Shown: piece after piece, positions 1 to 64,000 of the stretch
Layout of the letters: each line of letters begins with the position of its first letter
How positions within the stretch are numbered: the stretch's first letter is position 1
Source of the DNA: Pontiellaceae bacterium B1224
GTDB taxonomy: Bacteria > Verrucomicrobiota > Kiritimatiellia > Kiritimatiellales > Pontiellaceae
Direction of reading: 5' to 3'
NCBI GenBank assembly: GCA_029432815.1
Contig: JAROBA010000024.1
Coordinates: 1 to 64,000, forward strand
Length of the DNA stretch: 64,000 nucleotides
Program-made: the position numbers and the translations under genes
The notes under the pieces: generated by a model
The model's input: only the letters and a program-made list of their open reading frames with translations
What the model was told of the DNA's origin: nothing
Databases searched by the model: none

Positions 1-155
1 ACGCCCATGCCACCACCACAAAACCGACCGTCTCTCCCAACCCAGCAGGAGCAACGCCGCTCCGAAAACCTTGTTTCGAATGGGTGATCAGGTAGAATCT
101 CGGTAGAAAAATCGCCGTCCGTATAATAACGATGTTGGGATGAGATAAATAACTT

Positions 156-458
156 ATGCGAAAGAAAGCTATAATTTTATTGGTTATGCTAGCAGTGCTT
201 ATTTTTGCAGGAGTGTTGCTGAGTCTTGTTCGAGCAAATCATAGAGAGATCCGAATATTAAGCGTCCATATTGGATCTAATCGTTTTGAAGTTGAGCATT
301 ATCTTGGGGAGGGGCGAGTGTGTCATTCTTATGGATCAAAAGAAGATTGGTGGGTATATGATGGCAATCCAAGCCTGTGGTTTGGGCGGTTCGAGGACAG
401 TATAGAAATCTGCTATTCAAATAATGTAGTTATTAAAACAGGTAGAATAGGCTTATAA
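156..458 (+). CDS. Small membrane-anchored protein, cassette-like
   Basis: Product of 100 residues with one N-terminal membrane segment (about residues 4-25, rich in I/L/V/A after MRKK) and a soluble tail. The tail, with HIGSNRFEVEHYLGEG and a WWVYDG stretch, loosely recalls the SmpA/BamE-type fold in which a G-x-x-x-x-E-V turn precedes a small beta sheet; this is only a resemblance. The gene is AT-rich compared with the genes after 2234. It is the first of four unrelated plus-strand genes separated by spacers of about 90 bases that contain nested inverted repeats, which suggests gene-cassette origin. No function can be assigned. Confidence 0.6.
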   Translation: MRKKAIILLVMLAVLIFAGVLLSLVRANHREIRILSVHIGSNRFEVEHYLGEGRVCHSYGSKEDWWVYDGNPSLWFGRFEDSIEICYSNNVVIKTGRIGL

Positions 459-470
459 AAAATCCCAACC

Positions 471-541
471 AACATGGCGCCTGCTTGGGCAACGCCGGTT
501 GATTCAGTCAAAGTTAATTTTCCAAGGGCTCATGTTTAACG
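471..541 (+). repeat. Nested inverted repeats in spacer, possible attC-like site
   Basis: AACATG (471-476) pairs with CATGTT (531-536), and inside it CTTGG (484-488) pairs with CCAAG (522-526). The two arms are separated by 7 bases on one side and 4 on the other. Two offset box pairs around a longer centre is the layout of an integron attC site, but the end boxes do not match the core consensus exactly. Confidence 0.35.
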
Positions 542-551
542 GCTCAGTATA

Positions 552-1019
552 ATGAACCTCTTATTTGAACGATCAAAACAAATGAAGTGGCAGACGGACA
601 TGCGTCACGTTTTTTCTGCGCTATCAGGCATTTGTATAGCGCATGATTGGCTAATATCAGATATCGATTGTAATTGGTTTCCTGATGACAGAATTTCAGA
701 AGGTGCAGGCGCGATATTGATTTCAGGTATTGAGCTGAATGAAATAATCAACACACATGAAATACAGTTTATTTGGGCCGTATTCAGCGCATTACCCAAG
801 GGAGTTAAACCAAACCTTTCAACTTTACCATATGCTGATGGAAACCCCTTGTTTTGGGAGGGTTCTCCTCACCCTCAACTTCCTGAGGCTGAATTTGAGA
901 TTGTTTGTTGGGATAGCACTTCAACGCTATTGATTGGTGTGTCTGATGAGCTGGCGACACAATTTAGAGAAGAGTTTACTGATACTGTATGTCTCGATGA
1001 TGAAAACAAGAAAAGATAG
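552..1019 (+). CDS. Hypothetical protein, cassette-like
   Basis: Soluble acidic protein of up to 155 residues. A second in-frame ATG at 582 would give 145 residues beginning MKWQTDMRHVF, and neither start has a clear ribosome site. The sequence has no motif that I recognise; it contains a predicted mixed alpha/beta pattern and ends in the polar tail DDENKKR. Its neighbours are functionally unrelated small genes on the same strand, and both flanking spacers are structured. I treat it as a protein-coding gene because the frame is long, free of rare features and consistent with the local array, but no role is proposed. Confidence 0.55.
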   Translation: MNLLFERSKQMKWQTDMRHVFSALSGICIAHDWLISDIDCNWFPDDRISEGAGAILISGIELNEIINTHEIQFIWAVFSALPKGVKPNLSTLPYADGNPLFWEGSPHPQLPEAEFEIVCWDSTSTLLIGVSDELATQFREEFTDTVCLDDENKKR

Positions 1020-1115
1020 CCAGTCAGTAGATGGAGCTTACGTGTATAGCGCCTGTTGATTAGGTTAATGTATAATTCAGGAGGTTCACTTTTAACGTGT
1101 GCAGCTAGAAAAATC

Positions 1116-1463
1116 ATGAAAAACATATTGTTCATTTGCAGCCAAAACAAATTGCGAAGTCCGACTGCGGAGCAATTGTATTCAGATACTCCCGGACTCG
1201 AAGTCTCGTCAGCAGGATTGAATAACGATGCCGAGGTTGCGGTCACACCGGAATTGTTAGAATGGTCCGAACGAATTTTTGTGATGGAGAGAAATCACAG
1301 AAGCAGACTAACCAAAAAGTTCAAATCGCATTTGCAGGGAAAAAGAATTACCGTTCTGGATATTCCAGATGACTATGATTTTATGGATGAGGTTTTGCTG
1401 ATGATTTTAGAACAAAAACTAACTCCAATGATTGGAAGACCAAATACAGAAACACAGAGTTAG
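1116..1463 (+). CDS. Low-molecular-weight tyrosine-phosphatase-like protein
   Basis: Short (115 residues) member of the low-molecular-weight phosphotyrosine phosphatase-like group. The phosphate-binding loop C-x5-R-S is visible near the N-terminus as CSQNKLRSPTAEQ (cysteine about residue 8, arginine about residue 14), and a late acidic segment DIPDDYDFM is where the family's general acid lies. The start at 1116 (MKNILFICSQ) is chosen over the upstream 1056 because the fold begins right there; the upstream bases fit a spacer. Short versions like this are common on mobile cassettes (established impression of the family), and here it lies between two other cassette-like genes. Substrate unknown. 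Confidence 0.75.
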   Translation: MKNILFICSQNKLRSPTAEQLYSDTPGLEVSSAGLNNDAEVAVTPELLEWSERIFVMERNHRSRLTKKFKSHLQGKRITVLDIPDDYDFMDEVLLMILEQKLTPMIGRPNTETQS

Positions 1464-1498
1464 TTTGTTGAGGATCACGTTAATTATCGGACCAAGTC

Positions 1499-1544
1499 AA
1501 AGGAGCTTCCTGGCTTCGGCCGTTGCTCTTTTCAAACGTTAGCC
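1499..1544 (+). repeat. Imperfect inverted repeat with attC-like right end
   Basis: AAAGGAGC (1499-1506) pairs imperfectly with GCTCTTTT (1525-1532), followed by AACGTTAGCC (1535-1544). The right end resembles the G/TTRRRY recombination core at one mismatch. The spacer shares a GAGCAACGGCC-type string (reverse strand near 1518-1528) with GAGCAACGCC at 50-59 and GGGCAACGCC at 487-496, which suggests the spacers are related. Confidence 0.35.
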
Positions 1545-1554
1545 TGAATAAAAA

Positions 1555-2031
1555 ATGAATATTCTTAATCTAAAAGATGAACCACAACACCTGCCAATAT
1601 TAGCGTCATGGCACCATGCGGAATGGTTACACCTCAATCCAGAGGGTTCCCTTGAAGATCGAATAGAAAAAATGGGATTATACCTTTCAGATGATCCAAT
1701 TCCTTCGACCTTTATCTATGTTGATCAAAACCGTCTAATTGGTTCCGCTGCGGTCATCGAACATGATATGGACACCCATAAAGAATTATCTCCGTGGTTA
1801 GCCAGTGTCTATGTACATCCGGAGTGTAGAAACCGGGGAATCGGGTCGAAACTGGTTCGTCACGTGATGCAATACATTCACCAGATTGGATTTTCCGAAC
1901 TCTATTTATTTACCGAGGATCAAGTCAGCTTTTATTCCAGCCTGGGTTGGGTTTCTGTATCAGAAGAAACATATAGAAAGGCTGATGTAACAGTAATGAA
2001 AACAACCATAAGAGCCACAAATCCACACTAA
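1555..2031 (+). CDS. GNAT-family N-acetyltransferase
   Basis: Protein of 158 residues with the GNAT acetyl-CoA fold. Motif A is seen as VYVHPECRNRGIGSKLVRHV (about residues 87-106), with the R-x-x-G-I/G pyrophosphate loop, followed by a motif-B-like LYLFTEDQVSFYSSLGWV, the usual F-Y-x-x-x-G-W signature. It should transfer an acetyl group from acetyl-CoA to an amine; the acceptor cannot be told. The gene follows a spacer whose right end is AACGTTAGCC (1535-1544), similar to the right end of integron attC sites. Such acetyltransferases are frequent cassette cargo. Confidence 0.85.
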   Translation: MNILNLKDEPQHLPILASWHHAEWLHLNPEGSLEDRIEKMGLYLSDDPIPSTFIYVDQNRLIGSAAVIEHDMDTHKELSPWLASVYVHPECRNRGIGSKLVRHVMQYIHQIGFSELYLFTEDQVSFYSSLGWVSVSEETYRKADVTVMKTTIRATNPH

Positions 2032-2044
2032 GAAACATAGGGGT

Positions 2045-2059
2045 TTCCAACCATTGGAA
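2045..2059. repeat. 15-bp palindrome TTCCAANNNTTGGAA (copy 1)
   Basis: Perfect copy with centre CCA, in the intergenic stretch after the GNAT gene. See the finding on this family. Confidence 0.9.
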
Positions 2060-2203
2060 GTAGCCCAAGCAATTCATGGGCGGTGATGCCCATTCCACCA
2101 CTACTCGACGGGATGTATTAACCACAAATGAGCACAAGAGAGCGGCGCGTTATACGGACATCTTATGACGGTCGACTAATTACACAACTTCAGATCACGA
2201 CTT

Positions 2204-2218
2204 TTCCAATGATTGGAA
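2204..2218. repeat. 15-bp palindrome TTCCAANNNTTGGAA (copy 2)
   Basis: Perfect copy with centre TGA, 15 bases beyond the stop codon of the GH16 gene, 159 bases from copy 1. Confidence 0.9.
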
Positions 2219-2233
2219 CAGGCAATACATGTT

Positions 2234-3076
2234 TTAGAAACCGGTGTCAGCAGGGTTCTGCTGAAACACGCGCACATAGTCGATCTCGAACTTGGTGGGA
2301 AATTCTGTTTTAGATGGATCTCCCCCGTTATCGCCGCCAATCGCCAGATTGATCAATAAATACTGCGGTTGTTGAAAGGGATTTGCGGGCCCTCGATCGG
2401 TTGGATTAATGGTTTTGGTCAGATCAATGGTATTGAGCAGCGCATCGTCCAGATAGAGCTTGATGGTCTGGTTGTCCCAGTCCATCCGCCAGATATGGAA
2501 ACGCTCGTCCCAGTTCGGGTCACCAAACGATTTAACGGCGGTCTTGGTGGTGTCCCACTTTGCTTTCCAACGTTTTTCAGTACCCCAGCACGCATTGGCA
2601 AGAACGTTGCCTCCATAACATTCCATCAGGTCGATTTCGCCATTGCTCGGCCATTCGCCGTCCACACCAAGGAACCAGAGTGCCGGCCAAAGCCCGGCTT
2701 CCGTTTTGATCCGCGCTTTAATCTCAAAGCGTCCATACTTCCACTGGTGTAGCTCTTTAGTGTTCAGACACGATGAAGTATATTCGATGAAGCGCCGGTT
2801 CTCTTGCCAGCTTCCGCTTTCATCGGAGTATTGCGGGTTTGGTTTACGTTCTTTGCGGCCTTCAATCACAAGAAAGCCGTTTGTGCAGAACGCATTCTGC
2901 GGTTGATACCATTGCAGCTCATGATTCCGAACGAAACCCTTCTCAAAGGTCCAGTTTTCCGGATTCGGTGCACCATCGATTTCAAACTCGTCCGCCCAGA
3001 CCAATTGATACGCCTGAGTGGCCGCACAGAATAATGCGGAGGCTGTGAACGTTGCGAATACAGCTCGATATCTCAT
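2234..3076 (-). CDS. Secreted glycoside hydrolase family 16 (laminarinase/beta-glucanase type)
   Basis: Protein of 280 residues that begins with a signal peptide (about residues 1-22, ending ATQA-YQ) followed by a single GH16 jelly-roll domain. The catalytic signature E-x-D-x-x-E is present as GEIDLMECYG (about residue 145), where the first Glu is the nucleophile and the last the acid/base. Aromatic strands such as GLWPALWFLG and the C-terminal IDYVRVFQ are typical of laminarinase-like members. It should cleave beta-1,3 (or mixed) glucans outside the cell or in the periplasm. There is no carbohydrate-binding module. It lies downstream of metA on the same strand with a 31-base gap. Exact substrate is not determinable. 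Confidence 0.9.
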   Translation of the reverse strand: MRYRAVFATFTASALFCAATQAYQLVWADEFEIDGAPNPENWTFEKGFVRNHELQWYQPQNAFCTNGFLVIEGRKERKPNPQYSDESGSWQENRRFIEYTSSCLNTKELHQWKYGRFEIKARIKTEAGLWPALWFLGVDGEWPSNGEIDLMECYGGNVLANACWGTEKRWKAKWDTTKTAVKSFGDPNWDERFHIWRMDWDNQTIKLYLDDALLNTIDLTKTINPTDRGPANPFQQPQYLLINLAIGGDNGGDPSKTEFPTKFEIDYVRVFQQNPADTGF

Positions 3077-3107
3077 ATCATTTCTTTATTTCGATAGAAC
3101 GACAAGA

Positions 3108-4025
3108 TCAGTCGATGTCTTCCAGATTGAACGGAGTCATCTGGTACACATAGTAATTCAACCAGTTGGCAAACAGCAGGTGCGCATGCGACCGCCAGCT
3201 GACCTTTGGCATTTTTGAGGGATCATCGCCGGGGAAATAATTGCGGGGAATATCGGGATTCATTCCCTTGGCCAGATCCCGCTCGTACTCGTCTTTCAGG
3301 GTCAGCGGATCGTATTCGGAATGGCCGGTCACGAAAATCTGTCTTCCCTGCCGCGCCAGCACAATATAAACCCCGGCCTCCTCCGACTCGGAGATCATCG
3401 TGAGGTCCGACACCTGCTCGATATCTTCGCAACGGACTTCCGTATGCCGAGAATGCGGGGCGAGAAACCGTTCGTCAAATCCCCGGATAATCGGTTCGGT
3501 TGTGGTACGGCAGGTATGTTCAAACACTCCGGAAATCTTACTGTCCACTCCGTACTTTGGAATTCCGTAGTGATGATACAGCCCTGCCTGTGCTCCCCAG
3601 CAGATATGCAGGGTTGAGGTTACATGATGATCGGTCCAGTCGAGGATTTCTCGAATTTCGTCCCAATACTGAACGTCCTCGAATTCCATTGTTTCAACCG
3701 GCGCGCCGGTGATGATCATCCCGTCGTATTTCTTCGCTTTGATATCATCGAACGTGTTGTAAAAAGTCGATAGATGTTCGTGGGCCGTATTCTTCGACTC
3801 ATAGGTTGCGGTGTGGATGAGGTCGACTTCAATCTGAAGGGCAGAGTTGGAGAGCAGCCGCAACAGATGCACTTCTGTGGTTTTTTTGATGGGCATGAGA
3901 TTGAGGATCACAATCTTCAGCGGCCGGATATCCTGAGTGACCGCGCGGGACTCGGTCATCACGAAAATATTTTCCTGATTCAAAACATCCACAGCGGGAA
4001 GTCCATCCTGAATTTTTATGGGCAT
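3108..4025 (-). CDS. metA: Homoserine O-acyltransferase (MetA type, probably acetyl-CoA specific)
   Basis: Protein of 305 residues, the normal MetA length, activating homoserine for methionine synthesis. The glutamine-amidotransferase-like core is visible: catalytic Cys in [15 protein letters not shown] (about residue 142), and His/Glu of the triad in TGHSEYD (about residues 235-237). In the family, the residue after GAP-L/V decides acyl-CoA use: Gly gives succinyl, Glu gives acetyl. Here the string is [11 protein letters not shown], with Glu, so acetylation is expected (family knowledge plus inference). The start has an AAGGA ribosome site. I saw no convincing SAM riboswitch in the 117 bases upstream. 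Confidence 0.93.
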
Positions 4026-4142
4026 GTGTATTCCTTTCTTGCGGCGACCATCACTTGATCCTCAATTCAGCCGTTGTTGTTCGCACCTTTCGGCCACCCT
4101 TTTAAACGGTTAAAAAATCAAGGTTTGTGGATGAAGTATGTA

Positions 4143-5102
4143 TTAATTTTCAAACTCTGGAAACTTGGAATAATCCCGCCCCCAATTTTTCTGTTTCGTG
4201 GTGGTTTGGATTCGAGAGTCGCCGCGATAGATCAGGGAACCGTTAAAGGGGTCAACCTGGATGGAGTAATCCGGAGATTGATAATCAATGCCCCAGTTGC
4301 CGAGGCGCCCCCAAATATTTCTACCCCCCAGATAGCCTGGATAGAATCCATAGCTGATAGTATTCTGCCCCTGAGTACCTACATAAAGAAAGCGGGTGTT
4401 ATACATGGGGTGGGATGGAGGAATTCTCTGAACCTGGCGAGGGACCCGATCCGTTGGATTCCACGGGCCAAAGGGACTGGTTGCTGCATACCAGACGCCC
4501 CGGTCGGCACAAAAATAGATATTGGCCTCTTTGAGTACCTGAAATGCGGAGTTTTCTGCAAACTCAAGGTTGGTTCCCTGAATTGGAATAAAGTTTGGAA
4601 CATCACCGAGATAGCTGACTGTAAGCGAGGAGTCATCCCGGCTGACCGATGTTGTTTTAGGCGCATCTTTATGCTGTTCGTTAGATTCCGCCGATGATCC
4701 CGCCAGTTTCAACATGATATCCAATGCCTCCGGGGCAATGTCCTGATTCCAGGTCGCCGCTTCTTTATTCAATTGTGCCAGCAGTTCCTGCTTCCGGTCA
4801 GCCGGAAGATCCGGCATCTCGATATTCTGGAAATGAAAGTTATTCAACGCCAGCGTTGATTCATTGCTGGTGATATTGGAAAGCATGAAGGCCACTCCAT
4901 GAACCGTGGTGGTCTGAGTGGCATAATGTACCGATATCGCCGAACGTGAAAAAAGTATCTGATCCGAGATTCGGTTGGGTTGCGGCGGAAAAACAGTTGC
5001 CGTATTAGTGGCCCATATGATTTCTGCCGGCCACGAAACCGTTGCATAGCTGACCGCACATGTTGCTGCAAATAAAACCAATGCTGCATATTTCTTATTC
5101 AT
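4143..5102 (-). CDS. Secreted protein of unknown function
   Basis: Protein of 319 residues with a clear signal peptide (MNKKYAALVLFAATCAVSYA) and a good AGGAGC ribosome site. The middle region, around IQGTNLEFAENSAFQV followed by YFCADRGVWYAATSPFGPWNP and then RIPPSHP, resembles a repeat seen in secreted proteins sometimes labelled carbohydrate-binding family V/XII, in which a 'GTxLxYaxN' strand precedes 'yYvlxxGxWFxaxxxxGPW'. This resemblance is from memory and does not give a function. The C-terminus is rich in Gly/Tyr/Asn. It is transcribed in the same direction as metA, 117 bases upstream of it. Confidence 0.6.
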   Translation of the reverse strand: MNKKYAALVLFAATCAVSYATVSWPAEIIWATNTATVFPPQPNRISDQILFSRSAISVHYATQTTTVHGVAFMLSNITSNESTLALNNFHFQNIEMPDLPADRKQELLAQLNKEAATWNQDIAPEALDIMLKLAGSSAESNEQHKDAPKTTSVSRDDSSLTVSYLGDVPNFIPIQGTNLEFAENSAFQVLKEANIYFCADRGVWYAATSPFGPWNPTDRVPRQVQRIPPSHPMYNTRFLYVGTQGQNTISYGFYPGYLGGRNIWGRLGNWGIDYQSPDYSIQVDPFNGSLIYRGDSRIQTTTKQKNWGRDYSKFPEFEN

Positions 5103-5196
5103 TAATGCTCCTTAGCAATCTGAAGCATTTAAACAATCTCAGATTTAATTCCGAGAACAATCAGCTCGCTGTTTTCACCCCGAGAGGCTCGAATGA

Positions 5197-6204
5197 TTAC
5201 ACCATTGCCGGCAAAGACCAATGATCGATCTGCCATTCTCCGAGCTTGGGATGGACGAGGGTCAATGAGCCCGCGACACTGGATTTGATCGCCCATGGCG
5301 CAGCCTCCGCTTCATCGGATCCGGTCCAGCCGAGCGACAGGCAGCCTTGCTCCTGCCGGATGGGTTTCGAGAGAAAGAAATCCAGATTCCGTGTGCAGAG
5401 ACGGCGGACCAGCCCGTAATCGAGGTCGCAACAGTTTTCTGCCACGGTCATGCCGAAAACGTTGAGGCAGTTGAAGCGGTATGAGATGGATCGGCCAAAT
5501 GCCGGATGTTCCCCGCTGGCCGCGAAGAAGTGCTGATAGTCGACTGCGAACGACCGTGCCCACTTGCGCCAGCGTTTTGCACGTTCCGGATTCCCCTCGC
5601 CGTGGAAGCGCGCCCACATCAATCCATAAAAATGAAAGGCGTACGCGTTGTAGTGATCGTACGCCTGATTGATTCCGTCCTCGAACCAGCCGCCGCCGCG
5701 ATACATCAGCTCAAGCCGGGAGAGAAACTCATCCACGATCGGTCGGTCGGTGGGGCGTCCGTAGCCATGCTGCATGAGGAATTCCAGAATGTGGACCCCC
5801 ATGAAATAGTGGTTATTGTTGACGATGCCGTTGCCACGCGCCGTGCTGAGCCAGCGGGCGACTAGATCCTTCTGATCCTGAGAGAGCGGGTTCCACAACT
5901 GATCGGGAGCAATTTGAAGCGCGATTGTGAGCAGACCGATCTCAACGTGGTGCTGATGGTAGTTTGCGTCGGGTCCCCAATACTGGTCACTTTCGGGGTC
6001 CGCGCCTATCACCAGTCCCGCCCGAAACCAGGCGGCAATTTTCTCGCAAAACGCGCTATCCTCGGGATTCGGCACAGTCTGCAACCAATGGGCCGCGAGC
6101 AGAAGCGGACGGGCAAAGGATTCCAGCCGGTCGGCCTGATAGTCGTGATCGCTCGCGGGGCCTTTAATGTCGAGCTGCATCAGCTCAGCAAGCGGTTCAA
6201 GCAA
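5197..6204 (-). CDS. DUF2264 family protein with a disrupted start
   Basis: Protein of about 335 residues, rich in Trp, His and aromatic residues and in predicted helices, matching the DUF2264 family of (alpha/alpha)-barrel-like proteins often found in polysaccharide-use loci; the family has no settled activity. Typical elements are NNHYFMGVHILEFL, RGGGWFEDGINQAYDHYNAYAFH and a C-terminal APWAIKS. The open frame has only a TTG start at 6204 and no ribosome site. In frame upstream lie an ATG at 6249, four codons and a TAA stop (6232-6234), then codons for IHWQNAARELLEPL, which look like genuine DUF2264 N-terminus. This suggests a nonsense mutation at codon 6, so the gene may be a recent pseudogene or use a weak internal start. 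Confidence 0.65.
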   Translation of the reverse strand: MLEPLAELMQLDIKGPASDHDYQADRLESFARPLLLAAHWLQTVPNPEDSAFCEKIAAWFRAGLVIGADPESDQYWGPDANYHQHHVEIGLLTIALQIAPDQLWNPLSQDQKDLVARWLSTARGNGIVNNNHYFMGVHILEFLMQHGYGRPTDRPIVDEFLSRLELMYRGGGWFEDGINQAYDHYNAYAFHFYGLMWARFHGEGNPERAKRWRKWARSFAVDYQHFFAASGEHPAFGRSISYRFNCLNVFGMTVAENCCDLDYGLVRRLCTRNLDFFLSKPIRQEQGCLSLGWTGSDEAEAAPWAIKSSVAGSLTLVHPKLGEWQIDHWSLPAMV

Positions 6205-6337
6205 CTCACGGGCGGCATTCTGCCAATGGATTTAGGATTCGGGTATCATGATTACCGTATGGGTGAAAATTTACTGTTTAGACGATCAGGACACTCTCCC
6301 TACTTAATCTTGCTGACCTTTCTTAGGTACTGTGAAC

Positions 6338-8431
6338 CTACGGAGCCCGAACCGGTCCGATCAGGGGGGTTTTCACCGGTTTGGCCACTCCGAAAAAGAC
6401 CACCATGGTATGGGCCGGAAACTGGGTGGACTGCGCTTCGGGCGGCACCTCGCTGAATCCCGCTTTCGTATCGTGGAACCCGTTGCCAACCCAGACGTTG
6501 CCGGCGGGATCGAGAGCGATGGGCGCAATGACCTGAAGTCCGCCAATGTAGCCCTCGGGCGGCGTAATCGGGTCACCGGTTTTCAAGCCCGGAGGACAGG
6601 TCTCGGGTCGCACCCCGCAGAGCTGAGTCACGGAGCTGCTGGTAGAACTCGCAACCCAGACGTTGTCATTCCCGTCAATGGCGATCCCCCACGGACCGGT
6701 GATGGCGCCGCCCGCATTAAAGGGGCCGTGCACCGTGCCATCGGGCGTAATCATCGAGACATCACCGCCGGGATATTCGTTGATGATACCCCAGAGGTTG
6801 GCCCACATGTTCGCCGCCCGCTCGTCGGCCGTCATCGAACCTTTCATGGCTTCGACCTTCCCTTGGAGCTTCTGTTTGATCAGAGCCAGCTTTTCCTTGG
6901 TGTCCGGATGCCCGACGAGGTTGCCGACCCAGGCATTACCCTGGCTGTCGATTGCGATGGCGTGCGGGCTGAAACCGACCTTGAACTCTTCGGCCTTGCC
7001 GGGGTCGCCGGCGGGAAAGCGAGTCACCGTGTCGGAGCCGCTGTTACTGATCCAGATCCGGTCCTGTTGGTCGATGGCAATACCAAACGGGCCCTTCACC
7101 TGGAGCGTTCCATCGACCGGTTTGCCGTCCACTGTTCGGCCGAGAATGCGGCCCTTCGACACGTCGCCTCCCGGTATGTGAACGATCTGATTGTTTTCAT
7201 TGTCGACGGTCCAGACATCACCGTTCGGCGCAACGAGGATGCCCTGCATCTGCCCTAGTTTCCCATCGAAGTTATAGCCGCCTTCAGGAGAGAGCGGTTT
7301 GCCGGTCTTACGGTCCAATACGGAAATCGTGCGGCCGATCAGGTTGGAGAGCCAGACTTTATCATCCTTTGAAAAGGCGATGCCCCAACCGGGACTGTCG
7401 AGCCCGCCGCCACTGAATCCGGTAATCATCGGCGACAGCGGCTGCCCGTTCGGTGCAATTTTCCCGACACCGCCGCCGAACTGCCGATACATTGTGGTTT
7501 GCGAACCCGTCAGCCAGTTGTTGTTGGACCAGAAATTGCCCTCGACGTCGATGGCTGCCCCGCCCACGCCATAGAAACCGCCGCCGGAACGGACCACCGA
7601 AAGGGTCCACGAACTGGGCGCATAGAAGAGGTAAGGAATGAACGCCACGTCGCGGTAGCGCTTTCCAGCCGGCACGGGATAGAACTCGTCCAGCAGCCCG
7701 AAAATCTTCTTCGCATTGTGAGCAGGAAAACGCGCGATATTGTGCACGGCGCTGAGCGTGTCGGTGGGCGCGCTTCCGCCCGGCGGTGTGGTGGCCTCGA
7801 AAAATTTGCCGCAGGCCTCCGGTTTTCCCGTAATACAGGCTGTAAGCAGGGTTCCAAGCGTATTGAATTTGGCCAACGTCGTTGTCCGCGGCCCGTTCAA
7901 TGCATCCACAATCACCGAGCCCAGTCTGCCCGTTTCGAGATCCACCAGATTCGGTACATTGCCGGCAGCGATCCGCAAGCCGGTTGCGTTACCGCGCAGT
8001 GCGCCGTTGTCCAGAAACTGCGCCGCGGTGAATGCAGCGGCTACGGTCGTGAGCTCATTGACAGTCGCCCGCTCCGGGAGCTCGACTCCCAGCGTTGCCA
8101 TCAGCGTGATCGCAGGATTCGGCTCCGTTCCAATTCCGGCCTTCGCCAAACCACCTTTAGAAATGAGGTAATGCACTCCCCCGCCGGAACTATCGGTGTC
8201 GACCGAGAATTCGAAATGCCCATCGTCGCTCGTCTGCGTTTCGGCGAGTTTTCGGGGCGCATCGGAAGTCGTCACCCACAGGCTGACTGCCGCGCTGGAG
8301 ATGGATTCGCCTCCGCCAACGACCTTTCCTTCAATGCGATCAGCGGCAAAGGCCGATACCGACATGAGGGCGATCGAAAGAATGAGAGCTGCACATTTCG
8401 CTGCAGGATAAGTCAGATAGTTCATACGCAT
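6338..8431 (-). CDS. Secreted NHL/Vgb-like beta-propeller protein
   Basis: Protein of 697 residues with a signal peptide ending SVSAFA-AD (about residue 29). An Ig-like/carboxypeptidase-regulatory-type domain follows (about residues 32-110, start RIEGKVVGGGESISSAAVSL). The C-terminal 400 residues carry repeated beta-propeller blades of the form G-P-x-G-I-A-I-D-x-x-D-x-I-W-x-S-N, for example GPFGIAIDQQDRIWISN and GPWGIAIDGNDNVWVAS, typical of NHL, SMP-30 and virginiamycin B lyase-like propellers. No catalytic residues are assigned; a scaffold or lyase-like role are both possible. The start has an AGGAG site 8 bases upstream. Only 88 bases separate it from the broken start of the DUF2264 gene. 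Confidence 0.75.
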   Translation of the reverse strand: MRMNYLTYPAAKCAALILSIALMSVSAFAADRIEGKVVGGGESISSAAVSLWVTTSDAPRKLAETQTSDDGHFEFSVDTDSSGGGVHYLISKGGLAKAGIGTEPNPAITLMATLGVELPERATVNELTTVAAAFTAAQFLDNGALRGNATGLRIAAGNVPNLVDLETGRLGSVIVDALNGPRTTTLAKFNTLGTLLTACITGKPEACGKFFEATTPPGGSAPTDTLSAVHNIARFPAHNAKKIFGLLDEFYPVPAGKRYRDVAFIPYLFYAPSSWTLSVVRSGGGFYGVGGAAIDVEGNFWSNNNWLTGSQTTMYRQFGGGVGKIAPNGQPLSPMITGFSGGGLDSPGWGIAFSKDDKVWLSNLIGRTISVLDRKTGKPLSPEGGYNFDGKLGQMQGILVAPNGDVWTVDNENNQIVHIPGGDVSKGRILGRTVDGKPVDGTLQVKGPFGIAIDQQDRIWISNSGSDTVTRFPAGDPGKAEEFKVGFSPHAIAIDSQGNAWVGNLVGHPDTKEKLALIKQKLQGKVEAMKGSMTADERAANMWANLWGIINEYPGGDVSMITPDGTVHGPFNAGGAITGPWGIAIDGNDNVWVASSTSSSVTQLCGVRPETCPPGLKTGDPITPPEGYIGGLQVIAPIALDPAGNVWVGNGFHDTKAGFSEVPPEAQSTQFPAHTMVVFFGVAKPVKTPLIGPVRAP

Positions 8432-8649
8432 TTGGATTCTCCTTTTTCAGAAACAAACTATTGAAAAACTACACTAAGTTTTATGGAACTTCGGATTTGG
8501 CCAGTAAAATTATTTTTCAGTGAAGGGGAACTTGCTTCATAAATGATCGGAAAAATATTTTCATAATGGAAAATATAATGGAAGCCGAATTTTTGTTAGG
8601 ATTATTTCTGAATAGATTATGCCGCAGACGAAATTACACCTCCCCCTTC

Positions 8650-9822
8650 TTACTCGTAGGTCTTTGCTATAAATGCGCCCACGAAAAGCAACCCAATGCC
8701 TGGCACTAACCAAATCGTCTGCCCCTCAATGAATCCCATCCAGTAAAACGGCAGCGCAAGCGCCATTGCAATCCACATGAAAGGCGTCCTGCTTTTTCGA
8801 GCAATCACCCGATAAAGCAGGTAAGCAGGAAAGACCAAGCCATAGGCACTCATGAAAAAACGATATATAATTTCGCCGCCGGAGAGTCCCGTGTAACCGG
8901 GAAGCACCGGCGCTAAAATACCGATGCAGCCGGCCACCACTAAGATCACAATGAGCAACGGCTGTTTATGCCGGGCATCCGGCAGAGTCCGCATACGATT
9001 CAGATGCACATGAATGCTGAAAAATGCCTGGCATAAAAGATGGAGCAGAATACCGGTAGCGAGCCAGGGAGTGGCAATTCGGGCAACCTGCGAGCCATCC
9101 ATGGCACCGGCAAATGCACCAGCATAACGCGTAGTCAGAAAAATCATGAATGAAAAGAAGCCGACGAAGCCGATCGTAAAGCCGAGGCGACCGTTCTTTT
9201 TTGAGTCAAGCTGCTGGCGTGCATGATGAAAGGTGATATCCAGGAACGGACACAGAAGAAAACCGAAAAGCATGACGGGAAGCATCCAGCGGGCATCCAT
9301 CGATTTTCGAGTTGAAGCAAAAAAGACCGCACTTGCTTCCTGTAGATCGGTTGTGAAGAAGGTTCCAACCAATACAGCCATGCTGAATGCGAATAATATA
9401 GCGGCCGCTTGTGGAATTTTCCCACGGCGGGTGAACCGGTTCAGCATCCATAAAAACAGAAGGAAAACTCCAATACCCCCGATGAAATAATAGAGGGGCA
9501 GGTTTAAAGCGGATCCGATGAAGCTTCCGATCCAAAGAATCCAGAAAACATGAAAAGCCAGCGTGATGGCAGAAAACCACCAGATGGCCCCGGAATGCTC
9601 TTCAACAAATTTAGCCGAATCGGAGCGTGTTTTAATAACCCAGCCCATGACCGCGGCACCAACAATATTCGGAACGGCAAAGATCCAATAGCCCGTCCAA
9701 CCCATATCACGGAGAAGGAGAATGGGCAGAAACATCCCAATGCACCAGGTCCATGAGCAGGCCAGATAGCCTCCCCAAAGGATGGGGTTACGGGTGGGTG
9801 CTGATGCGGACGAATCGCTCAT
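8650..9822 (-). CDS. Polytopic membrane protein, unknown function
   Basis: Protein of 390 residues with about ten hydrophobic segments. The N-terminal WTWCIGMFLPILLLRDMGWTGYWIF and PNIVGAAVMGWV resemble the opening helices of sodium:solute-symporter-like proteins found in planctomycetes and verrucomicrobia, but the classical transporter motifs further on are not obvious. The start codon lies immediately after the stop of the upstream gene at 9823, so the two are probably translated together. Confidence 0.6.
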   Translation of the reverse strand: MSDSSASAPTRNPILWGGYLACSWTWCIGMFLPILLLRDMGWTGYWIFAVPNIVGAAVMGWVIKTRSDSAKFVEEHSGAIWWFSAITLAFHVFWILWIGSFIGSALNLPLYYFIGGIGVFLLFLWMLNRFTRRGKIPQAAAILFAFSMAVLVGTFFTTDLQEASAVFFASTRKSMDARWMLPVMLFGFLLCPFLDITFHHARQQLDSKKNGRLGFTIGFVGFFSFMIFLTTRYAGAFAGAMDGSQVARIATPWLATGILLHLLCQAFFSIHVHLNRMRTLPDARHKQPLLIVILVVAGCIGILAPVLPGYTGLSGGEIIYRFFMSAYGLVFPAYLLYRVIARKSRTPFMWIAMALALPFYWMGFIEGQTIWLVPGIGLLFVGAFIAKTYE

Positions 9823-10437
9823 CTAACCGTTTTTGCGGAGTTTCTTCGCCTTGTGGTGCGACTTCGGGGTCACATGGAATGTGGCAGTACAACGGCCAAC
9901 GCGCTTTGGCTTGGCAGGCTTTCCGCCAACCATTCTTGGTTTGCCGCCTCGCACCAGCGCCTGAACAATGTCCATGCGAATCGCGATATTGAATTCCTTG
10001 CCCGAGGCAACCAGCTCATGGATATCATCCAGCGGCGTCATCTGATATTCCGCCGGTCCGAGGCACGGACGCAGAAACCGGTAATCCAGATGTTTACAGA
10101 CGACGGTATACTCACCGCCGCACACCTTGAAAATATAATTACCTCCGGCAATTTCCGAGTTTCCAAGCAGAGCCGCTCCGGCCATCGCATTATACCAGTT
10201 CTTATTAAACCGGCGAAACGGAAGAACCGCTCGCTGCGTGGTCTCATCAGAAGCCATGGTAAGCCCCGAGTGGAAAGCATACGGGAGCCAAATCATCGAA
10301 CAGACCCGGTTCCAGAAAAGATTGCGGGTTGAAAGCTCCGAAATGAATGCTTCTATGCGTTCATATAACGTGCGTTTATGCTCATCCCTCGCAGGATTCT
10401 GATTTTTCTCTTCATTTTCCATACTATCGTTAGCCAC
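9823..10437 (-). CDS. Putative hotdog-fold protein (DUF4442-like)
   Basis: Protein of about 204 residues. The central part, LPFRRFNKNWYNAMAGAALLGNSE followed by AGG, has the LP-x-x-x-F-N-x-N-x-x-x-x-M-x-G-A-x-L pattern of DUF4442/PaaI-like hotdog proteins, which are related to acyl-CoA thioesterases. The N-terminus is charged and the C-terminus is very basic (PKSHHKAKKLRKNG). The frame opens with GTG at 10437; an ATG at 10422 is an alternative, and neither has a strong ribosome site. It is directly coupled to the downstream membrane protein, so both may act in one lipid-related process (inference). Confidence 0.5.
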   Translation of the reverse strand: MANDSMENEEKNQNPARDEHKRTLYERIEAFISELSTRNLFWNRVCSMIWLPYAFHSGLTMASDETTQRAVLPFRRFNKNWYNAMAGAALLGNSEIAGGNYIFKVCGGEYTVVCKHLDYRFLRPCLGPAEYQMTPLDDIHELVASGKEFNIAIRMDIVQALVRGGKPRMVGGKPAKPKRVGRCTATFHVTPKSHHKAKKLRKNG

Positions 10438-10496
10438 TTTATTCTAAGAGATTTTGGAGGTTAAATTAAGCTGGCTCATTCCACGCCTCATAAATA

Positions 10497-10560
10497 ACGA
10501 AACAGCAATATTCACCAGCCAACTCAGAACTACAACCACTTTGCGGATGGTTTTGCCTTC
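10497..10560 (-). pseudogene. leuS: Fragment homologous to the leuS 3' end
   Basis: Read on the minus strand it encodes EGKTIRKVVVVLSWLVNIAV followed by S, against [20 protein letters not shown] plus S at the true leuS C-terminus (12255 onward). I count 47 of 63 identical bases and 15 of 21 identical residues, with many differences at third codon positions. The stop codon is lost. The fragment lies on the far side of the Fic module from leuS, as expected if the module had inserted at the gene end and displaced or supplied a leuS tail. Confidence 0.65.
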
Positions 10561-10694
10561 TTGACGCTCTGTTCTGAAGAACGCATTCCGTTCTGCCCCC
10601 CCCTTTCTGCGTCAAATCAAGAAGTCTCGCCTGTCAATCAGCGCAAATAGAATCTCGACCAAAAACCGCTCCTTATTACTAATTTTAGTAGTAA

Positions 10695-10713
10695 TTAGTA
10701 GTTTTTAGTATTT
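10695..10713 (+). repeat. 19-bp direct repeat, left copy (flanks Fic)
   Basis: The sequence TTAGTAGTTTTTAGTATTT is identical, in the same orientation, to 12175-12193. The two copies bracket the fic gene about 1.5 kb apart. Confidence 0.85.
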
Positions 10714-10755
10714 CCCATAAACGAGGAAATCCTCTCGTGATACTTCATTCGAAGT

Positions 10756-12099
10756 TTATTCAAAGGGTGATTTAAGTTTCTTGTCGATGTGCTCGGCAGG
10801 AAAATACGAAAAGCTACGCCCGGATTGTCTTCTTATGAGTAAATCGTTTTCTTCTAAATATTGAAGGTCTGTACGAGCGGTTTGATACACAACGTCATGT
10901 GTGTTTTGGTATGCCTTGATCGTATATTCAGCGTCAGGATTACGGAGAGCATGGCTCAGCAACGAGATCTGTCGGTGGTTAAGCTTGATAGCCGATTGGC
11001 GCAGCACTGTTTCTGTTAACCGAACCGATTTCGTTTTTTCTTTAATATACTGGTGCAATTCCTTGATCGCTTTCTGAATCACGTCCAAATGATAAATGAT
11101 AAAATAAGTAAGGTCATTTTCATCTGTTTCAGTATGGAGGAAAGCGCGGCCATATTTTGAGGGTGCTTTCTTAATAATATTGGAAATGGAGATAAACTCA
11201 CAAAGCCAATATTTTTGCTGAAGCATCGACCAATAAAACAGGGCCCTTGCCGTCCGCCCGTTTCCATCAACAAAGGGATGATCATAGGCCAACCAGAAAT
11301 GGAGAATGGTAGCTCGCACAACAGGATGAATGAAATAATCCGGCGTTTTACCATTTGCAAAATCACACATAGCATCCATACGTTTCGTGAGCTCTTTGCT
11401 CGGAGGAGGACTATGCAATACTTCATTGGACAGGTTTTCATAAACGCGAACATTGTCACTACTTCTAAACCGTCCCGCATCATCCGGATTTTCCAACGTC
11501 ATTTCGGTAACGGTTCGATGAATTTCAAAAACCAAATCCGGAGTCATAGTCTTTTCTGAACACTCTCGGATAAACTGCATGGTCCGGTAGTTGTTAAAAA
11601 TCATCCGCTCACTCGTATCCCGGGGAGCTCGATTTTCCCTCAACATTTCCTTAGCAACCTTCCGGGTTGTCGTCGCCCCTTCCAGCTGGCTGGATGTGAT
11701 GGCCTCTTCTGTCAGGGAATGTAAGAGATACCGATTCCGAACCTGAGGGTTGGTTAATCCCTCCTCCGGCATTTCAATGCGTCCACCGGCATTTTGGTCG
11801 ATGTGGTGCAGCATTTCAGGGATTGGATCCGGCAGAGAAAATATGAACGGCTCGCCCTTTGTGCACGACAGAGTTTGCAGAGTTTTCTGCTGTTGCTTTC
11901 TCGCCTGTTTAAGAGAAAGCCACCACTGATCATGTGTAAAGCCAGCGGGAGGATTTAAACGGCGAAGTTTATCCCAATGCATGTACTCTCCGTTATAAGT
12001 AGCTTTCTGATTCGCGAAAACCCAACGCACGGTTACGGGATCTTTATATAACTGATCAATAAGAGCACCCCAGTCCGGTGGTGTTGCAGGTATTTTCAT
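10756..12099 (-). CDS. Fic-domain protein (AMPylator type) with N-terminal inhibitory helix
   Basis: Protein of about 447 residues. The Fic active loop H-P-F-x-x-G-N-G-R-x-x-R is intact as [12 protein letters not shown] (about residues 278-289), so transfer of AMP (or another nucleotide moiety) to a protein hydroxyl is expected. The inhibitory helix motif S/T-x-x-x-E-G is present upstream as SSQLEGA (about residue 142), the arrangement of autoinhibited class II Fic proteins. An N-terminal DUF4172-like region and a C-terminal winged-helix-like region (about residues 370-447) flank it. ATG at 12099 is preferred to TTG at 12111. It stands alone, without an antitoxin gene, and its promoter region has two palindromes. 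Lower GC than leuS suggests acquisition. Confidence 0.9.
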
Positions 12100-12121
12100 A
12101 ATAAGTACCAATAATTACTAT

Positions 12122-12143
12122 TTACTACTAAAATTAGTAGTAA
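12122..12143. promoter_or_regulatory. Palindrome upstream of fic (operator candidate 1)
   Basis: TTACTACTAA-AA-TTAGTAGTAA is a dyad with 10-bp arms and a 2-bp centre, lying 23 bases upstream of the fic start. This is a position suited to autorepression by the C-terminal winged helix (inference). Confidence 0.5.
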
Positions 12144-12164
12144 TCGAGCTGGCGCAAAACCACA

Positions 12165-12193
12165 ACTACTAATTTTAGTAGTTTTTAGTATTT
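12165..12193. promoter_or_regulatory. Palindrome 2 and right copy of the 19-bp direct repeat
   Basis: ACTACTAA-TT-TTAGTAGT (12165-12182) is a second dyad of the same sequence class, and 12175-12193 is the right copy of the 19-bp direct repeat. It lies between the fic promoter and the end of leuS. Confidence 0.55.
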
Positions 12194-12251
12194 ATTAGTA
12201 ATTCCGTATATAGATGCTGATTAGCACATAACTACTATATCTAGTGCTTTT

Positions 12252-14774
12252 CTACGAAACCGCGATGTTTACGAGGCGGCCGGGGACTACGATGACTTTG
12301 CGGACGGTTTTGCCTTCGAGCCAGGATTGAACCTTTTCGGAGGCCATGGCGATGGCTTCGATCTCGTCTTTTGACGCTGAAGACGGAACCTTGATCTGGT
12401 CGCGGACTTTGCCGTTGACCTGTACGGCGAGCTGGAGCTCATCGCGCTTGAGAGCTTCTTCGTTCACGACGGGCCAGTCGGCGTTCATCACACCGGCGTC
12501 ATGGCCGAGTTCGACCCACAACTCTTCGGCAATGTGCGGCGCGAATGGTGAGAGCAGAAGCACTACGTTGACCATCGCATCGCGGAAAACAATCTTGGCG
12601 GATTCAGACGAATCAGCGGAAATTTTCAGGTGATCGATGGCGTTCATCAGTTCCATAATGGCCGCGATGGCGGTGTTGAAGGTGAACGCGCCGTCGAGCC
12701 CTTTGGTGATCTGCTGAATCGTTTCGTTGGTCTTGCGATAGAGATCGCGCTCGGCGTCGGCCATTTTTCCAATGTCTGGAAGTTTGCCTTCGACCGCTTT
12801 AAGCAGATCGAGGTTTTCGGCGATGCGGCGCCAGATGCGTTTGAGGAAACGCGATGCGCCTTCGACGCCGGTATCCTGCCATTCGGCTTCTTTTTCCGGC
12901 GGGCCGATAAAGAGCGTGTAGAGGCGAACGGTGTCGGCACCATACTTTTCGAGCAGCTCTTCGGGACTGACGACATTGCCCTTGGATTTGGACATTTTGT
13001 ACAGATTTCCGTCGGGCCCTTTTTTGCAAATCATGCCCTGCGTGAACAGGTGCTTGAATGGCTCGTCGAAATCGATCAAGCCGAGATCCTTAATGGCTTT
13101 GGTGAAGAAGCGCGCATAAAGCAGATGCAGAATCGCGTGCTCAATGCCGCCGATATATTGATCGACCGGCATCCATTTATTGGAGATTGCGGAATTAACG
13201 GCCTGAGTAGAATCCTGTGCGCTGAGATAGCGCAGATAATACCACGACGAATCCACGAACGTATCCATGGTGTCGGACTCGCGGGTGGCGGGTTTTCCAC
13301 ACTTTGGACACGTGCAATTCATGAAGGCTTCGCTGGATTTCAGCGGCGATTCGCCTTCGGCTTTAAATTCCACATCGGTCGGCAGCAGGATCGGGAGGTT
13401 TTCCTCTTTTTCCGGAACCACACCGCAGGATTCGCAATAAACCATCGGGATCGGTGCGCCCCAGTAGCGCTGACGGGAAATCAGCCAGTCGCGGAGACGA
13501 AAATTAATTTTACCCTTTCCGAAGCCTTTTTCTTCAGCGAGGGCAATCATCGCTTTGATGGCTTCGCGGTTTCCAAGGCCTGTAAATTCGGCGGAATCCA
13601 TGCAGGTGCCGTCTTCGGTGTACGCATCTTCCATCTCTTCCAGCACGAGTGAGTTGTCCGGATTCTGGATGGAAAGCTTGATGGGCAGATCATATTTTTT
13701 GGCGAAGGCAAAGTCGCGCTGGTCATGCGCCGGAACCGCCATAACGGCGCCGGTGCCGTACATGAGGACATAGTTGCCGACCCACAGCTCAATCTTTTCG
13801 CCGTTGTAGGGATTAATCAGATAGCGCCCCGTGAAGCGGCCTTCCTTTTCAACTTCGTCGGCTTCGCGGTCGAGATTGGTCAGCTTCGAGCTGGCCTTGA
13901 TAAATTCGAGCACTTCGGCTTCCTGCGGCAGACCGGCGACGAGGCTTTTCAGTTCCGGATGTTCCGGCGCGAGGGCCATATAGGTGCAGCCGTAGATGGT
14001 GTCGACGCGGGTGGTGTAGCAGGCAATTTTATCGACGTTGTCCCCTGCCCCGTCTTCGCGCGGCACAATCGGAAAATCAATTTCGGCGCCCTCGGAGCGA
14101 CCGATCCAGTTTTTCTGCATGGTTTTCACGCGGGTCGGCCAGCCGTCGAGCGTGTCGAGATCGTCGAGCAGGCGCTGGGCGTATTCGGTGATTTTAAAGA
14201 ACCATTGGTCCATTGATTTCTGGTCGACTTCGGAATCACAGCGTTCGCAAAGCCCATCAACCACTTGCTCGTTGGCGAGTACGGTGGCGCACGACGGGCA
14301 CCAGTTGACATTGGAATTTTGTTTATAGGCGAGGCCCTGTTTATAGAACTGCAGGAAAAGCCACTGGGTCCATTTGTAATAATCCGGCATGCAGGAGGTG
14401 ACTTCCTTGTCCCAGTCATACATGCAACCCCAGGCGCGAAGCTGTTCCTTCATGGTGGCAATGTTGGCGGTGGTGTATTCCGCCGGCGGCGTGCCGGTTT
14501 TAATGGCGGCATTTTCCGCGGGGAGGCCGAACGAATCCCAGCCCATCGGGGTGAGTACATCGAAGCCCTGCATTTTTTTGTAGCGCGCGACGGCATCGCC
14601 GATGATGTAGTTACGCCCGTGCCCGACGTGAAGCTTCCCCGACGGATACGGGAACATCATCAGGCAGTAGTACGGGTTTTCCGCCGCCGCCAGATCGGTT
14701 TTAAAATCGCCGTTTTCGTCCCAAAAATTCTGCCACTTCTGCTCAATCTCACCAAATGGATAGTCTTCTCTCAT
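12252..14774 (-). CDS. leuS: Leucyl-tRNA synthetase
   Basis: Cytoplasmic class I synthetase charging tRNA-Leu; about 840 residues, the usual bacterial length. The HIGH motif appears as [18 protein letters not shown] (about residue 45) and the KMSKS loop as [15 protein letters not shown] (about residue 600); the CP1 editing domain and a zinc-type CxxC segment ([13 protein letters not shown]) lie between. The C-terminal domain ends [20 protein letters not shown] at 14774 ([14 protein letters not shown]) is preferred because GGAG lies just upstream and the family starts there; the frame also allows TTG at 14792. The gene end is next to the Fic module. Confidence 0.97.
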
Positions 14775-14839
14775 CGCCCTGCTCCGTTCCAATTTTTTTC
14801 AAAGGTCGGAATCATAGGGATTCGCCTAGGCTTTTCCAC

Positions 14840-14854
14840 TTCCAAAGGTTGGAA
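14840..14854. repeat. 15-bp palindrome TTCCAANNNTTGGAA (copy 3)
   Basis: Perfect copy with centre AGG, in the divergent promoter region between leuS and the EF-hand gene, 66 bases upstream of the leuS start. Confidence 0.9.
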
Positions 14855-15035
14855 ATTTAAAGAAAGAGCCCTTGAACGACTGGAAAAGCGACTGCCCGGC
14901 CATGACCTTTGATCGGCGTGACTAAAATTCTCTGGCGCATTCCATCTCTTTGCATTTCTAAAAGCACATCGTTCAAACAATATTTCCGGCACCCCTACGT
15001 TATTGTGTCACAACCTAATTAGAAGGAGATAGAAG

Positions 15036-15665
15036 ATGACAACTCAGACATTAAAACGAGCAGGATTGGTCATGGCGCTTTTCGGAGCAGCCTATGCGGC
15101 AGAAGCACAAAGGAGTGGCGGACAACGTTTAAGCCGCGAAGAGATCATTATTAAATATGACACCGACGGTGACGGGCAACTCAGCGATACCGAACGCGAA
15201 GTTATGCAAAAAGAGATGGGCGGACGCACGGGACGGAACAACGGCCAGCGCATGAGCCGGGAAGAAATAATTGCCAAGTACGATGTGGACGGCGACGGCC
15301 AGCTCAGCGATGCCGAAAAAGAAACCATGCGCAGCGAAATGGGCCAACGTGAACGTGGTCCGCGCACAGAACAGATTGATACGGTTACTCTGATTACGAA
15401 ATATGACACCGATGGAAGCGGAGAGCTCTCAGCAACCGAACTCGCCGTTCTTTTGGCCGAGCAAAACAGCCAACCGGAACAAGGCAGCCCGCGCAACAGA
15501 GGCGAAAGAGAAGAAGAACAGGCCCAGGATCAGAACCGCAAACAACAACGGTTGAGCCGTGCAGAAATCATGGCTAAATATGACACCGACAGCGATGGTA
15601 AACTCAGCGATACCGAACGCACAGCCATGCGAGAAGACATGCAGAAAAGCCGTAGCGCACAATAA
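15036..15665 (+). CDS. Secreted protein with four EF-hand calcium-binding loops
   Basis: Protein of 209 residues with an N-terminal signal peptide (about residues 1-24, ending AYAAEA-QR). Four canonical EF-hand loops are present: DTDGDGQLSDTE, DVDGDGQLSDAE, DTDGSGELSATE and DTDSDGKLSDTE, each with Asp at 1 and 3, Gly at 6 and Glu at 12. Each of the first, second and fourth follows an LSREEI/MSREEI/LSRAEI helix and K-Y, so the protein is an internal repeat. It probably binds calcium outside the cytoplasm. The linker before the last repeat is rich in Q/E/R. It has a strong AGGAG site and ends at a strong terminator, so it is a single-gene unit. Confidence 0.88.
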   Translation: MTTQTLKRAGLVMALFGAAYAAEAQRSGGQRLSREEIIIKYDTDGDGQLSDTEREVMQKEMGGRTGRNNGQRMSREEIIAKYDVDGDGQLSDAEKETMRSEMGQRERGPRTEQIDTVTLITKYDTDGSGELSATELAVLLAEQNSQPEQGSPRNRGEREEEQAQDQNRKQQRLSRAEIMAKYDTDSDGKLSDTERTAMREDMQKSRSAQ

Positions 15666-15690
15666 CACGTATCACACCGATAAACTCTGC

Positions 15691-15729
15691 GGCATACAAA
15701 CGGACTTCCCCGTTTGTATGCCTTTTTTT
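15691..15729 (+). terminator. Rho-independent terminator of the EF-hand gene
   Basis: GGCATACAAACGG (15691-15703) pairs with CCGTTTGTATGCC (15710-15722), followed by seven T residues. A textbook structure 25 bases after the stop codon. Confidence 0.93.
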
Positions 15730-16015
15730 ATAAATGGCCTCTCGCAGTTTGCATCAAAGGATGGCACCCCCATCTCTACGAATTCTCAACATGCTCTTTT
15801 TAACTTAGATTCGGAATGGCCAAGTTTACTGCATCCACAAGATTTTAAAAGCGCAGTGGATGTAGTGAAATCGGCCTCCCGAAGGGTGAATTAGTATAGC
15901 CACTCATGATAATTGGGAGCCGGTGATCAATTTCCGATTTACACGGATACCTTTTTTCCGTGGCCACAGTTTCCGGTGATCCGCCCTTCTCACAAATTAT
16001 GAGCGCCCATAAATG
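15730..16015. other. Intergenic region between convergent units
   Basis: No gene recognised. ACTGCATCCAC (15828-15838) and GTGGATGTAGT (15856-15866) form an inverted repeat with one mismatch and a 17-base loop, of unknown purpose; it might be part of a terminator for the opposing gsp operon or an old repeat. Confidence 0.5.
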
Positions 16016-16870
16016 CTATCTGCGGCCTCGCCCCCCCCCAGAATCAGAACCACCTCCACCCCGCTCCGATGCAGCGGACGAAGATTCCCTATTCGATGAA
16101 TTTTCATTCTGCCGCGATTCTCCCGGAGGCTGAAACCCTTCCGAAATGCGTTCCGCCAATCGGGAGCGTTGCTCTGGCGACATATTTTCAACCATGCTGC
16201 GCATCTGCTGGAAAGCCTGCGCCCGCTGTTCGCGCGCGGACGATTGCTGCGTTCGCTGCGATGAAGTATTTGATCCCGCGTTCGAGGTTCCGCCCTGCTC
16301 CGTCACGGCCAGTTGGCCCTGCCCATAGCCGGCTTCCGCATTATCTTTCACGTGTTTCGCAGGCGTGTAGTCCACCAGATAGGTTTCCACTTCGCCGGTA
16401 ATGATGTGCTCAAAGACCACCCCTTCAAATGTAATTTCCTTGATGTCCCACTCGCTCAGAAAATCAACAATCGGTTTACGCGAATCGCGCGGATTTGTGA
16501 TGCTTCTGATCACAGAATCAACATCGCCTTTCCAGACCCGCAGGTTGGCATCCGAGCGGTTTTTGAGCGAAAATACAGCACTGCTTTCGTCTCCGAGATA
16601 CACCCCTTTCACCACCAAATCGGAAAATGTATTTTGACCGGTAGCCTTACGCTCTTTCACAAAAAGATGCTTCTCGACGACCTGTTCCATGCTCGGAAGA
16701 TTGCTGTTGGGTTCAATCGTATTGGGTATACTCAAGTCGTACGAAACCTCATCGTCCATCGCCAATTCGTGTTCCATCGGGGCGCGTGCGGAAACCACCA
16801 CCCCAACGGCTCCAATGGCGCAACATGTGGCAAGACCAGGTATGATTAATTGATTCATTTTAAGCGTCAT
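16016..16870 (-). CDS. Putative GspC/PilP-like type II secretion accessory protein
   Basis: Protein of 284 residues, last gene of the secretion operon. One N-terminal membrane segment (about residues 7-28) is followed by a periplasmic part whose LVVKGVYLGDESSAVFSLKN and later VWKGDVDSVIRSI recall the HR domain of GspC (and PilP), which contacts the secretin. The C-terminal 90 residues are low complexity: Gln/Ser/Arg then Gly/Arg-rich, ending GGGRGRR. The start has a GGAGG site and overlaps the stop of the gspM-like gene by 4 bases, so the two are coupled. Assignment as GspC rests on position and weak similarity. Confidence 0.5.
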   Translation of the reverse strand: MTLKMNQLIIPGLATCCAIGAVGVVVSARAPMEHELAMDDEVSYDLSIPNTIEPNSNLPSMEQVVEKHLFVKERKATGQNTFSDLVVKGVYLGDESSAVFSLKNRSDANLRVWKGDVDSVIRSITNPRDSRKPIVDFLSEWDIKEITFEGVVFEHIITGEVETYLVDYTPAKHVKDNAEAGYGQGQLAVTEQGGTSNAGSNTSSQRTQQSSAREQRAQAFQQMRSMVENMSPEQRSRLAERISEGFQPPGESRQNENSSNRESSSAASERGGGGSDSGGGRGRR

Positions 16871-17469
16871 TTTTCACCTCCCGCCTGGCAGAGAATTTTG
16901 ATCGACATATTCAGAGTGAGTTGCGGTTCACTCGTATTTTCCGCGCTGGCTTCACGTCGCCGCCGGCGAGTTCTTCTTTCAGCAAGAGAAATATTATCGA
17001 TCAGCATGAGCGGCCGATACGTTTCAAGCCTGTAGATAAACTTGAGAATTTCCGGATAACGACCTTCACCTTTAATCTGCAAGTTCATCTGATTGGCCGC
17101 ATCGCCAATGGACGAACGGCCCGCCGTGGTTTCCAACGAAAGATCGGGTCCGAGCTCATTTAAGAGCTTCGTCATGGCAGTTTGCGTCAGAATCCGGTTT
17201 TCGATCGGCGGAAAAAACAAATCATCGGCCTTGCGCAAGGCGGCCACCATTTTTTCGTGCTCTTCCTCAATCGTCCAAGCATCGAGTTCAAATGTATACA
17301 GTTCTTCCAGCAGATCGACTTCGTCCTGAAGCAATTCAAACTGCTCCTCCCGAAAAGCGGTCGCCTTTTTGGAGACCGGATATACCACCAGCCCAAACAG
17401 CAGCACGGCACCGCCCGCCATCACATACAGCCGCTCTCGGCGCGACATTTTAACCAAAGGATTCTTCAT
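16867..17469 (-). CDS. gspM: GspM/PilO-like inner-membrane platform protein
   Basis: Protein of 200 residues: a short basic cytoplasmic tail (MKNPLVKMSRRERLY), one membrane helix (about residues 14-32), a coiled-coil stretch (about 36-75) and a C-terminal ferredoxin-like region with IKGEGRYPEILKFIYRLETY, the pattern of PilO and GspM. These proteins pair with PilN/GspL in the inner-membrane platform of type II secretion and type IV pili. The gene is 4 bases downstream of the GspL-like gene and has a GGAG ribosome site. Confidence 0.7.
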   Translation of the reverse strand: MKNPLVKMSRRERLYVMAGGAVLLFGLVVYPVSKKATAFREEQFELLQDEVDLLEELYTFELDAWTIEEEHEKMVAALRKADDLFFPPIENRILTQTAMTKLLNELGPDLSLETTAGRSSIGDAANQMNLQIKGEGRYPEILKFIYRLETYRPLMLIDNISLAERRTRRRRREASAENTSEPQLTLNMSIKILCQAGGEK

Positions 17470-17473
17470 GGTT

Positions 17474-18817
17474 CTATCTCCTCAAACTTACACTGAGCTC
17501 AAATTCGTAGTAGTCGCCCTCTTTTCTACCAATATCGGACGCGTTCAATATATCAACGAACGGAAGCTCCAACACCAATTGCGGCAACTGGCCCGGTTCT
17601 TTGGAATTTCCCTTCAACGTCAGTTGTGCGCCGTCACAGGAAAACCCGTTCAAATAGCTGTCTTCCGGCAACACATCCGAAACCGCTTTCAGTATTTCCA
17701 TGATGCTTATTTGCGATTCACTCACCTTTTCCAACTGGATCAGTTGCTTGCGGTAAATTCGGTTTTCATTTCGCATGTCCTGAATATCGGCCGTAACCTG
17801 CTGCATCTTCGCAATCTCTCGCGCAATCTTTTTGCGCTGTAGCCAAGGCGACCCAATGTTGTAGCCATAAATGGCCAGGAGTTCGATGCTTAGCAAAATA
17901 CAGAGCCCCGAAATAATCAAGGTACGTCGGCTGATCGGAACTTTCCGTTTTTTATCTTCAATCAGGTTGAGCGTCGGATCCAGATCGATGGAGGCCGCCA
18001 ATAAAACCTCAACCAACGGCTCCTGCTCTTCAGAGGGGAGCGTATTCAATGTTTCCGAAAGCTCCAACGCATGAACATGAAGGCCGAACACAGTTCCAAG
18101 TTCCGCTGCCAAACCATCGATCAGCTGCCCAGCACCGCCCGTAAAAATACGGCTGATCCCTTCATCGCCCAACCAGCTCTTGTGTTTTGCCACCATCTGC
18201 CGGGTAGCGATCACCACGCGTTCCATACAAAAATTCGGCGCCGTCGAGGAGATAAGTTGCGAATCCTGCAGAATGCCGCGACCATATAGACAAAGCTCAA
18301 TATGTTCCTCATCCGCCAGCACCAGGAGCGTCGGAACATCGGACAAAGTCGGTGCTATTGCCGAACTGAATGGAACCGCTTCATCCACCGGCACGCCTGC
18401 TTGTTCGAACTGATCAATCAATCCGCGTACATCGGTTCGACTGGCCGCCACCAAATTGAGCAACACCTGTTTTTCATCCGGCGTATCCGCCGTCGACCAA
18501 CCCAACAGCCGGTTATCTTCCGGCAATGGAATATGCCGCGTGGCCTCGAAGCGGATCATATTATCCAGCTCGCCCTTCGCCGCCATCGGATAGCTCAAGG
18601 TCCGCTGAATCGCACTGCCCCGCGGAATGCAGAGCATGACGCGCGCCGGCGTTTTTGTCTCCGCCTTCATCAAAGCTGCCACGGCGGAAAACACGTCTTC
18701 ATCGCGCGGTAAACGCTCCATGAATTTAATCTGTGTTCCCAGCATACTGCGATCAACAAACACGGCATCCACCGTCTTGTCGCCAAACAAAATGCACATT
18801 GTTGTTTTTGCACTCAT
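17474..18817 (-). CDS. gspL: GspL-like protein: PilM-type ATPase fold fused to PilN-type domain
   Basis: Protein of 447 residues in two parts. Residues 1-290 look like the actin-fold cytoplasmic domain of PilM/GspL (IPRGSAIQRTLSYP, MIRFEATRHIPLPEDN). A membrane helix (about 300-322) and a coiled coil (about 325-370) lead to a PilN-like periplasmic domain (about 365-447) ending YYEFELSVSLRR. GspL normally has this cytoplasmic-membrane-periplasmic layout and recruits the ATPase GspE to the membrane. Here the cytoplasmic part is nearer PilM in its sequence pattern. Neighbours GspK and GspM support the call. Confidence 0.72.
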   Translation of the reverse strand: MSAKTTMCILFGDKTVDAVFVDRSMLGTQIKFMERLPRDEDVFSAVAALMKAETKTPARVMLCIPRGSAIQRTLSYPMAAKGELDNMIRFEATRHIPLPEDNRLLGWSTADTPDEKQVLLNLVAASRTDVRGLIDQFEQAGVPVDEAVPFSSAIAPTLSDVPTLLVLADEEHIELCLYGRGILQDSQLISSTAPNFCMERVVIATRQMVAKHKSWLGDEGISRIFTGGAGQLIDGLAAELGTVFGLHVHALELSETLNTLPSEEQEPLVEVLLAASIDLDPTLNLIEDKKRKVPISRRTLIISGLCILLSIELLAIYGYNIGSPWLQRKKIAREIAKMQQVTADIQDMRNENRIYRKQLIQLEKVSESQISIMEILKAVSDVLPEDSYLNGFSCDGAQLTLKGNSKEPGQLPQLVLELPFVDILNASDIGRKEGDYYEFELSVSLRR

Positions 18818-18844
18818 AATTCTGATCCTATCTGACCCATTCTC

Positions 18845-19975
18845 TTATTCCTCATCGGGCACGCCGTAGGTGAGGATGCGATCCACCATTTCGCCTGAAG
18901 CATTATCCACCATATCCTCAAGTTCATAGCCCACGTCGTTTTCCTCGCCCAATTTAAGTTTCACCAAAAGAAAGCGGCGGGAGTGGAAAACGATTTCGTC
19001 TTGCTCATCATTAAAAATTGACGATGTCTCCTCTTCCCGCACCTCCGGGATAAATCCCTGCGCAATCAGATAGAGCGTCTCGGGAAGCGCATTCACCCTT
19101 TCATATTCGAGCTCATCATCCTCATCCACAGCCATATCTTCCGCATACGTGCCAGCCAGAATATACTGCGCCGAGGCTTCGCCTTCCGGCGAATTGTCGC
19201 CGATCAAATATCGCTGCAGGCCGCCGCCCCAGATCATTCCATCCTCCAAACGCGCAGGATTGCCCGTTCCATAAAAAAGTTCCGGCGTGATGCCATAGAC
19301 CAGCATCAGCTCTTCATCGGAATCCAGATCGTCGTTCTTGGCATGTCGTGGCGTGTCCAGATCCTGATAATCGTCTTCCTCCATCCCATTTGCCCGCGCG
19401 TTGCTATCGGAATCAATCCAGTCGAGAATACGGTCCACGAGTTCGCTTCGCTCCGTGCCTTCATCCATATCGCAGGCCACTTCAAAAAGCCGATGCCAGC
19501 CGTTTTCATCCAATTCATTCGCAGCAATCGCCGCCGATTTATAAACCAGCTGATACGCCAGCATGCCGCGGCCGAGTTCATAGCCCGTGCGATACACTTC
19601 GAGCTCTTCAATAACGCTTTCATAATCCTCTGTCCCGGAAATCAAATAGGCATCGCCATAGCCATTGGCATACAGCTGTGCATTATCCTGACCCAGTTCA
19701 ACCAATCGCGCCAAGGCCAGCGCACTACGCGAAAGCTGGGCATTCACCGCCTCTTCAATATTGCCGCCCGCCGCTTTTAATTCGGCATTCATGTCCGCCG
19801 CGAAATTGGCCACAATCAACGCCAACACGACGGCCACCGACAATACGATGATCAGCGCAGAACCTTCTTTACTGGATTGCTGGATGGGTGGATTTCTGGA
19901 TGGACTGTAATCCAACAATCCACCCATCCAACAATCCAGTTTTTCATAAATCCAAATTTTAATTAACCCAAACAT
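18845..19975 (-). CDS. gspK: Type II secretion minor pseudopilin GspK
   Basis: Protein of 376 residues. After an unusual leader of 36 residues encoded by an octamer-repeat hairpin comes the class III-type signal KEGSALIIVLSVAVVLALI, lacking Glu5, as is usual for GspK. A large soluble domain follows with the helical GspK pattern (AINANEL-type element seen as IAANELDENGWHRLF, then LVDRILDWIDSDSN with acidic calcium-site-like DSDSNARANGMEEDDY). GspK caps the pseudopilus with GspI and GspJ. An AAGGA site precedes ATG at 19975, so the repeat-encoded leader appears to be translated. Confidence 0.78.
   Translation of the reverse strand: MFGLIKIWIYEKLDCWMGGLLDYSPSRNPPIQQSSKEGSALIIVLSVAVVLALIVANFAADMNAELKAAGGNIEEAVNAQLSRSALALARLVELGQDNAQLYANGYGDAYLISGTEDYESVIEELEVYRTGYELGRGMLAYQLVYKSAAIAANELDENGWHRLFEVACDMDEGTERSELVDRILDWIDSDSNARANGMEEDDYQDLDTPRHAKNDDLDSDEELMLVYGITPELFYGTGNPARLEDGMIWGGGLQRYLIGDNSPEGEASAQYILAGTYAEDMAVDEDDELEYERVNALPETLYLIAQGFIPEVREEETSSIFNDEQDEIVFHSRRFLLVKLKLGEENDVGYELEDMVDNASGEMVDRILTYGVPDEE
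19872..19939. repeat. Octamer-period hairpin inside the gspK leader
   Basis: The 23-base arms 19872-19894 (starting CTGGATTGCTGGATGGG) and 19917-19939 are reverse complements except at one base. Each arm is built of TGGATNNN octamers. The element is in the coding sequence for the first 36 residues of GspK. Confidence 0.85.
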
Positions 19976-19983
19976 CCAATTCC

Positions 19984-20805
19984 TTAAATTCCTTTTCTTC
20001 GAATCGAATAATCAAAATAAAGCGTTTCGCTCTCCATCTTCGGGAGCTTGATTTCCATCTCAATAAAATCGGGCAGCTCAAGAGCGTAGTCGCCCTCAAC
20101 ATCCTCTTCTTCCAATTCCTCTGGCTCAGGCTCATCGGTCATGCCCTCCTCTTCCAACTGCCAATGACGAAAAGTGAGGGATTCGACCTCTTCAATTAAT
20201 TGAACCTCCACCGTCGGCAGCACGGCATCATCGATAAACATGGCATTATCGCCCCAATCTTCGCCGACCGGATTATCCACCCCATTGATGAACGAAACAT
20301 CGGTCAGCCAAAGGCTTTGCCAATCCGTTTCCTCGTCGGTGCGCACCTCGAGCACAATCCAGTGCATATAGCCATCGCGCTCGGTTCCAAGGAATGGACG
20401 TTCCAAACAGAATCCCAATGCGGTTTCTTCGCCGCGATAGCGGTAATCGCCCTCAGCGGAATCGTAGGTGCCATCCTCTTCGAGCATACTAATCTCTTCC
20501 TGCGAAAGCTGCAGCGCGCGTGCATCGCGCAACGCTCCGCCGAGCATCAGTTCCAACGACCGCATTCGCGTGAGATTATCCAGCGCCGCCGTCCCCTGGT
20601 CCACCGAAGCAATCGCATTGCGCAGCACACCCGCAATGGAACCACACAAAATGCCCATCACCGCCAGCGCCACCAGCAGTTCCATCAACGTGAACCCAGC
20701 GTGCGAAGCCCGTTTGGATTGATGGATTGATGGATTCGTGGATGATTGGATTGGTGCAATTCCCCCATCCATTCCAACTTTCCAATTATCCAATAATCCA
20801 AACAT
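19984..20805 (-). CDS. gspJ: Type II secretion minor pseudopilin GspJ
   Basis: Protein of about 273 residues. The prepilin signal is SHAG/FTLMELLVALAVMGILCG with Glu at +5 of the mature protein, followed by an alpha-1 spine and a globular domain typical of GspJ, with acidic Glu/Asp-rich inserts (EPEPEELEEEDVEGDYALELPDF). The leader is long because TGGATTNN repeats at 20715-20812 are translated into it. ATG at 20805 follows AGGG by 5 bases; ATG at 20820 overlapping the gspI stop and ATG at 20841 are alternatives. It assembles with GspI and GspK at the pseudopilus tip. Confidence 0.8.
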   Translation of the reverse strand: MFGLLDNWKVGMDGGIAPIQSSTNPSIHQSKRASHAGFTLMELLVALAVMGILCGSIAGVLRNAIASVDQGTAALDNLTRMRSLELMLGGALRDARALQLSQEEISMLEEDGTYDSAEGDYRYRGEETALGFCLERPFLGTERDGYMHWIVLEVRTDEETDWQSLWLTDVSFINGVDNPVGEDWGDNAMFIDDAVLPTVEVQLIEEVESLTFRHWQLEEEGMTDEPEPEELEEEDVEGDYALELPDFIEMEIKLPKMESETLYFDYSIRRKGI

Positions 20806-20812
20806 CCAATCC
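20715..20812. repeat. Octamer-period TGGATTNN array in the gspJ leader
   Basis: Five successive TGGATTNN units (20715-20754) are followed, after a 10-base gap, by an antiparallel run of ATCCANNN-type units, giving a potential long imperfect hairpin across the gspI/gspJ junction. Confidence 0.75.
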
Positions 20813-21304
20813 CTACTCATCTTCAAAAAGCTCGATGCCATTCAGCTTCATTTGATGGGTTGGCTCCGCACCAACATCATCGCTCCACGAAACGGTGACT
20901 TCCATTTCGCACGGCACTAACGCATCCGTGAGGCTTTCATCATCGCCATCCATGCCCGGCAGACTATCGACATCAAGCAACTCCACCGTCGTCGCCCACG
21001 AAAAACGGCCCTCTTCGCCAGACGATTCCGATTCCGGCACATACGTATTCCGGCGCAACGTATTCATCTCCCGCGAGGCAATCCGAACCGCCAACGCATG
21101 ATCCTTGGTGTAATTGATATCTTTCAGATTATAGCCCAGCGCCGCCAGCATTCCCGTGACGCCGATCGAAAAAACCACCAGCGCCACCAGCACTTCGAGC
21201 AGGCTGAAACCGGCTGAAAAAATATGTGGTTCCGCCTTTAGGCGGCCGCGCGAGGGCGCCGTACTTCGGTGACCGCCAGAAGGCGCAATGACATGCTTAA
21301 TCAT
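20813..21304 (-). CDS. gspI: Type II secretion minor pseudopilin GspI
   Basis: Protein of 163 residues with prepilin signal FSAG/FSLLEVLVALVVFSIGVTGM (Glu5 present) and the GspI-type helix continuation LAVRIASREMNTLRRN. The leader is about 32 residues, longer than usual, because a REP-like element (21226-21247) and a GC-rich stretch lie between ATG and the signal. AGGAGG before 21304 supports this start; the start overlaps the gspH stop by 8 bases. It nucleates the tip complex with GspJ and GspK. Confidence 0.85.
   Translation of the reverse strand: MIKHVIAPSGGHRSTAPSRGRLKAEPHIFSAGFSLLEVLVALVVFSIGVTGMLAALGYNLKDINYTKDHALAVRIASREMNTLRRNTYVPESESSGEEGRFSWATTVELLDVDSLPGMDGDDESLTDALVPCEMEVTVSWSDDVGAEPTHQMKLNGIELFEDE
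21226..21247. repeat. REP-like element with CTTTAG core, inside the gspI leader
   Basis: GTGGTTCCGCCTTTAGGCGG plus CC differs at one base from the class GTAGTTCCGNCTTTAGNCGG seen twice at 51938-51990. The CCGCC/GGCGG arms can form a hairpin. Confidence 0.6.
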
Positions 21305-21908
21305 CCTGCCTCCTCTTCACCATTTTCGGTCGGCCGGTGAGAATATCGGCCGCAATGTGGAGCTGAATTTCTTCAACGGTCAGCGTTATCCCGCCGCCAT
21401 TGCTTCCGCCAAAATGCGTGAACGAAACGGCCAGCTGATCCGTCGTACCCTCCTCATTTCCAAGGGTTGGAACCTCTTCCAAGGTTTGGAAAACCGAATC
21501 TTCATTGGCGGTTACAACATCATTGGCAGTGAATGATTCCAGCGAATATTCTTCATCCAGAACCAGCACCTTTTCATAAAGGCTCGTATCGGTTTCCGAA
21601 GATTGGAACATGGAATCGCCCGTTTCCTGATTTTGGAAAGCCCGCGTTTCAAGCATTCGGACTTTGCGCGTTTCCGGATCGATCCGCAGATCAACCTGCA
21701 CCTTGCGGCTCATGGCCATCATTCGCGCTTCCGCCATCAGCTGCATAATTTTACGGCCCTCTTTACGCAATGCATGCTTCGGCGAAGTCATGGCATCGAT
21801 GGTCGGAATACTGATGGAGGTAATGACGATAATAATCGCCATAACCACCAAGAGTTCGATCATGGTGAAGCCACGCTTCAAAGCGTGAATCGTTGGGCCA
21901 GTCGGCAT
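21297..21908 (-). CDS. gspH: Type II secretion minor pseudopilin GspH
   Basis: Protein of 203 residues with prepilin signal LKRG/FTMIELLVVMAIIIVITSISI (Glu5 present) and a GspH/FimT-like continuation (KEGRKIMQLMAEARMMAMSRKVQVDLRID as alpha-1 and first strands). It contains two palindrome copies read as FQTLEEVPTLGNEE. An AAGGA site lies upstream of ATG at 21908. GspH is a minor pseudopilin that sits between the tip complex and the GspG filament. Confidence 0.83.
   Translation of the reverse strand: MPTGPTIHALKRGFTMIELLVVMAIIIVITSISIPTIDAMTSPKHALRKEGRKIMQLMAEARMMAMSRKVQVDLRIDPETRKVRMLETRAFQNQETGDSMFQSSETDTSLYEKVLVLDEEYSLESFTANDVVTANEDSVFQTLEEVPTLGNEEGTTDQLAVSFTHFGGSNGGGITLTVEEIQLHIAADILTGRPKMVKRRQDD
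21458..21472. repeat. 15-bp palindrome TTCCAANNNTTGGAA (copy 4)
   Basis: Perfect copy with centre GGG, inside gspH; only 4 bases from copy 5. Confidence 0.9.
21477..21491. repeat. 15-bp palindrome TTCCAANNNTTGGAA (copy 5)
   Basis: Perfect copy with centre GGT, inside gspH; centres of copies 4 and 5 are 19 bases apart, close to two helical turns. Confidence 0.9.
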
Positions 21909-21925
21909 TCCGCATTCCTTGTTCG

Positions 21926-22363
21926 CTAATCTAAATTTGAGAGATCTGCGTCAAACTGACCTTCGCCGCCTTCAGCACCATCGGCACCGTAGGAAATGAT
22001 TTCGAAAGGTTCGCCATCGGGACCAGGCGCCGTGTAGACATAGTCGTTGTTCCAGGCATCCAGCAGATAGCGCTCTTTCTTGAGATATTTCGGACCCCAG
22101 CTTCCATCGTCATCTTCCGGTGCTGTAATCAGCACAGCCAGGCCTTCATCTTCGGTTGGGTAGCGCCCCATATCGAGTTTGAAACGTTCCAACGCATTTT
22201 CAAGCGTAGTGAAAGATGCTCGCGCCGCCTTGACCTTCGCTTTGTCTTCCTGTCCGGAAAAGTTTTGCACGGCAATGGTTCCGATCACCATCAGAATCAC
22301 CAACACCACCAACAGTTCCACCAGCGTGAAACCTGCTTTTTTCTGTTTCTGTTTTTCGTTCAT
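21926..22363 (-). CDS. gspG: Type II secretion major pseudopilin GspG
   Basis: Protein of 145 residues, the normal size. Prepilin signal KKAG/FTLVELLVVLVILMVIGTIA with Glu5, then the GspG-specific block FTTLENALERFKLDMGRYPT and the C-terminal WNDDYVYTAPG-type region (here WNNDYVYTAPGPDGEPF-EIISYGADG) that builds the calcium site. It polymerises into the pseudopilus. GGAGG precedes the ATG. A TGGATTNN array separates it from gspF. Confidence 0.95.
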   Translation of the reverse strand: MNEKQKQKKAGFTLVELLVVLVILMVIGTIAVQNFSGQEDKAKVKAARASFTTLENALERFKLDMGRYPTEDEGLAVLITAPEDDDGSWGPKYLKKERYLLDAWNNDYVYTAPGPDGEPFEIISYGADGAEGGEGQFDADLSNLD

Positions 22364-22382
22364 GTTTACCTCCGTATTCGTT

Positions 22383-22516
22383 TGGATTGGTGGATTTTTG
22401 GATTACTGAAAAAAAAGGAAAGATTGGGTCCTGTATTTGCATCCAACATTCCTATGATCCGTCACTCCATTATTCTTCCATCCATCCAGTTATTCATTCA
22501 TCCAAAAATCCAATTT
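22383..22516. repeat. Octamer-period repeat region between gspF and gspG
   Basis: TGGATTGG-TGGATTTT-TGGATTAC (22383-22406) is followed by a degenerate antiparallel run of ATCCANNN-like units up to 22516. The 155-base gap between the two genes consists mostly of this. Confidence 0.7.
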
Positions 22517-22518
22517 CT

Positions 22519-23733
22519 CTATCCGGCCGATGTACTCATGGCCATGATGCCCTGCATCATGCCGATTACAATAAAGCCGACCACCACGGCAAGAATGACG
22601 ATGAAGGCCGGTTCGAGCACGCTGACAAATCGCTCCGTGCTGGCCGTCACTTTATCTTCATAGCGCTCCGCCACTTTATCGAGCATGGTTCCGAGCTCGC
22701 CGGAATCCTCGCCCATGGAAACCATGCGGGCGGCGAGTTCGGGGAAGAGCGGATCGTTCTGCAAAACGGGGCCCATCGGTTTACCGCCCTGCACATTTTC
22801 ATAGACTTGGCGCATCAGCTTTCGCAACGCCGCATTCGAGAGGGTTCCGCCCGTGATGGAAATGGCCTGTAGAATCGGCACCTGCCCTTCGAGCAACGAT
22901 GCAAGCATACGGCAGAAGCGGCTCGTTTCGGCCTCGGCCAACAGGTTTCCAAGGACTGGAAATTTCAGCAATTTGGTGCCCCAGGCCACTTTGCCCTCTT
23001 CGTTGCGCGTCCACCATTTGAACCCGGCAAAAATGAGCACCAGAATGAGCGGACCGGACCACCAATATTGAATACTGAAATCGCTGAAGGCCATCAACGC
23101 GCGCGTTGACCCCGGCAGGAGTTGTCCCGTGTCTTCAAAAAGCGAGGTGAGTTTCGGGATCACCACCATCATCATAACGGCCACCACCACAGCACCCATG
23201 AGCAATAGCAGCGAAGGGTAGATCATGGCCGTTACCACTTTTGAACGCAGTTTCTGACGGCGTTCGAGCAACGCGGCAACACGGCGCATAATGAGATCGA
23301 GCGAGCCGGAGGCTTCGCCACCGCGCACCATATTGGAATAGAAGCGTTCGAATACTTTGGGGTGCCGCGCCAGCGCATCTGCAAACGAAGCCCCGCCCGT
23401 GACATCTTTCCAAACCTCGGAAAGTACCTCTTTGAACCGCTCGTGCGAACAGAGATCGGCCTGCGTTTTCAACGCCTGTTCCAATGGAATTTTGGCATCG
23501 AGCAATGCCGATGTTTCCGACGAAAACTCCATCAGCTGCTGGGTGGTAATCCGGCTGCCGATCGATTTTGAAGCAGAAGAAAACCCTTCGCCGGACGCGC
23601 TGTCGGAAATATTGAGAACAATCAGCCCTTTCTGCTGCAGCTGCTGAACCGCCCGCGTTTCGGAGGGCGCTTCAATAATTCCGGTCCGCGCTTCACCGCC
23701 GGAAGTAATCGCTTTGTAGGAAAACTTTCTCAT
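22519..23733 (-). CDS. gspF: Type II secretion inner-membrane platform protein GspF
   Basis: Protein of 404 residues with two GspF/PilC cytoplasmic domains (about 65-190 and 265-390) and three membrane segments. Typical strings are ALLDAKIPLEQALKTQ, GGEASGSLDLIMRRVA, GEDSGELGTMLDKVA and the C-terminal EPAFIVILAVVVGFIVIGMMQGIMAMS. GspF transmits GspE motion to pseudopilin assembly. Its ATG overlaps the TGA of the four-helix-bundle gene. Confidence 0.95.
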   Translation of the reverse strand: MRKFSYKAITSGGEARTGIIEAPSETRAVQQLQQKGLIVLNISDSASGEGFSSASKSIGSRITTQQLMEFSSETSALLDAKIPLEQALKTQADLCSHERFKEVLSEVWKDVTGGASFADALARHPKVFERFYSNMVRGGEASGSLDLIMRRVAALLERRQKLRSKVVTAMIYPSLLLLMGAVVVAVMMMVVIPKLTSLFEDTGQLLPGSTRALMAFSDFSIQYWWSGPLILVLIFAGFKWWTRNEEGKVAWGTKLLKFPVLGNLLAEAETSRFCRMLASLLEGQVPILQAISITGGTLSNAALRKLMRQVYENVQGGKPMGPVLQNDPLFPELAARMVSMGEDSGELGTMLDKVAERYEDKVTASTERFVSVLEPAFIVILAVVVGFIVIGMMQGIMAMSTSAG

Positions 23734-24230
23734 TGGATTTCTGGATTCATGGATTCGTGAATTATTGCTTCTTCCGAATCACGATCTGCTACGGTTTGGT
23801 ATGTTGCGTTGCTTTCCTTAATCATAAACGAGTCGCTCCAAGATCCGTCTGATTGCTTGTTCTGCATTGATTCCACAAGTTTCTTTAACCCGTTTTCCAG
23901 CTTCAATGCCAGAGCATCCATTTTCTCAAAATCTTCTTCCGAGATATGGCCAGCATCAACATATACATCCAAAGATGAAACGGATTCACCCAAGGAGGCT
24001 AAGGCATAGTTCAAAAATTGAATGTATTCCTTTATTGAGCGTCTACAGTAGCCTTCGGCAATATTGCGATGTACGGAATCAACAGATGCCAACTGTTGGC
24101 TTCTTATTCGGGAAAGCTCATAAGGAATTGCTTTGAACACTGGCCAAGTGAGCAAATACAGCTCCCTAGCATCCTGCCAAACGCGCAGTTTTTTATATCC
24201 GCGCATAACCCCCTTGCGTTCAGTTTTCAT
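23730..24230 (-). CDS. Four-helix-bundle protein (S23/23S rRNA intervening-sequence type) inside the gsp operon
   Basis: Protein of about 166 residues of the S23/IVP four-helix-bundle family, whose members are often encoded by intervening sequences in 23S rRNA but are also found elsewhere; function unknown. Typical strings are YKKLRVWQDARELYLLTW, RSQQLASVDSVHRNIAEGY-type and YIQFLNYALASLGES. The C-terminal 45 residues extend beyond the usual end. ATG at 24230 with GGAAAG upstream is preferred; the longer frame to 24254 is repeat-derived. It lies between gspE and gspF and is flanked on both sides by TGGATTNN runs, so it may have arrived with those repeats. Confidence 0.85.
   Translation of the reverse strand: MKTERKGVMRGYKKLRVWQDARELYLLTWPVFKAIPYELSRIRSQQLASVDSVHRNIAEGYCRRSIKEYIQFLNYALASLGESVSSLDVYVDAGHISEEDFEKMDALALKLENGLKKLVESMQNKQSDGSWSDSFMIKESNATYQTVADRDSEEAIIHESMNPEIQ
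23734..23764. repeat. Octamer-period TGGATTNN run at the 3' end of the inserted gene
   Basis: TGGATTTC-TGGATTCA-TGGATTCG-TGAATTAT, four octamers, coding on the minus strand for the HESMNPEI end of the four-helix-bundle protein. Confidence 0.7.
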
Positions 24231-24237
24231 GGCTTTC

Positions 24238-24272
24238 CTTTTCCAATAATCCATTCATTCAACAATCCATTG
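24238..24272. repeat. Octamer-period repeat between gspE and the inserted gene
   Basis: Units ATCCAATA/ATCCATTC/ATTCAACA/ATCCATTG type (reverse-complement sense of TGGATTNN) fill the 43-base gap after gspE. Confidence 0.6.
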
Positions 24273-24273
24273 C

Positions 24274-25956
24274 CTACGCCCATTGCGTTACCCTTCTTAC
24301 CTCTTCGACGGTGCTCACGCCATCGAGCATCGCCTGCCAACCGCATTCGCGCAGCAGTTTGGTGCCGCTTTTTTTAGAAAGCTCGCGAATCGGCCCGGCT
24401 TCGGGCGATTTCTGAATGAGCTCGCGCATGCTGTCGTTAATCGTCATGAGTTCGTACAAACCAACACGACCGTAAAACCCGGTGCCGTCGCAATGTTCAC
24501 AACCCTTTCCGCGGTATAGCTGATACTCTGGAAGAACCGCTTCGGGGAAGTCGGAAAGCTGCCGCCCACTGATCGTATAGGGTTCAGCACAGTGCGAACA
24601 GATGCGGCGACAAAGGCGCTGGGCCAATGCACCGGTAAGTGCCGATGCAATCAGATAGCTTTCGACGCCCATATCGGCCAGACGGGCGACGGAGCCGGCG
24701 GCATCGTTCGTGTGCAATGTGGAAAGCACCATATGACCGGTGAGCGAGGCCTGAATGGCAATATCCGCTGTTTCGGCATCGCGAATTTCCCCGACCATTA
24801 CAATGTCGGGATCCTGACGAACAATGGAACGCAGTCCACTGGCGAAGGTCATTCCAATCTTTGGATTCATCTGGATCTGGTTGATGCCGCCGAGGCGGAT
24901 TTCGACCGGATCTTCAATGGTGATGATTTTGACCTTTTCGCTATTCAGATGCGTCAATGCCGTATGCAACGTGGTGGTTTTACCGCTTCCCGTCGGACCC
25001 GTTACGAGAATAAAACCCTGGGGCTGTTCGACCATTTTAGTGAAAAGCTGCTCTTCCCGCTCGGGCATTCCAAGGCTGGCAAAATTGAGTTCCACCTGTT
25101 GCTGATTCAACAGACGGATAACGATATTTTCGCCATAGATCGTCGGTGTGGTGGCCACGCGCATATCAAGATCGTGCCCTTGAATCTGCATTTTAATGCG
25201 ACCATCCTGCGGAATACGCCGTTCTGCAATATCGAGTTTCGCCAGAAGCTTCATACGTGAAGTGACGGCAGCATGATGCTTTTTATCGATCGACTCCGCT
25301 TCGTGGAGCACACCGTCCACCCGATAGCGGACGCGCAGGTTGTATTCGCCGACTTCAACATGAATATCCGACGCCCTTTTTTCTACGGCCTGAGTGATGA
25401 TGAGGTTCACCATACGCACCACCGGTGCTTCGAGAGCGAGATCGCGCAAATGTTCCTCTTCGTCGCCCCAATCGCCGGTTTCAAACACTTCGGCATCCTG
25501 CATCATCGTGCCCAGATTATTGGCGGCAAAATCTTCAATGCGCACGAGTGCATCGTCCATTTCCGGGGTGGGAACCAGAAAAACTTCTAATTTTTCACCT
25601 TTATACAGCCGCGCGGCTTCGATGGAGGACCAATCGGTTGGATCGTCGGTTACCGCAATCAGCTTTTCATCTTCGAGCACAAAAAGGAGCCGATGCTCAA
25701 CCATAAAGGGATACGGAAGATCTTCCTCAAGGCAAACGTGTTCGGCGGGTTTGCTGACTTCACAAACGGGAAGCCCGAACTGCTCTGAAAGCGCCTGCGT
25801 GAGTTCCAAAGGCTGGATCGATCCGTTCTCAACCAGAATGGTTCCAAGCTTTGGAAGTCCCCCGCCTTCATGCTGTTTACGGAGTGCGGCCTGCACCGCA
25901 TCGCGGCCAACGACGCCATGCGCCACGAGAATATCGCCTAATTGATGGTAGGCCAT
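24274..25956 (-). CDS. gspE: Type II secretion ATPase GspE
   Basis: Cytoplasmic hexameric ATPase of 560 residues that drives pseudopilus growth. An N-terminal GspE_N-like domain (about 1-150) precedes the RecA-like core: Walker A GPTGSGKTTTLHTAL (about 322), Asp box TIEDPVE, Walker B IVMVGEIRDAETADIA, His box LSTLHTNDAAGS. The zinc-type tetracysteine is present as CRRICSHC and CEHCDG. The start overlaps the gspD stop by one base, and the ATPase is the second gene of the operon. Confidence 0.96.
   Translation of the reverse strand: MAYHQLGDILVAHGVVGRDAVQAALRKQHEGGGLPKLGTILVENGSIQPLELTQALSEQFGLPVCEVSKPAEHVCLEEDLPYPFMVEHRLLFVLEDEKLIAVTDDPTDWSSIEAARLYKGEKLEVFLVPTPEMDDALVRIEDFAANNLGTMMQDAEVFETGDWGDEEEHLRDLALEAPVVRMVNLIITQAVEKRASDIHVEVGEYNLRVRYRVDGVLHEAESIDKKHHAAVTSRMKLLAKLDIAERRIPQDGRIKMQIQGHDLDMRVATTPTIYGENIVIRLLNQQQVELNFASLGMPEREEQLFTKMVEQPQGFILVTGPTGSGKTTTLHTALTHLNSEKVKIITIEDPVEIRLGGINQIQMNPKIGMTFASGLRSIVRQDPDIVMVGEIRDAETADIAIQASLTGHMVLSTLHTNDAAGSVARLADMGVESYLIASALTGALAQRLCRRICSHCAEPYTISGRQLSDFPEAVLPEYQLYRGKGCEHCDGTGFYGRVGLYELMTINDSMRELIQKSPEAGPIRELSKKSGTKLLRECGWQAMLDGVSTVEEVRRVTQWA
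25842..25856. repeat. 15-bp palindrome TTCCAANNNTTGGAA (copy 6)
   Basis: Perfect copy with centre GCT, inside the 5' part of gspE. Confidence 0.9.
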
Positions 25957-28127
25957 TATTTCGACTCCTCAACTGCTTCCTCATTCGGTTTTTCGGTTTG
26001 CGGCTCGTCATCCTGCAAATCGTAAAGGCTGCGAATGTCTTTTTCATCCATCGCGCCGAGAATCTTATGCCTGAACTCCTCGGTCAACAGATCGGTCTCT
26101 TCGCGAGTATCGACCACGTGCGGCGTCATGATCATCAGAATTTCAGATCCAACTTTAGCGGTTCTGGTGCGGCCGAAAACCCATCCAACCACTGGAAGTT
26201 GACTGAGGAACGGTATGCCGGTGCGCACTTTCTGGTCCGTCCGCTCAATTAAGCCACCAAGAATAAGCGTCTGCCCATCATCCACCTGCAGGTTTGAACG
26301 AATTTCACGGGTGTAGAAGGTGGGAGCATCCGCATCAGAAGAGTCTGCATCGAGGGCCCGAACGGTCTGTTCCAGATCGAGCGTGACCATACGGTAGTCG
26401 TCGATTTTCGGGGTGACCGTAAGCGTGATTTTTGCGTCGCGATACTCGTAGTAAAAGTTTTCTGTGCCGGAGTCGCTAATGCTGCTCTGCTCCACCGGAA
26501 CTTCTTTACCAAAGGAAACTTCTGCTTCCATGCCGTCGCGCGTGAGCACCGTTGGTGATGAAAGAACCTGGAGACGGTCGTCATCTTGCGCGGCATGAAT
26601 CAGTGCCATTGCTTTCTCATTGGCATTCAACAAATAGGTGAATCCTGAATTCGCCGTGGTGATTGGTTCGGCGAGAGGTCCAAAGGAATTCAAATCCAGA
26701 CCGCTTAACTGCGCAGCAGAGGAATCCGACCCGAATACGGCCCATTCAATACCGAGGTCGAGCGACTCATCGAGCGTGACTTCAACGAGTACGGTTTCAA
26801 TGAGCACCTGACGGCGGGAGCGATCGAGTTCTTCGATCGTTTTGGCAATTTCTTTATGCATGCTCGCCGGTGCATTAACGATGAGCGTATTGGTTTCTTC
26901 ATCGGACAGGATGATTACTTCTTCATCGACCGCCACATTGGGCGATTCACCACCGGAGGAAGTATTATTCTGTGCATTGTTGGCTACAGGTTGTGGAGTA
27001 GAAGCGTTCTTATCCCCGGTGTTATTGTTGTTCGCGGTATTCGAATTTCTTGTGTTCGTTTTAGTCGCGGTTTTTCCGAGTTCCTGCTCTTTTTCCTGCG
27101 ATTGGGCGTAAAGGCTGGAATAAAGATCGTCCAGCGTTGCACCAATGGTTTCTGCTTCAACAACTTTGAGACGATAGATTTTGGTGACGCGCTCGTTGGT
27201 GCCGTCGGCCCGGTCGAGCATCTCAACCCAACGCTCGATTTCCGGAACCATTGCCGGCGTGGCATTATGCGCAATCACCATGTTCAGGCGGGCGATGGCA
27301 AAAAACTGGACGGCAGAACCGTCGTATCCGGTACGCCGGTAAAATAGATTCGATAACTCCTCAGCAACATCCGTCGCATCCGCCTTTTCCAATACATGCT
27401 GAACCAGAACCGAGGAAGGCACATCGACGATGCTCAGTAAGTCCTGCATTTGCTTAAGCCAGGCCTGGGTGCCAAGCGCGACAAGAACATTGGAATTCTC
27501 CATCCCGAAAATCCGCTGCGGTTTGCCGGTAAAGTTATTCAGGAAGGTCTGGGCGGTGGAGGCATCAATATTTTCGAGCTCAATTACACCGATGATCGGT
27601 TTGCCGTCGGGATAATCTGTATCTTCACCGACTTTGATGATGGGACGAATATCGGAAGGCGAAAAAACCCAGACACGGCCGCGCTCGATTCGCTGCACTC
27701 CTGCCGTTTCGAGAATGGCATCGAACATTTCGAGTTTATCGGCCCGCTCCCATTCCGTAACATTGCCGGCACGAATACTGACTTCCTGAGTAACATTAAC
27801 CGAAGGGGAAATGATGAATTCCATACCCAGATCCCGGCAGAGCACCTCGATACAGTCTTTCAGGGTGATATTTTCCCAGTTGATAGCAACCTCCGAACCG
27901 GCAGCATCCCGTGTAACACTGGTGTTAAGTAGCTGATTGGGTCCGGTATTGGAGTTGGAGGAATTAACAGATTGTGAACTCTCCTCCACTGCTGCACCGG
28001 GGGGAGATCCGCCTGGTCGCCGACGTTGTCCCTGTTGATTTTGATCATCCTGAGCAAGTGTAATCGGCAGTTGCACTGCCAATGACGCACCCATTAAAAA
28101 CATCACAACTCTCTTATTACTGCGCAT
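25956..28127 (-). CDS. gspD: Type II secretion secretin GspD
   Basis: Outer-membrane secretin of about 723 residues. ATG at 28127 (MRSNKRVVMF) has AAGGTGG upstream and opens a signal peptide ending PITLA-QD. Periplasmic N domains follow (N0/STN-like INWENITLKDCIEVLCRDLG; N1-N3 with a Gln/Asn/Thr-rich linker about 395-440). The secretin core holds VEVTLDESLDLGIEWAVFG, SSPTVLTRDGMEAEVSFGKEVPV, NLQVDDGQTLILGGLIE and PFLSQLPVVGWVFG. A charged tail (about 50 residues, ending PNEEAVEESK) replaces a classical S-domain. It is the first gene of the operon. Confidence 0.95.
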   Translation of the reverse strand: MRSNKRVVMFLMGASLAVQLPITLAQDDQNQQGQRRRPGGSPPGAAVEESSQSVNSSNSNTGPNQLLNTSVTRDAAGSEVAINWENITLKDCIEVLCRDLGMEFIISPSVNVTQEVSIRAGNVTEWERADKLEMFDAILETAGVQRIERGRVWVFSPSDIRPIIKVGEDTDYPDGKPIIGVIELENIDASTAQTFLNNFTGKPQRIFGMENSNVLVALGTQAWLKQMQDLLSIVDVPSSVLVQHVLEKADATDVAEELSNLFYRRTGYDGSAVQFFAIARLNMVIAHNATPAMVPEIERWVEMLDRADGTNERVTKIYRLKVVEAETIGATLDDLYSSLYAQSQEKEQELGKTATKTNTRNSNTANNNNTGDKNASTPQPVANNAQNNTSSGGESPNVAVDEEVIILSDEETNTLIVNAPASMHKEIAKTIEELDRSRRQVLIETVLVEVTLDESLDLGIEWAVFGSDSSAAQLSGLDLNSFGPLAEPITTANSGFTYLLNANEKAMALIHAAQDDDRLQVLSSPTVLTRDGMEAEVSFGKEVPVEQSSISDSGTENFYYEYRDAKITLTVTPKIDDYRMVTLDLEQTVRALDADSSDADAPTFYTREIRSNLQVDDGQTLILGGLIERTDQKVRTGIPFLSQLPVVGWVFGRTRTAKVGSEILMIMTPHVVDTREETDLLTEEFRHKILGAMDEKDIRSLYDLQDDEPQTEKPNEEAVEESK

Positions 28128-28430
28128 GATTCCACCTTGTGTTGGTTCAGTCCTTTGGCCTGAGGCAATATCTTCAGTAGCCGTTGAAAACGTATGCATA
28201 AAAGATAGATCCGCACTGAAATAGGTGCGGACCATCTGTTAATGACATGGAAAAGACGGGCATGAGGTCCGTCTTATTGCAGTTTTTTGTAATTTTTTAA
28301 ATCAACCGATGAAAGAGAGAGTTATCTACTAGTTACCAATTTAGCGGAACTTGAGATCGTTTGATGAAGGAGTCGTTGGCCTGCAGGTTTTTAGCTCGCC
28401 ACGCGTCCCGCCATTCATTCCAAGCCCTCC
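28128..28430. other. Leader of the gsp operon and end of the blaR unit
   Basis: No gene recognised. CCGCAC (28211-28216) and GTGCGG (28225-28230) form a small hairpin in the gspD 5' leader, and a terminator-like hairpin lies at 28251-28275. The remaining stretch 28276-28430 shows nothing I can name. Confidence 0.5.
28251..28275 (-). terminator. Hairpin after the blaR-like gene, terminator candidate
   Basis: On the minus strand AAGACGG (28275-28269) pairs with CCGTCTT (28259-28253) and the arm runs into a short T stretch. It would separate the BlaR/BlaI unit from the gsp operon, but the U-run is short. Confidence 0.45.
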
Positions 28431-31289
28431 CTACTCTCTCGGCCTCAGGATACATTTGATCTTTTTGACGGGTCTGGATTTGGAGACCGTGAACCAGTTG
28501 CTTCGGTACGAACAATAGCCCCCCTCTTCTTCTGGGAAATTTTTATATACCCAAATTAAATATTTGTTCTCGAAGTCCAACGGTTCAACCATACAGGTGC
28601 TCTGATCAGTTTCAGATTCTCTGATTTGCAGATAGTGTGAGTCCGTATGCCAACCTTTTCGCCATCCCTTTCGGTTCAGAAAGGTTTTTTGTTCTACAGT
28701 CACGTGGTATCCCGTAACCGAGTTTCTTTTTTCATCCACCACATTAAGCGCCGCACCACCAGCTGGATGAAGATTGCAGTCAACATCGATCTCCGATGTC
28801 GCAGGCATAATAGATTCGGAAATTGAATAGCCGGATATTTTTGCGGGAGAAACTGTTATTCTCCGATCGGGATTCACCATCAGATTGGTTTGAATGACCC
28901 CGTCAGCAGGAATCGCAATGATAAGTGATTTTCCTACATATCCTTCCAAATAGTTGAGCTCGATGGTTCCCGTAGGCATCGGTTCGTTGTTCGGCGTGAC
29001 AAGTCGCAAAGTCAGCGCCACGGAATTCGGCGTGCGGGATGGAGGTGTTGGCTTTTCTCCCATCAAATCGGCGATATCGATCGTGATGGAATCAGAAACC
29101 TCCTGAGTCATGAAGGAATATTCCTTTTCCCAACCAATATTTAGAGAGCATTTTCCTTCCATTAAATTCGTCAGCTTAAATGTAGCCATTGTATCGGTTT
29201 TTTCAACGCGTTTGCACCAGCCCCAAGAAGGATCAGTGGTAAAGGATTGGGAATGATTTCCAATTTTTACCGGATAATACTGACGCATATATGGATTCTT
29301 ATTTTTAAGGAGCTGACTATTTTTTAAATGAACCGACAACTCATTCCCTTTTGTCAAAACAAGGGGGTCGCCGTCATAATCGACGTTGAAGTCGACGATA
29401 TATTTGCGAAGGTGCCCGGGCGCGACGATAACCAGCATGTAGTCCTTGCCCTTTTCCATGCAACCAAATCTGAAGCCGCCATCGGCCTTGGACTCTGCAA
29501 CGGGATTATTCACATAAAAGGGATTATTGTGTATCCCCTGAATAAAAATTTTAGCCCCCTCTACGGGTGTCCCAGATCCATCGATAATGGAACCAATGGT
29601 TATGTGTGCTGGCTTCAGCATCCAGTCCTGTATTTCATCTTCCTTAAACGATATTTCCCTTTCCTCCAATTGGTAGCCAATGGGGGGTAAGATGGTAATG
29701 ACAAATGGAAATTGGCTGCAATTTGGCACCGCTAAAACACCTTGCCTATCCGGCTGCAAGAGATTCTTCGACGGACCAAACGAGCCTTTCTGGATTTTAT
29801 AAGCCACGCGAACCACAGTGACATTCGTGACGATATTTCCGGACGGATCTTTAAATCGGATGCGTCCTTCATATCCTTTTCCCAACGTAATCGTGGGCAA
29901 CTTCAGAACACCGTTTCTATCCGCCGCTCCTCCTACTCCCTCTACGGGAGCGTAACCATCGGCTTTGAGGTAGAAATATTCAACTCGACTAAAGCCCTCC
30001 AGTTTTTTCTTAAATCGGAGCAGACCGTTCTCGCCATGACCAATAAAATCTTTCTCATAGAGATAAGCCCCGCAACTACCGTTTCCTGCTTGAAAGTGGA
30101 AACTCATCTGATGAACCGGAATCGGTTCCCCATCTTCACTTTTAAGCGAGCCTTCAAGAATAATGTCTTTAAAACCATGGACATCTTCTCGGACAATTTT
30201 TTGAACCGGTGTTTCGTATTCATCCCGAGCAACTTCCAATGTTTGGAGGCGATGGAGGTAGCCCACCATTTTCGAAGTGCCCTGTTTCGCGAGGAGGAGT
30301 CCGCCGAGGGCAAAGAGGAGGACGAGCAGAAGCGATTTCCAGGGTAGTTTTAATGCGGGCTGCTGCGCGGGGTTGATCAGCCGCAGGATGCGGTTTTTCA
30401 AAGAACCCGGATTGGGGCCGCCGAAGGCGGGAAGTGCGGTACTGTAAGCGGTCGCTTGTTCAAGGAGGGTTTCGGCGAGGGCGAATTTACTGTCGATCCA
30501 TTCGGCGGCGAGCACATCGCAGCAGGCTTCGCGTTCCTCGCGAATACGGCGGTTGATCCACCAAACGGCGGGATTGAAGAAGAGAATGGTTTCGGCCAAC
30601 AGCTGAAGGGCGTTGCCCAGAAAATCGTGGCGGACGATGTGTGCCAGTTCGTGGGCGAGAATGGCGCGCAGTTGCCATTCGGGCAGGCCGGTTAATGCGG
30701 AGAGCGGCAGGAAGATTACGGGACGGAAAATGCCGATGACGGCGGGCTGGACGATGTGCTCGCCGGTGAGTAGCAATACCCGGCGCGAAAGACCGGCGAC
30801 TCTGGAAAGCTCGGTCACCATTCGCTGAACCACCGGGTTTTCAATTGCTCTACTTTGGCGGATAAGTCGCTGGATGTTCCATGAAACGTGGAGTAGCCGC
30901 AACAGGCTAATCAAGGCCCCTGCCATCCAAACCATACCCGCAACTTTTCGCCAATCGGTTTTTCCGGCGGGCTGGGTCGGGGTTGCACTTGAATGAGAAA
31001 TAATCGGAGCGACTGGAGATTCATAGACAGAGATAGGATCCAGCGGAGAGGAAGGACCGTCCTGCATGATGACGTTTGAAACCTGATCCGGCTGCTGGGG
31101 CAGCTCCCACGCGAAGAGTCCGCCGATAAAAATTGAAAGCAAGGCCATGAGGCCAAGCGCATAACGCAGGCGAGTACATTTTCCCGGCGTTGCACGCAAT
31201 GCGACAAAAAGGAGGCTGGCTGAAAGGAGCCCGATCCAAAGCGTATGCAGGAGCGCGGGAACCAATGTTTCGAGAAACTGCAGGCTCAC
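28431..31289 (-). CDS. BlaR1-like M56 membrane metalloprotease with a large Ig-like C-terminal region
   Basis: Protein of 952 residues. The N-terminal 340 residues are the M56/BlaR1 module: membrane helices, then zinc site HELAH in LRAILAHELAHIVRHDFLGN (about 210), the downstream E-REACCDVLAAE ligand region and a last helix near 315-335. In classical BlaR1 a penicillin-binding sensor follows; here about 600 residues of carboxypeptidase-regulatory/Ig-like beta domains follow instead, so the sensed signal is probably different (inference). GTG start with GGGGAG upstream overlaps the blaI stop by 4 bases. The protease presumably inactivates the BlaI-type repressor. Confidence 0.85.
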   Translation of the reverse strand: MSLQFLETLVPALLHTLWIGLLSASLLFVALRATPGKCTRLRYALGLMALLSIFIGGLFAWELPQQPDQVSNVIMQDGPSSPLDPISVYESPVAPIISHSSATPTQPAGKTDWRKVAGMVWMAGALISLLRLLHVSWNIQRLIRQSRAIENPVVQRMVTELSRVAGLSRRVLLLTGEHIVQPAVIGIFRPVIFLPLSALTGLPEWQLRAILAHELAHIVRHDFLGNALQLLAETILFFNPAVWWINRRIREEREACCDVLAAEWIDSKFALAETLLEQATAYSTALPAFGGPNPGSLKNRILRLINPAQQPALKLPWKSLLLVLLFALGGLLLAKQGTSKMVGYLHRLQTLEVARDEYETPVQKIVREDVHGFKDIILEGSLKSEDGEPIPVHQMSFHFQAGNGSCGAYLYEKDFIGHGENGLLRFKKKLEGFSRVEYFYLKADGYAPVEGVGGAADRNGVLKLPTITLGKGYEGRIRFKDPSGNIVTNVTVVRVAYKIQKGSFGPSKNLLQPDRQGVLAVPNCSQFPFVITILPPIGYQLEEREISFKEDEIQDWMLKPAHITIGSIIDGSGTPVEGAKIFIQGIHNNPFYVNNPVAESKADGGFRFGCMEKGKDYMLVIVAPGHLRKYIVDFNVDYDGDPLVLTKGNELSVHLKNSQLLKNKNPYMRQYYPVKIGNHSQSFTTDPSWGWCKRVEKTDTMATFKLTNLMEGKCSLNIGWEKEYSFMTQEVSDSITIDIADLMGEKPTPPSRTPNSVALTLRLVTPNNEPMPTGTIELNYLEGYVGKSLIIAIPADGVIQTNLMVNPDRRITVSPAKISGYSISESIMPATSEIDVDCNLHPAGGAALNVVDEKRNSVTGYHVTVEQKTFLNRKGWRKGWHTDSHYLQIRESETDQSTCMVEPLDFENKYLIWVYKNFPEEEGGYCSYRSNWFTVSKSRPVKKIKCILRPRE

Positions 31290-31666
31290 AGCTCTCCCCC
31301 CTTGGCATCATCCAGCAACTGGCGCAGTTCATCTATTTCTGCAGCGGAAATCTGATCGGAACCGAGCAGCTGCTGCAGCGCCATCGCTGGCCTTCCACAG
31401 AACGCATTTTGAATCAGCTCGCGCAAGACAGGCGTCGCGGTCTGTTCGCGCGATACCTTGGCATTCCAGATGTGGGTGACCCCGCTGGTTTCTCTTCCAA
31501 CGAGCCCTTTCCGTTCCATACCTTGCAAGACGGTAAGCACGGTGGTGTAGGCACGCGTCTTTTGATCTGGCATCGATTCGAGCACCTCACGCGCGGTGGC
31601 GTGACCCTTTTCCCACAAAACCCCCAACACCTGCAATTCCAACGCGGACGGACTCAGTTTCCCCAT
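31286..31666 (-). CDS. BlaI/MecI/CopY-family repressor
   Basis: Protein of 126 residues with the family's winged helix: LSPSALELQVLGVLWEKGHATAREVLESM, then AYTTVLTVLQGMERKGLVGRE (recognition helix and wing). These dimeric repressors are cut by the partner M56 protease. It is directly upstream of and coupled to that protease gene. Two dyads at 31683-31714 lie just before its start and are good candidates for its own operators. Confidence 0.93.
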   Translation of the reverse strand: MGKLSPSALELQVLGVLWEKGHATAREVLESMPDQKTRAYTTVLTVLQGMERKGLVGRETSGVTHIWNAKVSREQTATPVLRELIQNAFCGRPAMALQQLLGSDQISAAEIDELRQLLDDAKGGEL

Positions 31667-31682
31667 AACACATCTCCTGATT

Positions 31683-31714
31683 ACTATAAATATAGTTGTT
31701 ACTATGTTTATAGT
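31683..31714. promoter_or_regulatory. Double dyad operator upstream of blaI-like gene
   Basis: ACTATAAATATAGT (31683-31696) and ACTATGTTTATAGT (31701-31714) are two dyads of the same class, 18 bases centre to centre, within 50 bases of the start codon. BlaI-family operators are TACA/TGTA-type dyads of similar size; these ACTAT/ATAGT versions fit an autoregulated promoter. Confidence 0.65.
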
Positions 31715-31801
31715 AGATATGAAAAGAGAATAGTTGAAAACGTTTAATGAATATCTCCATAGGTCTCTTTTATTGTACGGCGGAAAAAGTAGCGGTACTT
31801 T

Positions 31802-32200
31802 CTATCTCTTCGATTTTAACTTATACGGAGCAAACGCCTTAACGCTCTTGAAGTCAGAAGGATTGCGGGTGGCCACCACTAATGAATTGGTGCTTGCCGT
31901 CCCGGCAATGAAATAATCAATGATCTTCTTTTTAGATTTGGACGAACTCCTTAATAACAGTTCAGCCGCAATAAGTGCATCCGGCAGAGAAAATTCAACC
32001 ACTTCGCACCCGTCAAAAATCCGCAACGCCTGCTCCTTCTGCCCTTTCCTTTCACCATAACATCCCGCCAAAATCTCAAAGACCGCAACGGCGGGAACCA
32101 ACACTGTTTCCAGCGATTCAATATAGGAAAGCGCGGTCTCTTCACCGTTCAAAACATCAATGATGATATTCGTATCCAGCAAAGGGGATTTATTTTTCAT
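31802..32200 (-). CDS. vapC: VapC-type PIN-domain toxin
   Basis: Protein of 132 residues with the PIN nuclease fold: first acidic residue in LLDTNIIIDVLNG (Asp about 9), Glu in VFEILAGCYG, Asp in LPDALIAAE and IIDYFIAGTA, then LVVATRNPSDF. These acidic residues bind Mg/Mn for RNA cleavage; VapC toxins usually cut tRNA or rRNA (family knowledge). The start overlaps the antitoxin stop by 4 bases. Confidence 0.88.
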   Translation of the reverse strand: MKNKSPLLDTNIIIDVLNGEETALSYIESLETVLVPAVAVFEILAGCYGERKGQKEQALRIFDGCEVVEFSLPDALIAAELLLRSSSKSKKKIIDYFIAGTASTNSLVVATRNPSDFKSVKAFAPYKLKSKR

Positions 32201-32433
32201 ATCACTCTTTCCGAAAGCTTTCGCCGATGCTCCCGGGCATCAAGCGGGGCTGATTTGAAAGCACCGAATGCTTCCCGGAACGCGGCGTTTCTTTTCGTCT
32301 TATCCGCCGCCGCTTTATTGCAGTATTCATGCACGGCTTCCCGAACAACTGCCGAAACTCCGCCCTCAACCGATTTGGCAAGTTCCGCGAGTTTTTCCGC
32401 ATCTGAATTCTGGATTTTTGCACTGATCGTTTT
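32197..32433 (-). CDS. vapB: VapB-type antitoxin
   Basis: Protein of 78 residues. ATG at 32433 (MKTISAKIQNSDAEKL) follows GGAGG by 6 bases and is preferred to the longer frame reaching 32520, which would run through the operator. The N-terminal strand-helix-helix has a ribbon-helix-helix look (ISAKIQNSDAEKLAELAKSV-E), and the C-terminal basic-hydrophobic tail would wrap the toxin. It lies upstream of vapC, the usual order. Confidence 0.8.
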   Translation of the reverse strand, partial: KTISAKIQNSDAEKLAELAKSVEGGVSAVVREAVHEYCNKAAADKTKRNAAFREAFGAFKSAPLDAREHRRKLSERVI

Positions 32434-32449
32434 CATGTACTCAACCTCC

Positions 32450-32472
32450 AAGGTATACCATTCGTATACCTT
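32450..32472. promoter_or_regulatory. vapBC operator palindrome
   Basis: AAGGTATAC-CATTC-GTATACCTT has 9-bp arms and a 5-bp centre, 16 bases upstream of the vapB start, where antitoxin-toxin complexes normally bind to autorepress. Confidence 0.75.
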
Positions 32473-32542
32473 ACACCTTTTCAGAAGACAATCCCGAACA
32501 AATGGCGATTGAAACGCCACCTCAATCGCGGGGCTTTTTATG

Positions 32543-32557
32543 TTCCAAGGATTGGAA
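32543..32557. repeat. 15-bp palindrome TTCCAANNNTTGGAA (copy 7)
   Basis: Perfect copy with centre GGA, between ureD and vapB, 11 bases after the ureD stop. Confidence 0.9.
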
Positions 32558-32568
32558 GGGTTGCAGGC

Positions 32569-33366
32569 TTACAGAAATAAATTGATCACCGGCTGGAGCT
32601 CGCGGCGGGTGCGGGACATCGCGCGGAAGAGATAGCCGTTTCCATCGGGCAGCGGGTTCAGTGCATAGACCGGTTTTCGTGGGAACTCGGCCCGATCTTC
32701 GGGTAAGGCGTTGGTATGAATTTGGGGATAGTCCAGAAAGGGCTGAAGTTTTTCAGCATGCTCGTCCGCTTTCGGCCCGAGAATGTAGAGGTTCAGCAAT
32801 AAATCGTAGGGACCGAAAGCGGCCGGGCTGCGGATGTCCATTTCCGCCGGGTAGCAGGATAGGTTTTCCTCGACAACTGCTTTTCCATCGACGGAAATCA
32901 ACACGTACGATTCGTAGCGCTCGAAAATAAACTGTTCGGCCGATTCGCTACGGCCGGAAAGCATCCAGTCGGCCAGAATAAAGTCGGTCGATTCGGCAAT
33001 ATTCCAAATCTGCTCCTGCCGAAAAATGGCGCCTTCGTGCAAAACGAGCGGCTCGGGAATGTTCCAAACCTTGGAACCCGGTTCGCAGTCGGCCTCGATC
33101 CGCTGCACGGCCTTTTTCCCGATTTCGTTACGATAAACGTGCGTATTGGCCTGCGATTTAAGCAGCAGTCCGGTCAGTTCGCCGCACCGGATTTTAAGTT
33201 CAACCTGATCGCCCTGCAGCACGCCGCCGCCATACGACGAGAGCTGAATTTCGACGCCGTGATCGTGCAACCCGGTTTCCAGCAGCCGGAGCGGAACCCG
33301 GCTGACCATGCGTGTGATGCGCGTTGACCCTTCGACATGGTCGAGCTCGAGCCGGCTGGTTTTCAT
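32569..33366 (-). CDS. ureD: Urease accessory protein UreD
   Basis: Protein of 265 residues, normal length. UreD (UreH) binds apo-urease with UreF and UreG and passes nickel to the active site. Family strings include GGGVLQGDQVELKIRCGELTG, LLLKSQANTHVYR and FILADWMLSGR. It is the last gene of the urea unit, starting immediately after the stop of the nickel-permease-like gene. It contains copy 8 of the palindrome. Confidence 0.93.
   Translation of the reverse strand: MKTSRLELDHVEGSTRITRMVSRVPLRLLETGLHDHGVEIQLSSYGGGVLQGDQVELKIRCGELTGLLLKSQANTHVYRNEIGKKAVQRIEADCEPGSKVWNIPEPLVLHEGAIFRQEQIWNIAESTDFILADWMLSGRSESAEQFIFERYESYVLISVDGKAVVEENLSCYPAEMDIRSPAAFGPYDLLLNLYILGPKADEHAEKLQPFLDYPQIHTNALPEDRAEFPRKPVYALNPLPDGNGYLFRAMSRTRRELQPVINLFL
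33062..33076. repeat. 15-bp palindrome TTCCAANNNTTGGAA (copy 8)
   Basis: Perfect copy with centre ACC, inside ureD (coding GSKVWNIPE). Confidence 0.9.
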
Positions 33367-34002
33367 CTACAGCCCCAGCTGAACCGCGAGGCCGCAGGCC
33401 AGAACCACAGCTCCGGCAACGGCGTGGGCAAATCGGTGGCTTTTATGACTCACAAATTTAAGCCCGTATACAGCGGCGAGCACCATGCCGATCATGGTAA
33501 CCAATGTGGCGATTGCAAAAATGCCTGCCACCATGAGTGCCGCGCCGAGACTCATGGTAGCCGCCGGAAACATGAGGACCGGAATCAACGGCTCGCAGGG
33601 GCCGAATACAAAAATGATGAAAAGCGCCCATGGCGTCAGTTTTCCATTGTCGGTATCCACATGATGGTGTTCCCGGTTTTTAAGCCCATACATGATGCCC
33701 CAGATCATATAAACCGCGCCGCATCCAACCAATAGCCAGGCTGCCACATCGCCACGCAAGGCTTCTGCCATTTCCAATGCCTTCAGCGAAATACCCAAGG
33801 CAATGCCGAACAGACCAATCAGAATGGAACTGAAAACATGGGCCAATCCGCAGAGCAGCGTAATCCATACCGTCTTTTTTACAGACCATTTCCGCGCCTT
33901 GCTCAGTACGATAAACGGTAGATAGTGGTCCGGCCCCATCGCCGTGTGCACCGTCCCCAACATCAGGGCGCTTAAACATAAAACTCCGAGTGATATTTCC
34001 AT
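33367..34002 (-). CDS. Nickel-permease-like/UreH-type membrane protein in urease locus
   Basis: Protein of 211 residues with about six membrane helices. The first helix carries H-x5-D-H (HTAMGPDHYLPF), the metal-site pattern of NiCoT/RcnA/UreH-type transporters, and a His-rich loop follows helix 3 (REHHHVDTD). FVFGPCEPLIPVLMFPAATMS resembles the TauE-like/HupE-UreJ group. A role in nickel import for urease is inferred from motif and position between ureG and ureD; the direction of transport cannot be seen. Confidence 0.7.
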   Translation of the reverse strand: MEISLGVLCLSALMLGTVHTAMGPDHYLPFIVLSKARKWSVKKTVWITLLCGLAHVFSSILIGLFGIALGISLKALEMAEALRGDVAAWLLVGCGAVYMIWGIMYGLKNREHHHVDTDNGKLTPWALFIIFVFGPCEPLIPVLMFPAATMSLGAALMVAGIFAIATLVTMIGMVLAAVYGLKFVSHKSHRFAHAVAGAVVLACGLAVQLGL

Positions 34003-34752
34003 TTATTCTCCTAAAACCTGATGGTTATACGCGTGTGTAATTTGTTCAATAACTTCATCCACTCCGATATCGTTCCGTGCCTGCGTGAAAAGAAACGGTC
34101 CATCGCCGCGCATTTTCAGCGAATCGCGTTCCATGACGCCCAAATCCGCGCCAATCAATTCGGCAATGTCGGTTTTATTAATGACCAGTAGATCGGATTG
34201 CGTGATGCCCGGCCCGCCCTTTCGCGGAATTTTATCGCCGCCGGAAACGTCGATCACATAAATGGTGTAGTCGGCCAGTTCGCGGGAATAGTTCGCCGCC
34301 AGATTATCACCACCGCTTTCCACAATCAGCCATTCCACCTGATTGTTAAACCGCTCCATCAATTCTTCGAGTGCATTCAGGTTCAGGGAAATATCCTCGC
34401 GAATCGCCGCATGCGGGCAGCCGCCGGTTTCCACACCAATGATCCGATCGGCCGGCAGGCTTTTGTTTTTCGTCAAAAACTCCGCGTCTTCCTGCGTGAA
34501 AATATCGTTGGTGACGACGGCCAGGCTCATTTTATCGCGCAGCTTTTCGCAGATGGCTTTCGTTAGCGCGGTTTTACCCGATCCGACCGGCCCGCCGATT
34601 CCGATGGTGAATGCCCGTTCTGAAAAATCGCGGGGCAACGGCGTTTCGCGTTCCGTGAAATGGCCGGGATGATCCATGTGCTCGTGCGTATGGCCGTGCT
34701 CGTGGTCATGATCGTGCGAATGGGTATGTCCGTCGTGCGTGTGCGTATGCAT
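34003..34752 (-). CDS. ureG: Urease accessory GTPase UreG with His-rich tail
   Basis: Protein of 249 residues. The GTPase core shows P-loop [15 protein letters not shown] (about residues 51-65), the nickel-binding C-P-H in [14 protein letters not shown], the switch region [11 protein letters not shown] and base motif VINKTD. The first 31 residues contain 14 histidines ([20 protein letters not shown] start), a metal-storage tail. UreG hydrolyses GTP to drive nickel insertion. No ureE gene is present in the locus, so this tail may take over nickel-chaperone duty (inference). Confidence 0.96.
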
Positions 34753-34764
34753 AAAGTGAGTTCC

Positions 34765-35424
34765 TTAATTCTGAAACAATTTGGAATATAGTGAAGGCTG
34801 AAGCATTTGGGCAACATCCATTAACGGCGCAATACGCGTTGCATCGGCCGCGGTTTTCGATGCCGCAAGGACTAAATCATCGGCGATGGATCGTTCTAAA
34901 TCGGACTGAATGCGCTGGGCGCTCGCCGGCCCGATCAACCCGAGCCGCACGGCGGCGCTCAGCTGATCGCGCAGTTGCGTGAAAATAAAGAGCTCCCGAA
35001 CCTGCTCCATCGTTGCTCCGGCCGACTTCAGGCTGAGCACCATCAGCGGCAGCCAATGCGGCGGAATTCCTTCAACAGTCAGGTGGGCCTTGGCGCTATT
35101 TCCAAGGTTTGGAAAAAGTTCTTTGAAAAGACGCGTCCATCCCCTGCCCTGCGCAATCGATCCTTTACGAATGGAGGGCGACAGCATCATTCGGTCAAAA
35201 CGGTGTAGCAGTTCCGGCGAAGCATCTGCGTAAATACTGTTTAAAAACGGCACCTCAAAGGCCATCCATTGTTGAAGCGCCGTTTTAAGGTAGCGAATCA
35301 GCTCGGGCCGCGTCGCCACCATTCCGCTCTTCACCGCCGCTTCCAGCCCATTCGAAAAAGCAAAGCCGCCGACCGGCAGCGCCGAATCCGCCAAATGCAT
35401 CAACTGGATCGTACTTAATGCCAT
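34765..35424 (-). CDS. ureF: Urease accessory protein UreF
   Basis: All-helical protein of 219 residues, the GTPase-gating partner in the UreD-F-G complex. The family opening is clear: MHLADSALPVGGFAFSNGLE, followed by FEVPFLNSIYADASPE and GRGWTRLFKELFPN. It starts 3 bases after the ureC stop, so the two are coupled. Copy 9 of the palindrome is inside it. Confidence 0.92.
   Translation of the reverse strand: MALSTIQLMHLADSALPVGGFAFSNGLEAAVKSGMVATRPELIRYLKTALQQWMAFEVPFLNSIYADASPELLHRFDRMMLSPSIRKGSIAQGRGWTRLFKELFPNLGNSAKAHLTVEGIPPHWLPLMVLSLKSAGATMEQVRELFIFTQLRDQLSAAVRLGLIGPASAQRIQSDLERSIADDLVLAASKTAADATRIAPLMDVAQMLQPSLYSKLFQN
35100..35114. repeat. 15-bp palindrome TTCCAANNNTTGGAA (copy 9)
   Basis: Perfect copy with centre GGT, inside ureF. 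Confidence 0.9.
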
Positions 35425-35426
35425 CC

Positions 35427-37133
35427 TTAAAACAGTTGATAGAGTTGGGCGAGCGGGAGTTTGGTGGCGGGTTCGCAGGTGATGTGTTCACCGTTGACCG
35501 TGACCTTGTAGGTTTCCGGATCAATTTCAATGTCTGGAAGAAAGTCATTCAGCTTCATGTCTTTTTTGCCGATGGTCCGGCAGTTTTTCACGGCGGAAGC
35601 AGATTTGTTCAGGTCGTACTTCGCCACATTTTCGAGCGAGGCCTGCGATACAAAGACGAGCGAATTTTTGGCCGGGGCCGAACCGAAGTTTCCAAACATT
35701 GGACGCGAGAAAAACGGTTGCGGCGTCGGGATCGATGCATTCGGGTCGCCCATTTGCGCCTGCGCAATCACGCCGCCTTTCAGGACCAGCTCCGGTTTAC
35801 TGCCGAAAAAGTCGGGGCGCCATAGGACGAGGTCGGCCAGTTTACCGGGTTCAATGGAACCGATTTCGTGGCTCATACCGTGGGCGATGGCGGGATTGAT
35901 CGTATATTTTGCCACATAGCGTCGCGCGCGGAAATTATCGTTATCGTTGCCTTCGTCCTCCGGCAATGCGCCGCGCTGGTCTTTCATTTTGTGGGCCGTT
36001 TGCCAGGTGCGGGTAATGACTTCGCCGATGCGGCCCATCGCCTGAGAATCGGAAGCAATGATCGAAAGCGCACCCATATCGTGCAGAATATCTTCGGCGG
36101 CAATCGTTTCGCCGCGAATCCGACTTTCGGCAAAAGCGACGTCTTCGGGAATCCGTTTATCGAGATGGTGGCAGACCATCAGCATATCGAGATGTTCGTC
36201 GATCGTGTTGACGGTGTACGGGCGGGTTGGATTGGTGGAGGACGGCAGCACATTGGGCTCGCCGCAGAGTTTCATGATATCGGGTGCGTGGCCTCCGCCG
36301 GCGCCTTCGGTGTGGTAGGTGTGAATGGTGCGGCCTTTAAAGGAGGCGCAGGTATTTTCCACCATACCCGATTCATTCAGCGTGTCGGTGTGAATGGCAA
36401 TCTGGACATCGTATTGCTCCGCCACATCGAGACAGCAGTCAATGGCCGCCGGGGTGGAACCCCAGTCTTCGTGCAGTTTCAGGCCGGCGGCCCCGGCTTC
36501 AATCTGCTCGGTGAGGCCGATCGGACTGGAGCTGTTTCCTTTTCCAAGGAAGGCAAAGTTCATCGGATAGGCATCGGTGGCGCGGAGCATCATTTCAATA
36601 TGATTTGCGCCGGGCGTGCAGGTCGTGGCATTGGTACCGGTGGCCGGGCCGGTGCCGCCGCCGAGCATCGTGGTGAGGCCGGAGGCAATGGCCTCGTCGA
36701 TCTGCTGCGGGCAGATAAAGTGAATATGGGCGTCAAAACCGCCCGCCGTTAAAATCAGTTTTTCACCGGCAATCACTTCGGTGGTCGGGCCACAGATCAT
36801 GTTCTCATCCACGCCGTCCATCATATCTGGATTGCCGGCTTTTCCGATGGCGTGAATGCGGCCGTTTTTAATGCCGAGATCGGCTTTATAAATTCCGGTG
36901 TAATCGAGAATCAGCGCATTGGTGATCAGTAGATCGAGCGCATCGGCCTGGGAAACGCCAGTGCACTGGCCCATGCCGTCGCGCAGGACTTTGCCGCCAC
37001 CGAATTTACATTCGTCGCCATAGACAGTGAGATCTTTTTCGACTTCGATCAAAAGATTGGTGTCGCCGAGGCGGATTTTATCGCCGGTGGTCGGGCCGAA
37101 CATCGCGGCATAGTTTTTACGGCTGATGTTCAT
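35427..37133 (-). CDS. ureC: Urease alpha subunit
   Basis: Catalytic subunit of 568 residues, cytoplasmic, hydrolysing urea to ammonia and carbamate. Nickel ligands and catalytic residues are in place: [14 protein letters not shown], the lysine carbamylated to bridge both nickels in [38 protein letters not shown] and the catalytic flap [22 protein letters not shown]. Sequence identity along the whole length is high by eye. The start overlaps the ureAB stop by 4 bases. Confidence 0.98.
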
Positions 37134-37885
37134 TGGCCTTCCTCCTGATGATTAAAGCTTTGTTCTATGGCTTGTTGCAGCGCGGCTTCGGGCGAATCGG
37201 TCGTTTGAATGAGGGCGTTGCCGCCTTTGACCGTTCCCGTACCGCCGATTTTGACGAGCTCGACTTGTTTGGATTCACCGGGTTCAAAACGAATGGCGGT
37301 GCCGGCGGCAATATTGAGCCGCATGTTGAAGGCTTTGGCGCGATCGAACAGCAGGGCCGGATTGGTTTCGAAAAAGGGATAGTGCGAGCCGACCTGTACC
37401 GGGCGGTCGCCGTGGTTGAGCACAATGAGGGAGATGGTTTCGCGACCGGCGTTTAGCTCGAGCTCGCCTTCCAGACATTGGAACTCGCCGGGTTTATCGG
37501 AGCTTTCGTTATCAACCGGAATGGTGCCGCATTGCCGAACGAGGCCGGAGCCGTAGAGCACCAGTTTGGGTTCGCCTTGTTGGCGGCTAATCGGTTGATG
37601 CACCGTGATCAGTTTGGTGCCGTCGGGAAAAGTTCCTTCCACCTGCACTTCCGGGAGCATACCGGAAACGCCGGGCATGACATCGTCGAAGCCGAGCAGC
37701 TGTTTGCCGCGGTCCATCAACTGAGCAACCGAGCAGCCTTCGCGGATGAATTCGAGCAGCTGCGCGGAAAGCAGCGCAACGGTTTCGACATAGTTAAGTT
37801 TCAGACCCCGTGCATAGCGTTTCTGTGCCAGAAAGCCGGCATTATGCAGCATCAGTTTTTCAATTTCGCGGGGTCCTAAATGCAT
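37130..37885 (-). CDS. ureAB: Urease gamma-beta fusion subunit
   Basis: Protein of 251 residues. Residues 1-100 are the gamma domain ([64 protein letters not shown]) and residues 115-225 the beta domain ([64 protein letters not shown]). Fusion of the two small subunits is known in several bacteria, notably Helicobacter. Good GGAGG ribosome site. First urease gene after the beta-barrel gene. Confidence 0.96.
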
Positions 37886-37954
37886 CCTACATCCTCCGTT
37901 TATGCCAAAATAAGCTCCGAGGAGAACCCGGAGGCCTCCACGGAAGTTTTCGAT

Positions 37955-38770
37955 TTAGAAGGTATAACCGACAGAAACATTTCCGACAACATTGTCCTGC
38001 GGCGAAGGTGCATCAGCAGCATCCCACGCGGCATAACTCTGGCCGAGTACGCCGTCGTCATTATCCAGTCTCCAGTAAGCGAGACCGGCATTGAGGCTGA
38101 CATCTTCGGTAATTCCGTAAGATGCAGTCAGTCCGGCACCATAGCTCATCAAACCGGAATAATCGTTGCCATCCGCACTGAAGTAGGCTTTACCGTAGTT
38201 TTCATCGGCCCAGGTGATTTTCGCCCAGGCACCGATGCTCGCACCACAGTCAAAATCGTACCCTTCGCTGATTCCAAAATCGCCGTGAAACCCGTAGTTT
38301 CCGCCGTCGACATCATACAGCGCGATGGCCGCCGGATTGAGGAAAACATTCAGTTTTGCCTTCACATAGACGTCCGTTGTGTACTGTCCGCCGATTTTCG
38401 GGAAGGCATAAAAGATCGAACCGGCAGAAAGGTCCACCCAACTCACCCCCGTGTAGGTGTAGTCAGCAAAGACATCCCATTCGGTGATTTCTCCGGTGGC
38501 CGATTGCGGATTATCGGGCCCCTTGGTGGAATCCATATTGATGCCGGCCCAATACATGAAACTCATGTGGTGAACACCGCTCGAGTCATCAATTCCAAGT
38601 GAAGCAGAAGGCATCAGCATCGGTCCATCGACCCAGGTGATCCCGTTACCGCCCACGAATGCGCTGGCAAAGTTCACATCCACCGACGGCGTTACTGTGG
38701 CTTCGAATGCAGTTGCGCTCAACGCGCTCATTCCAATTACGGCGGAAGCCGCCAACACTGATTTTTTCAT
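37955..38770 (-). CDS. Outer-membrane beta-barrel protein in the urea locus
   Basis: Protein of 271 residues with signal peptide ending SATAF-EA and then alternating amphipathic strands rich in Tyr, Gly, Asp and aromatic residues, ending in NVSVGYTF with the C-terminal Phe typical of outer-membrane barrels. Roughly 10-12 strands. No close family name is certain. It lies between urtE and ureAB on the same strand with a strong AGGAG site, so it may be an outer-membrane pore serving urea entry (inference). Confidence 0.7.
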   Translation of the reverse strand: MKKSVLAASAVIGMSALSATAFEATVTPSVDVNFASAFVGGNGITWVDGPMLMPSASLGIDDSSGVHHMSFMYWAGINMDSTKGPDNPQSATGEITEWDVFADYTYTGVSWVDLSAGSIFYAFPKIGGQYTTDVYVKAKLNVFLNPAAIALYDVDGGNYGFHGDFGISEGYDFDCGASIGAWAKITWADENYGKAYFSADGNDYSGLMSYGAGLTASYGITEDVSLNAGLAYWRLDNDDGVLGQSYAAWDAADAPSPQDNVVGNVSVGYTF

Positions 38771-38799
38771 GGTTCTATCTCCTTGGTTATTACTGGTTA

Positions 38800-39486
38800 T
38801 TAAACATGCAGGTATTCTTCAATAAGCTCTTCGCTAAGCTGATCGATGACATCGCTCGCGACCACCCGGCCGCGGTTCATCAATACAAAGCGGTCTGAAA
38901 ACTCTTTCACAAAATCGAGGTATTGCTCGACGATCAGAATCGTCATGCCCTGCTCTTTGCTGAGCATGCTGAGCACTTCACCGATGCGCTGAATAATATT
39001 CGGCTGAATGCCTTCGGTCGGTTCGTCGAGAATCAACAGGCTGGGTTTGGTGACCAGTGCGCGGGCAATGGCCAGCTGTTGCTGCTGTCCGCCGGAAAGA
39101 TCGCCGCCCATGCGGGCACGCATTTCATCGAGCACGGGAAAATATTCGAACACTTCCGGCGGAATTTCATCGGAGCGTGAAGCGAGTCCGGTGCGCAGAT
39201 TTTCTTCGACGGTGAGCCGGGGGAAAATCTGCCGCCCCTGCGGCACATAGGCCATCCCCTGCCTAACACGCCGATGGGGCGGCAGCGCCGATATCTCGAC
39301 TTCATCAAGCGTCACGCTGCCGAAGGAGAGTGAAAGCAGTCCCATAATATTGCGGACGAGCGTGGTTTTCCCCACGCCGTTGCGACCCATGATGCAAACC
39401 ATTTCCCCGGTTGGCACCTCCATTGTAACGTCGGTGAGCGCCTGAACGCCGCCGTAAGAAAAACTTAACTTTTCAACATTGAGCAT
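38800..39486 (-). CDS. urtE: Urea ABC transporter ATPase UrtE
   Basis: LivF-like ATPase of 228 residues: Walker A MGRNGVGKTTLVRNI (about 35-45), signature LSGGQQQQLAIARAL, Walker B LLILDEPTEGIQPNI, and H-loop replaced by the family's usual VEQYLDF. It energises urea import with UrtD. Followed closely by the barrel gene and preceded by urtD with a 5-base gap. Confidence 0.95.
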   Translation of the reverse strand: MLNVEKLSFSYGGVQALTDVTMEVPTGEMVCIMGRNGVGKTTLVRNIMGLLSLSFGSVTLDEVEISALPPHRRVRQGMAYVPQGRQIFPRLTVEENLRTGLASRSDEIPPEVFEYFPVLDEMRARMGGDLSGGQQQQLAIARALVTKPSLLILDEPTEGIQPNIIQRIGEVLSMLSKEQGMTILIVEQYLDFVKEFSDRFVLMNRGRVVASDVIDQLSEELIEEYLHV

Positions 39487-39491
39487 CTTTT

Positions 39492-40286
39492 TTACCGTCC
39501 CAAATAGGCTTCAATCACGTCGGGGTTTACCTTCACTTCATCGAGCGGCCCTTCGGCCATTGACTTGCCTTCGCACAACACGGTGACGCGCGAATCGAGC
39601 TGGCGAACAAAATCCATGTCGTGTTCGATCACAATCAGCGTGTGGTCTTTTTTGAGTTCGAGCAGCAGTTCCCCGGTGAGTTCTGTTTCAGAGTCGGTGA
39701 GTCCGGCGGCCGGTTCATCGACCAGTAACAAACGGGGTTGCGACAGAATCAGCGAGCTGATGGCGAGCCACTGGCGTTGGCCGTGGCTGAGATAGCGCGC
39801 TTCGGTGTCGGCATCATCGAGCAGGCGAACCCGTTCGAGCAGCGTCATAATCTTATCGCGCTCCACTTTGGTTTCGCGGGCAGTCAGTGCCGACCACACC
39901 CCTTTCGGGCCGGGCAGCGAAAGTTCCATATTCTGATAAACGCTCAGGCTGTCATAGACCGTCGGCGTCTGGAATTTACGGCCGATGCCGGAGCGTACAA
40001 TTTCGGCTTCGGATTTTTTTGTGATCTCTTCGCCGTTATAATGAACCGTTCCCGTAGTTGGACGGGTTTTGCCGGTGATGACATCGCACATCGTTGATTT
40101 ACCGGCGCCGTTCGGGCCGATGATGACGCGCAGCTCGTTGTGAAAAATGCCGAAGTAGTCGATGTCGAGCGCTTTGAATCCGTCAAAAACAGCGGTAACG
40201 CCGGTGAGGAACAGCAGATATTTTTTATCCCACAGCGAGTTCTGCGCCGGGTTTTCGCTAGGATAGTCGGGGGTGATCCAATCCAT
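39492..40286 (-). CDS. urtD: Urea ABC transporter ATPase UrtD
   Basis: LivG-like ATPase of 264 residues: Walker A IGPNGAGKSTMCDVITGK, signature in LSHGQRQWLAISSL, Walker B LLLVDEPAAGLTDSE, H-loop VIEHDMDFV. The N-terminal 40 residues extend before the first strand, as in other UrtD proteins. Its start touches the urtC stop. Confidence 0.95.
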   Translation of the reverse strand: MDWITPDYPSENPAQNSLWDKKYLLFLTGVTAVFDGFKALDIDYFGIFHNELRVIIGPNGAGKSTMCDVITGKTRPTTGTVHYNGEEITKKSEAEIVRSGIGRKFQTPTVYDSLSVYQNMELSLPGPKGVWSALTARETKVERDKIMTLLERVRLLDDADTEARYLSHGQRQWLAISSLILSQPRLLLVDEPAAGLTDSETELTGELLLELKKDHTLIVIEHDMDFVRQLDSRVTVLCEGKSMAEGPLDEVKVNPDVIEAYLGR

Positions 40287-41437
40287 TAGTCGAGCTCCGT
40301 TACTTTTCCAACCATTTTACGCCATACCCCCATCACGCCATTGGGCAGCGCGAGGACGACGACGATAAACAGCAGGCCGAGCACGATCGGCCAATATTCG
40401 GGTTTCCAATCGAAGGAACCGATGCTCCACTGAGAGGTCAATACGCTGTACAAAAGGTTAATCAACAATGCGCCGACCACTGCACCGCACAGGGTTCCGC
40501 GTCCGCCAACAGCCACCCAGATGACCATCAAAATCGACCAGCGCGCTTCCATATACGACGGCGTCATAATGTTGGCCTGCGGGGTATAAAGCATACCGGC
40601 CAAACCCGCGAGCATGCCGGCAAAAGCAAAGATGGCCGTTTTATAGGCAAACGGTTCATAGCCCGCAAAGCGCAGTGCCGTTTCGGAATCGCGCACGGCC
40701 AGCAGCACCCGGCCGAACCGCGAGCGGGTAATGGCCAGACAAAGCACGTAGGACCCAACCAGACAAAGCAGCGTCACCACGTAGAGCGCAATTTTCACAT
40801 TCGGATCGCTGAGTTCGTAGCCGGCGATGGTTTTAAAATGCGTCAGTCCATTGGTGCCGCAAAGCTTCATCTCGTTCTTACTGAAGAACATCATGGCTGC
40901 AACCGTGAGTGCCTGCGTGAGGATGGAAAAGTATACCCCCTTCACTCGACTCTTAAATCCGAGGAACCCGATGAGTCCTGCAAAGAGGCCGGGCAATAGC
41001 ATCCCGAGAACCAGCGTCAGATTGAACGATTTAAAAACTGCCCAGAACCAGGGAAGCACTTCCATACCGCGGGTTTCGCCGACCTTGTAGGGATAGACCA
41101 CATACAGCGCTTCGGGAATCCCGTTGTGCAGTGTGCCCTGCTGCGCCAGATGAATCCCCATCGCATAGCCGCCGATGGCAAAAAACAGGGCCTGGCAGAG
41201 GCTCAATATTCCGGTGTAGCCCCAGATCAGATCCAGCCCGAGGGCCACGATGGCCAACGCCATATAGCGCCCGGCCATGTTGACCGTTTCCACGGAGATG
41301 ACTCCGGCCGTTGCGAGCATCGGCAGCAAACATGCCAGTGCCAGAATCGCGCCTAAAAACCCTTTGTTCAACTGCTTCGCCGATGATCCGGCAAGTGAAC
41401 CCAAATAATATCCTGAACCGGTCTGTACATTAGTCAT
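40286..41437 (-). CDS. urtC: Urea ABC transporter permease UrtC
   Basis: LivM-like permease of about 383 residues with nine or ten membrane helices and the permease signature region LAVRDSETALRFAGYEPFAYKTAIFAFAG, where the E-x3-R-x-x-G loop contacts the ATPase. ATG at 41437 (MTNVQTGSGYYLG) is preferred; it overlaps the urtB stop by 8 bases and has GGGGAG upstream inside urtB. Confidence 0.93.
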   Translation of the reverse strand: MTNVQTGSGYYLGSLAGSSAKQLNKGFLGAILALACLLPMLATAGVISVETVNMAGRYMALAIVALGLDLIWGYTGILSLCQALFFAIGGYAMGIHLAQQGTLHNGIPEALYVVYPYKVGETRGMEVLPWFWAVFKSFNLTLVLGMLLPGLFAGLIGFLGFKSRVKGVYFSILTQALTVAAMMFFSKNEMKLCGTNGLTHFKTIAGYELSDPNVKIALYVVTLLCLVGSYVLCLAITRSRFGRVLLAVRDSETALRFAGYEPFAYKTAIFAFAGMLAGLAGMLYTPQANIMTPSYMEARWSILMVIWVAVGGRGTLCGAVVGALLINLLYSVLTSQWSIGSFDWKPEYWPIVLGLLFIVVVLALPNGVMGVWRKMVGKVTELD

Positions 41438-43052
41438 CGGCCAGTCTCCCCTTTGCGGCGAACAAACCGGACGGTTTGTACTGAATGAAGGCAATTACGA
41501 CAATGAGCACAATAATCTTGGCCCAAACCGCCCCGAACAGGGTGCCTTCAAGAAATTTATTTAATAGCCCCAATCCCATACCACTGCAGACGACACCGGC
41601 CAGATTTCCGACCCCGCCGGTTACCACCACGAGGAAGGAATCGACGATGTAGTTCTGCCCCATATCCGGTGTAATTCCGCCGATAGTGGTTAAGGCATAC
41701 CCCGCCACACCGGCCAGTCCGGAACCGAGCATGAAGGTGAAGCTGTCGGTCATACGCGTGTTGATGCCCATCGATGCGGCCATATCGCGGTTCTGAATAA
41801 CGGCCCGCATTTTAAGGCCAAGCGTGGTGTAGCGCATTAGCGCCACCACCCCGCCGACACACACCGCGCAGAGGATGAAAATGAAAATACGGTTAAAGGA
41901 GAGACTCATGCCTTCGGCGATTTCGACGCCGCCCTGCAGCCAGGTCGGCGTATTGCACGAACGGTTGTCGCCAAAAATCAGGCGGGTGGTCTGAATTAAA
42001 ATGAGACCCACACCATAGGTTGCGAGCAGCGATTCGAGCGGACGCTTGTAGAGCCGCCGAACGACCGTCCATTCAATCAAACCGCCGAACATCGCGGAAA
42101 CCAGAAAGGCCATGGGCAGTGCGACGATGAAGAAGATGTTATTGGGCGATTCAGGCGTATGTTTAAAGAGCTCCTGCATGCAATAGGTGGTGTAGGCCCC
42201 GATCATCATCATTTCGCCGTGGGCCATATTAATGATGCCCATCATGCCGAAGGTGACGGCGAGCCCGAGGGCCATGAGCACCAGAATGGAGCCGGAGGAG
42301 ATGCCGGAGTTTAAAATATTGAAGGTCGAAATCTGCCGCTCTTTCGTGGTGATTCGTTTCAGGGCTTTCCGCACGGCGGGGTCGTCGGGCCTATCGAGGT
42401 TTTCCAGAAAGGAGCGCGAACGGACACTGCGTACTTTACCGAGCACTTCAATGGCGGTGGCCTGCTCGGCCGGTGTGCCGAAACGAAGCAGCAGCAGGGC
42501 TGAACTTTCATCGGCCGCTTTACGGATACTTCGCTTGGGATCCGATTCCGAAAGGTTCCGAAGTTTGGAAATCAGAATTGGAGAATGGTCACCCAGCCCG
42601 GTTTTACGAACGGCTTCAAGCCGCTGTTCGTTGTCCGGTGCGCTGAGTTCCAAAAGGGTGATGGCTTCGAGTACACTCTTCCGCTCTTTGCGAGAAGGTT
42701 CGATGATTTCGATCTCCTCAATTGGAATCAGATATGCACTGCCATCAGCCTGTAAAAGGGGTTCTCGAGTGAATAAATCCGCAATCGGAACAAATTCATC
42801 AAGGTCATCGTTTGTAAAGATATCGAGCCCGAGCACCACGTTGTCTTCATACAAATAGAGACTGCCCATTCGGTAATCCGAAAGCACCGGAATCATGCGC
42901 TGGTCCCCGGAGTTGGCAATTTCCTGCAACGTGACGGACCGCACGTCCTTATCGGAACTTCCGAGTTTTTTCAGCTGCTCGATCACCGGATCGGCCTGGA
43001 CCGATAATGCGCTGGTGAGCAGCAATAGTTTTAAATAGTTGACCCAATTCAT
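41430..43052 (-). CDS. urtB: Urea ABC transporter permease UrtB
   Basis: Protein of about 540 residues: signal-like segment, a periplasmic HEAT-like N-terminal region (about 25-240), then a LivH-like permease with eight or so helices (SGSILVLMALGLAVTFGMMGIINMAHGEMMMIG). The long N-terminal region is the standard UrtB feature separating it from LivH. ATG at 43052 fits the AGAGG site with 6-base spacing better than ATG at 43058. Confidence 0.93.
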   Translation of the reverse strand: MNWVNYLKLLLLTSALSVQADPVIEQLKKLGSSDKDVRSVTLQEIANSGDQRMIPVLSDYRMGSLYLYEDNVVLGLDIFTNDDLDEFVPIADLFTREPLLQADGSAYLIPIEEIEIIEPSRKERKSVLEAITLLELSAPDNEQRLEAVRKTGLGDHSPILISKLRNLSESDPKRSIRKAADESSALLLLRFGTPAEQATAIEVLGKVRSVRSRSFLENLDRPDDPAVRKALKRITTKERQISTFNILNSGISSGSILVLMALGLAVTFGMMGIINMAHGEMMMIGAYTTYCMQELFKHTPESPNNIFFIVALPMAFLVSAMFGGLIEWTVVRRLYKRPLESLLATYGVGLILIQTTRLIFGDNRSCNTPTWLQGGVEIAEGMSLSFNRIFIFILCAVCVGGVVALMRYTTLGLKMRAVIQNRDMAASMGINTRMTDSFTFMLGSGLAGVAGYALTTIGGITPDMGQNYIVDSFLVVVTGGVGNLAGVVCSGMGLGLLNKFLEGTLFGAVWAKIIVLIVVIAFIQYKPSGLFAAKGRLADD

Positions 43053-43086
43053 GAGCATCCTCTAGTCGTGGGAAACGTGGTTTTGC

Positions 43087-43111
43087 CGGGGATCGCGGAA
43101 CGCCATCCCCG
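43087..43111. promoter_or_regulatory. Hairpin between urtA and urtB
   Basis: CGGGGAT (43087-43093) pairs with ATCCCCG (43105-43111) across an 11-base loop in the 81-base gap. No U-run follows on the minus strand. Such stems after a binding-protein gene usually protect its mRNA end and give it higher expression than the permeases (family knowledge, inferred here). Confidence 0.55.
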
Positions 43112-43133
43112 ACAGCAATGGGTTAGACGATGC

Positions 43134-44387
43134 TTATTTCTTCGGTCCGCCGGTCGGAGCCGGGAAGTTTCCATCGGTGTGCAGCAGCGTGCTGTATGAA
43201 TCGGGTTTCACCAGCCCTTCGCTTTCCCACACAATTTTGAACTGACCGTTTTTGAGGATTTCGCCGACCAGTACCGGTTTGTAGGTATGCTGATTGACGG
43301 CGTCGAATTTCTTTACACCGCCGGGCGAATCGAATTCCATTCCGTTCAGTTCTTCACGAACCACATCCACATCCACCGAACCGGCCGCATTGGCTGCCTG
43401 CGCCCAGGCTTTCACGCCGAAGTAGGCCGCTTCAATCGGGTCGTCCGTCACACGGTCTTTTCCGCCCGGAAGATTGTTGTCGGCGCAGTAGGTTTTAAAT
43501 GCTTTCACGAAGGCTTTGTTTTCAGGCGTTTTGATGCTCTGGAAATAGTTCCATGCCGCGAGGTGGCCGACGAGCGGCTGCACATCCATCGCACGCAGTT
43601 CGTCTTCCGCAACGGAGAACGCCATGATCGGGCACAATTCAGACGTCAGGCCCTGGTTCGCAAATTCTTTGTAGAACGGCACATTGCTGTCGCCATTAAT
43701 GGTGGACAAAACGCAGGCATCGCCGGCGGCACCGAACTTTTTAATGTTGGCCACGATCGTCTGGTAATCCTGGTGATGGAACGGCGTGTATTCTTCAATG
43801 ATATTTTCGTCCGGCACCCCGACGCTTTTCAGATAGGCCTTCAGCACTTTATTGGCGGTACGCGGGAAAACATAGTCCGTTCCGAGCAGGTAGAACTTGG
43901 TGCATTCCATTTCGTCCATCATATATTTAGCCGCAGGAATCAACTGCTGATTCGGAGTTGCTCCTGTGTAGAAAACGTTCAGCGATTGCTCTTCCCCTTC
44001 GTACTGCACCGGATAAAACAACAGCGCATTGTATTCTTCGAAAACCGGGAGACAGGATTTACGGCTGACCGACGTCCAGCAACCGAATGTGACGGCCACA
44101 TCTTCTTTGGTGATCAGCTCTTTGGCTTTTTCATTGAACAGCGGCCAGTCAGATGCGGGGTCGACCACCACCGCTTCGAGTTGTTTGCCGTTCACACCGC
44201 CCGCGGCATTTACTTCATCAACCGCCATTAAGACGACGTCTTTCAATGAGGTTTCAGAAATGGCCATCGTTCCGCTCAACGAGTGCAGCACACCCACTTT
44301 AATCGTCTCTTCGGCCTGAGCAGCAATGGACAGAGTACATAACGCAACCGTTGCTCCGGCTGTTTTTAGAAAGTTTTCCCGAATCAT
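43134..44387 (-). CDS. urtA: Urea ABC transporter substrate-binding protein UrtA
   Basis: Periplasmic binding protein of 417 residues. Signal peptide ends IAAQA-EE (about residue 25). Type I periplasmic fold with family strings IKVGVLHSLSGTMAISE, VFGCWTSVSRKSCLP-type (FGCWTSVSRKSCLPVFE) and LLFYPVQYEGEEQS, which distinguish UrtA from amino-acid binding LivJ. First gene of the transporter unit, with a 312-base upstream region holding regulatory sites. Confidence 0.96.
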   Translation of the reverse strand: MIRENFLKTAGATVALCTLSIAAQAEETIKVGVLHSLSGTMAISETSLKDVVLMAVDEVNAAGGVNGKQLEAVVVDPASDWPLFNEKAKELITKEDVAVTFGCWTSVSRKSCLPVFEEYNALLFYPVQYEGEEQSLNVFYTGATPNQQLIPAAKYMMDEMECTKFYLLGTDYVFPRTANKVLKAYLKSVGVPDENIIEEYTPFHHQDYQTIVANIKKFGAAGDACVLSTINGDSNVPFYKEFANQGLTSELCPIMAFSVAEDELRAMDVQPLVGHLAAWNYFQSIKTPENKAFVKAFKTYCADNNLPGGKDRVTDDPIEAAYFGVKAWAQAANAAGSVDVDVVREELNGMEFDSPGGVKKFDAVNQHTYKPVLVGEILKNGQFKIVWESEGLVKPDSYSTLLHTDGNFPAPTGGPKK

Positions 44388-44456
44388 GATTGTCTCCTTT
44401 AACTCCAGTTAACATTAACGAGCACAGCAACGGGCCGTGCGAATGAGGAGCCCGTT

Positions 44457-44472
44457 TGCACAGGGTGTGCCA
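44457..44472 (-). promoter_or_regulatory. Candidate sigma-54 promoter of urtA
   Basis: The minus strand reads TGGCACACCCTGTGCA. GG at -24 and GC at -12 have the obligatory spacing, and only two bases differ from TGGCACG-N4-TTGCW. A start site near 44446 would give a 5' leader of about 58 bases. Nitrogen control through sigma-54 suits a urea transporter. The same bases also form a dyad, GCACA-GGG-TGTGC, so an operator is an alternative reading. Confidence 0.5.
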
Positions 44473-44590
44473 AACGGAAGGTTCAGGAGCGGCTGAAAAG
44501 TGAAATATTAGTGTAACTATCGTTATTTAGGTGTTTTGAAAAACATTCAATAAATACGGGGATAAATATGCACGCTTCGTATGGAATTCA

Positions 44591-44606
44591 ATATTGTATA
44601 CAATAT
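44591..44606. promoter_or_regulatory. GTATAC palindrome, candidate operator of the adjacent GntR/FCD regulator
   Basis: ATATTGTATACAATAT is a perfect 16-bp palindrome. FadR/FCD-type GntR regulators often bind TTGTATACAA-like sites, and a gene of this class ends 94 bases away, so it is a likely target site controlling urtA. Confidence 0.6.
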
Positions 44607-44699
44607 ATTTCCATAAAGAACATTTCTGTATTTACAGATTAGCAATAGATATTTTTGTCAGTTTAGTAGGAAAGAGGGTACCGGCAGAAAAGGCTTACC

Positions 44700-45380
44700 C
44701 TACTGGAACGCCTGCACGAGGGCTTTTTTAAACGATTCCTGTACATTATTCCGGCCCATCAGGATATTTTTATGTAACTGTGTTCGAGCTTCAGTCGGCT
44801 TGCCTTGTTCAATTGATTCAAGAATGGCTAGATGGGCTTTGCAGGTGCGTTTTAAACGGGCAAAGGTGGTGATGTCTTTCACGCGCAGAAACCGGAGCTG
44901 GGCATTTACATCGTGCAATGCTTTTGAAAGGGCCGGGTTTTCCAGCATATTCACGAGTGTTTGATGAAAGTGCTCATCGGCATCGCTCCAGAAAACGGGG
45001 TCAATATCGCCCTCTTCCGAAAACAGCGCATGTTCCATCCATTCCAGTTTCAGGTCGGAAATCTTGACTGCGGCTTCGGGTTTGGCGGCAAATACATCGA
45101 TGGCATACAATTCAAGTGCCGTCCGCAGCTCGTACAAATGATTGATGTCCTCAACCGACAGTTTGCGAACGCTACAACCGATGTTTCTTTCTTTAATGAC
45201 CAGCCCGTTATCAATCAGCATGCTCAATGCTTCACGTACAGGAACGCGACTGACTGCAAACTCTTCGCACAGAGTCTTTTCGGTGAAACGCTGGCCGGGA
45301 ATATATTCCCAGTCCAGAATGCGTTTTTTCAGCACCCCGTAAATACTCTTCGCTGTGTGTTTCTGTGGTTGTTCGCTCAT
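44700..45380 (-). CDS. GntR-family regulator, FadR/FCD subfamily
   Basis: Protein of about 226 residues. N-terminal winged helix with KSIYGVLKKRILDWEYIPGQRFTEKTLCEEFAVSRVPVREALSML, the classic GntR helix-turn-helix with PVREAL; C-terminal all-helical FCD domain with metal-type residues in LYELRTALELYA, DEHFHQTLVN and CKAHLAILESI. ATG at 45380 (MSEQPQKH) is chosen over TTG at 45401, which lies in a palindrome copy. It is immediately upstream of the urea genes and probably controls them; whether it represses or activates is not visible. Confidence 0.9.
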   Translation of the reverse strand: MSEQPQKHTAKSIYGVLKKRILDWEYIPGQRFTEKTLCEEFAVSRVPVREALSMLIDNGLVIKERNIGCSVRKLSVEDINHLYELRTALELYAIDVFAAKPEAAVKISDLKLEWMEHALFSEEGDIDPVFWSDADEHFHQTLVNMLENPALSKALHDVNAQLRFLRVKDITTFARLKRTCKAHLAILESIEQGKPTEARTQLHKNILMGRNNVQESFKKALVQAFQ

Positions 45381-45395
45381 CGCTGCCCTATCTAT

Positions 45396-45410
45396 TTCCA
45401 ATCATTGGAA
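45396..45410. repeat. 15-bp palindrome TTCCAANNNTTGGAA (copy 10)
   Basis: Perfect copy with centre TCA, 16 bases upstream of the GntR gene start. Confidence 0.9.
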
Positions 45411-45620
45411 TGTTTTAAGTCCGTCCAATCGGAAAATAGTCTTCTCGGTTTTCAGGTCCAGATTACCCGCTTTAAAATCGGCCATGAAATTGACAGCGCT
45501 GGCCGAATACGGCGCGTCCATCGGACCGGATGGAACACCGGCATTCCAATAGCCCAGCAGTCCGCACCGAGCAAAGCCCCCATGCGGCTCACTCAACATG
45601 GTTATCATTCCCGCACTCAC
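45402..45620 (-). CDS. Small open frame, possible gene or fragment
   Basis: A frame of 72 codons from GTG at 45620, with ATG codons at 45608 and 45599 inside, and open further upstream to a stop near 45690. The composition looks protein-like (EPHGGFARCGLLGYWNAGVP) but I recognise no family. It ends inside palindrome copy 10 and another copy lies just upstream (45688-45702). It may be the C-terminal remnant of a lost gene. If it is not coding, the 309-base gap between 45411 and 45719 holds only copy 11. Confidence 0.25.
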   Translation of the reverse strand: MSAGMITMLSEPHGGFARCGLLGYWNAGVPSGPMDAPYSASAVNFMADFKAGNLDLKTEKTIFRLDGLKTFQ

Positions 45621-45687
45621 AGCAAAATTGGCTCCGTTTAAGAGCGGTTGGTCATAAATATTCTTTTGCGCGACAACAATTCAAATT

Positions 45688-45702
45688 TTCCAATCGTTGG
45701 AA
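45688..45702. repeat. 15-bp palindrome TTCCAANNNTTGGAA (copy 11)
   Basis: Perfect copy with centre TCG, 18 bases after the stop of the Minf_1886-like gene. Confidence 0.9.
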
Positions 45703-45719
45703 AAAGTCCAGGGAACCTT

Positions 45720-46154
45720 TTAAATTTTGTCAGTCGTATTTTTTGTGTGTGCGCGAGACGCGGTGCTCTTTGGACGGACCACCGGCTGTTTCGGCTGAAA
45801 CGGCTGGATGAAGGCTTCGTGGAAATCGTAGCCTCCCATGAAATCTTCGATGGAATCTTCTTCGGTTTTTCCGAGCAGACCTTCGTCGACAAGATTAAAG
45901 ACGATGTTTCCGAAATCGACGCATTCGGTGATCCCCCACTCGGAAAGTACGCGTTTTGTGACAGGGCCGTATTCTTTAAGGGCATATTCGCGCATACCAT
46001 CCAGCAGTTCGGTGCCGGAAACGTGGCGGGGTTTATCGAGTGCTTTTACGGTGTGGTCCAATCCCTCGCGCACAAAAATGTAGGCCTGCGCTGTGTAGCG
46101 ATCGTCTTTGGTGATGATCGGCGCCAGCAAATCAAAAATGGATGGATTATTCAT
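45720..46154 (-). CDS. Minf_1886 family protein
   Basis: Protein of 144 residues. The body, with YIFVREGLDHTVKALD, RHVSGTELLDGMREYALKEYGP and FGNIVFNLVDEGLLGKTEEDS, matches the Minf_1886 family, small conserved proteins of Verrucomicrobiota and Planctomycetota with no known function. The basic C-terminal 25 residues are extra. It follows the HIT gene with a 2-base gap, so they form one unit. Confidence 0.8.
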   Translation of the reverse strand: MNNPSIFDLLAPIITKDDRYTAQAYIFVREGLDHTVKALDKPRHVSGTELLDGMREYALKEYGPVTKRVLSEWGITECVDFGNIVFNLVDEGLLGKTEEDSIEDFMGGYDFHEAFIQPFQPKQPVVRPKSTASRAHTKNTTDKI

Positions 46155-46156
46155 AG

Positions 46157-46570
46157 TTAAAGCTGTTCTCGCAGTTTTTCTGCCAATTCGTTCATTTCAT
46201 CAATATCGTCGTATTTTTTTGCATTCCAGTTCCAGTGGTGTCCGTCGTTGTTGAACCGCGGGATGACATGCACATGAATATGTTCCACTTCCTGTCCCGA
46301 GGCTTTTCCGTTGTTTTGCATGATATTGACCCCGTCGGCGCCGAATGCGTTCAATTGGGCGCTGGCGATTTTCTTTGCCGTGATGTGCAGTTGAGCCAGA
46401 ATTTCATCCGGCGTTTCTGTAATAGGATCGTAGTGTTTTTTCGGAATTACGAGGGCATGGCCTTTAATAATCGGGCCTATATCCATGAAAGCGAGTACTT
46501 CATCGTCTTCATAGATGATCGTGGCCGGAATTTCTTTAGCAACAATTTTACAAAAAATGCAGTCATTCAT
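46157..46570 (-). CDS. HIT-family nucleotide hydrolase (HINT-like)
   Basis: Protein of 137 residues. N-terminal zinc-type CIFCKIVAKEIPA, a strand pattern ALVIPKKHYDPI, and the histidine triad as EHIHVHVIPRF, where the middle His of H-x-H-x-H forms the nucleotidyl intermediate. Substrates are usually purine nucleoside phosphoramidates or dinucleotides. Its ATG overlaps the end of the small upstream membrane gene. Confidence 0.95.
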   Translation of the reverse strand: MNDCIFCKIVAKEIPATIIYEDDEVLAFMDIGPIIKGHALVIPKKHYDPITETPDEILAQLHITAKKIASAQLNAFGADGVNIMQNNGKASGQEVEHIHVHVIPRFNNDGHHWNWNAKKYDDIDEMNELAEKLREQL

Positions 46571-46742
46571 GATTCAGCTCCGATTCAACCGGAATGGAGG
46601 GCGAAGGATTCCGATTATTGAGGTAGAGATAGCGGGCCGCCAAACCCAGAATAAAAAGTGAGCAAATGACCAGAATATAGATCTTTTCCTGCTTCGTGAG
46701 CAAAAAACCGGATTGGATTGGGTTGGACTTTTTTTCTGCCAT
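46563..46742 (-). CDS. Small single-helix membrane protein (59 aa)
   Basis: A short gene, MAEKKSNPIQSGFLLTKQEK then the helix IYILVICSLFILGLAARYLYL and a 17-residue tail ending SELNHE. The TGA lies inside the first codons of the HIT gene (ATGAATGA), a typical coupled overlap, which supports real translation. The basic start followed by one helix near a Q-E-K motif is like the N-terminus of small ComEA-type anchored proteins, but no helix-hairpin-helix follows. Function unknown. Confidence 0.6.
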   Translation of the reverse strand: MAEKKSNPIQSGFLLTKQEKIYILVICSLFILGLAARYLYLNNRNPSPSIPVESELNHE

Positions 46743-46790
46743 GCGGGGAATCTACCAAACCCCGCCGGAATGAGGAGCCGAATTTATTTT

Positions 46791-47981
46791 CTATTTCAAA
46801 ACACCGAAGGTCGGTCCCTCGGCCGTTGCCGCGCCTGAATCCAGCTTCATCTGCGGCAGCAGGTTTTCCGGAATTTCCTGCAGTTTAAAGACAGGTAGAA
46901 TCGGGCGTCCGTCAGCGCTCTTCGGATATTCAACCCCTTCCTGCTCAATCAGCAGACGACAATAGAACCAGCCGCCGGGAAGCTCGCCGATCAATACTTC
47001 CATGTCTATCGGCCGACCTTTGGTCATATGAAACCAGTCACCGATGACATAGCCCTGTTCCTTGGAGGATTTAAACTGTCGGCTTCGGGAATCGTCACTC
47101 AACCAGCCTGTTACCCGGCCTCTGTGCTGATCTTTATTGTTCGTCAGATCCTGACTCGGGTAGTTGGCATCAATCACCAAATCCCCTTTAATCCGGACCA
47201 TAAGAATATCGTCGGCAATCCCCCAGAACCGGTAGCGACCGGTTTCCGGTGCTGCAATTTTTCCATTATAATAAGCCACCCAGCGTCTCGGCTCCACCAC
47301 ATCGTCCACGCCATAGGCTTTGGGAGCTTCCTCTGCCTTCATATATGGAACCATGAACGTGGTGGCAAATTTGCTCTTCGGTGCTTTGAAGTATCTGCCC
47401 TCCAGCCGTTTCGGGTTCCAGGATCCGGCAAAGTTTCGGATAACTTCTACAAACTCGCGGTTCTTTTGCTTTTCCAGTTCCGCGTCTTTAGCCTTATCGC
47501 CCGTGATTTCAACGGCGAGGTCGGACGGTTTTCCCTTTGAGTCCATTTTCAGATCGAAAAAGGTGCCTTCCAGCTCATTGCCGGAGCCCTTGCTGCCACC
47601 GAACAGGTCGATATCCAACGAGAAGCCGATGCTCCCGAGGCCGCCGCCATCCATATAGCCGGTTCCCCCTTTAATGCCCGAAATCTCCGGCATTTTAATA
47701 TCCATTGATTTCGTTTTCGGCTTGGATACAATGGTTTTTCGTAGCTTCGGCTTCTGGACTTTCTTTTTCTTAACATCTACCGGAACAGTCAGTTTTTTGA
47801 GTTTCATATTCGGACGCGAAACCGGTTTGGCCTCAAAAACCTGCTCGTTTTTTACATATACCCGTACGGCGACAAATGAAATTGCCACCACAATCAGAAC
47901 CGCGTGAATTCCCAGGCTGACCATGGCCGCACTCGATTTCGCGTGATTGCCAAAAAAACCTTTTTTTCCTGTTTTTGCCAT
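46791..47981 (-). CDS. TonB-like N-terminus joined to a PA14-like domain
   Basis: Protein of 396 residues. Residues 15-43 form one membrane helix (HAKSSAAMVSLGIHAVLIVVAISFVAV), followed by a Lys/Pro/Val-rich stretch (VDVKKKKVQKPKLRKT) like the periplasmic linker of TonB. The C-terminal half has a PA14-like sheet: WVAYYNGKIAAPETGRYRFWGIADDILMVRIKGDLVIDA. The TonB C-terminal energy-transducing fold is not seen. The combination suggests an anchored periplasmic glycan-binding or envelope protein rather than a true TonB. Good AAGGA site at the start. Confidence 0.65.
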   Translation of the reverse strand: MAKTGKKGFFGNHAKSSAAMVSLGIHAVLIVVAISFVAVRVYVKNEQVFEAKPVSRPNMKLKKLTVPVDVKKKKVQKPKLRKTIVSKPKTKSMDIKMPEISGIKGGTGYMDGGGLGSIGFSLDIDLFGGSKGSGNELEGTFFDLKMDSKGKPSDLAVEITGDKAKDAELEKQKNREFVEVIRNFAGSWNPKRLEGRYFKAPKSKFATTFMVPYMKAEEAPKAYGVDDVVEPRRWVAYYNGKIAAPETGRYRFWGIADDILMVRIKGDLVIDANYPSQDLTNNKDQHRGRVTGWLSDDSRSRQFKSSKEQGYVIGDWFHMTKGRPIDMEVLIGELPGGWFYCRLLIEQEGVEYPKSADGRPILPVFKLQEIPENLLPQMKLDSGAATAEGPTFGVLK

Positions 47982-48097
47982 AATGACTCATCCTTAAAGC
48001 TGATAAATTAAACAAGGGGACAATACGCACAAACCATACCTCTTTCAAGGTTAGCTGTACTTTTGTTGCAGGTAATCTGGGCGAGCCTTCTTTTCAC

Positions 48098-48130
48098 AAA
48101 AAAAAGCCCAAACCGCAAAGGCCGGGCTTT
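48098..48130 (-). terminator. Terminator of the aspartate aminotransferase gene
   Basis: On the minus strand AAAGCCC (48130-48124) pairs with GGGCTTT (48109-48103) and runs into a T-run of about 9 (to 48098). It lies 23-55 bases after the stop codon. Confidence 0.85.
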
Positions 48131-48134
48131 CATT

Positions 48135-48149
48135 TTCCAATGGTTGGAA
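48135..48149. repeat. 15-bp palindrome TTCCAANNNTTGGAA (copy 12)
   Basis: Perfect copy with centre TGG, between the aspartate aminotransferase stop codon and its terminator. Confidence 0.9.
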
Positions 48150-48152
48150 ATC

Positions 48153-49349
48153 TTACGCGTTCAGAGCTTCCGCAATTGAATCGCAGACATATTCGATGTT
48201 TCCGGAGGTGAGGCCGGCAACGTTGATGCGTCCGCCGTTCACAATGTAGATGCCCTTGTTTTCCTTGAGCCAGGCAACCACTTCGTTAGAAAGACCGCTG
48301 AAGGAGAACATGCCCCGCTGCGTTTTAATGAACGAGAAGTCCTGTTCAACACCACGGGCTTTAAGGCCGTCCACCAACAGGATACGCATCGCTTTAATGC
48401 GGTCGCGCATCTCCGCCACCTCGCCGATCCACTGATCATAAAGAGCGGCATCGTCGAGCACCGCACTGGCCGCCAAACCGCCGTGCGCCGGCGGATTGGA
48501 ATAGTTTACGCGAACCACCAGTTTGGCGTGGCTCAGGGCAACGGCGTTTTCTTCCGCAGTCGGGCTGACAATCGTCAGAGCACCGGTACGCTCATTATAA
48601 AGTCCGAAGTTTTTCGAGAACGAGCTGGCAACGAGGAAGTCGATACCGGCGGCTGCAAATTTTTCAACGGCCACACGGTCTTCTTCGATACTGTCGCCAA
48701 AACCCTGATAAGCAAAGTCAAGAAACGGCGTCCAGCCTTTCGCCTTGGCGACTTCTACCACCTTGCTCCACTGATCGCCGATCAGATCAACGCCGGTGGG
48801 GTTATGGCAGCAAACGTGCATCAGCACAATATCGCCGGCCGGCACAGTGGAAAGCGCGGCGATCATTCCGTCGAAATCCACGTCTTTAGTGGCCGGGTCG
48901 TAATACGGATAATCCGAAATCGAAAAACCGGCGGCGGTGAAGATCCCTTTGTGATTGGCCCAGGTCGGGGTGCTTACCCAGAGTCTGGCATCCGGATTAA
49001 ACTTTTTCAGCAGGTCGGCTCCAACCCGCAGGGCTCCGGTTCCGCCGGGGGTCTGCATGGTGGCCGCGCGTTTGGCACTGATGACTTCACTATCCGCGCC
49101 GAAGAGCAGCTTCTGCACATTGGCGGCATAGGCCGGACTTCCAGGGATTGGAAGATAGCCTTTGGAGGTTTCTGTCTCTGCCAGCTTCACCTCGGCCGAT
49201 TTGATGCATTTGAGAATCGGGGTGGTTCCATTATCGTCTTTGAACACACCAACGCCCAGGTTCACCTTGTTCGGGTTTTCATCGTTTTTAAATGCCTCGG
49301 TCAGGCCCAGAATGGCGTCCGCCGGTGCGGCTTCAATTTCTTTCCACAT
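48153..49349 (-). CDS. aspC: Aspartate/aromatic aminotransferase (class I, AspC/TyrB type)
   Basis: PLP enzyme of 398 residues that interconverts aspartate and oxaloacetate (and possibly aromatic amino acids). It shows the Ia-type N-terminus WKEIEAAPADAILGLTEAF, the LHVCCHNPTGVD-type motif (LMHVCCHNPTGVD) and the PLP lysine in SSFSKNFGLYNERTGAL, plus the substrate Arg near the C-terminus. ATG at 49349 (MWKE) is preferred: GGAG lies 6 bases upstream, and AspC proteins start here; two more ATGs lie just upstream (49355, 49361). Confidence 0.95.
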   Translation of the reverse strand: MWKEIEAAPADAILGLTEAFKNDENPNKVNLGVGVFKDDNGTTPILKCIKSAEVKLAETETSKGYLPIPGSPAYAANVQKLLFGADSEVISAKRAATMQTPGGTGALRVGADLLKKFNPDARLWVSTPTWANHKGIFTAAGFSISDYPYYDPATKDVDFDGMIAALSTVPAGDIVLMHVCCHNPTGVDLIGDQWSKVVEVAKAKGWTPFLDFAYQGFGDSIEEDRVAVEKFAAAGIDFLVASSFSKNFGLYNERTGALTIVSPTAEENAVALSHAKLVVRVNYSNPPAHGGLAASAVLDDAALYDQWIGEVAEMRDRIKAMRILLVDGLKARGVEQDFSFIKTQRGMFSFSGLSNEVVAWLKENKGIYIVNGGRINVAGLTSGNIEYVCDSIAEALNA

Positions 49350-49411
49350 ATTCATCTCCATAACTTGTAATTGCGCGACACCCTATCGGCATGCTCGCGT
49401 ATTACGAGTTC

Positions 49412-50572
49412 TTATCCAAAATATTGGTCGTACCAACGTTGGATCGTATCTTCTTCGACTTTTAGAATGCCGATTTCGCGTAACGCATTTTCCGCCGAAT
49501 CGGAGGCATGCGCGGCATTGACCATAATGTCGGTACCGTATTCCCTGCGGACCGAACCCGGTGCGGCTTTGCTCGGATCGGTCGGGCCGAGAATATTACG
49601 AATCTTCTCAACCGCATTTTCGCCGGCATAAACCAGCGTCATACAACGAACCCGACCCTCGCTTATCGTGCCTTCAGCATCCACATCCGGCGCCCACTGG
49701 CCGGTCATAAACTTCATGATGCTGTAGAACTGGTGATCGCCGAACGCCGGGCCCAGCGTTCCTGCCAGCGCCTCGGTTACTTCCGCCGGCATTTCAAAAC
49801 CGAACTCCTTTTTCAGCGCTTTACGCGCACGATCGACCGCCATGCCGCCGAGCTTGTCGCGCAGGACCGGCTGAACCGGACCATAGAACTCCAGTGCTTC
49901 CGCCAGACTCATGCGCAGCAGCTTGACCCCGATCAGGCGCAGGCCGGAACGCGAAAAAATATCCATAATGTTACCTGGGCGGGAACTCGGGAACGTGAAA
50001 TTGTCGGGCTTAATAATCACCAGTGTTTTCTGAACATCCTGATCTTCCGCAAGACGAATCGCATTGTGCTGAATACCGCCGTCTTTAATGGAGAACTCGG
50101 ACCACAGCGAAAGCACGTTCTGCACAATTTCAGACGTTGGCGCCGCGAGTACCGCCGGCTCAAAATAGGTCACATGACCATCGTGGTCTTTAATATAGTC
50201 GCCGTACGTTCCGCGAATCGTATCGGCACTTTCAACCGAATCTTCAAACCCGCCGATCGAATCGCGCAGTTTTCGCACCGCATTCTCGCCTTCAAACAGC
50301 AGCATCAGAACACGGTGGACCTGCCCGTCTTCCGTAGGCGAAAATTCGCGCTCAATATACTCGGAAAGCAATTCCCGAATTTCCGGCCACACCTCGTTCT
50401 CACTGCGGATGAGTTCCGAATAGCGTTTCACCAGCTCCGGGCTGGGCCCAAACATCCTTGCTGCAACAAGATCCAATCCGGTTGTGCTGAGCAAACGACC
50501 AAGCACCCCGCCCGTGCGCGATTTGCGCAACGTGTACGGGGTTACCAATACATATCCAAGTTCCTTTGACAT
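49412..50572 (-). CDS. Tandem nucleoside-diphosphate-kinase-like protein
   Basis: Protein of 386 residues with two NDK-like folds. The C-terminal one (about 185-386) keeps the nucleotide site and the phospho-histidine context: KTLVIIKPDNF at its start and MVNAAHASDSAENALREI with the His. The N-terminal one (about 1-180) has GYVLVTPYTL, a VLMLLFEGENAVRKLRDSIGG helix and GTYGDYIKDHDG, but at the expected His position reads EPAVLAAPTSE, so it lacks the catalytic His and is probably regulatory. The spacing of kinase elements is longer than in single-domain NDK because of inserts. No other NDK gene is visible in the window. AGGAGG site present. Confidence 0.85.
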   Translation of the reverse strand: MSKELGYVLVTPYTLRKSRTGGVLGRLLSTTGLDLVAARMFGPSPELVKRYSELIRSENEVWPEIRELLSEYIEREFSPTEDGQVHRVLMLLFEGENAVRKLRDSIGGFEDSVESADTIRGTYGDYIKDHDGHVTYFEPAVLAAPTSEIVQNVLSLWSEFSIKDGGIQHNAIRLAEDQDVQKTLVIIKPDNFTFPSSRPGNIMDIFSRSGLRLIGVKLLRMSLAEALEFYGPVQPVLRDKLGGMAVDRARKALKKEFGFEMPAEVTEALAGTLGPAFGDHQFYSIMKFMTGQWAPDVDAEGTISEGRVRCMTLVYAGENAVEKIRNILGPTDPSKAAPGSVRREYGTDIMVNAAHASDSAENALREIGILKVEEDTIQRWYDQYFG

Positions 50573-50642
50573 TTACATCCTCCTAAAGTAAAGCACTTCA
50601 TACCGACCAACGATTACAGGCACAATATCGAAATGCGACTTT

Positions 50643-51941
50643 ATGGATAATCAAACCCAGAATAACAAGCTCCCCGAGAAGGTAGTTCGGCGCCATGCCG
50701 AGCTGCTCGAAGAGATACTTCCCGAACTCTCAAAACTGGTCCTTGAAGAAGGCCGGCCGGCCGATGCCCTGCTGAATGCTTTCCTGCGCACGCGCCGGGA
50801 ACTCGGTTCGCGCGACCGCCGTTTTCTATCGCAGGCGGTCTTTTCCTACTTTCGCTGGTATGGCTGGACCGTTATCAAACTGCAGCTCAACATACAGGAA
50901 GCCTGCCTGGTTGGCACCCTGCTCGACTCCACCGAACTGCCCTACAGTTTCCAATATCTGGAAACCCGCTGCAAACTGCCTTTCAAAGTCGAGCCTCTCG
51001 GACACCTGAATACGGAAGAACAGCGCAAAAAACTCAATGAGCTTTTTAAGGACACCGAAGGATTCCAACCACTGGAACTGGGCGATCTGGTGATTCCGGA
51101 GTTTGGCAACGTGGTTGATCCCAAGCGCGAAGCTGACCTGATTGAATCGTTCCAGAAACGCCCCCCCGCCTGGATTCGGACCCGCTCCGGCACAGAGGAG
51201 ATGGTGAAAACATTGGCAGATCAGCAGATTCAGGCAACCGTTCACGAACGGGTAAAAGACGCCATCGCAGTGAATACCGGTATCAGCCTGCAACACGTGC
51301 TGTCCAAACAATCCGGCCAGTTCATCGTTCAGGACCTGGCGTCTCAATGCGTCGGATTGGTTGCCGACCCGCAGCCCGACGGCGATTGGTGGGATTGCTG
51401 CGCAGGAGCCGGCGGAAAAGCCATGCAGCTGATGGATCTGATGCAGGATGGAAAGGTTCTGGCCACAGATGTTCGAATTCCGGCCCTGAAGGAATTGAAA
51501 AAGCGTACTCGCAAGCACGGTATTAAGAACATCCGAACACAGCTCTTCAATGCCGCAACCGATGAACCGTTCACTAAAACGTTTGATGGCGTTATGGTGG
51601 ATGCGCCCTGCTCCGGCTGGGGCACCTGGAGCCGCAACCCGGATGCGCGCTGGCGCTCCTCCCGCCGCGATGTCATTCAATGCTCCACCCGCCAGCTTAA
51701 AATCCTGAACAACGTCACCTGGTGCGTGAAACCCGGCGGAGTATTAATTTATGCCGTCTGCACCTTCACGCAGCCCGAAACGGAAGAGGTGATCGTGAAG
51801 TTCCTTGGTCAGCATCCGGACTTCCGCCTGGAACCGTTCGCGAACCCGATGACCGGCGAACAAACCAATGGCCAGCTTCAGATCTGGCCCTGGGAAGGCC
51901 CCGGCGATGCCATGTTCATCGCCCGTTTTAAACGTTCGTAG
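50643..51941 (+). CDS. RNA m5C methyltransferase (NOL1/NOP2/Sun, RsmB-like)
   Basis: Protein of 432 residues. N-terminal NusB-like helical region (about 5-80, LLNAFLRTRRELGSRDRRFLSQAVF), then the SAM-dependent methyltransferase: motif I WWDCCAGAGGKAMQLMDLM, motif IV with the first catalytic Cys VMVDAPCSGWGTWSRNP, and motif VI YAVCTFTQPETEEVI with the nucleophile Cys. It should make 5-methylcytosine in rRNA (16S C967-type by analogy). Divergent from the NDK-like gene. A REP-like pair overlaps its stop codon. Confidence 0.93.
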   Translation: MDNQTQNNKLPEKVVRRHAELLEEILPELSKLVLEEGRPADALLNAFLRTRRELGSRDRRFLSQAVFSYFRWYGWTVIKLQLNIQEACLVGTLLDSTELPYSFQYLETRCKLPFKVEPLGHLNTEEQRKKLNELFKDTEGFQPLELGDLVIPEFGNVVDPKREADLIESFQKRPPAWIRTRSGTEEMVKTLADQQIQATVHERVKDAIAVNTGISLQHVLSKQSGQFIVQDLASQCVGLVADPQPDGDWWDCCAGAGGKAMQLMDLMQDGKVLATDVRIPALKELKKRTRKHGIKNIRTQLFNAATDEPFTKTFDGVMVDAPCSGWGTWSRNPDARWRSSRRDVIQCSTRQLKILNNVTWCVKPGGVLIYAVCTFTQPETEEVIVKFLGQHPDFRLEPFANPMTGEQTNGQLQIWPWEGPGDAMFIARFKRS

Positions 51942-51990
51942 TACCGTCTTTAGACGGCCATTCAGCAACGCCGGCTAAAGCCGGAACTAC
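51938..51990. repeat. Paired REP-like elements (inverted pair)
   Basis: GTAGTACCGTCTTTAGACGG (51938-51957) is followed by its inverted relative ending CCGGCTAAAGCCGGAACTAC (51971-51990). Both follow the pattern GTAGTNCCGNCTTTAGNCGG. The pair starts on the stop codon of the methyltransferase gene and fills the gap to the convergent gene, so it might act as a bidirectional terminator. Confidence 0.75.
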
Positions 51991-51994
51991 ATAC

Positions 51995-52315
51995 TTAATC
52001 CAGAGTCTTGAAATACTCAATATCGGTGTTTTCGAAAGTAACACTGCCGAGACGCAATTGAATGGTTTCCGCCGTCGGCGCGGGGAGCACCAGCGAGTTG
52101 AGCACCAGCTTTCCGGTAAATTCCTCGTCCCAGCCCCGTAGACGCAGACGGACTCTGCGATTAAGCACAATATGAAATTTTTCTTCCACTCGCTGGAAGG
52201 CCAGTTTTTGCTCGGAAAGGAATTGGAACCAGCCCTCTTCTCCCAGATCACGAGGGAATTCGAGCAGGTCGTCTGCTGCCAAATCAAAATCAAGCTGGTT
52301 CTGTCGTTCATCCAT
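51995..52315 (-). CDS. Conserved-looking small soluble protein
   Basis: Protein of 106 residues from ATG at 52315 (MDERQNQLDFDLAADDLLEF). A longer frame reaches 52534 but would overlap the promoter and start of the divergent protease gene, so the short form is preferred. It is acidic, with a central VLNRRVRLRLRGWDEEFTGKLVLNS and VLPAPTAETIQLRLG that suggest a small beta barrel, as in PilZ- or Sm-like folds. No family is recognised. Confidence 0.55.
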   Translation of the reverse strand: MDERQNQLDFDLAADDLLEFPRDLGEEGWFQFLSEQKLAFQRVEEKFHIVLNRRVRLRLRGWDEEFTGKLVLNSLVLPAPTAETIQLRLGSVTFENTDIEYFKTLD

Positions 52316-52413
52316 AAGCGCGACAAGATAACTAAAAGTAGCGCGTTTGAAAATTGGCTTTCTATTTTTTCCTAGGTCTGGACAATCAAGCGCCTCAATC
52401 TGAAAGGTTTGCC

Positions 52414-53289
52414 GTGAACAAATTTTCAATATCAATAGCTGTGTTTTGTGCAGGAATCCTCTCCGGCTGTGTTTCAGTGAACGAAAAGGAGGTGCTCCCC
52501 GAAACTCCCGTACAGCTACATCCCAACGCAGCAAAACTGAACGGATCCCTTTCTGTGGCCCTTTATATTCCAGCCGAACACACCGTTGCCGACATTCCGC
52601 TGCGCTCCAGAACCATCCAGCAGGTTGCGGCCACCGTGGATTCGGCCGTTGTCAGTATCTACGTAAAAACCGCCACTCCGGTAAAAGTCCGGCTGATTCC
52701 TTTCAACCTCAAATTCACCGGCATTCCCGCCTCCCTGCCCGGCGTGGGACTCGGCTCCGGCTTTTTCATCCATCCCGGCGGCTATCTGCTGACCAACGAA
52801 CATGTGGTTCGCAATGCCACCGATATCCGGGTCATGACCCACAACGGAACCGACTATATTGCTAAAATCATCGCGCTCGATCCCGTCTACGACCTCGCCC
52901 TGCTCAAAGTCGACTCCCCAAACAACCTCCGATTTTCCTTCATCCCCATGGGCGATTCAACCCAGCTGCGCGGTGGCGACCTCGTGATTGCCGTCGGAAA
53001 TCCACTGGGCTTCGGACACACTGTAACCTCCGGCATTATCAGCCACACCGGCCGCAGCCTTTTCGAGGAAAAAGATTCGGAAGGCCGCTATGTCCGCTAC
53101 ATTCAAACCGATGCAGCCATCAATCCCGGCTCCTCCGGTGGACCGCTCATCTCACTGACCGGTGCCTGGGTGGGACTCAACACTGCGCAAATTGCCAATA
53201 CCCAGGGCATTGGCTTCACGGTTCCCAGCACCCAGGTGCAGGAATTTATTAATAATGTACTTTCCGGCAACGGGCAACAGGTTCAATAG
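52414..53289 (+). CDS. Trypsin-like serine protease lipoprotein (DegP/HtrA type without PDZ)
   Basis: Protein of 291 residues from GTG at 52414 with AAAGG upstream. The lipobox is visible as GILSGC, so it is a lipoprotein. The S1C protease domain shows GSGFFIHPGGYLLTNEHVVRNA with the His, DPVYDLALLKVD with the Asp and TDAAINPGSSGGPLISL with the nucleophile Ser. The usual C-terminal PDZ domains are missing: the protein ends about 30 residues after the last strand. It probably works in envelope quality control. An upstream in-frame ATG at 52354 is less likely, as it hides the lipobox. Confidence 0.9.
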   Translation: MNKFSISIAVFCAGILSGCVSVNEKEVLPETPVQLHPNAAKLNGSLSVALYIPAEHTVADIPLRSRTIQQVAATVDSAVVSIYVKTATPVKVRLIPFNLKFTGIPASLPGVGLGSGFFIHPGGYLLTNEHVVRNATDIRVMTHNGTDYIAKIIALDPVYDLALLKVDSPNNLRFSFIPMGDSTQLRGGDLVIAVGNPLGFGHTVTSGIISHTGRSLFEEKDSEGRYVRYIQTDAAINPGSSGGPLISLTGAWVGLNTAQIANTQGIGFTVPSTQVQEFINNVLSGNGQQVQ

Positions 53290-53308
53290 TTCACCAAAGG
53301 AAATCACC

Positions 53309-53494
53309 ATGCAAAAAAATATCTACCTAGCCATCCTCGCCGCCTTCCTGTTCGCACTCTGCGGCTGTGTCAACCGAACCGTCAGCAGTGGAGAGCAGAA
53401 TCGCGGATCCAGTGCCCACGGTTCAAAAAGCAGCAGCAAAGTGATTTCAGAAAAGCGCGTATGGATCTGGCAGAAAGAATTCCGGAACAACTGA
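53309..53494 (+). CDS. Small lipoprotein (61 aa)
   Basis: ATG at 53309 follows AAAGGAAAT. The product has an N-terminal hydrophobic stretch and a lipobox LFALCGC, then a Ser/Gly/Lys-rich tail (GSSAHGSKSSSKVIS) and ends WIWQKEFRNN. It lies 19 bases after the protease gene and is probably cotranscribed with it. It overlaps the start of the next frame. No family recognised. Confidence 0.6.
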   Translation: MQKNIYLAILAAFLFALCGCVNRTVSSGEQNRGSSAHGSKSSSKVISEKRVWIWQKEFRNN

Positions 53495-53850
53495 TAAAGC
53501 CAGCACCTGCTCCAATGGCGAAGGGCAGAAACGAGCTCTCTTTGGAAAAACGTAAACGTAAACGTAAACGACTGGATTGGAATCCCGACATCGAGGAGCG
53601 CCCGCATACGGAAACCATGGACGAAGAGATGATGTCGTTGGTCCATCCCTGTATTCGGGGAAGAGTTCTGGTGGCCGCATCAGTCATCGGCCTTTTTCAA
53701 AACGATATCAACGCCGAGTCTGCCTACGCCCAGCGCTGCCCGAAATGCGATCACCACACCCTCGTCCGCGAACGCGCCGGCGATCCGAAATCCCCCTGGC
53801 GCTGCAACCACTGCGGCAACGATGCCGATGAATTCGGCAATAAGCTGTAG
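53461..53850 (+). CDS. Small zinc-ribbon protein
   Basis: Frame of 129 residues; ATG at 53461 overlaps the lipoprotein gene and ATG at 53515 (MAKGRNELSLEKRKRKRKRL) would give 111 residues. The C-terminus has a zinc ribbon, RCPKCDHHTLVRERAGD then WRCNHCGNDADE, with two C-x2-C pairs 18 residues apart. Upstream is a hexamer repeat that codes for Lys-Arg runs. No partner or function is evident. Confidence 0.5.
   Translation: MDLAERIPEQLIKPAPAPMAKGRNELSLEKRKRKRKRLDWNPDIEERPHTETMDEEMMSLVHPCIRGRVLVAASVIGLFQNDINAESAYAQRCPKCDHHTLVRERAGDPKSPWRCNHCGNDADEFGNKL
53548..53570 (+). repeat. Hexamer microsatellite AAACGT x ~4
   Basis: Nearly four AAACGT units in frame, coding for KRKRKRKR. In-frame hexamers can change length without breaking the reading frame. 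Confidence 0.8.
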
Positions 53851-53852
53851 AC

Positions 53853-53886
53853 AAAAAAAGGCCGTAACTCGAAAGTTCCGACCTTT
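53853..53886 (-). terminator. Terminator of the tRNA-His transcript
   Basis: On the minus strand AAAGGTCGGAACT-TTCG-AGTTACGGCCTTT is followed by a T-run (53859-53853). It starts about 10 bases after the tRNA end. One base is bulged in the stem. Confidence 0.75.
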
Positions 53887-53894
53887 GGAAAGCT

Positions 53895-53972
53895 TGGGGT
53901 GAAAGACGGGATTCGAACCCGCGACTTTCTGGACCACAACCAGACGCTCTAACCAACTGAGCTACAATCACC
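53895..53972 (-). tRNA. tRNA-His (GTG)
   Basis: Cloverleaf on the minus strand with anticodon GTG (53937-53935), extra 5' G at -1 opposite C73, which is the identity mark of tRNA-His, D-stem GCTC/GAGC, anticodon stem TCTGG/CCAGA, T-loop GGTTCGAATCC and encoded CCA. The acceptor stem reads GTGATTG against CTTTCAC, so pairs 5-68 and 6-67 are U-U mismatches. Confidence 0.9.
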
Positions 53973-54222
53973 ATTCGCAAGAGCCGATGAAGATAGCGCG
54001 AACCGGCTGAAAATCAACCGTTTTTTCCGGAAAAAAATTCTAACCCTTTTTAATCCGCTTTTTTCAGTACAGAATAATGAGGACAAAATAATGTATGCCT
54101 TCCGCCGACACGGTAATTTAAAATCATTCTGTCATCATTATTTTGTAAAAAACGACCTTCAGGCGACCGAAAAGGTAGTTTCTGATAACTTTGTGTTGCA
54201 AAGTACTTTTTAAGTGCATATC

Positions 54223-54237
54223 TTCCAACCATTGGAA
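54223..54237. repeat. 15-bp palindrome TTCCAANNNTTGGAA (copy 13)
   Basis: Perfect copy with centre CCA, ending 8 bases before the ATG of the first gene of the exosortase-locus run, an operator-like position. Confidence 0.9.
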
Positions 54238-54245
54238 ATCAAAAC

Positions 54246-54854
54246 ATGATTGCAAACCACATACATGATGCGCTGGGACAGGTACGGCGGCTGCAGGGAT
54301 TGATCCTGGAAAAGCGCAAGTTTACCGGCTATTCCGGCAGCGCACGCATACTGGGCGGATCGGTTGCCCTGCTCGGCTGTGTGCTGATGGCGCTCTATTC
54401 CGAATCCTACGCTGCGCACCTGCTCGGCTGGGGCTGCATTCTGGTGGTGGCGCTGGCCGTGAACTATGGCGCGCTCATGCTCTGGTTTATTCAGTTGCCG
54501 GACCGCGAGCGCACCGGGCGCACCATTGCGCCGGCGTTCGATGCCGTCCCCCCGCTGGCGGTCGGTGCGGTTTTAACAGCGGCCCTCTTGTTGCGGGGGA
54601 ACCCCGATCTCCTCTACGGCTCGTGGATGTGCCTCTATGGCCTCGCGCACACCTCTTGCCGAACGGCCCTGCCGAAAGAAAACTGGTATCTGGGGTTCTA
54701 CTATTTGACGGCCGGCTCTTTTTTCCTGCTCTGGCCGGGAACTAATTTCATGATCCCGTGGCCGGCCGGGTTAGTATTCCTCGTCGGCGAATGGATCGGC
54801 GGAACTATATTCCACCGCCACAAAGTCGAGGCAATGGAGCATTACGATGACTAA
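54246..54854 (+). CDS. Membrane protein at head of coupled gene run
   Basis: Protein of 202 residues with a short helical N-terminus and five or six membrane segments. It ends in a polar His-rich tail (FHRHKVEAMEHYDD). The next gene, a winged-helix regulator, overlaps its end by 8 bases. Membrane protein plus small DNA-binding protein pairs of this layout occur in many bacteria without a settled function. No family is named with confidence. Confidence 0.65.
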   Translation: MIANHIHDALGQVRRLQGLILEKRKFTGYSGSARILGGSVALLGCVLMALYSESYAAHLLGWGCILVVALAVNYGALMLWFIQLPDRERTGRTIAPAFDAVPPLAVGAVLTAALLLRGNPDLLYGSWMCLYGLAHTSCRTALPKENWYLGFYYLTAGSFFLLWPGTNFMIPWPAGLVFLVGEWIGGTIFHRHKVEAMEHYDD

Positions 54855-55218
54855 AAAAGTAAACGCCTTCCAGGCATTGGAAAAAATCTTTCACGAACCC
54901 AGCCGCCTCGCCATCATGTCGGCGTTGTGCATGGCGACCGACGGACTCACGTTCAGCGAACTCAAAGCCGAGTGCGACCTCACCGACGGCAATCTCAACC
55001 GCCACCTCAAGGTGCTGAAAGAAAACGAAGCGGTCCGGGTGAAGAAGGAATTTGTCGATGACAAGCCCCGCACCACGGTCTTCATCACCCGGCAGGGCCT
55101 CAATCGGTTCAACGACTATCTCGAAGCCCTCGCCGATGTGATGAAGCAGGCCCGCAAAGCCCTGCCCAAAGAAAAAACAAACACCCTTTCAACCCTTGGC
55201 AAAAAGGCCACCACGTAA
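54847..55218 (+). CDS. Winged-helix transcriptional regulator
   Basis: Protein of 123 residues with an ArsR/MarR-like winged helix: FHEPSRLAIMSALCMATDGLTFSELKAECDLTDGNLNRHLKVLKENEAVRV is the helix-turn-helix (recognition helix around GNLNRHLKVL), and DDKPRTTVFITRQGLNRFNDYL the wing and last helix. No metal-site cysteines. It overlaps the membrane gene upstream and is the only regulator in the run, so it may control the exosortase-locus genes. Confidence 0.85.
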   Translation: MTKKVNAFQALEKIFHEPSRLAIMSALCMATDGLTFSELKAECDLTDGNLNRHLKVLKENEAVRVKKEFVDDKPRTTVFITRQGLNRFNDYLEALADVMKQARKALPKEKTNTLSTLGKKATT

Positions 55219-55227
55219 ATCATTACC

Positions 55228-55257
55228 CACAGATGAACGCAGATCGACACAGATTAA
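55228..55257 (+). repeat. Decamer repeat CACAGATNNA x3
   Basis: CACAGATGAA-CGCAGATCGA-CACAGATTAA, three units with period 10, overlapping the apparent start of the next gene at 55233. Confidence 0.7.
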
Positions 55258-55934
55258 ACCGAACCATACGGCAGAGCTGGCGAGACGCCTGCGACACATT
55301 GGCCGTACCGCAGGCGGCCCGCCTGCCCCGCCGCGCTCGTTTTTTTCACCGCTATACTTTGCCATGCAAAGTTCTTTTCTTTAATCGAATCATTTTCCTA
55401 GGCACATGGACGACGCTCGTTACCGCCCTCTTTATTTACCCCGGTTTTGAAATACGGGGGCTCGCCATGGGACTCATCATTGGTTGCGGGCCCGTCCTAC
55501 TTTTCTCTCAGGGATACTATCAACACCCGTTTATCCAGCTTCTGGCCATGTTTCTGATCAGCGGATTATTCGTGCTCCTCTGCGCCTGGTTAATGGATAA
55601 AGCTAAAATAAGATGGGCCACCATCTTTCTGACAGCATTCATGTTGGCCGGAGCCGCCTGGTGCGCCAGCCGTCACATCAGCTTCGAAACCTGGAAACAC
55701 ACACCCGCTATATCGGCAGCCATAGAATCGCCGGAAGTGAGTTATCGCCCTACCCGATGGGATTTCAACAAGACCATCGTTATTCCCCAAACGATCGCTG
55801 GCGCTTTATGGGGGCTGTATCTGGCAGCCGGAACCGGCGCGCTGCTATCCACTTCAATTTTTACGACAAGAATCATCCGGAAACCCAAATCCACCCCGAA
55901 ACTAGGAGACTCCCATGGAAGAAGAAAATATTGA
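55233..55934 (+). CDS. Membrane protein, start uncertain
   Basis: Frame of 233 residues with about four or five membrane segments from residue 48 on (NRIIFLGTWTTLVTALFIYP onward) and a soluble insert SYRPTRWDFNKTIVIP. The first 45 residues are encoded by repeat-like and GC-rich DNA, are very basic and have no ribosome site, so the true start is probably internal; no in-frame ATG stands out before the first helix. The end overlaps the next gene by 20 bases. Function unknown. Confidence 0.5.
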   Translation: MNADRHRLNRTIRQSWRDACDTLAVPQAARLPRRARFFHRYTLPCKVLFFNRIIFLGTWTTLVTALFIYPGFEIRGLAMGLIIGCGPVLLFSQGYYQHPFIQLLAMFLISGLFVLLCAWLMDKAKIRWATIFLTAFMLAGAAWCASRHISFETWKHTPAISAAIESPEVSYRPTRWDFNKTIVIPQTIAGALWGLYLAAGTGALLSTSIFTTRIIRKPKSTPKLGDSHGRRKY

Positions 55935-56628
55935 ACCACCGAAACAAGTCCGCATTCCGAAAGACCCGTTTACCGAACAGTTCCAACCCTTGGAAAACGA
56001 CCGCCTGTTCAGCGTGGTCGATGCCACGCTGAAGCGCCCCGCGCAGATGGCGCATGAACTAATCCACGGCACAGGCTGGAAAGCGCCCCTGTTTCTAACA
56101 CTGGTGCTGCTGTTTTGCCTGACCGTCCTGGGCATCATCATGGGCAGCTTTTCCGGCGGCGCACAGTTTTGGGCGGTGCCGCTCAAAATTGTGACAGGCA
56201 CCGTCATCAGCGCGCTGATCTGCATGCCAAGCCTCTACATTCTTCTCTGCCTCTCCGGCGGCGGGCAGAGTTTCCCGCAGGTCGGTCGTATGCTGCTGCT
56301 CGGCCTGACCCTCGCAGGTATTCTGTTCATCGGCTTTGTGCCCGTCGCGTGGATCTTTTCGCAGGCGACTGAGTCGGCTGTTTTCATGGGCGTGCTCTAT
56401 CTGCTCGTTTGGGGCATCGGCCTTTTCTTCGGATTGCGGCTGATGAAGACCGCGCTCGAATTCCTCAACAAACGCAGCCTGGGCACCCTGAACTTGTGGA
56501 TGTTCATCTTTGCAATGGTGCTGCTGCAAATGAGCACGACCCTGCGTCCAATCATTGGAAAAAGCGAACCGCTGAAGTTCAACGAGAAGATGTTTTTCAT
56601 GGCGCACTGGAGCGAAGCCCTGCGCTAA
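55915..56628 (+). CDS. YIP1-like/LRPxIG-type membrane protein 1
   Basis: Protein of 237 residues with a soluble N-terminus (FTEQFQPLENDRLFSVVDATL) and about six membrane helices. The C-terminal QMSTTLRPIIGKSEPLKF followed by EKMFFMAHWSEAL matches the C-terminus of the two downstream membrane proteins (QLSWNLRPFIGAP; QLSWILSPFL), so the three are related. Proteins of this type are sometimes annotated as WH2-domain proteins in related phyla, with no known role. It contains palindrome copy 14. Confidence 0.65.
   Translation: MEEENIEPPKQVRIPKDPFTEQFQPLENDRLFSVVDATLKRPAQMAHELIHGTGWKAPLFLTLVLLFCLTVLGIIMGSFSGGAQFWAVPLKIVTGTVISALICMPSLYILLCLSGGGQSFPQVGRMLLLGLTLAGILFIGFVPVAWIFSQATESAVFMGVLYLLVWGIGLFFGLRLMKTALEFLNKRSLGTLNLWMFIFAMVLLQMSTTLRPIIGKSEPLKFNEKMFFMAHWSEALR
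55981..55995. repeat. 15-bp palindrome TTCCAANNNTTGGAA (copy 14)
   Basis: Perfect copy with centre CCC, inside the gene, read as FQPLE. Confidence 0.9.
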
Positions 56629-56641
56629 CGGACTATACTCA

Positions 56642-56716
56642 GGCAGAAAGATGGTTGGCAGAAAGATCTATTCATCCGCTGCTCTTTCATATTTCTGCCG
56701 CCAAATTTTTCTGCCC
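56642..56716. repeat. GGCAGAAA direct and inverted repeats
   Basis: GGCAGAAAGAT occurs at 56642-56652 and 56657-56667; inverted relatives TTTCTGCC end at 56699 and 56715. The set fills most of the 115-base gap before the next gene and can fold into a hairpin. Confidence 0.7.
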
Positions 56717-56743
56717 ATTAATCCGTAGACTATAAATCAAACG

Positions 56744-57448
56744 ATGAAAAAACTACTCACCAGACTGCCCGTCCTGTGCCGGGGCGACTCGTCGGCCATC
56801 TCCGGCTGGCTCGACGAGCAGAGCTGGCGATGGATCGCCTTTTGCGGGCTGACCATTGCGCTGGGCTCCGGGCTTTACGGCGCAACCATTGGCCTGTGGC
56901 GGGCGGAGCTGATGGCGCTGTATGTGGCCATCAAGTTTCCGTTGCTGATTTTCCTGACCACCTTCTGCAACGCCCTGCTGAACTGGATGCTGGCCCTGAT
57001 GATCGGCGCGGGCATCACATTCCGCCAAACCCTGCTGGCCCAGTTGATGGGCTTCACGGTGGCCTCGCTCATTCTCGCGGCGGTGGCACCGATCACTCTG
57101 TTCATCCTGTTTAACACCCCATCGCTGGAGAGCGGCGATACCTTTGGCCACAGCTTCTTCATGCTGATCAACGTCGGCATACTTGGCGTAGCCGGTCTGG
57201 TGGCGAACGGCCGACTCTACCGGTTTCTCCTGCTGCAGACCGGCAACCGCGCACTCGCCCGCAAAGTACTGGTCGCCTGGCTCGCCGGCAACCTGTTGGT
57301 CGGCGCGCAGCTTTCGTGGAACCTGCGCCCGTTCATTGGCGCCCCCCACCTCGAAGTACAGTTTCTCCGCCCGAATCCGTTCGAGGGAAATTTTTATGAA
57401 ACCGTCTTCCGCGCGGCGAAACGCATCGTCGAGGAGGCAGCCCCATGA
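56744..57448 (+). CDS. YIP1-like/LRPxIG-type membrane protein 2
   Basis: Protein of 234 residues with six membrane helices. Shared pattern with the next gene: GLYGATIGLWRAELMALYVAIKFPLLIFLTT and AGITFRQTLLAQLMGF, ending AQLSWNLRPFIGAPHLEVQF then NPFEGNFYETVFRAA. The stop overlaps the start of the next gene by 4 bases. Function unknown; it might bind lipid or be a platform for the neighbouring radical SAM enzyme (speculation). Confidence 0.7.
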   Translation: MKKLLTRLPVLCRGDSSAISGWLDEQSWRWIAFCGLTIALGSGLYGATIGLWRAELMALYVAIKFPLLIFLTTFCNALLNWMLALMIGAGITFRQTLLAQLMGFTVASLILAAVAPITLFILFNTPSLESGDTFGHSFFMLINVGILGVAGLVANGRLYRFLLLQTGNRALARKVLVAWLAGNLLVGAQLSWNLRPFIGAPHLEVQFLRPNPFEGNFYETVFRAAKRIVEEAAP

Positions 57449-58069
57449 ACCTGCTACGCATCGATTCCCTCGCAATGCAAACCGCCGCCGGGTGGAAATA
57501 CCTCGGTATCCTGCTGGCGGGATCGGCGCTCTATGGGCTGGCCTTCGGATTCTGGCGCTCCCCGCTGCAGGCCGTTTATTCCGCCTTTAAAATGCCGTTG
57601 CTTTTCCTCTCCACCAACGCCGCCAGCGGGACGGCCAATGCCATGCTCTCGCAGGTGCTCGGGGCTGGCCTGTCGTTCAGACAAGTATTCCTCAGCATCA
57701 CCATCGGCATGGCCATGGCGGCCGCCCTGCTCGGAGCGCTCAGCCCGGTTGCGCTCTTCTTTTCTATGCAGAGCCCCGTCACCTCGGCGGCCTATCCCTG
57801 GGTGCTGCTCGGCCATACGACCCTCATCGGCCTTTGCGGAACCGTCGGGATGGTGCGCCTCCACGATTTACTATCCTCGCTCACCGCCATACCCAGCCGA
57901 CTCCTCGCCACTTGGTTTCTGGTATCCGGCTTTACCGGCTGCCAGCTTTCCTGGATTCTCAGTCCTTTTCTTGCAATGCCCGACCGTCCCGTACCGTTCT
58001 TTAACCCGGTACGCATTTTCGGGCAACTTTTACGAATACCTGTGGCACACGCTCGTTGGAGGAATATGA
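57445..58069 (+). pseudogene. YIP1-like/LRPxIG-type membrane protein 3, frameshifted near its end
   Basis: About 207 residues, a close relative of the preceding protein (GLAFGFWRSPLQAVYSAFKMP, AGLSFRQVFLSITIG, CQLSWILSPFL). After FFNP the frame loses similarity, while the +1 frame continues YAFSGNFYEYLWHTLVGGI and stops at 58069, matching NPFEGNFYETVF of the neighbour. A one-base insertion near 58008-58016 therefore explains why the frame runs into the next gene. The restored stop overlaps the next ATG (ATGA). The change removes only the last ~15 residues, so function may survive; a sequencing error is also possible. Confidence 0.6.
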
Positions 58070-59481
58070 AGGTTAAATTAATACTCCCTTCCCTGATAGA
58101 AGCAGAGAGCCCATTGTGGCGACCGATCAAATATTCGCTCTTTCCCCCGCTGGGCCTGGCGACCCTTGCCGGGTTTTTATCCCCGGATGATGAGGCCGAA
58201 ATTGTCGACCAACATGTTCAGACGCTAAACACCAACGACACGCCCGACATCGTCGCCATTCAAGTGTACATCACCAATGCCTATCGCGCGTATACCATTG
58301 CAGATGAATATCGGAAAAAGGGCGTTTTCGTGATTCTCGGAGGATTACATGTGACCTCTCTTCCCGCAGAAGCTACTCAACACGCTGATACGATATTTCT
58401 CGGCCCGGCCGAAGAAGCGTTCCCCCGCTTTCTGGAAGATTACCGGAACGGCCGTCCTGCAAAACGATATGCGTCCAAGACCCGAACACTCGTCGGTCTC
58501 CCTCCTCTCCGACGGGATCTGATCGACAGGAACCTCTATCTTGTACCCAACTCCATTATCGTCAGCCGCGGCTGTCCGCATCAATGCACATTCTGCTACA
58601 AAGACAGCTTTTATAAGGGTGGAAAATCCTTCTACACACAGCCCATCGATGCGGTTCTTGAGGAAATCAACCGACTGCCCGGACGACACCTCTATTTTCT
58701 GGATGACCATTTACTGGGCCATGAAATGTTTGCACAGGAACTGTTCAGCGGTATGCGCGGGATGAATCGAATTTTTCAAGGTGCCGCAACCGTCAGCTCC
58801 ATTTTGAAAAGCAACCTTATCGAACGGGCGGCGGAGGCTGGACTGCGGAGCATTTTCGTCGGTTTCGAAACCCTGAATCAAGATAACCTGAAACAGAGCA
58901 ATAAAGCGCATAATCTTGAATCGGACTATGAACGTGCCATTCATCGCCTGCACGATCTGGGAATCATGATTAACGGCAGCTTCGTGTTCGGCCTCGATTC
59001 AGACGATTCATCCATCTTTTCGCGCACGGTTGACTGGGCCGTAAACATGGGAATTACGACTTCAACATTTCACATCGCAACGCCGTACCCGGGCACAGAA
59101 TTCTATAAGCAGATAAAGAGCGAAGGCCGCATGCTTACCGAAAACTGGAATCACTTCGACACACGCCACGTCACCTTTAAACCAATGAGATTAAACATGG
59201 AGCAACTTCAATCCGGCTACGATCAGGCATACCGCGATTTTTACTCATGGAACTCGATCCTGCGCGCAAGCCTGTTTCATGGTTCAGCCAAGCATCAACT
59301 GAAACACTTTTTCTACACTGCAGGCTGGAAAAAATTCGAGCCACTGTGGAACATGGCTATCCACATGAAAAAGCTAAACCTGATGACCCCGTTACTCGAA
59401 GGTGTTCTTTCCAGGATCACCAAACAGGCCGACGGTTCGGGCACGCGTCCTGCAAAACTCCTGAAAGAGTCCACACTATGA
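58066..59481 (+). CDS. B12-binding radical SAM protein
   Basis: Protein of 471 residues from ATG at 58066, preceded by GGAGG at 5-base spacing. N-terminal cobalamin-binding-like Rossmann domain (KLILPSLIEAESPLWRP, FPPLGLATLAGFL, EIVDQHV, VFVILGGLHVTSLPAE) and radical SAM core with the cluster motif C-x3-C-x2-C as GCPHQCTFCYK (about 172-180). The C-terminal third is helical and basic. Such enzymes often methylate lipids, antibiotics or cofactors. In this locus it may modify a membrane lipid or the sorted protein (inference). Confidence 0.88.
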   Translation: MKVKLILPSLIEAESPLWRPIKYSLFPPLGLATLAGFLSPDDEAEIVDQHVQTLNTNDTPDIVAIQVYITNAYRAYTIADEYRKKGVFVILGGLHVTSLPAEATQHADTIFLGPAEEAFPRFLEDYRNGRPAKRYASKTRTLVGLPPLRRDLIDRNLYLVPNSIIVSRGCPHQCTFCYKDSFYKGGKSFYTQPIDAVLEEINRLPGRHLYFLDDHLLGHEMFAQELFSGMRGMNRIFQGAATVSSILKSNLIERAAEAGLRSIFVGFETLNQDNLKQSNKAHNLESDYERAIHRLHDLGIMINGSFVFGLDSDDSSIFSRTVDWAVNMGITTSTFHIATPYPGTEFYKQIKSEGRMLTENWNHFDTRHVTFKPMRLNMEQLQSGYDQAYRDFYSWNSILRASLFHGSAKHQLKHFFYTAGWKKFEPLWNMAIHMKKLNLMTPLLEGVLSRITKQADGSGTRPAKLLKESTL

Positions 59482-60560
59482 AGCGCATCATTCCATCTTT
59501 TTTTGCCCTGACCGCCCTGCTCATTGGTCTGCCGCTGCTCGGCGTTTGGGTGGCCGGGCACGATATTTCGACCTATCTTGAGTTCCCCCCGCGCACGCAC
59601 TATGTCGAACACGCCCCGTTTTCCTGGCCGGTATTCATTGGGCTCGCTCTTGTGATTCTAGCGGTGATGGCTCCTTTTCTGATTCGTGTGGGTAGGGCGT
59701 GCTCGCCGAGCGCGCCGCGGACGGTTCGTCGAACCGTCCCTACCTGGGGCTGGCTTTCCTTCGCACTCGGCATTCTGTTCTGGATTCTGGCGTGGACGCG
59801 TTTCCAATGGTTGGAATTTTTCCAGCTCTACACCTTCACGCCGCTATGGATCTGCTACATTGTGGCGATCAATGCCCTGACCTACCGCCGTGTCGGCCGC
59901 TGTTTGCTGACGCATGAAACGCGGTTCTTCATCGCGCTCTTTCCGCTGAGCGCCGCCTTCTGGTGGTTTTTCGAATATCTCAACCGCTTTGTGCAAAACT
60001 GGTGGTATACCGCCGGGGCGGACTTTTCTCCGCTGCAATACTTCATCGCCGCCACCCTGCCCTTTGCCACCGTGTTGCCCGCCGTACTCTCCACCGAAGA
60101 ATGGCTGGCTTCCCATCCGCGCAGTTCCGCCGGGCTCGAATTCAACACCCCCATCCGGTTCACCAAACCCAAACGGATGGCTTGGATTACACTGCTCATC
60201 TCCGCCACAGGGCTCTTTTTCATCGGCTGGTTTCCCGACACTCTCTTCCCCCTGCTGTGGGTTGCACCGCTCCTGCTGTTGATGGCCTTCCAATGTCTGG
60301 AAAACCGCCCTTCGTTTTTTCCAGAGGTTGGAACCGGTGACTGGCGGCGTATTTACCGCCTGGCCCTCGCGGCACTCATCTGCGGTTTTTTCTGGGAGCT
60401 GTGGAACTGGCACAGTCTGGCAAAGTGGATTTATGAAGTTCCTTATGTGCATCGCTTCCAGATTTTTGAAATGCCGCTGCTCGGCTACGCCGGCTATCTC
60501 CCCTTCGGCCTCGAATGCGCCGTCATCGCCGAGCTGATCCGCCAAAGGCGGGCATCATGA
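59478..60560 (+). CDS. Polytopic membrane protein with a palindromic in-frame insert
   Basis: Protein of 360 residues starting in the ATGA overlap with the radical SAM stop. Nine to ten hydrophobic helices with many Trp residues (FEYLNRFVQNWWYTAG, GFFWELWNWHSLAKW). Residues 72-89 (GRACSPSAPRTVRRTVPT) are encoded exactly by a 54-base palindromic element and break an otherwise hydrophobic boundary. It overlaps the exosortase start by 4 bases. It contains copy 15 of the palindrome (read FQWLE). Function unknown, probably part of the same unit. Confidence 0.7.
   Translation: MKRIIPSFFALTALLIGLPLLGVWVAGHDISTYLEFPPRTHYVEHAPFSWPVFIGLALVILAVMAPFLIRVGRACSPSAPRTVRRTVPTWGWLSFALGILFWILAWTRFQWLEFFQLYTFTPLWICYIVAINALTYRRVGRCLLTHETRFFIALFPLSAAFWWFFEYLNRFVQNWWYTAGADFSPLQYFIAATLPFATVLPAVLSTEEWLASHPRSSAGLEFNTPIRFTKPKRMAWITLLISATGLFFIGWFPDTLFPLLWVAPLLLLMAFQCLENRPSFFPEVGTGDWRRIYRLALAALICGFFWELWNWHSLAKWIYEVPYVHRFQIFEMPLLGYAGYLPFGLECAVIAELIRQRRAS
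59691..59744. repeat. 54-bp palindromic element inserted in frame
   Basis: Ends GGTAGGG (59691-59697) and CCCTACC (59738-59744) are perfect inverted repeats, with an internal hairpin ACGGTTC-GTC-GAACCGT (59721-59737). It is exactly 18 codons and lies inside a membrane-protein gene, so it appears to be a small mobile or REP-like insert tolerated in frame. Confidence 0.7.
59802..59816. repeat. 15-bp palindrome TTCCAANNNTTGGAA (copy 15)
   Basis: Perfect copy with centre TGG, inside the membrane-protein gene, 57 bases after the 54-bp element. Confidence 0.9.
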
Positions 60561-61060
60561 TCGCCCGCCTGCCCCGCCCATTATTCGTTGCGATGGCCGT
60601 TATGATTCTCACCAACACCCTCTTTTCCATCGCGCCGCTGGAGCGGTTGCTGCAGGTACCATCGGGTTTCATGGCTTCTTTTTTTCTGGGGGCACCGGCT
60701 GAGTTTGACGGAACCGTCGTGCAGATTTTCACGCAACCGCTGCTTACGGTCAGTACGGCCTGCAGCGGGGTCCGGCTCTTTGCCATTCTCGCCGGGCTGG
60801 GTGCGGGCTACTGGTGCGGGCGGCGTCCCGCGCGCTGGCTGTCCCTACTGCCGCTTTGTTATGTCATCACCCTCTTCAGCAACTCCGCCCGCATTGCCGC
60901 CGCCTGGCAGTTCCGCCGAATCAGCGATGGCCTGCTGCCGGATTGGCTGCAGGAATTTGCGCACATGGGCATCGGCATGGTCTGGAGCCTGACCATTATC
61001 GCCGCCCTCGTCTATTGGATATTCCGCCAGCCACAACCCGTAAAGGAAACGACCCGATGA
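60557..61060 (+). CDS. xrtK: Small exosortase, XrtK type
   Basis: Protein of 167 residues with about six membrane helices. The exosortase catalytic set is visible: Cys in TVSTACSGVRLFAILAG, Arg in TLFSNSARIAAAW and His in EFAHMGIGMVWS. Exosortases are membrane transpeptidases that recognise PEP-CTERM-like tails. Its small size and its neighbour, a single large VIT-like protein with a C-terminal sorting tail, match exosortase K, which is dedicated to one target (family knowledge). ATG at 60557 in an ATGA overlap with the upstream gene. Confidence 0.75.
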   Translation: MIARLPRPLFVAMAVMILTNTLFSIAPLERLLQVPSGFMASFFLGAPAEFDGTVVQIFTQPLLTVSTACSGVRLFAILAGLGAGYWCGRRPARWLSLLPLCYVITLFSNSARIAAAWQFRRISDGLLPDWLQEFAHMGIGMVWSLTIIAALVYWIFRQPQPVKETTR

Positions 61061-63666
61061 AATCGTTCGAGAAGATCAATCCCGCCATCAAAGCCAATCC
61101 CCTGATGATTCTGCTGACCATGGTGATCCCCCAGCTGCTGCTGACCCTTTTCCGGGCGCACGATCTTTACCTGATTCGCGAGGCCATCGAAGAACACCAT
61201 GGACTGATCCACCTCAACTATCTGAGCTTTCCGCTGCTGCTTTCCGCACTATCATTGGCGATGCTTTTCTGGAGCCGGCACCACAAACGGGATGTGCCTC
61301 GACTGGCTATGCTCGGTTTTTTCCTGTTACAGACCGCCGGGCTGGTCACGTTTCTGATGTCGCTGAATGACCTGATTCCGGATGGGGTCGATGAGTGGAT
61401 TGTTCCGATGGGCACCTTTATGATGGTGCAGCTCGCCAGCTATATGCCCGGTCTATTTTTCGGATTCATTTGCGTGGCCAACATTCGCTGGTTTGGCAAC
61501 CTGGCCGGAAACATCGGCAGCAGCATCGGTCTGCTCCTCTTCACCCCCGGCGCCCTGTTTGTTTTTGTGAATGCATTTCCGCTGTGGAATCTTCCGGAAA
61601 CCTTTGTCATTGCGGTCTTCGTGATCACCACCCTCATCACCGCCTTTGCCTTTCTCCAGCTTATGCTCTGGCTGTCCGGCAAGGTACGCGGCGGTTGGAT
61701 TGCCACGCTGGTCTTTGCGCTTCTGTTTCCGTTGGGCGGACTGGCGCTGAACCATTGGATTCCCTTCCCCGCGGATCTCCAGCATTGGGGGTTCTACGCG
61801 CTGGCAATTGCCAATGGATTAATTCTTCTTTGGGCCAGCCTGTCGTCGGGCAAGGGCAATCCGTTCTGTGCGTGGATGACGGCCTTCAGCTATCCGTTCA
61901 CCTGCTATTTCTTTTTTCTCTTCCTCCCCTTCCTGCCTTTCTCGATCCTGGCCATGATTGCCATTGGCTCCGGATTCCTGATTCTCACCCCGCCCATTCT
62001 GTTCGTTCTGCATACGCGCCGGCTGGTGCTGCAGTTCCAAACCTTGGAAACCCGCTTTTCAAAGCAAAAGCTGATCGCCGGTTTTCTCGTGGCCTTCCTG
62101 CTGGTTCCGGTTGCCTACGTCGGCAGGGCGCTTCACCATAAACAGGTATTTTTCCAGACATTGGATCGCGTCTATGCAGCGCCGATCAACCCATCCGAGC
62201 CCCTGCCCTCGCCCAAGGTTTCGGCCTATGCGCTACAGAAACTGAAGGACTCCAAAGCAGGCATCTACATTCCCATTCTGTCGGAAACCTATAACCGCAT
62301 TGTCTTTGGCGGCATGGTGCTGCCCGACCGCAAGATCAAGCAGCTCGAAAAGCTGCTGCTCGACGAAACTTCCAATGATTGGAACGAATTTGATGATTTC
62401 AGCTTCTATTCCTTCTTCACCGACCAATCCACCCGCATGTCCGGTCGGAACGTACGCCCGCCGAGCCGCGAGGTGACCCTGACCGATGTGACCTGCACCT
62501 CGGAACAGTCCGACGGAACCATCGAAGCAACCGTTCTGCTGACGATGCAGCCGCATCACAACTGGGGGCAGGCGGAGTATACCCAGTACATTACTCTTCC
62601 CGACGGGGTCTTTGTTTCCGGCTACGAACTGAAGATCGGCGATGAAATGGTGCCGGCGCGCATGTCGGACCGCCGGGCGGCGATGTGGGTCTATCATATG
62701 ATCCGCGACCGCGCGCGCCGCGATCCCGGCCTCGTGGTGTACGACCGGCCGAACTGCCTGCGCCTTTCCGTCTTCCCCTTTGCGAAAGAAGAAGAGCGGC
62801 AGTGCGCCCTCCGCTTTCTCTACCCGGAAGGCATGACGCCTTCGGTTTCCATCGGAAACGAGGTCGTCCAATTGCCGGGCGGCCAACCGGCCAGCACGCT
62901 GATTCAAACTGCCGCCGGTAGGCAGGCCGTCTGCATTCCCGCCGAGCGGGCGCAACAAATGCCCGGTGTTTTCCGAACCTTGGAAAAAATCGAACTCACC
63001 GGAACCGATGCCACGCCCGGTTATTGCCCGGAATGGGATGTAAAGCGCGCGCTGCTCGACTACTGGAACTCCGGTGACGAACAATTGGAAACGGTTCCGT
63101 GGTTCATCACCGAAACCGAACAGCCGGTGGTCGAGTTTGATCGGGCGGACTGGTGGCTGCCGCTGATCCCCGACAGCGGATGGAGCACGATTATGTCCGG
63201 AAAAATCGAAGTGCTGCCCATTCAATGCGGCGAGCAGGTTCGCGTCATCCCCAAACAACGCGGCGGTGTGGCCGTGTTCGATTCTTCCGATACCACCGAC
63301 TTTTCGGCCGATGCCCAGCTCGGAGCCGACTCGCGCTATGCCAAAGCCATCGATCTCTGGCAGGACTGGTGGCAGACCCAGCTCCATCCGGATCAGGAAG
63401 ATGCCCTGAGGAAAGAACTACTGCTCGCCGCGCGGGAAATCAATATCCTGATTCCTTCCACCGCCTTCCTCGCCGTTGAAAGCGATGCACAAAAAAAGGC
63501 GCTGAAGGAAGCCGAAAATAAATCGCTCAAGAGTAATAAGGCACTCGGATTCGATGAGTTTGAAGAAGAACCGATCGATTCGCCGGAACCCGGCCTATTG
63601 ATGTTGATGCTTTTAACCCTGCCGATTATTCACTGGTGGCAGGACAGGAGGAACCGTAATGCGTAA
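61057..63666 (+). CDS. Large VIT-like membrane protein with C-terminal sorting tail (MSEP-CTERM type)
   Basis: Protein of 869 residues. Residues 15-390 hold about ten membrane helices. The following soluble part has a VIT/vault-like domain: VTLTDVTCTSEQSDGTIEATVLL, GVFVSGYELKIGDEMVPARM and AMWVYHMIRDRARRDPGLV. The C-terminus has the tripartite exosortase tail, SPEPG then LLMLMLLTLPIIHWW then QDRRNRNA. Its neighbour is the XrtK-type exosortase, so it is the probable single substrate. The family is usually written with MSEP; here the motif reads SPEP. Starts in an ATGA overlap with xrtK. Contains palindrome copies 16 and 17. Confidence 0.7.
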   Translation: MKSFEKINPAIKANPLMILLTMVIPQLLLTLFRAHDLYLIREAIEEHHGLIHLNYLSFPLLLSALSLAMLFWSRHHKRDVPRLAMLGFFLLQTAGLVTFLMSLNDLIPDGVDEWIVPMGTFMMVQLASYMPGLFFGFICVANIRWFGNLAGNIGSSIGLLLFTPGALFVFVNAFPLWNLPETFVIAVFVITTLITAFAFLQLMLWLSGKVRGGWIATLVFALLFPLGGLALNHWIPFPADLQHWGFYALAIANGLILLWASLSSGKGNPFCAWMTAFSYPFTCYFFFLFLPFLPFSILAMIAIGSGFLILTPPILFVLHTRRLVLQFQTLETRFSKQKLIAGFLVAFLLVPVAYVGRALHHKQVFFQTLDRVYAAPINPSEPLPSPKVSAYALQKLKDSKAGIYIPILSETYNRIVFGGMVLPDRKIKQLEKLLLDETSNDWNEFDDFSFYSFFTDQSTRMSGRNVRPPSREVTLTDVTCTSEQSDGTIEATVLLTMQPHHNWGQAEYTQYITLPDGVFVSGYELKIGDEMVPARMSDRRAAMWVYHMIRDRARRDPGLVVYDRPNCLRLSVFPFAKEEERQCALRFLYPEGMTPSVSIGNEVVQLPGGQPASTLIQTAAGRQAVCIPAERAQQMPGVFRTLEKIELTGTDATPGYCPEWDVKRALLDYWNSGDEQLETVPWFITETEQPVVEFDRADWWLPLIPDSGWSTIMSGKIEVLPIQCGEQVRVIPKQRGGVAVFDSSDTTDFSADAQLGADSRYAKAIDLWQDWWQTQLHPDQEDALRKELLLAAREINILIPSTAFLAVESDAQKKALKEAENKSLKSNKALGFDEFEEEPIDSPEPGLLMLMLLTLPIIHWWQDRRNRNA
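62035..62049. repeat. 15-bp palindrome TTCCAANNNTTGGAA (copy 16)
   Basis: Perfect copy with centre ACC, inside the MSEP-type gene, read FQTLE, at the membrane/soluble boundary. Confidence 0.9.
62370..62384. repeat. 15-bp palindrome TTCCAANNNTTGGAA (copy 17)
   Basis: Perfect copy with centre TGA, inside the same gene but in a different frame (read SNDWNE). Confidence 0.9.
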
Positions 63667-64000
63667 GTTTATGATTCGCCAGCTCGTCGGCTGTTTGCTC
63701 TTTCTGGCCGGCATTGCCTGGATGCCCTATGCCTGGAACGCGCGGTTGGCCGACCGCTGGTTTACGGGCGATCCCGTGCTGCAAACTAAGCTGGCCAACG
63801 GCATTGAAGCGTGGATGCAAGACGGCCTGGATCGCGATGATTTCACGACGGGTTCCAAACATTTCGACGGCGAGTGGCTTTATGGAACCTATGTGATGGC
63901 CGCCATGGGATTTGGGCAAATGGCCCTGGAACAGCCCGAACACAGGGAACACTTTTGTGCACTGATGGAACAGGCCATCGATGAAGTGCTGTCGGACCGG
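63659..64000 (+). CDS. Start of a membrane-anchored protein, truncated by the window end
   Basis: ATG at 63659 follows AGGAGG and lies inside the last codons of the upstream gene. The visible 114 residues begin with a short basic tail, one membrane helix (LVGCLLFLAGIAWMPYAW) and a soluble region with WLYGTYVMAAMGFGQMAL that suggests repeats of an alpha/alpha fold. It continues the coupled run, so it is probably part of the exosortase-locus unit. No family can be named from this part. Confidence 0.6.
   Translation, partial: MRKFMIRQLVGCLLFLAGIAWMPYAWNARLADRWFTGDPVLQTKLANGIEAWMQDGLDRDDFTTGSKHFDGEWLYGTYVMAAMGFGQMALEQPEHREHFCALMEQAIDEVLSDR

Follow-up and report, generated by a model that had tools for sequence, protein, structure and literature searches.

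Dimeric proteins that organise or silence chromosomes, such as Noc, ParB/parS, KorB and MatP/matS, have palindromic sites at several to many places, and the uptake sequences of Neisseria and Pasteurellaceae are present in hundreds to thousands of copies, some of them beside terminators, that vary among relatives. The sites of Lrp are clustered inverted repeats of 13 to 17 bp, which lie two or three helical turns apart and are bound cooperatively (PMC2995911). HIP1 is an over-represented palindrome of cyanobacteria that has been lost in some relatives (PMC4390886). The word TTCCAANNNTTGGAA, described here from a genome of the Pontiellaceae (class Kiritimatiellia), resembles the Lrp/AsnC operators at the sequence level in being a 15-bp inverted repeat clustered at two- or three-turn steps; however, the known operators are degenerate with an AT-rich centre, whereas this word is sharp, has a G/C centre and occurs in hundreds of copies. 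Like HIP1 and the alternative HIPs, it is palindromic, occurs throughout the genome far more often than expected and is missing from some relatives, but it is an interrupted palindrome of 15 bp with a fixed gap and helically phased arrays. It shares with the sites of Noc, ParB, KorB and MatP the palindromic form and the occurrence at several to many places; however, no ParB paralogue tracks its sites, a subset of the sites is evenly spread, and the copies are far more numerous and form arrays. Hundreds to thousands of copies, some near terminators and differing among relatives, are also typical of the uptake sequences, whereas the present motif is palindromic and phased. No publication naming the motif was found in the literature searched, which included three Pontiella papers.

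The window, i.e., the whole 64-kb stretch analysed, contains 17 perfect copies, each at exactly the start reported in the initial annotation, while 100 dinucleotide shuffles yield a mean of 0.00 and a largest count of 0. The relaxed pattern TTCCA-N5-TGGAA occurs 27 times in the window against a shuffle mean of 0.07 (Table 1). The one-off copies listed earlier are real, with several coordinates a few bases off (the correct starts are 12767, 22947, 37469, 49139, and 54868), and that list lacked the sites at 52184 and 60319. The whole-genome count proposed as a check found 1177 copies in the 5.38-Mb window genome (G000) versus 0 for a reversed control pattern, so the motif is abundant beyond the window and, as in HIP-like systems, a short palindrome far exceeds expectation both genome-wide and within genes.

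Table 1. Motif sites in the window (positions as start..end; "." and "-" in the strand column as recorded).
Feature	Position	Strand	Context
Perfect site	2045..2059	.	13 bp past stop of ORF 1555..2031
Perfect site	2204..2218	.	15 bp past stop of ORF 2234..3076(-)
One-off site	12767..12781	.	Within leuS
Degenerate second leuS-upstream site	14797..14811	-	TTCCGACCTTTGAAA, 10/12 fixed bases; 43 bp from upstream site; position derived from leuS-upstream comparison
Perfect site	14840..14854	.	leuS upstream
Perfect genic site	21458..21472	.	First of pair, 19 bp apart
Perfect genic site	21477..21491	.	Second of pair with 21458..21472
One-off site	22947..22961	.	
Perfect site	25842..25856	.	Within GspE/PilB-like ATPase gene; B12219 and B12227 have identical arms, G002 differs by one change
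Perfect site	32543..32557	.	11 bp past stop of ORF 32569..33366(-)
Perfect genic site	33062..33076	.	One change (TTCCAG) in B12219; not retained in G002
Perfect genic site	35100..35114	.	Arms retained, spacer changed in B12219 and G002
One-off site	37469..37483	.	
Perfect site	45396..45410	.	Genic by our gene caller
Perfect site	45688..45702	.	17 bp past stop of ORF 45720..46154(-)
Perfect site	48135..48149	.	Past stop of ORF 48153..49361(-), ahead of the terminator-like hairpin of this ORF
One-off site	49139..49153	.	
One-off site	50949..50963	.	
One-off site	51063..51077	.	
TTCCA-N5-TGGAA, both inner bases changed	52184..52198	.	
Perfect site	54223..54237	.	8 bp upstream of ORF 54246..54854
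One-off site	54868..54882	.	Past stop at 54854, within overlapping ORF 54847..55218
Perfect genic site	55981..55995	.	
Perfect genic site	59802..59816	.	
One-off site	60288..60302	.	31 bp from 60319 site
One-off site	60319..60333	.	31 bp (three helical turns) from 60288 site
Perfect site	62035..62049	.	Within MSEP-CTERM protein gene
Perfect site	62370..62384	.	Within MSEP-CTERM protein gene

The anatomy of the site was derived from a 639-kb sample, also used for placement and inner-base changes, which includes nine short contigs, about 20 kb in all, that lack G and C entirely and are taken to be withheld N; these contigs were left out of the helical-period and synonymous-shuffle analyses of the window genome, and genes were called by our own simple caller. 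The half-sites are separated by exactly 3 bp in 150 sites, and any other gap from 0 to 11 bp yields 0 or 1 site each. The TCC/GGA triplets of these sites are nearly invariant, and C or G occupies their middle position in 148 of 150 cases, in place of the AT-rich centre of Lrp sites; the three central bases, previously described as variable, are thus constrained at the middle one. Genes contain 163 copies, compared with a mean of 4.8 and a maximum of 10 in 60 synonymous shuffles, and these copies use rarer codons (0.291 vs 0.394). They start at codon position 0, 1, and 2 in 49, 70, and 44 cases, respectively, so that the FQxLE reading, noted as frequent, is present but represents only one of three frames (49/163 at position 0). 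The use of all three frames, the rare codons and the excess over synonymous shuffles uphold the earlier view that no protein-level conservation is involved. Inner A-to-G changes in genes would give G-U in the mRNA in 31 cases and A-C in 32, a near-equality showing that the constraint does not act on base pairing in RNA; at the next pair, the same comparison gives 5 G-U versus 17 A-C. An RNA hairpin or terminator is rejected on these counts, and Rfam matches at the sites were absent from all five sources searched. The fixed gap, the G/C centre, the use of all frames, the rare codons and the lack of RNA-pairing bias together identify the word as a predicted DNA-level dimer site, and the anatomy, the pairing comparison and the synonymous shuffles favour the dimeric protein site TTCCA-N5-TGGAA preferred in the initial annotation.

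The strongest clue is a new finding, helical phasing, seen in arrays of related families that the initial annotation had no means of seeing. Many other Kiritimatiellia families carry the sites in arrays of 2 to 11 members, which follow one another at three helical turns (31 or 32 bp) or, in some cases, at 22 bp, matching the two- or three-turn spacing of Lrp-type sites. For instance, steps in the G416 arrays are 31 (38 cases), 32 (28), and 74 bp (1), and those in the G054 arrays are 31 (29), 32 (17), 27 (1), and 63 or 64 bp (3). Triple arrays were detected in 22 of 30 site-rich genomes chosen, like the array stretches, for their sites, against 0 for the control; they are absent from six genomes of the genus Pontiella and from two of three others of the same order (G121 and G352). 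All 46 sampled G054 linkers are distinct, which indicates that the phase is kept independently, whereas 55 of 66 G416 linkers are near-identical (9.9 expected), and therefore array copying also occurs. The window genome itself displays a helical period among pair distances up to 200 bp (z 10.97, phase 0 at 10.5 bp); of 5000 jittered sets, 5 attain this z value. When the test is restricted to pairs 15 to 45 bp apart, 10.5 bp does not stand out from other periods, and the periodicity is weaker than the phasing in the array families.

The motif has a patchy class-wide distribution. In the phylum sample, 32 of 130 relatives from the class carry 57 to 1319 copies and genomes outside Kiritimatiellia carry at most 4, while the number ranges from 0 to more than 1000 within one genus. 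No strong candidate for an alternative palindrome emerged from about 46 kb each of the low-copy relatives G017 and G009. Conservation between close relatives exceeds background: among 32 sites of the window genome aligned with three relatives, 14 are perfect against 3.7 expected (one-way figures are used, since the reciprocal directions with site-rich targets, 44/132 vs 13.5 expected, are not independent). Turnover is fast, as P. sulfatireligans keeps none of 9 B12227 sites and L008 none of 8, and aligned genic sites differ mostly by ungapped substitution (gapped in 1/8 and 3/9). In a one-contig relative, 40 TCA-spacer sites (of 542 counted) are evenly spread over 8 bins (chi-square 4.8), a result that disfavours the chromosome-segregation mark suggested earlier, with its origin-terminus check, and contradicts a MatP/matS-like or origin mark clustered near the terminus or origin.

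The sites lie both within and between genes, and their gene neighbourhoods bear on a rival reading, a transcription factor of the classical type that controls a very large regulon; the arrays would then be operators at promoters, and the genic and 3' copies tolerated by-products. Several G054 arrays do sit in gaps before starts, and arrays occur at GspK genes in two families. Upstream of leuS, a perfect site is present in 7 of the 21 loci shown (window, L001, L008, L009, L012, L017, and L072) and a one-off site in 4 (L003, L005, L007, and L010), and in the window, L007, and L072 two sites are separated by 42 or 43 bp, close to four turns, and adjoin promoter-like boxes read by eye; the remaining 10 loci, including those of the site-rich B12219 (L002) and of P. 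sulfatireligans (L014), lack a site within 170 bp. However, the strongest peak in the window genome falls 10 to 20 bp past stop codons, some sites preceding terminators, and not before starts; the genic sites are built of rare codons; and the neighbours of arrays are unrelated genes, with no regulon or shared function seen among 37 proteins scanned. The low-copy genomes G031, G037, and G035 revealed no core regulon or common target, 9 of their 11 listed perfect G/C-centre copies being genic. A large-regulon factor is considered unlikely.

Patchiness among relatives and gross over-representation, as in HIP1 (PMC4390886), together with genic as well as intergenic copies that differ mostly by ungapped substitutions, would also fit a palindrome that holds a methyltransferase target and is multiplied by biased mismatch repair or methylation-linked selection without any lattice protein. 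Such a ratchet leaves both the 31/32-bp arrays with unrelated linkers and the helical periodicity unexplained. Moreover, a methyltransferase site would not usually be as long as twelve fixed bases around a G/C centre, and we regard this explanation as rather improbable. Phased arrays would likewise have no reason in a DNA-uptake-like tag read by a competence receptor, which we consider very improbable: copy number, loss in relatives and pre-terminator placement resemble uptake sequences, as does the scarcity of sites in two stretches that contain mobile or catabolic genes, but a tag of this kind would be expected neither to be palindromic nor to keep a fixed helical phase, the known uptake words being, to our knowledge, non-palindromic and acting singly. 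Hardly credible is spread as a REP-like mobile hairpin by a Y1 (RAYT) transposase, or of arrays by copying. The G416 arrays are indeed mosaics of shared 31/32-bp modules; however, the linkers in G054 all differ, aligned genic sites are mostly ungapped, and the site-rich G416 and G189 have 0 matches to the Y1 transposase, which leads us to reject REP-type spread and, with the ungapped differences, speaks against the replicating mini-hairpin proposed earlier. A CRISPR array, which would consist of identical repeats with unique spacers and cas genes at one or few loci, is rejected as well: the palindromes are short, numerous and dispersed, and their linkers measure 16/17 bp.

We favour, with a probability of roughly 0.6, the reading of the word as the putative site of a cooperative homodimeric protein, global or architectural, that would act in an Lrp/AsnC-like mode. 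One sequence-specific homodimer of Kiritimatiellia would recognise the two TCC/GGA half-sites, which are ten bp apart and thus on the same helix face. Dimers on neighbouring sites would interact, so that sites are held two or three helical turns apart and, in several families, line up regularly, as many as 11 in a row, on a lattice of 31.4 bp. Such a protein would be bound at hundreds to thousands of loci, favouring intergenic gaps (the stop-terminator interval and upstream regions, e.g., of leuS), and its most probable role would be global regulation of the nucleoid type, by wrapping or looping DNA. Its sites would come and go mostly singly, through base substitutions, and would dwindle in lineages from which the protein has presumably disappeared. 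By analogy, we would guess that it may belong to the Lrp/AsnC family; 1.02 Mb of the window genome yielded no convincing Lrp gene, and a single Lrp-like ORF of G416 (L386:11363-11842) does not adjoin an array. An extra ParB/Noc paralogue is discarded, since ParB_N matches occur in 39 of 40 genomes, usually one each, and second matches are found in site-rich and site-poor genomes alike. A tentative and somewhat doubtful extension is a class-specific bacterial chromatin, in which dimers of a new protein, on a 31.4-bp three-turn lattice of coded gene-boundary sites along the whole chromosome, would serve as insulators or wrapping stations, in a lattice mode (arrays) or a dispersed mode (Pontiella) depending on the family.

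Dozens to more than 1000 copies per genome of one 15-base word, often at gene boundaries and in many species spaced by two or three helical turns, point to a protein predicted to bind DNA very widely, for which the word itself could serve as bait. The patchiness within a single genus offers natural experiments on how lineages acquire and lose a global DNA-binding protein. If the proposed reading is true, sequence-coded phased arrays genome-wide would make part of bacterial nucleoid architecture readable from sequence.

The initial annotation's 17 perfect copies of the interrupted palindrome TTCCAANNNTTGGAA (two 6-base arms, 3-base spacer) in the window were all recovered at their exact coordinates, with no copy in 100 dinucleotide shuffles; the relaxed form TTCCA-N5-TGGAA occurs there 27 times. 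The excess extends beyond the window, as a whole-genome count gave 1177 copies in the 5.38-Mb assembly, whose contig C121 is the source of the window, versus 0 for the pattern read backwards. No paper naming the motif was found in the searched library, which has few subscription journals. The same genome (G000) has another over-represented palindrome, GCCCC-N8-GGGGC / CCCCG-N2-CGGGG, counted 20 times over 639 kb.

In these 639 kb, an arm gap of 3 is found in 150 copies and each other gap from 0 to 11 in none or one. The TCC/GGA core is almost invariant and 148 of the 150 sites have C or G at the central position, while A-to-G changes are frequent at the innermost arm base (151 times expectation) and at the next one (57 times), and the outer T is changed at about 55 times expectation. 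The two half sites are centred ten base pairs from each other, which suits a predicted dimer bound to one face of the helix. One-sided A-to-G changes within genes, read in the mRNA sense, give 31 G-U versus 32 A-C at the inner pair and 5 versus 17 at the next; thus, G-U is not favoured and RNA pairing is not the conserved feature. Lineages have their own preferences, namely T-S-A spacers (S, G or C) in the window's genome, G-S-C with T flanks in genome G054, and C flanks in genome G416. The TCA-type sites of contig G121:C1 keep one orientation over same-strand stretches of chromosome, perhaps a strand skew of the central base.

Constraint at the DNA level is evident within genes: the 861 genes in 918 kb of G000 contain 163 perfect G/C-centred copies versus a mean of 4.8 (maximum 10) in 60 rounds of synonymous codon shuffling within each gene, and the 380 in-site codons are less common than their amino acids would predict (0.291 versus 0.394 of synonymous usage). 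Relaxed sites are denser between genes (1.25 versus 0.50 per kb) and peak at 4.0 per kb 10 to 20 bp past stop codons, occupying the stretch that separates the stop from the intrinsic terminator. A site precedes the stem in 17 of 84 terminators scored at most 90 bp from a stop; the median distance to the stem start is 27 bp where a site is present and 28 bp where it is absent, and thus the site uses existing space.

The sites are also phased. In the window's genome, 23 pairs are closer than 40 bp versus 4.3 expected, and the 120 pairs at 15 to 200 bp follow the helical period (z 10.97, phase 0 at 10.5 bp; matched by 5 of 5000 jittered sets); pairs at 15 to 45 bp alone do not single out 10.5 bp. 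The phasing is plain in other families: runs of three perfect sites in succession, separated by linkers of 15 to 18 bp, were present in 22 of the 30 genomes chosen as site-rich (control 0), with a maximum of 130 in G186 and none in the six Pontiella-genus genomes or in two others of that order, G121 and G352. In stretches chosen for sites, the G416 steps are 31 (38), 32 (28) and 74 bp (1), in arrays of up to 11 sites, and those of G054 are 31 (29), 32 (17), 27 (1) and 63 or 64 bp (3); 22-bp steps are also present in G129 and G143. All 46 G054 linkers differ and their near-identity (5 versus 2.1, SD 2.3, shuffled) is not clearly above shuffling, thus phase is independently kept there. In G416, near-identical partners exist for 55 of 66 linkers, against 9.9 expected, and thus its arrays have also been copied and shuffled; their linkers (loci L381-L393) come from a common pool of 31/32-bp modules in both orientations, as if the arrays recombine.

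The nearest named relatives by LeuS are Pontiellaceae bacteria B12227 and B12219, Pontiella sulfatireligans and Kiritimatiellales MAGs, which places the organism with the Pontiellaceae in class Kiritimatiellia. Alignments with relatives revealed conservation above background among the close ones. G000 sites are perfect in B12219 at 7 of 15 aligned places (2.5 expected), in genome G002 at 3 of 13 (0.8), and in B12227 at 4 of 4 (0.4), and the spacers of these kept sites show 7 changes among 42 bases; in seven further targets, 2 of 9 are perfect. Conversely, B12227 sites are perfect at 4/9 places in G000, 1/5 in B12219, 2/9 in G002, 0/9 in P. sulfatireligans and 0/8 in locus L008. These two-way counts thus combine conservation in close relatives with fast turnover. 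Non-identical places are mostly substitutions (gapped in 1 of 8 in B12219 and 3 of 9 in G002, first alignments).

Upstream of leuS, 22 sequences (21 fetched loci and the window) were compared. The site is perfect in seven (window, L001, L008, L009, L012, L017, L072), among which LeuS identity to the query falls to 72%, one-off in four (L003, L005, L007, L010), and absent within 170 bp in 11 (L002, L004, L006, L011, L013-L016, L018-L020). It is not obligatory, as two of the sequences without it, L002 and L014, come from site-rich genomes. In the window, L007 and L072, the site is accompanied at a distance of 42 or 43 bp (about four turns) by another, partly degenerate one.

Among 29 family rows, including the window's genome, counts range from 0 to 1177 (controls 0 to 2). 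In the phylum sample, TTCCAANSNTTGGAA was matched in 105 of 387 genomes; of 130 class relatives tallied from its table, 32 have at least 57 copies (maximum 1319), the count is 5 to 31 in five and at most 4 in 93, and the highest count outside Kiritimatiellia is 4. Among 39 genomes reached via LeuS loci, mostly from other phyla, four have one copy and 35 none. A single genus can contain both site-rich and site-poor genomes, thus the system is readily gained or lost. Two stretches of G000 (L113 and L120) contain nuclease, WYL, transposase, fucosidase and sulfatase genes, and the word may be absent from newly acquired DNA.

Features located in the window and in other fetched stretches (L numbers)
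Location	Feature	Remark
window 28431-31666	BlaR1-like sensor gene	small ORF 31286..31666 directly upstream
window 36692-36987	Rfam 5' ureB sRNA match, opposite urease alpha gene	may just reflect coding-sequence conservation
window 48135	perfect site between stop and terminator-like hairpin	
window 60814-63666	gene for MSEP-CTERM sorting-domain protein (TIGR04286)	contains two sites
L081:8861-8939	~78-bp dispersed repeat, apparently palindromic, distinct from the word	many places in B12227 (G029), several matched on both strands
L113 (G000:C140:1-20000)	0 relaxed sites	
L120 (G000:C204:1-20000)	2 relaxed sites	
L215:9359-9466; L386:3770-3974	arrays at or just before GspK-like (type II secretion) gene starts	two families
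L238:3429-3505	three sites at 31-bp steps	viral contig
L239:10589-10634	two sites at 31-bp steps	viral contig

Several explanations of the repeated word were rejected or are weak. A ParB paralogue is not indicated, as site-rich and site-poor genomes alike generally have a single ParB_N protein; spread by a Y1 transposase does not fit site-rich G416 and G189, which have none; and a chromosome-position mark does not fit one-contig G121, where 40 TCA-type sites (of 542 counted sites) are evenly spread. HIP-like methylation (PMC4390886) does not predict phased arrays, and is a weak rival. Because half sites share one face and neighbours lie two or three turns apart, in and between genes, the sites carry the signature of a predicted cooperative dimeric DNA-binding protein.

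PMC2995911 describes Lrp/AsnC sites as inverted repeats of 13 to 17 bp that occur in clusters, are spaced by two or three turns and involve DNA bending or wrapping. The word resembles these sites in its inverted repeat, clustering and spacing; however, its G/C centre is unlike known Lrp sites. The sharing of leuS as a place is only suggestive. Locus L386 of G416 has an Lrp-like ORF (E 1e-8 with a small-word search, missed at default settings) adjoining an aminotransferase-like ORF named by eye, and 1.02 Mb of the 5.38-Mb G000 gave no convincing Lrp candidate. By this analogy, it is moderately supported that the predicted protein works like Lrp, and it may also be a member of that family.

The 25 G054 arrays comprise 20 intergenic, 3 genic and 2 at edges, and the 14 G416 arrays 9, 2 and 3, respectively. 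Their neighbours are mixed (PheS, PfkB, SecA, CbiM, transaldolase, sulfatase, a GntR regulator and FMN reductase), which makes a narrow regulon unlikely and favours a global or architectural role of the predicted protein.
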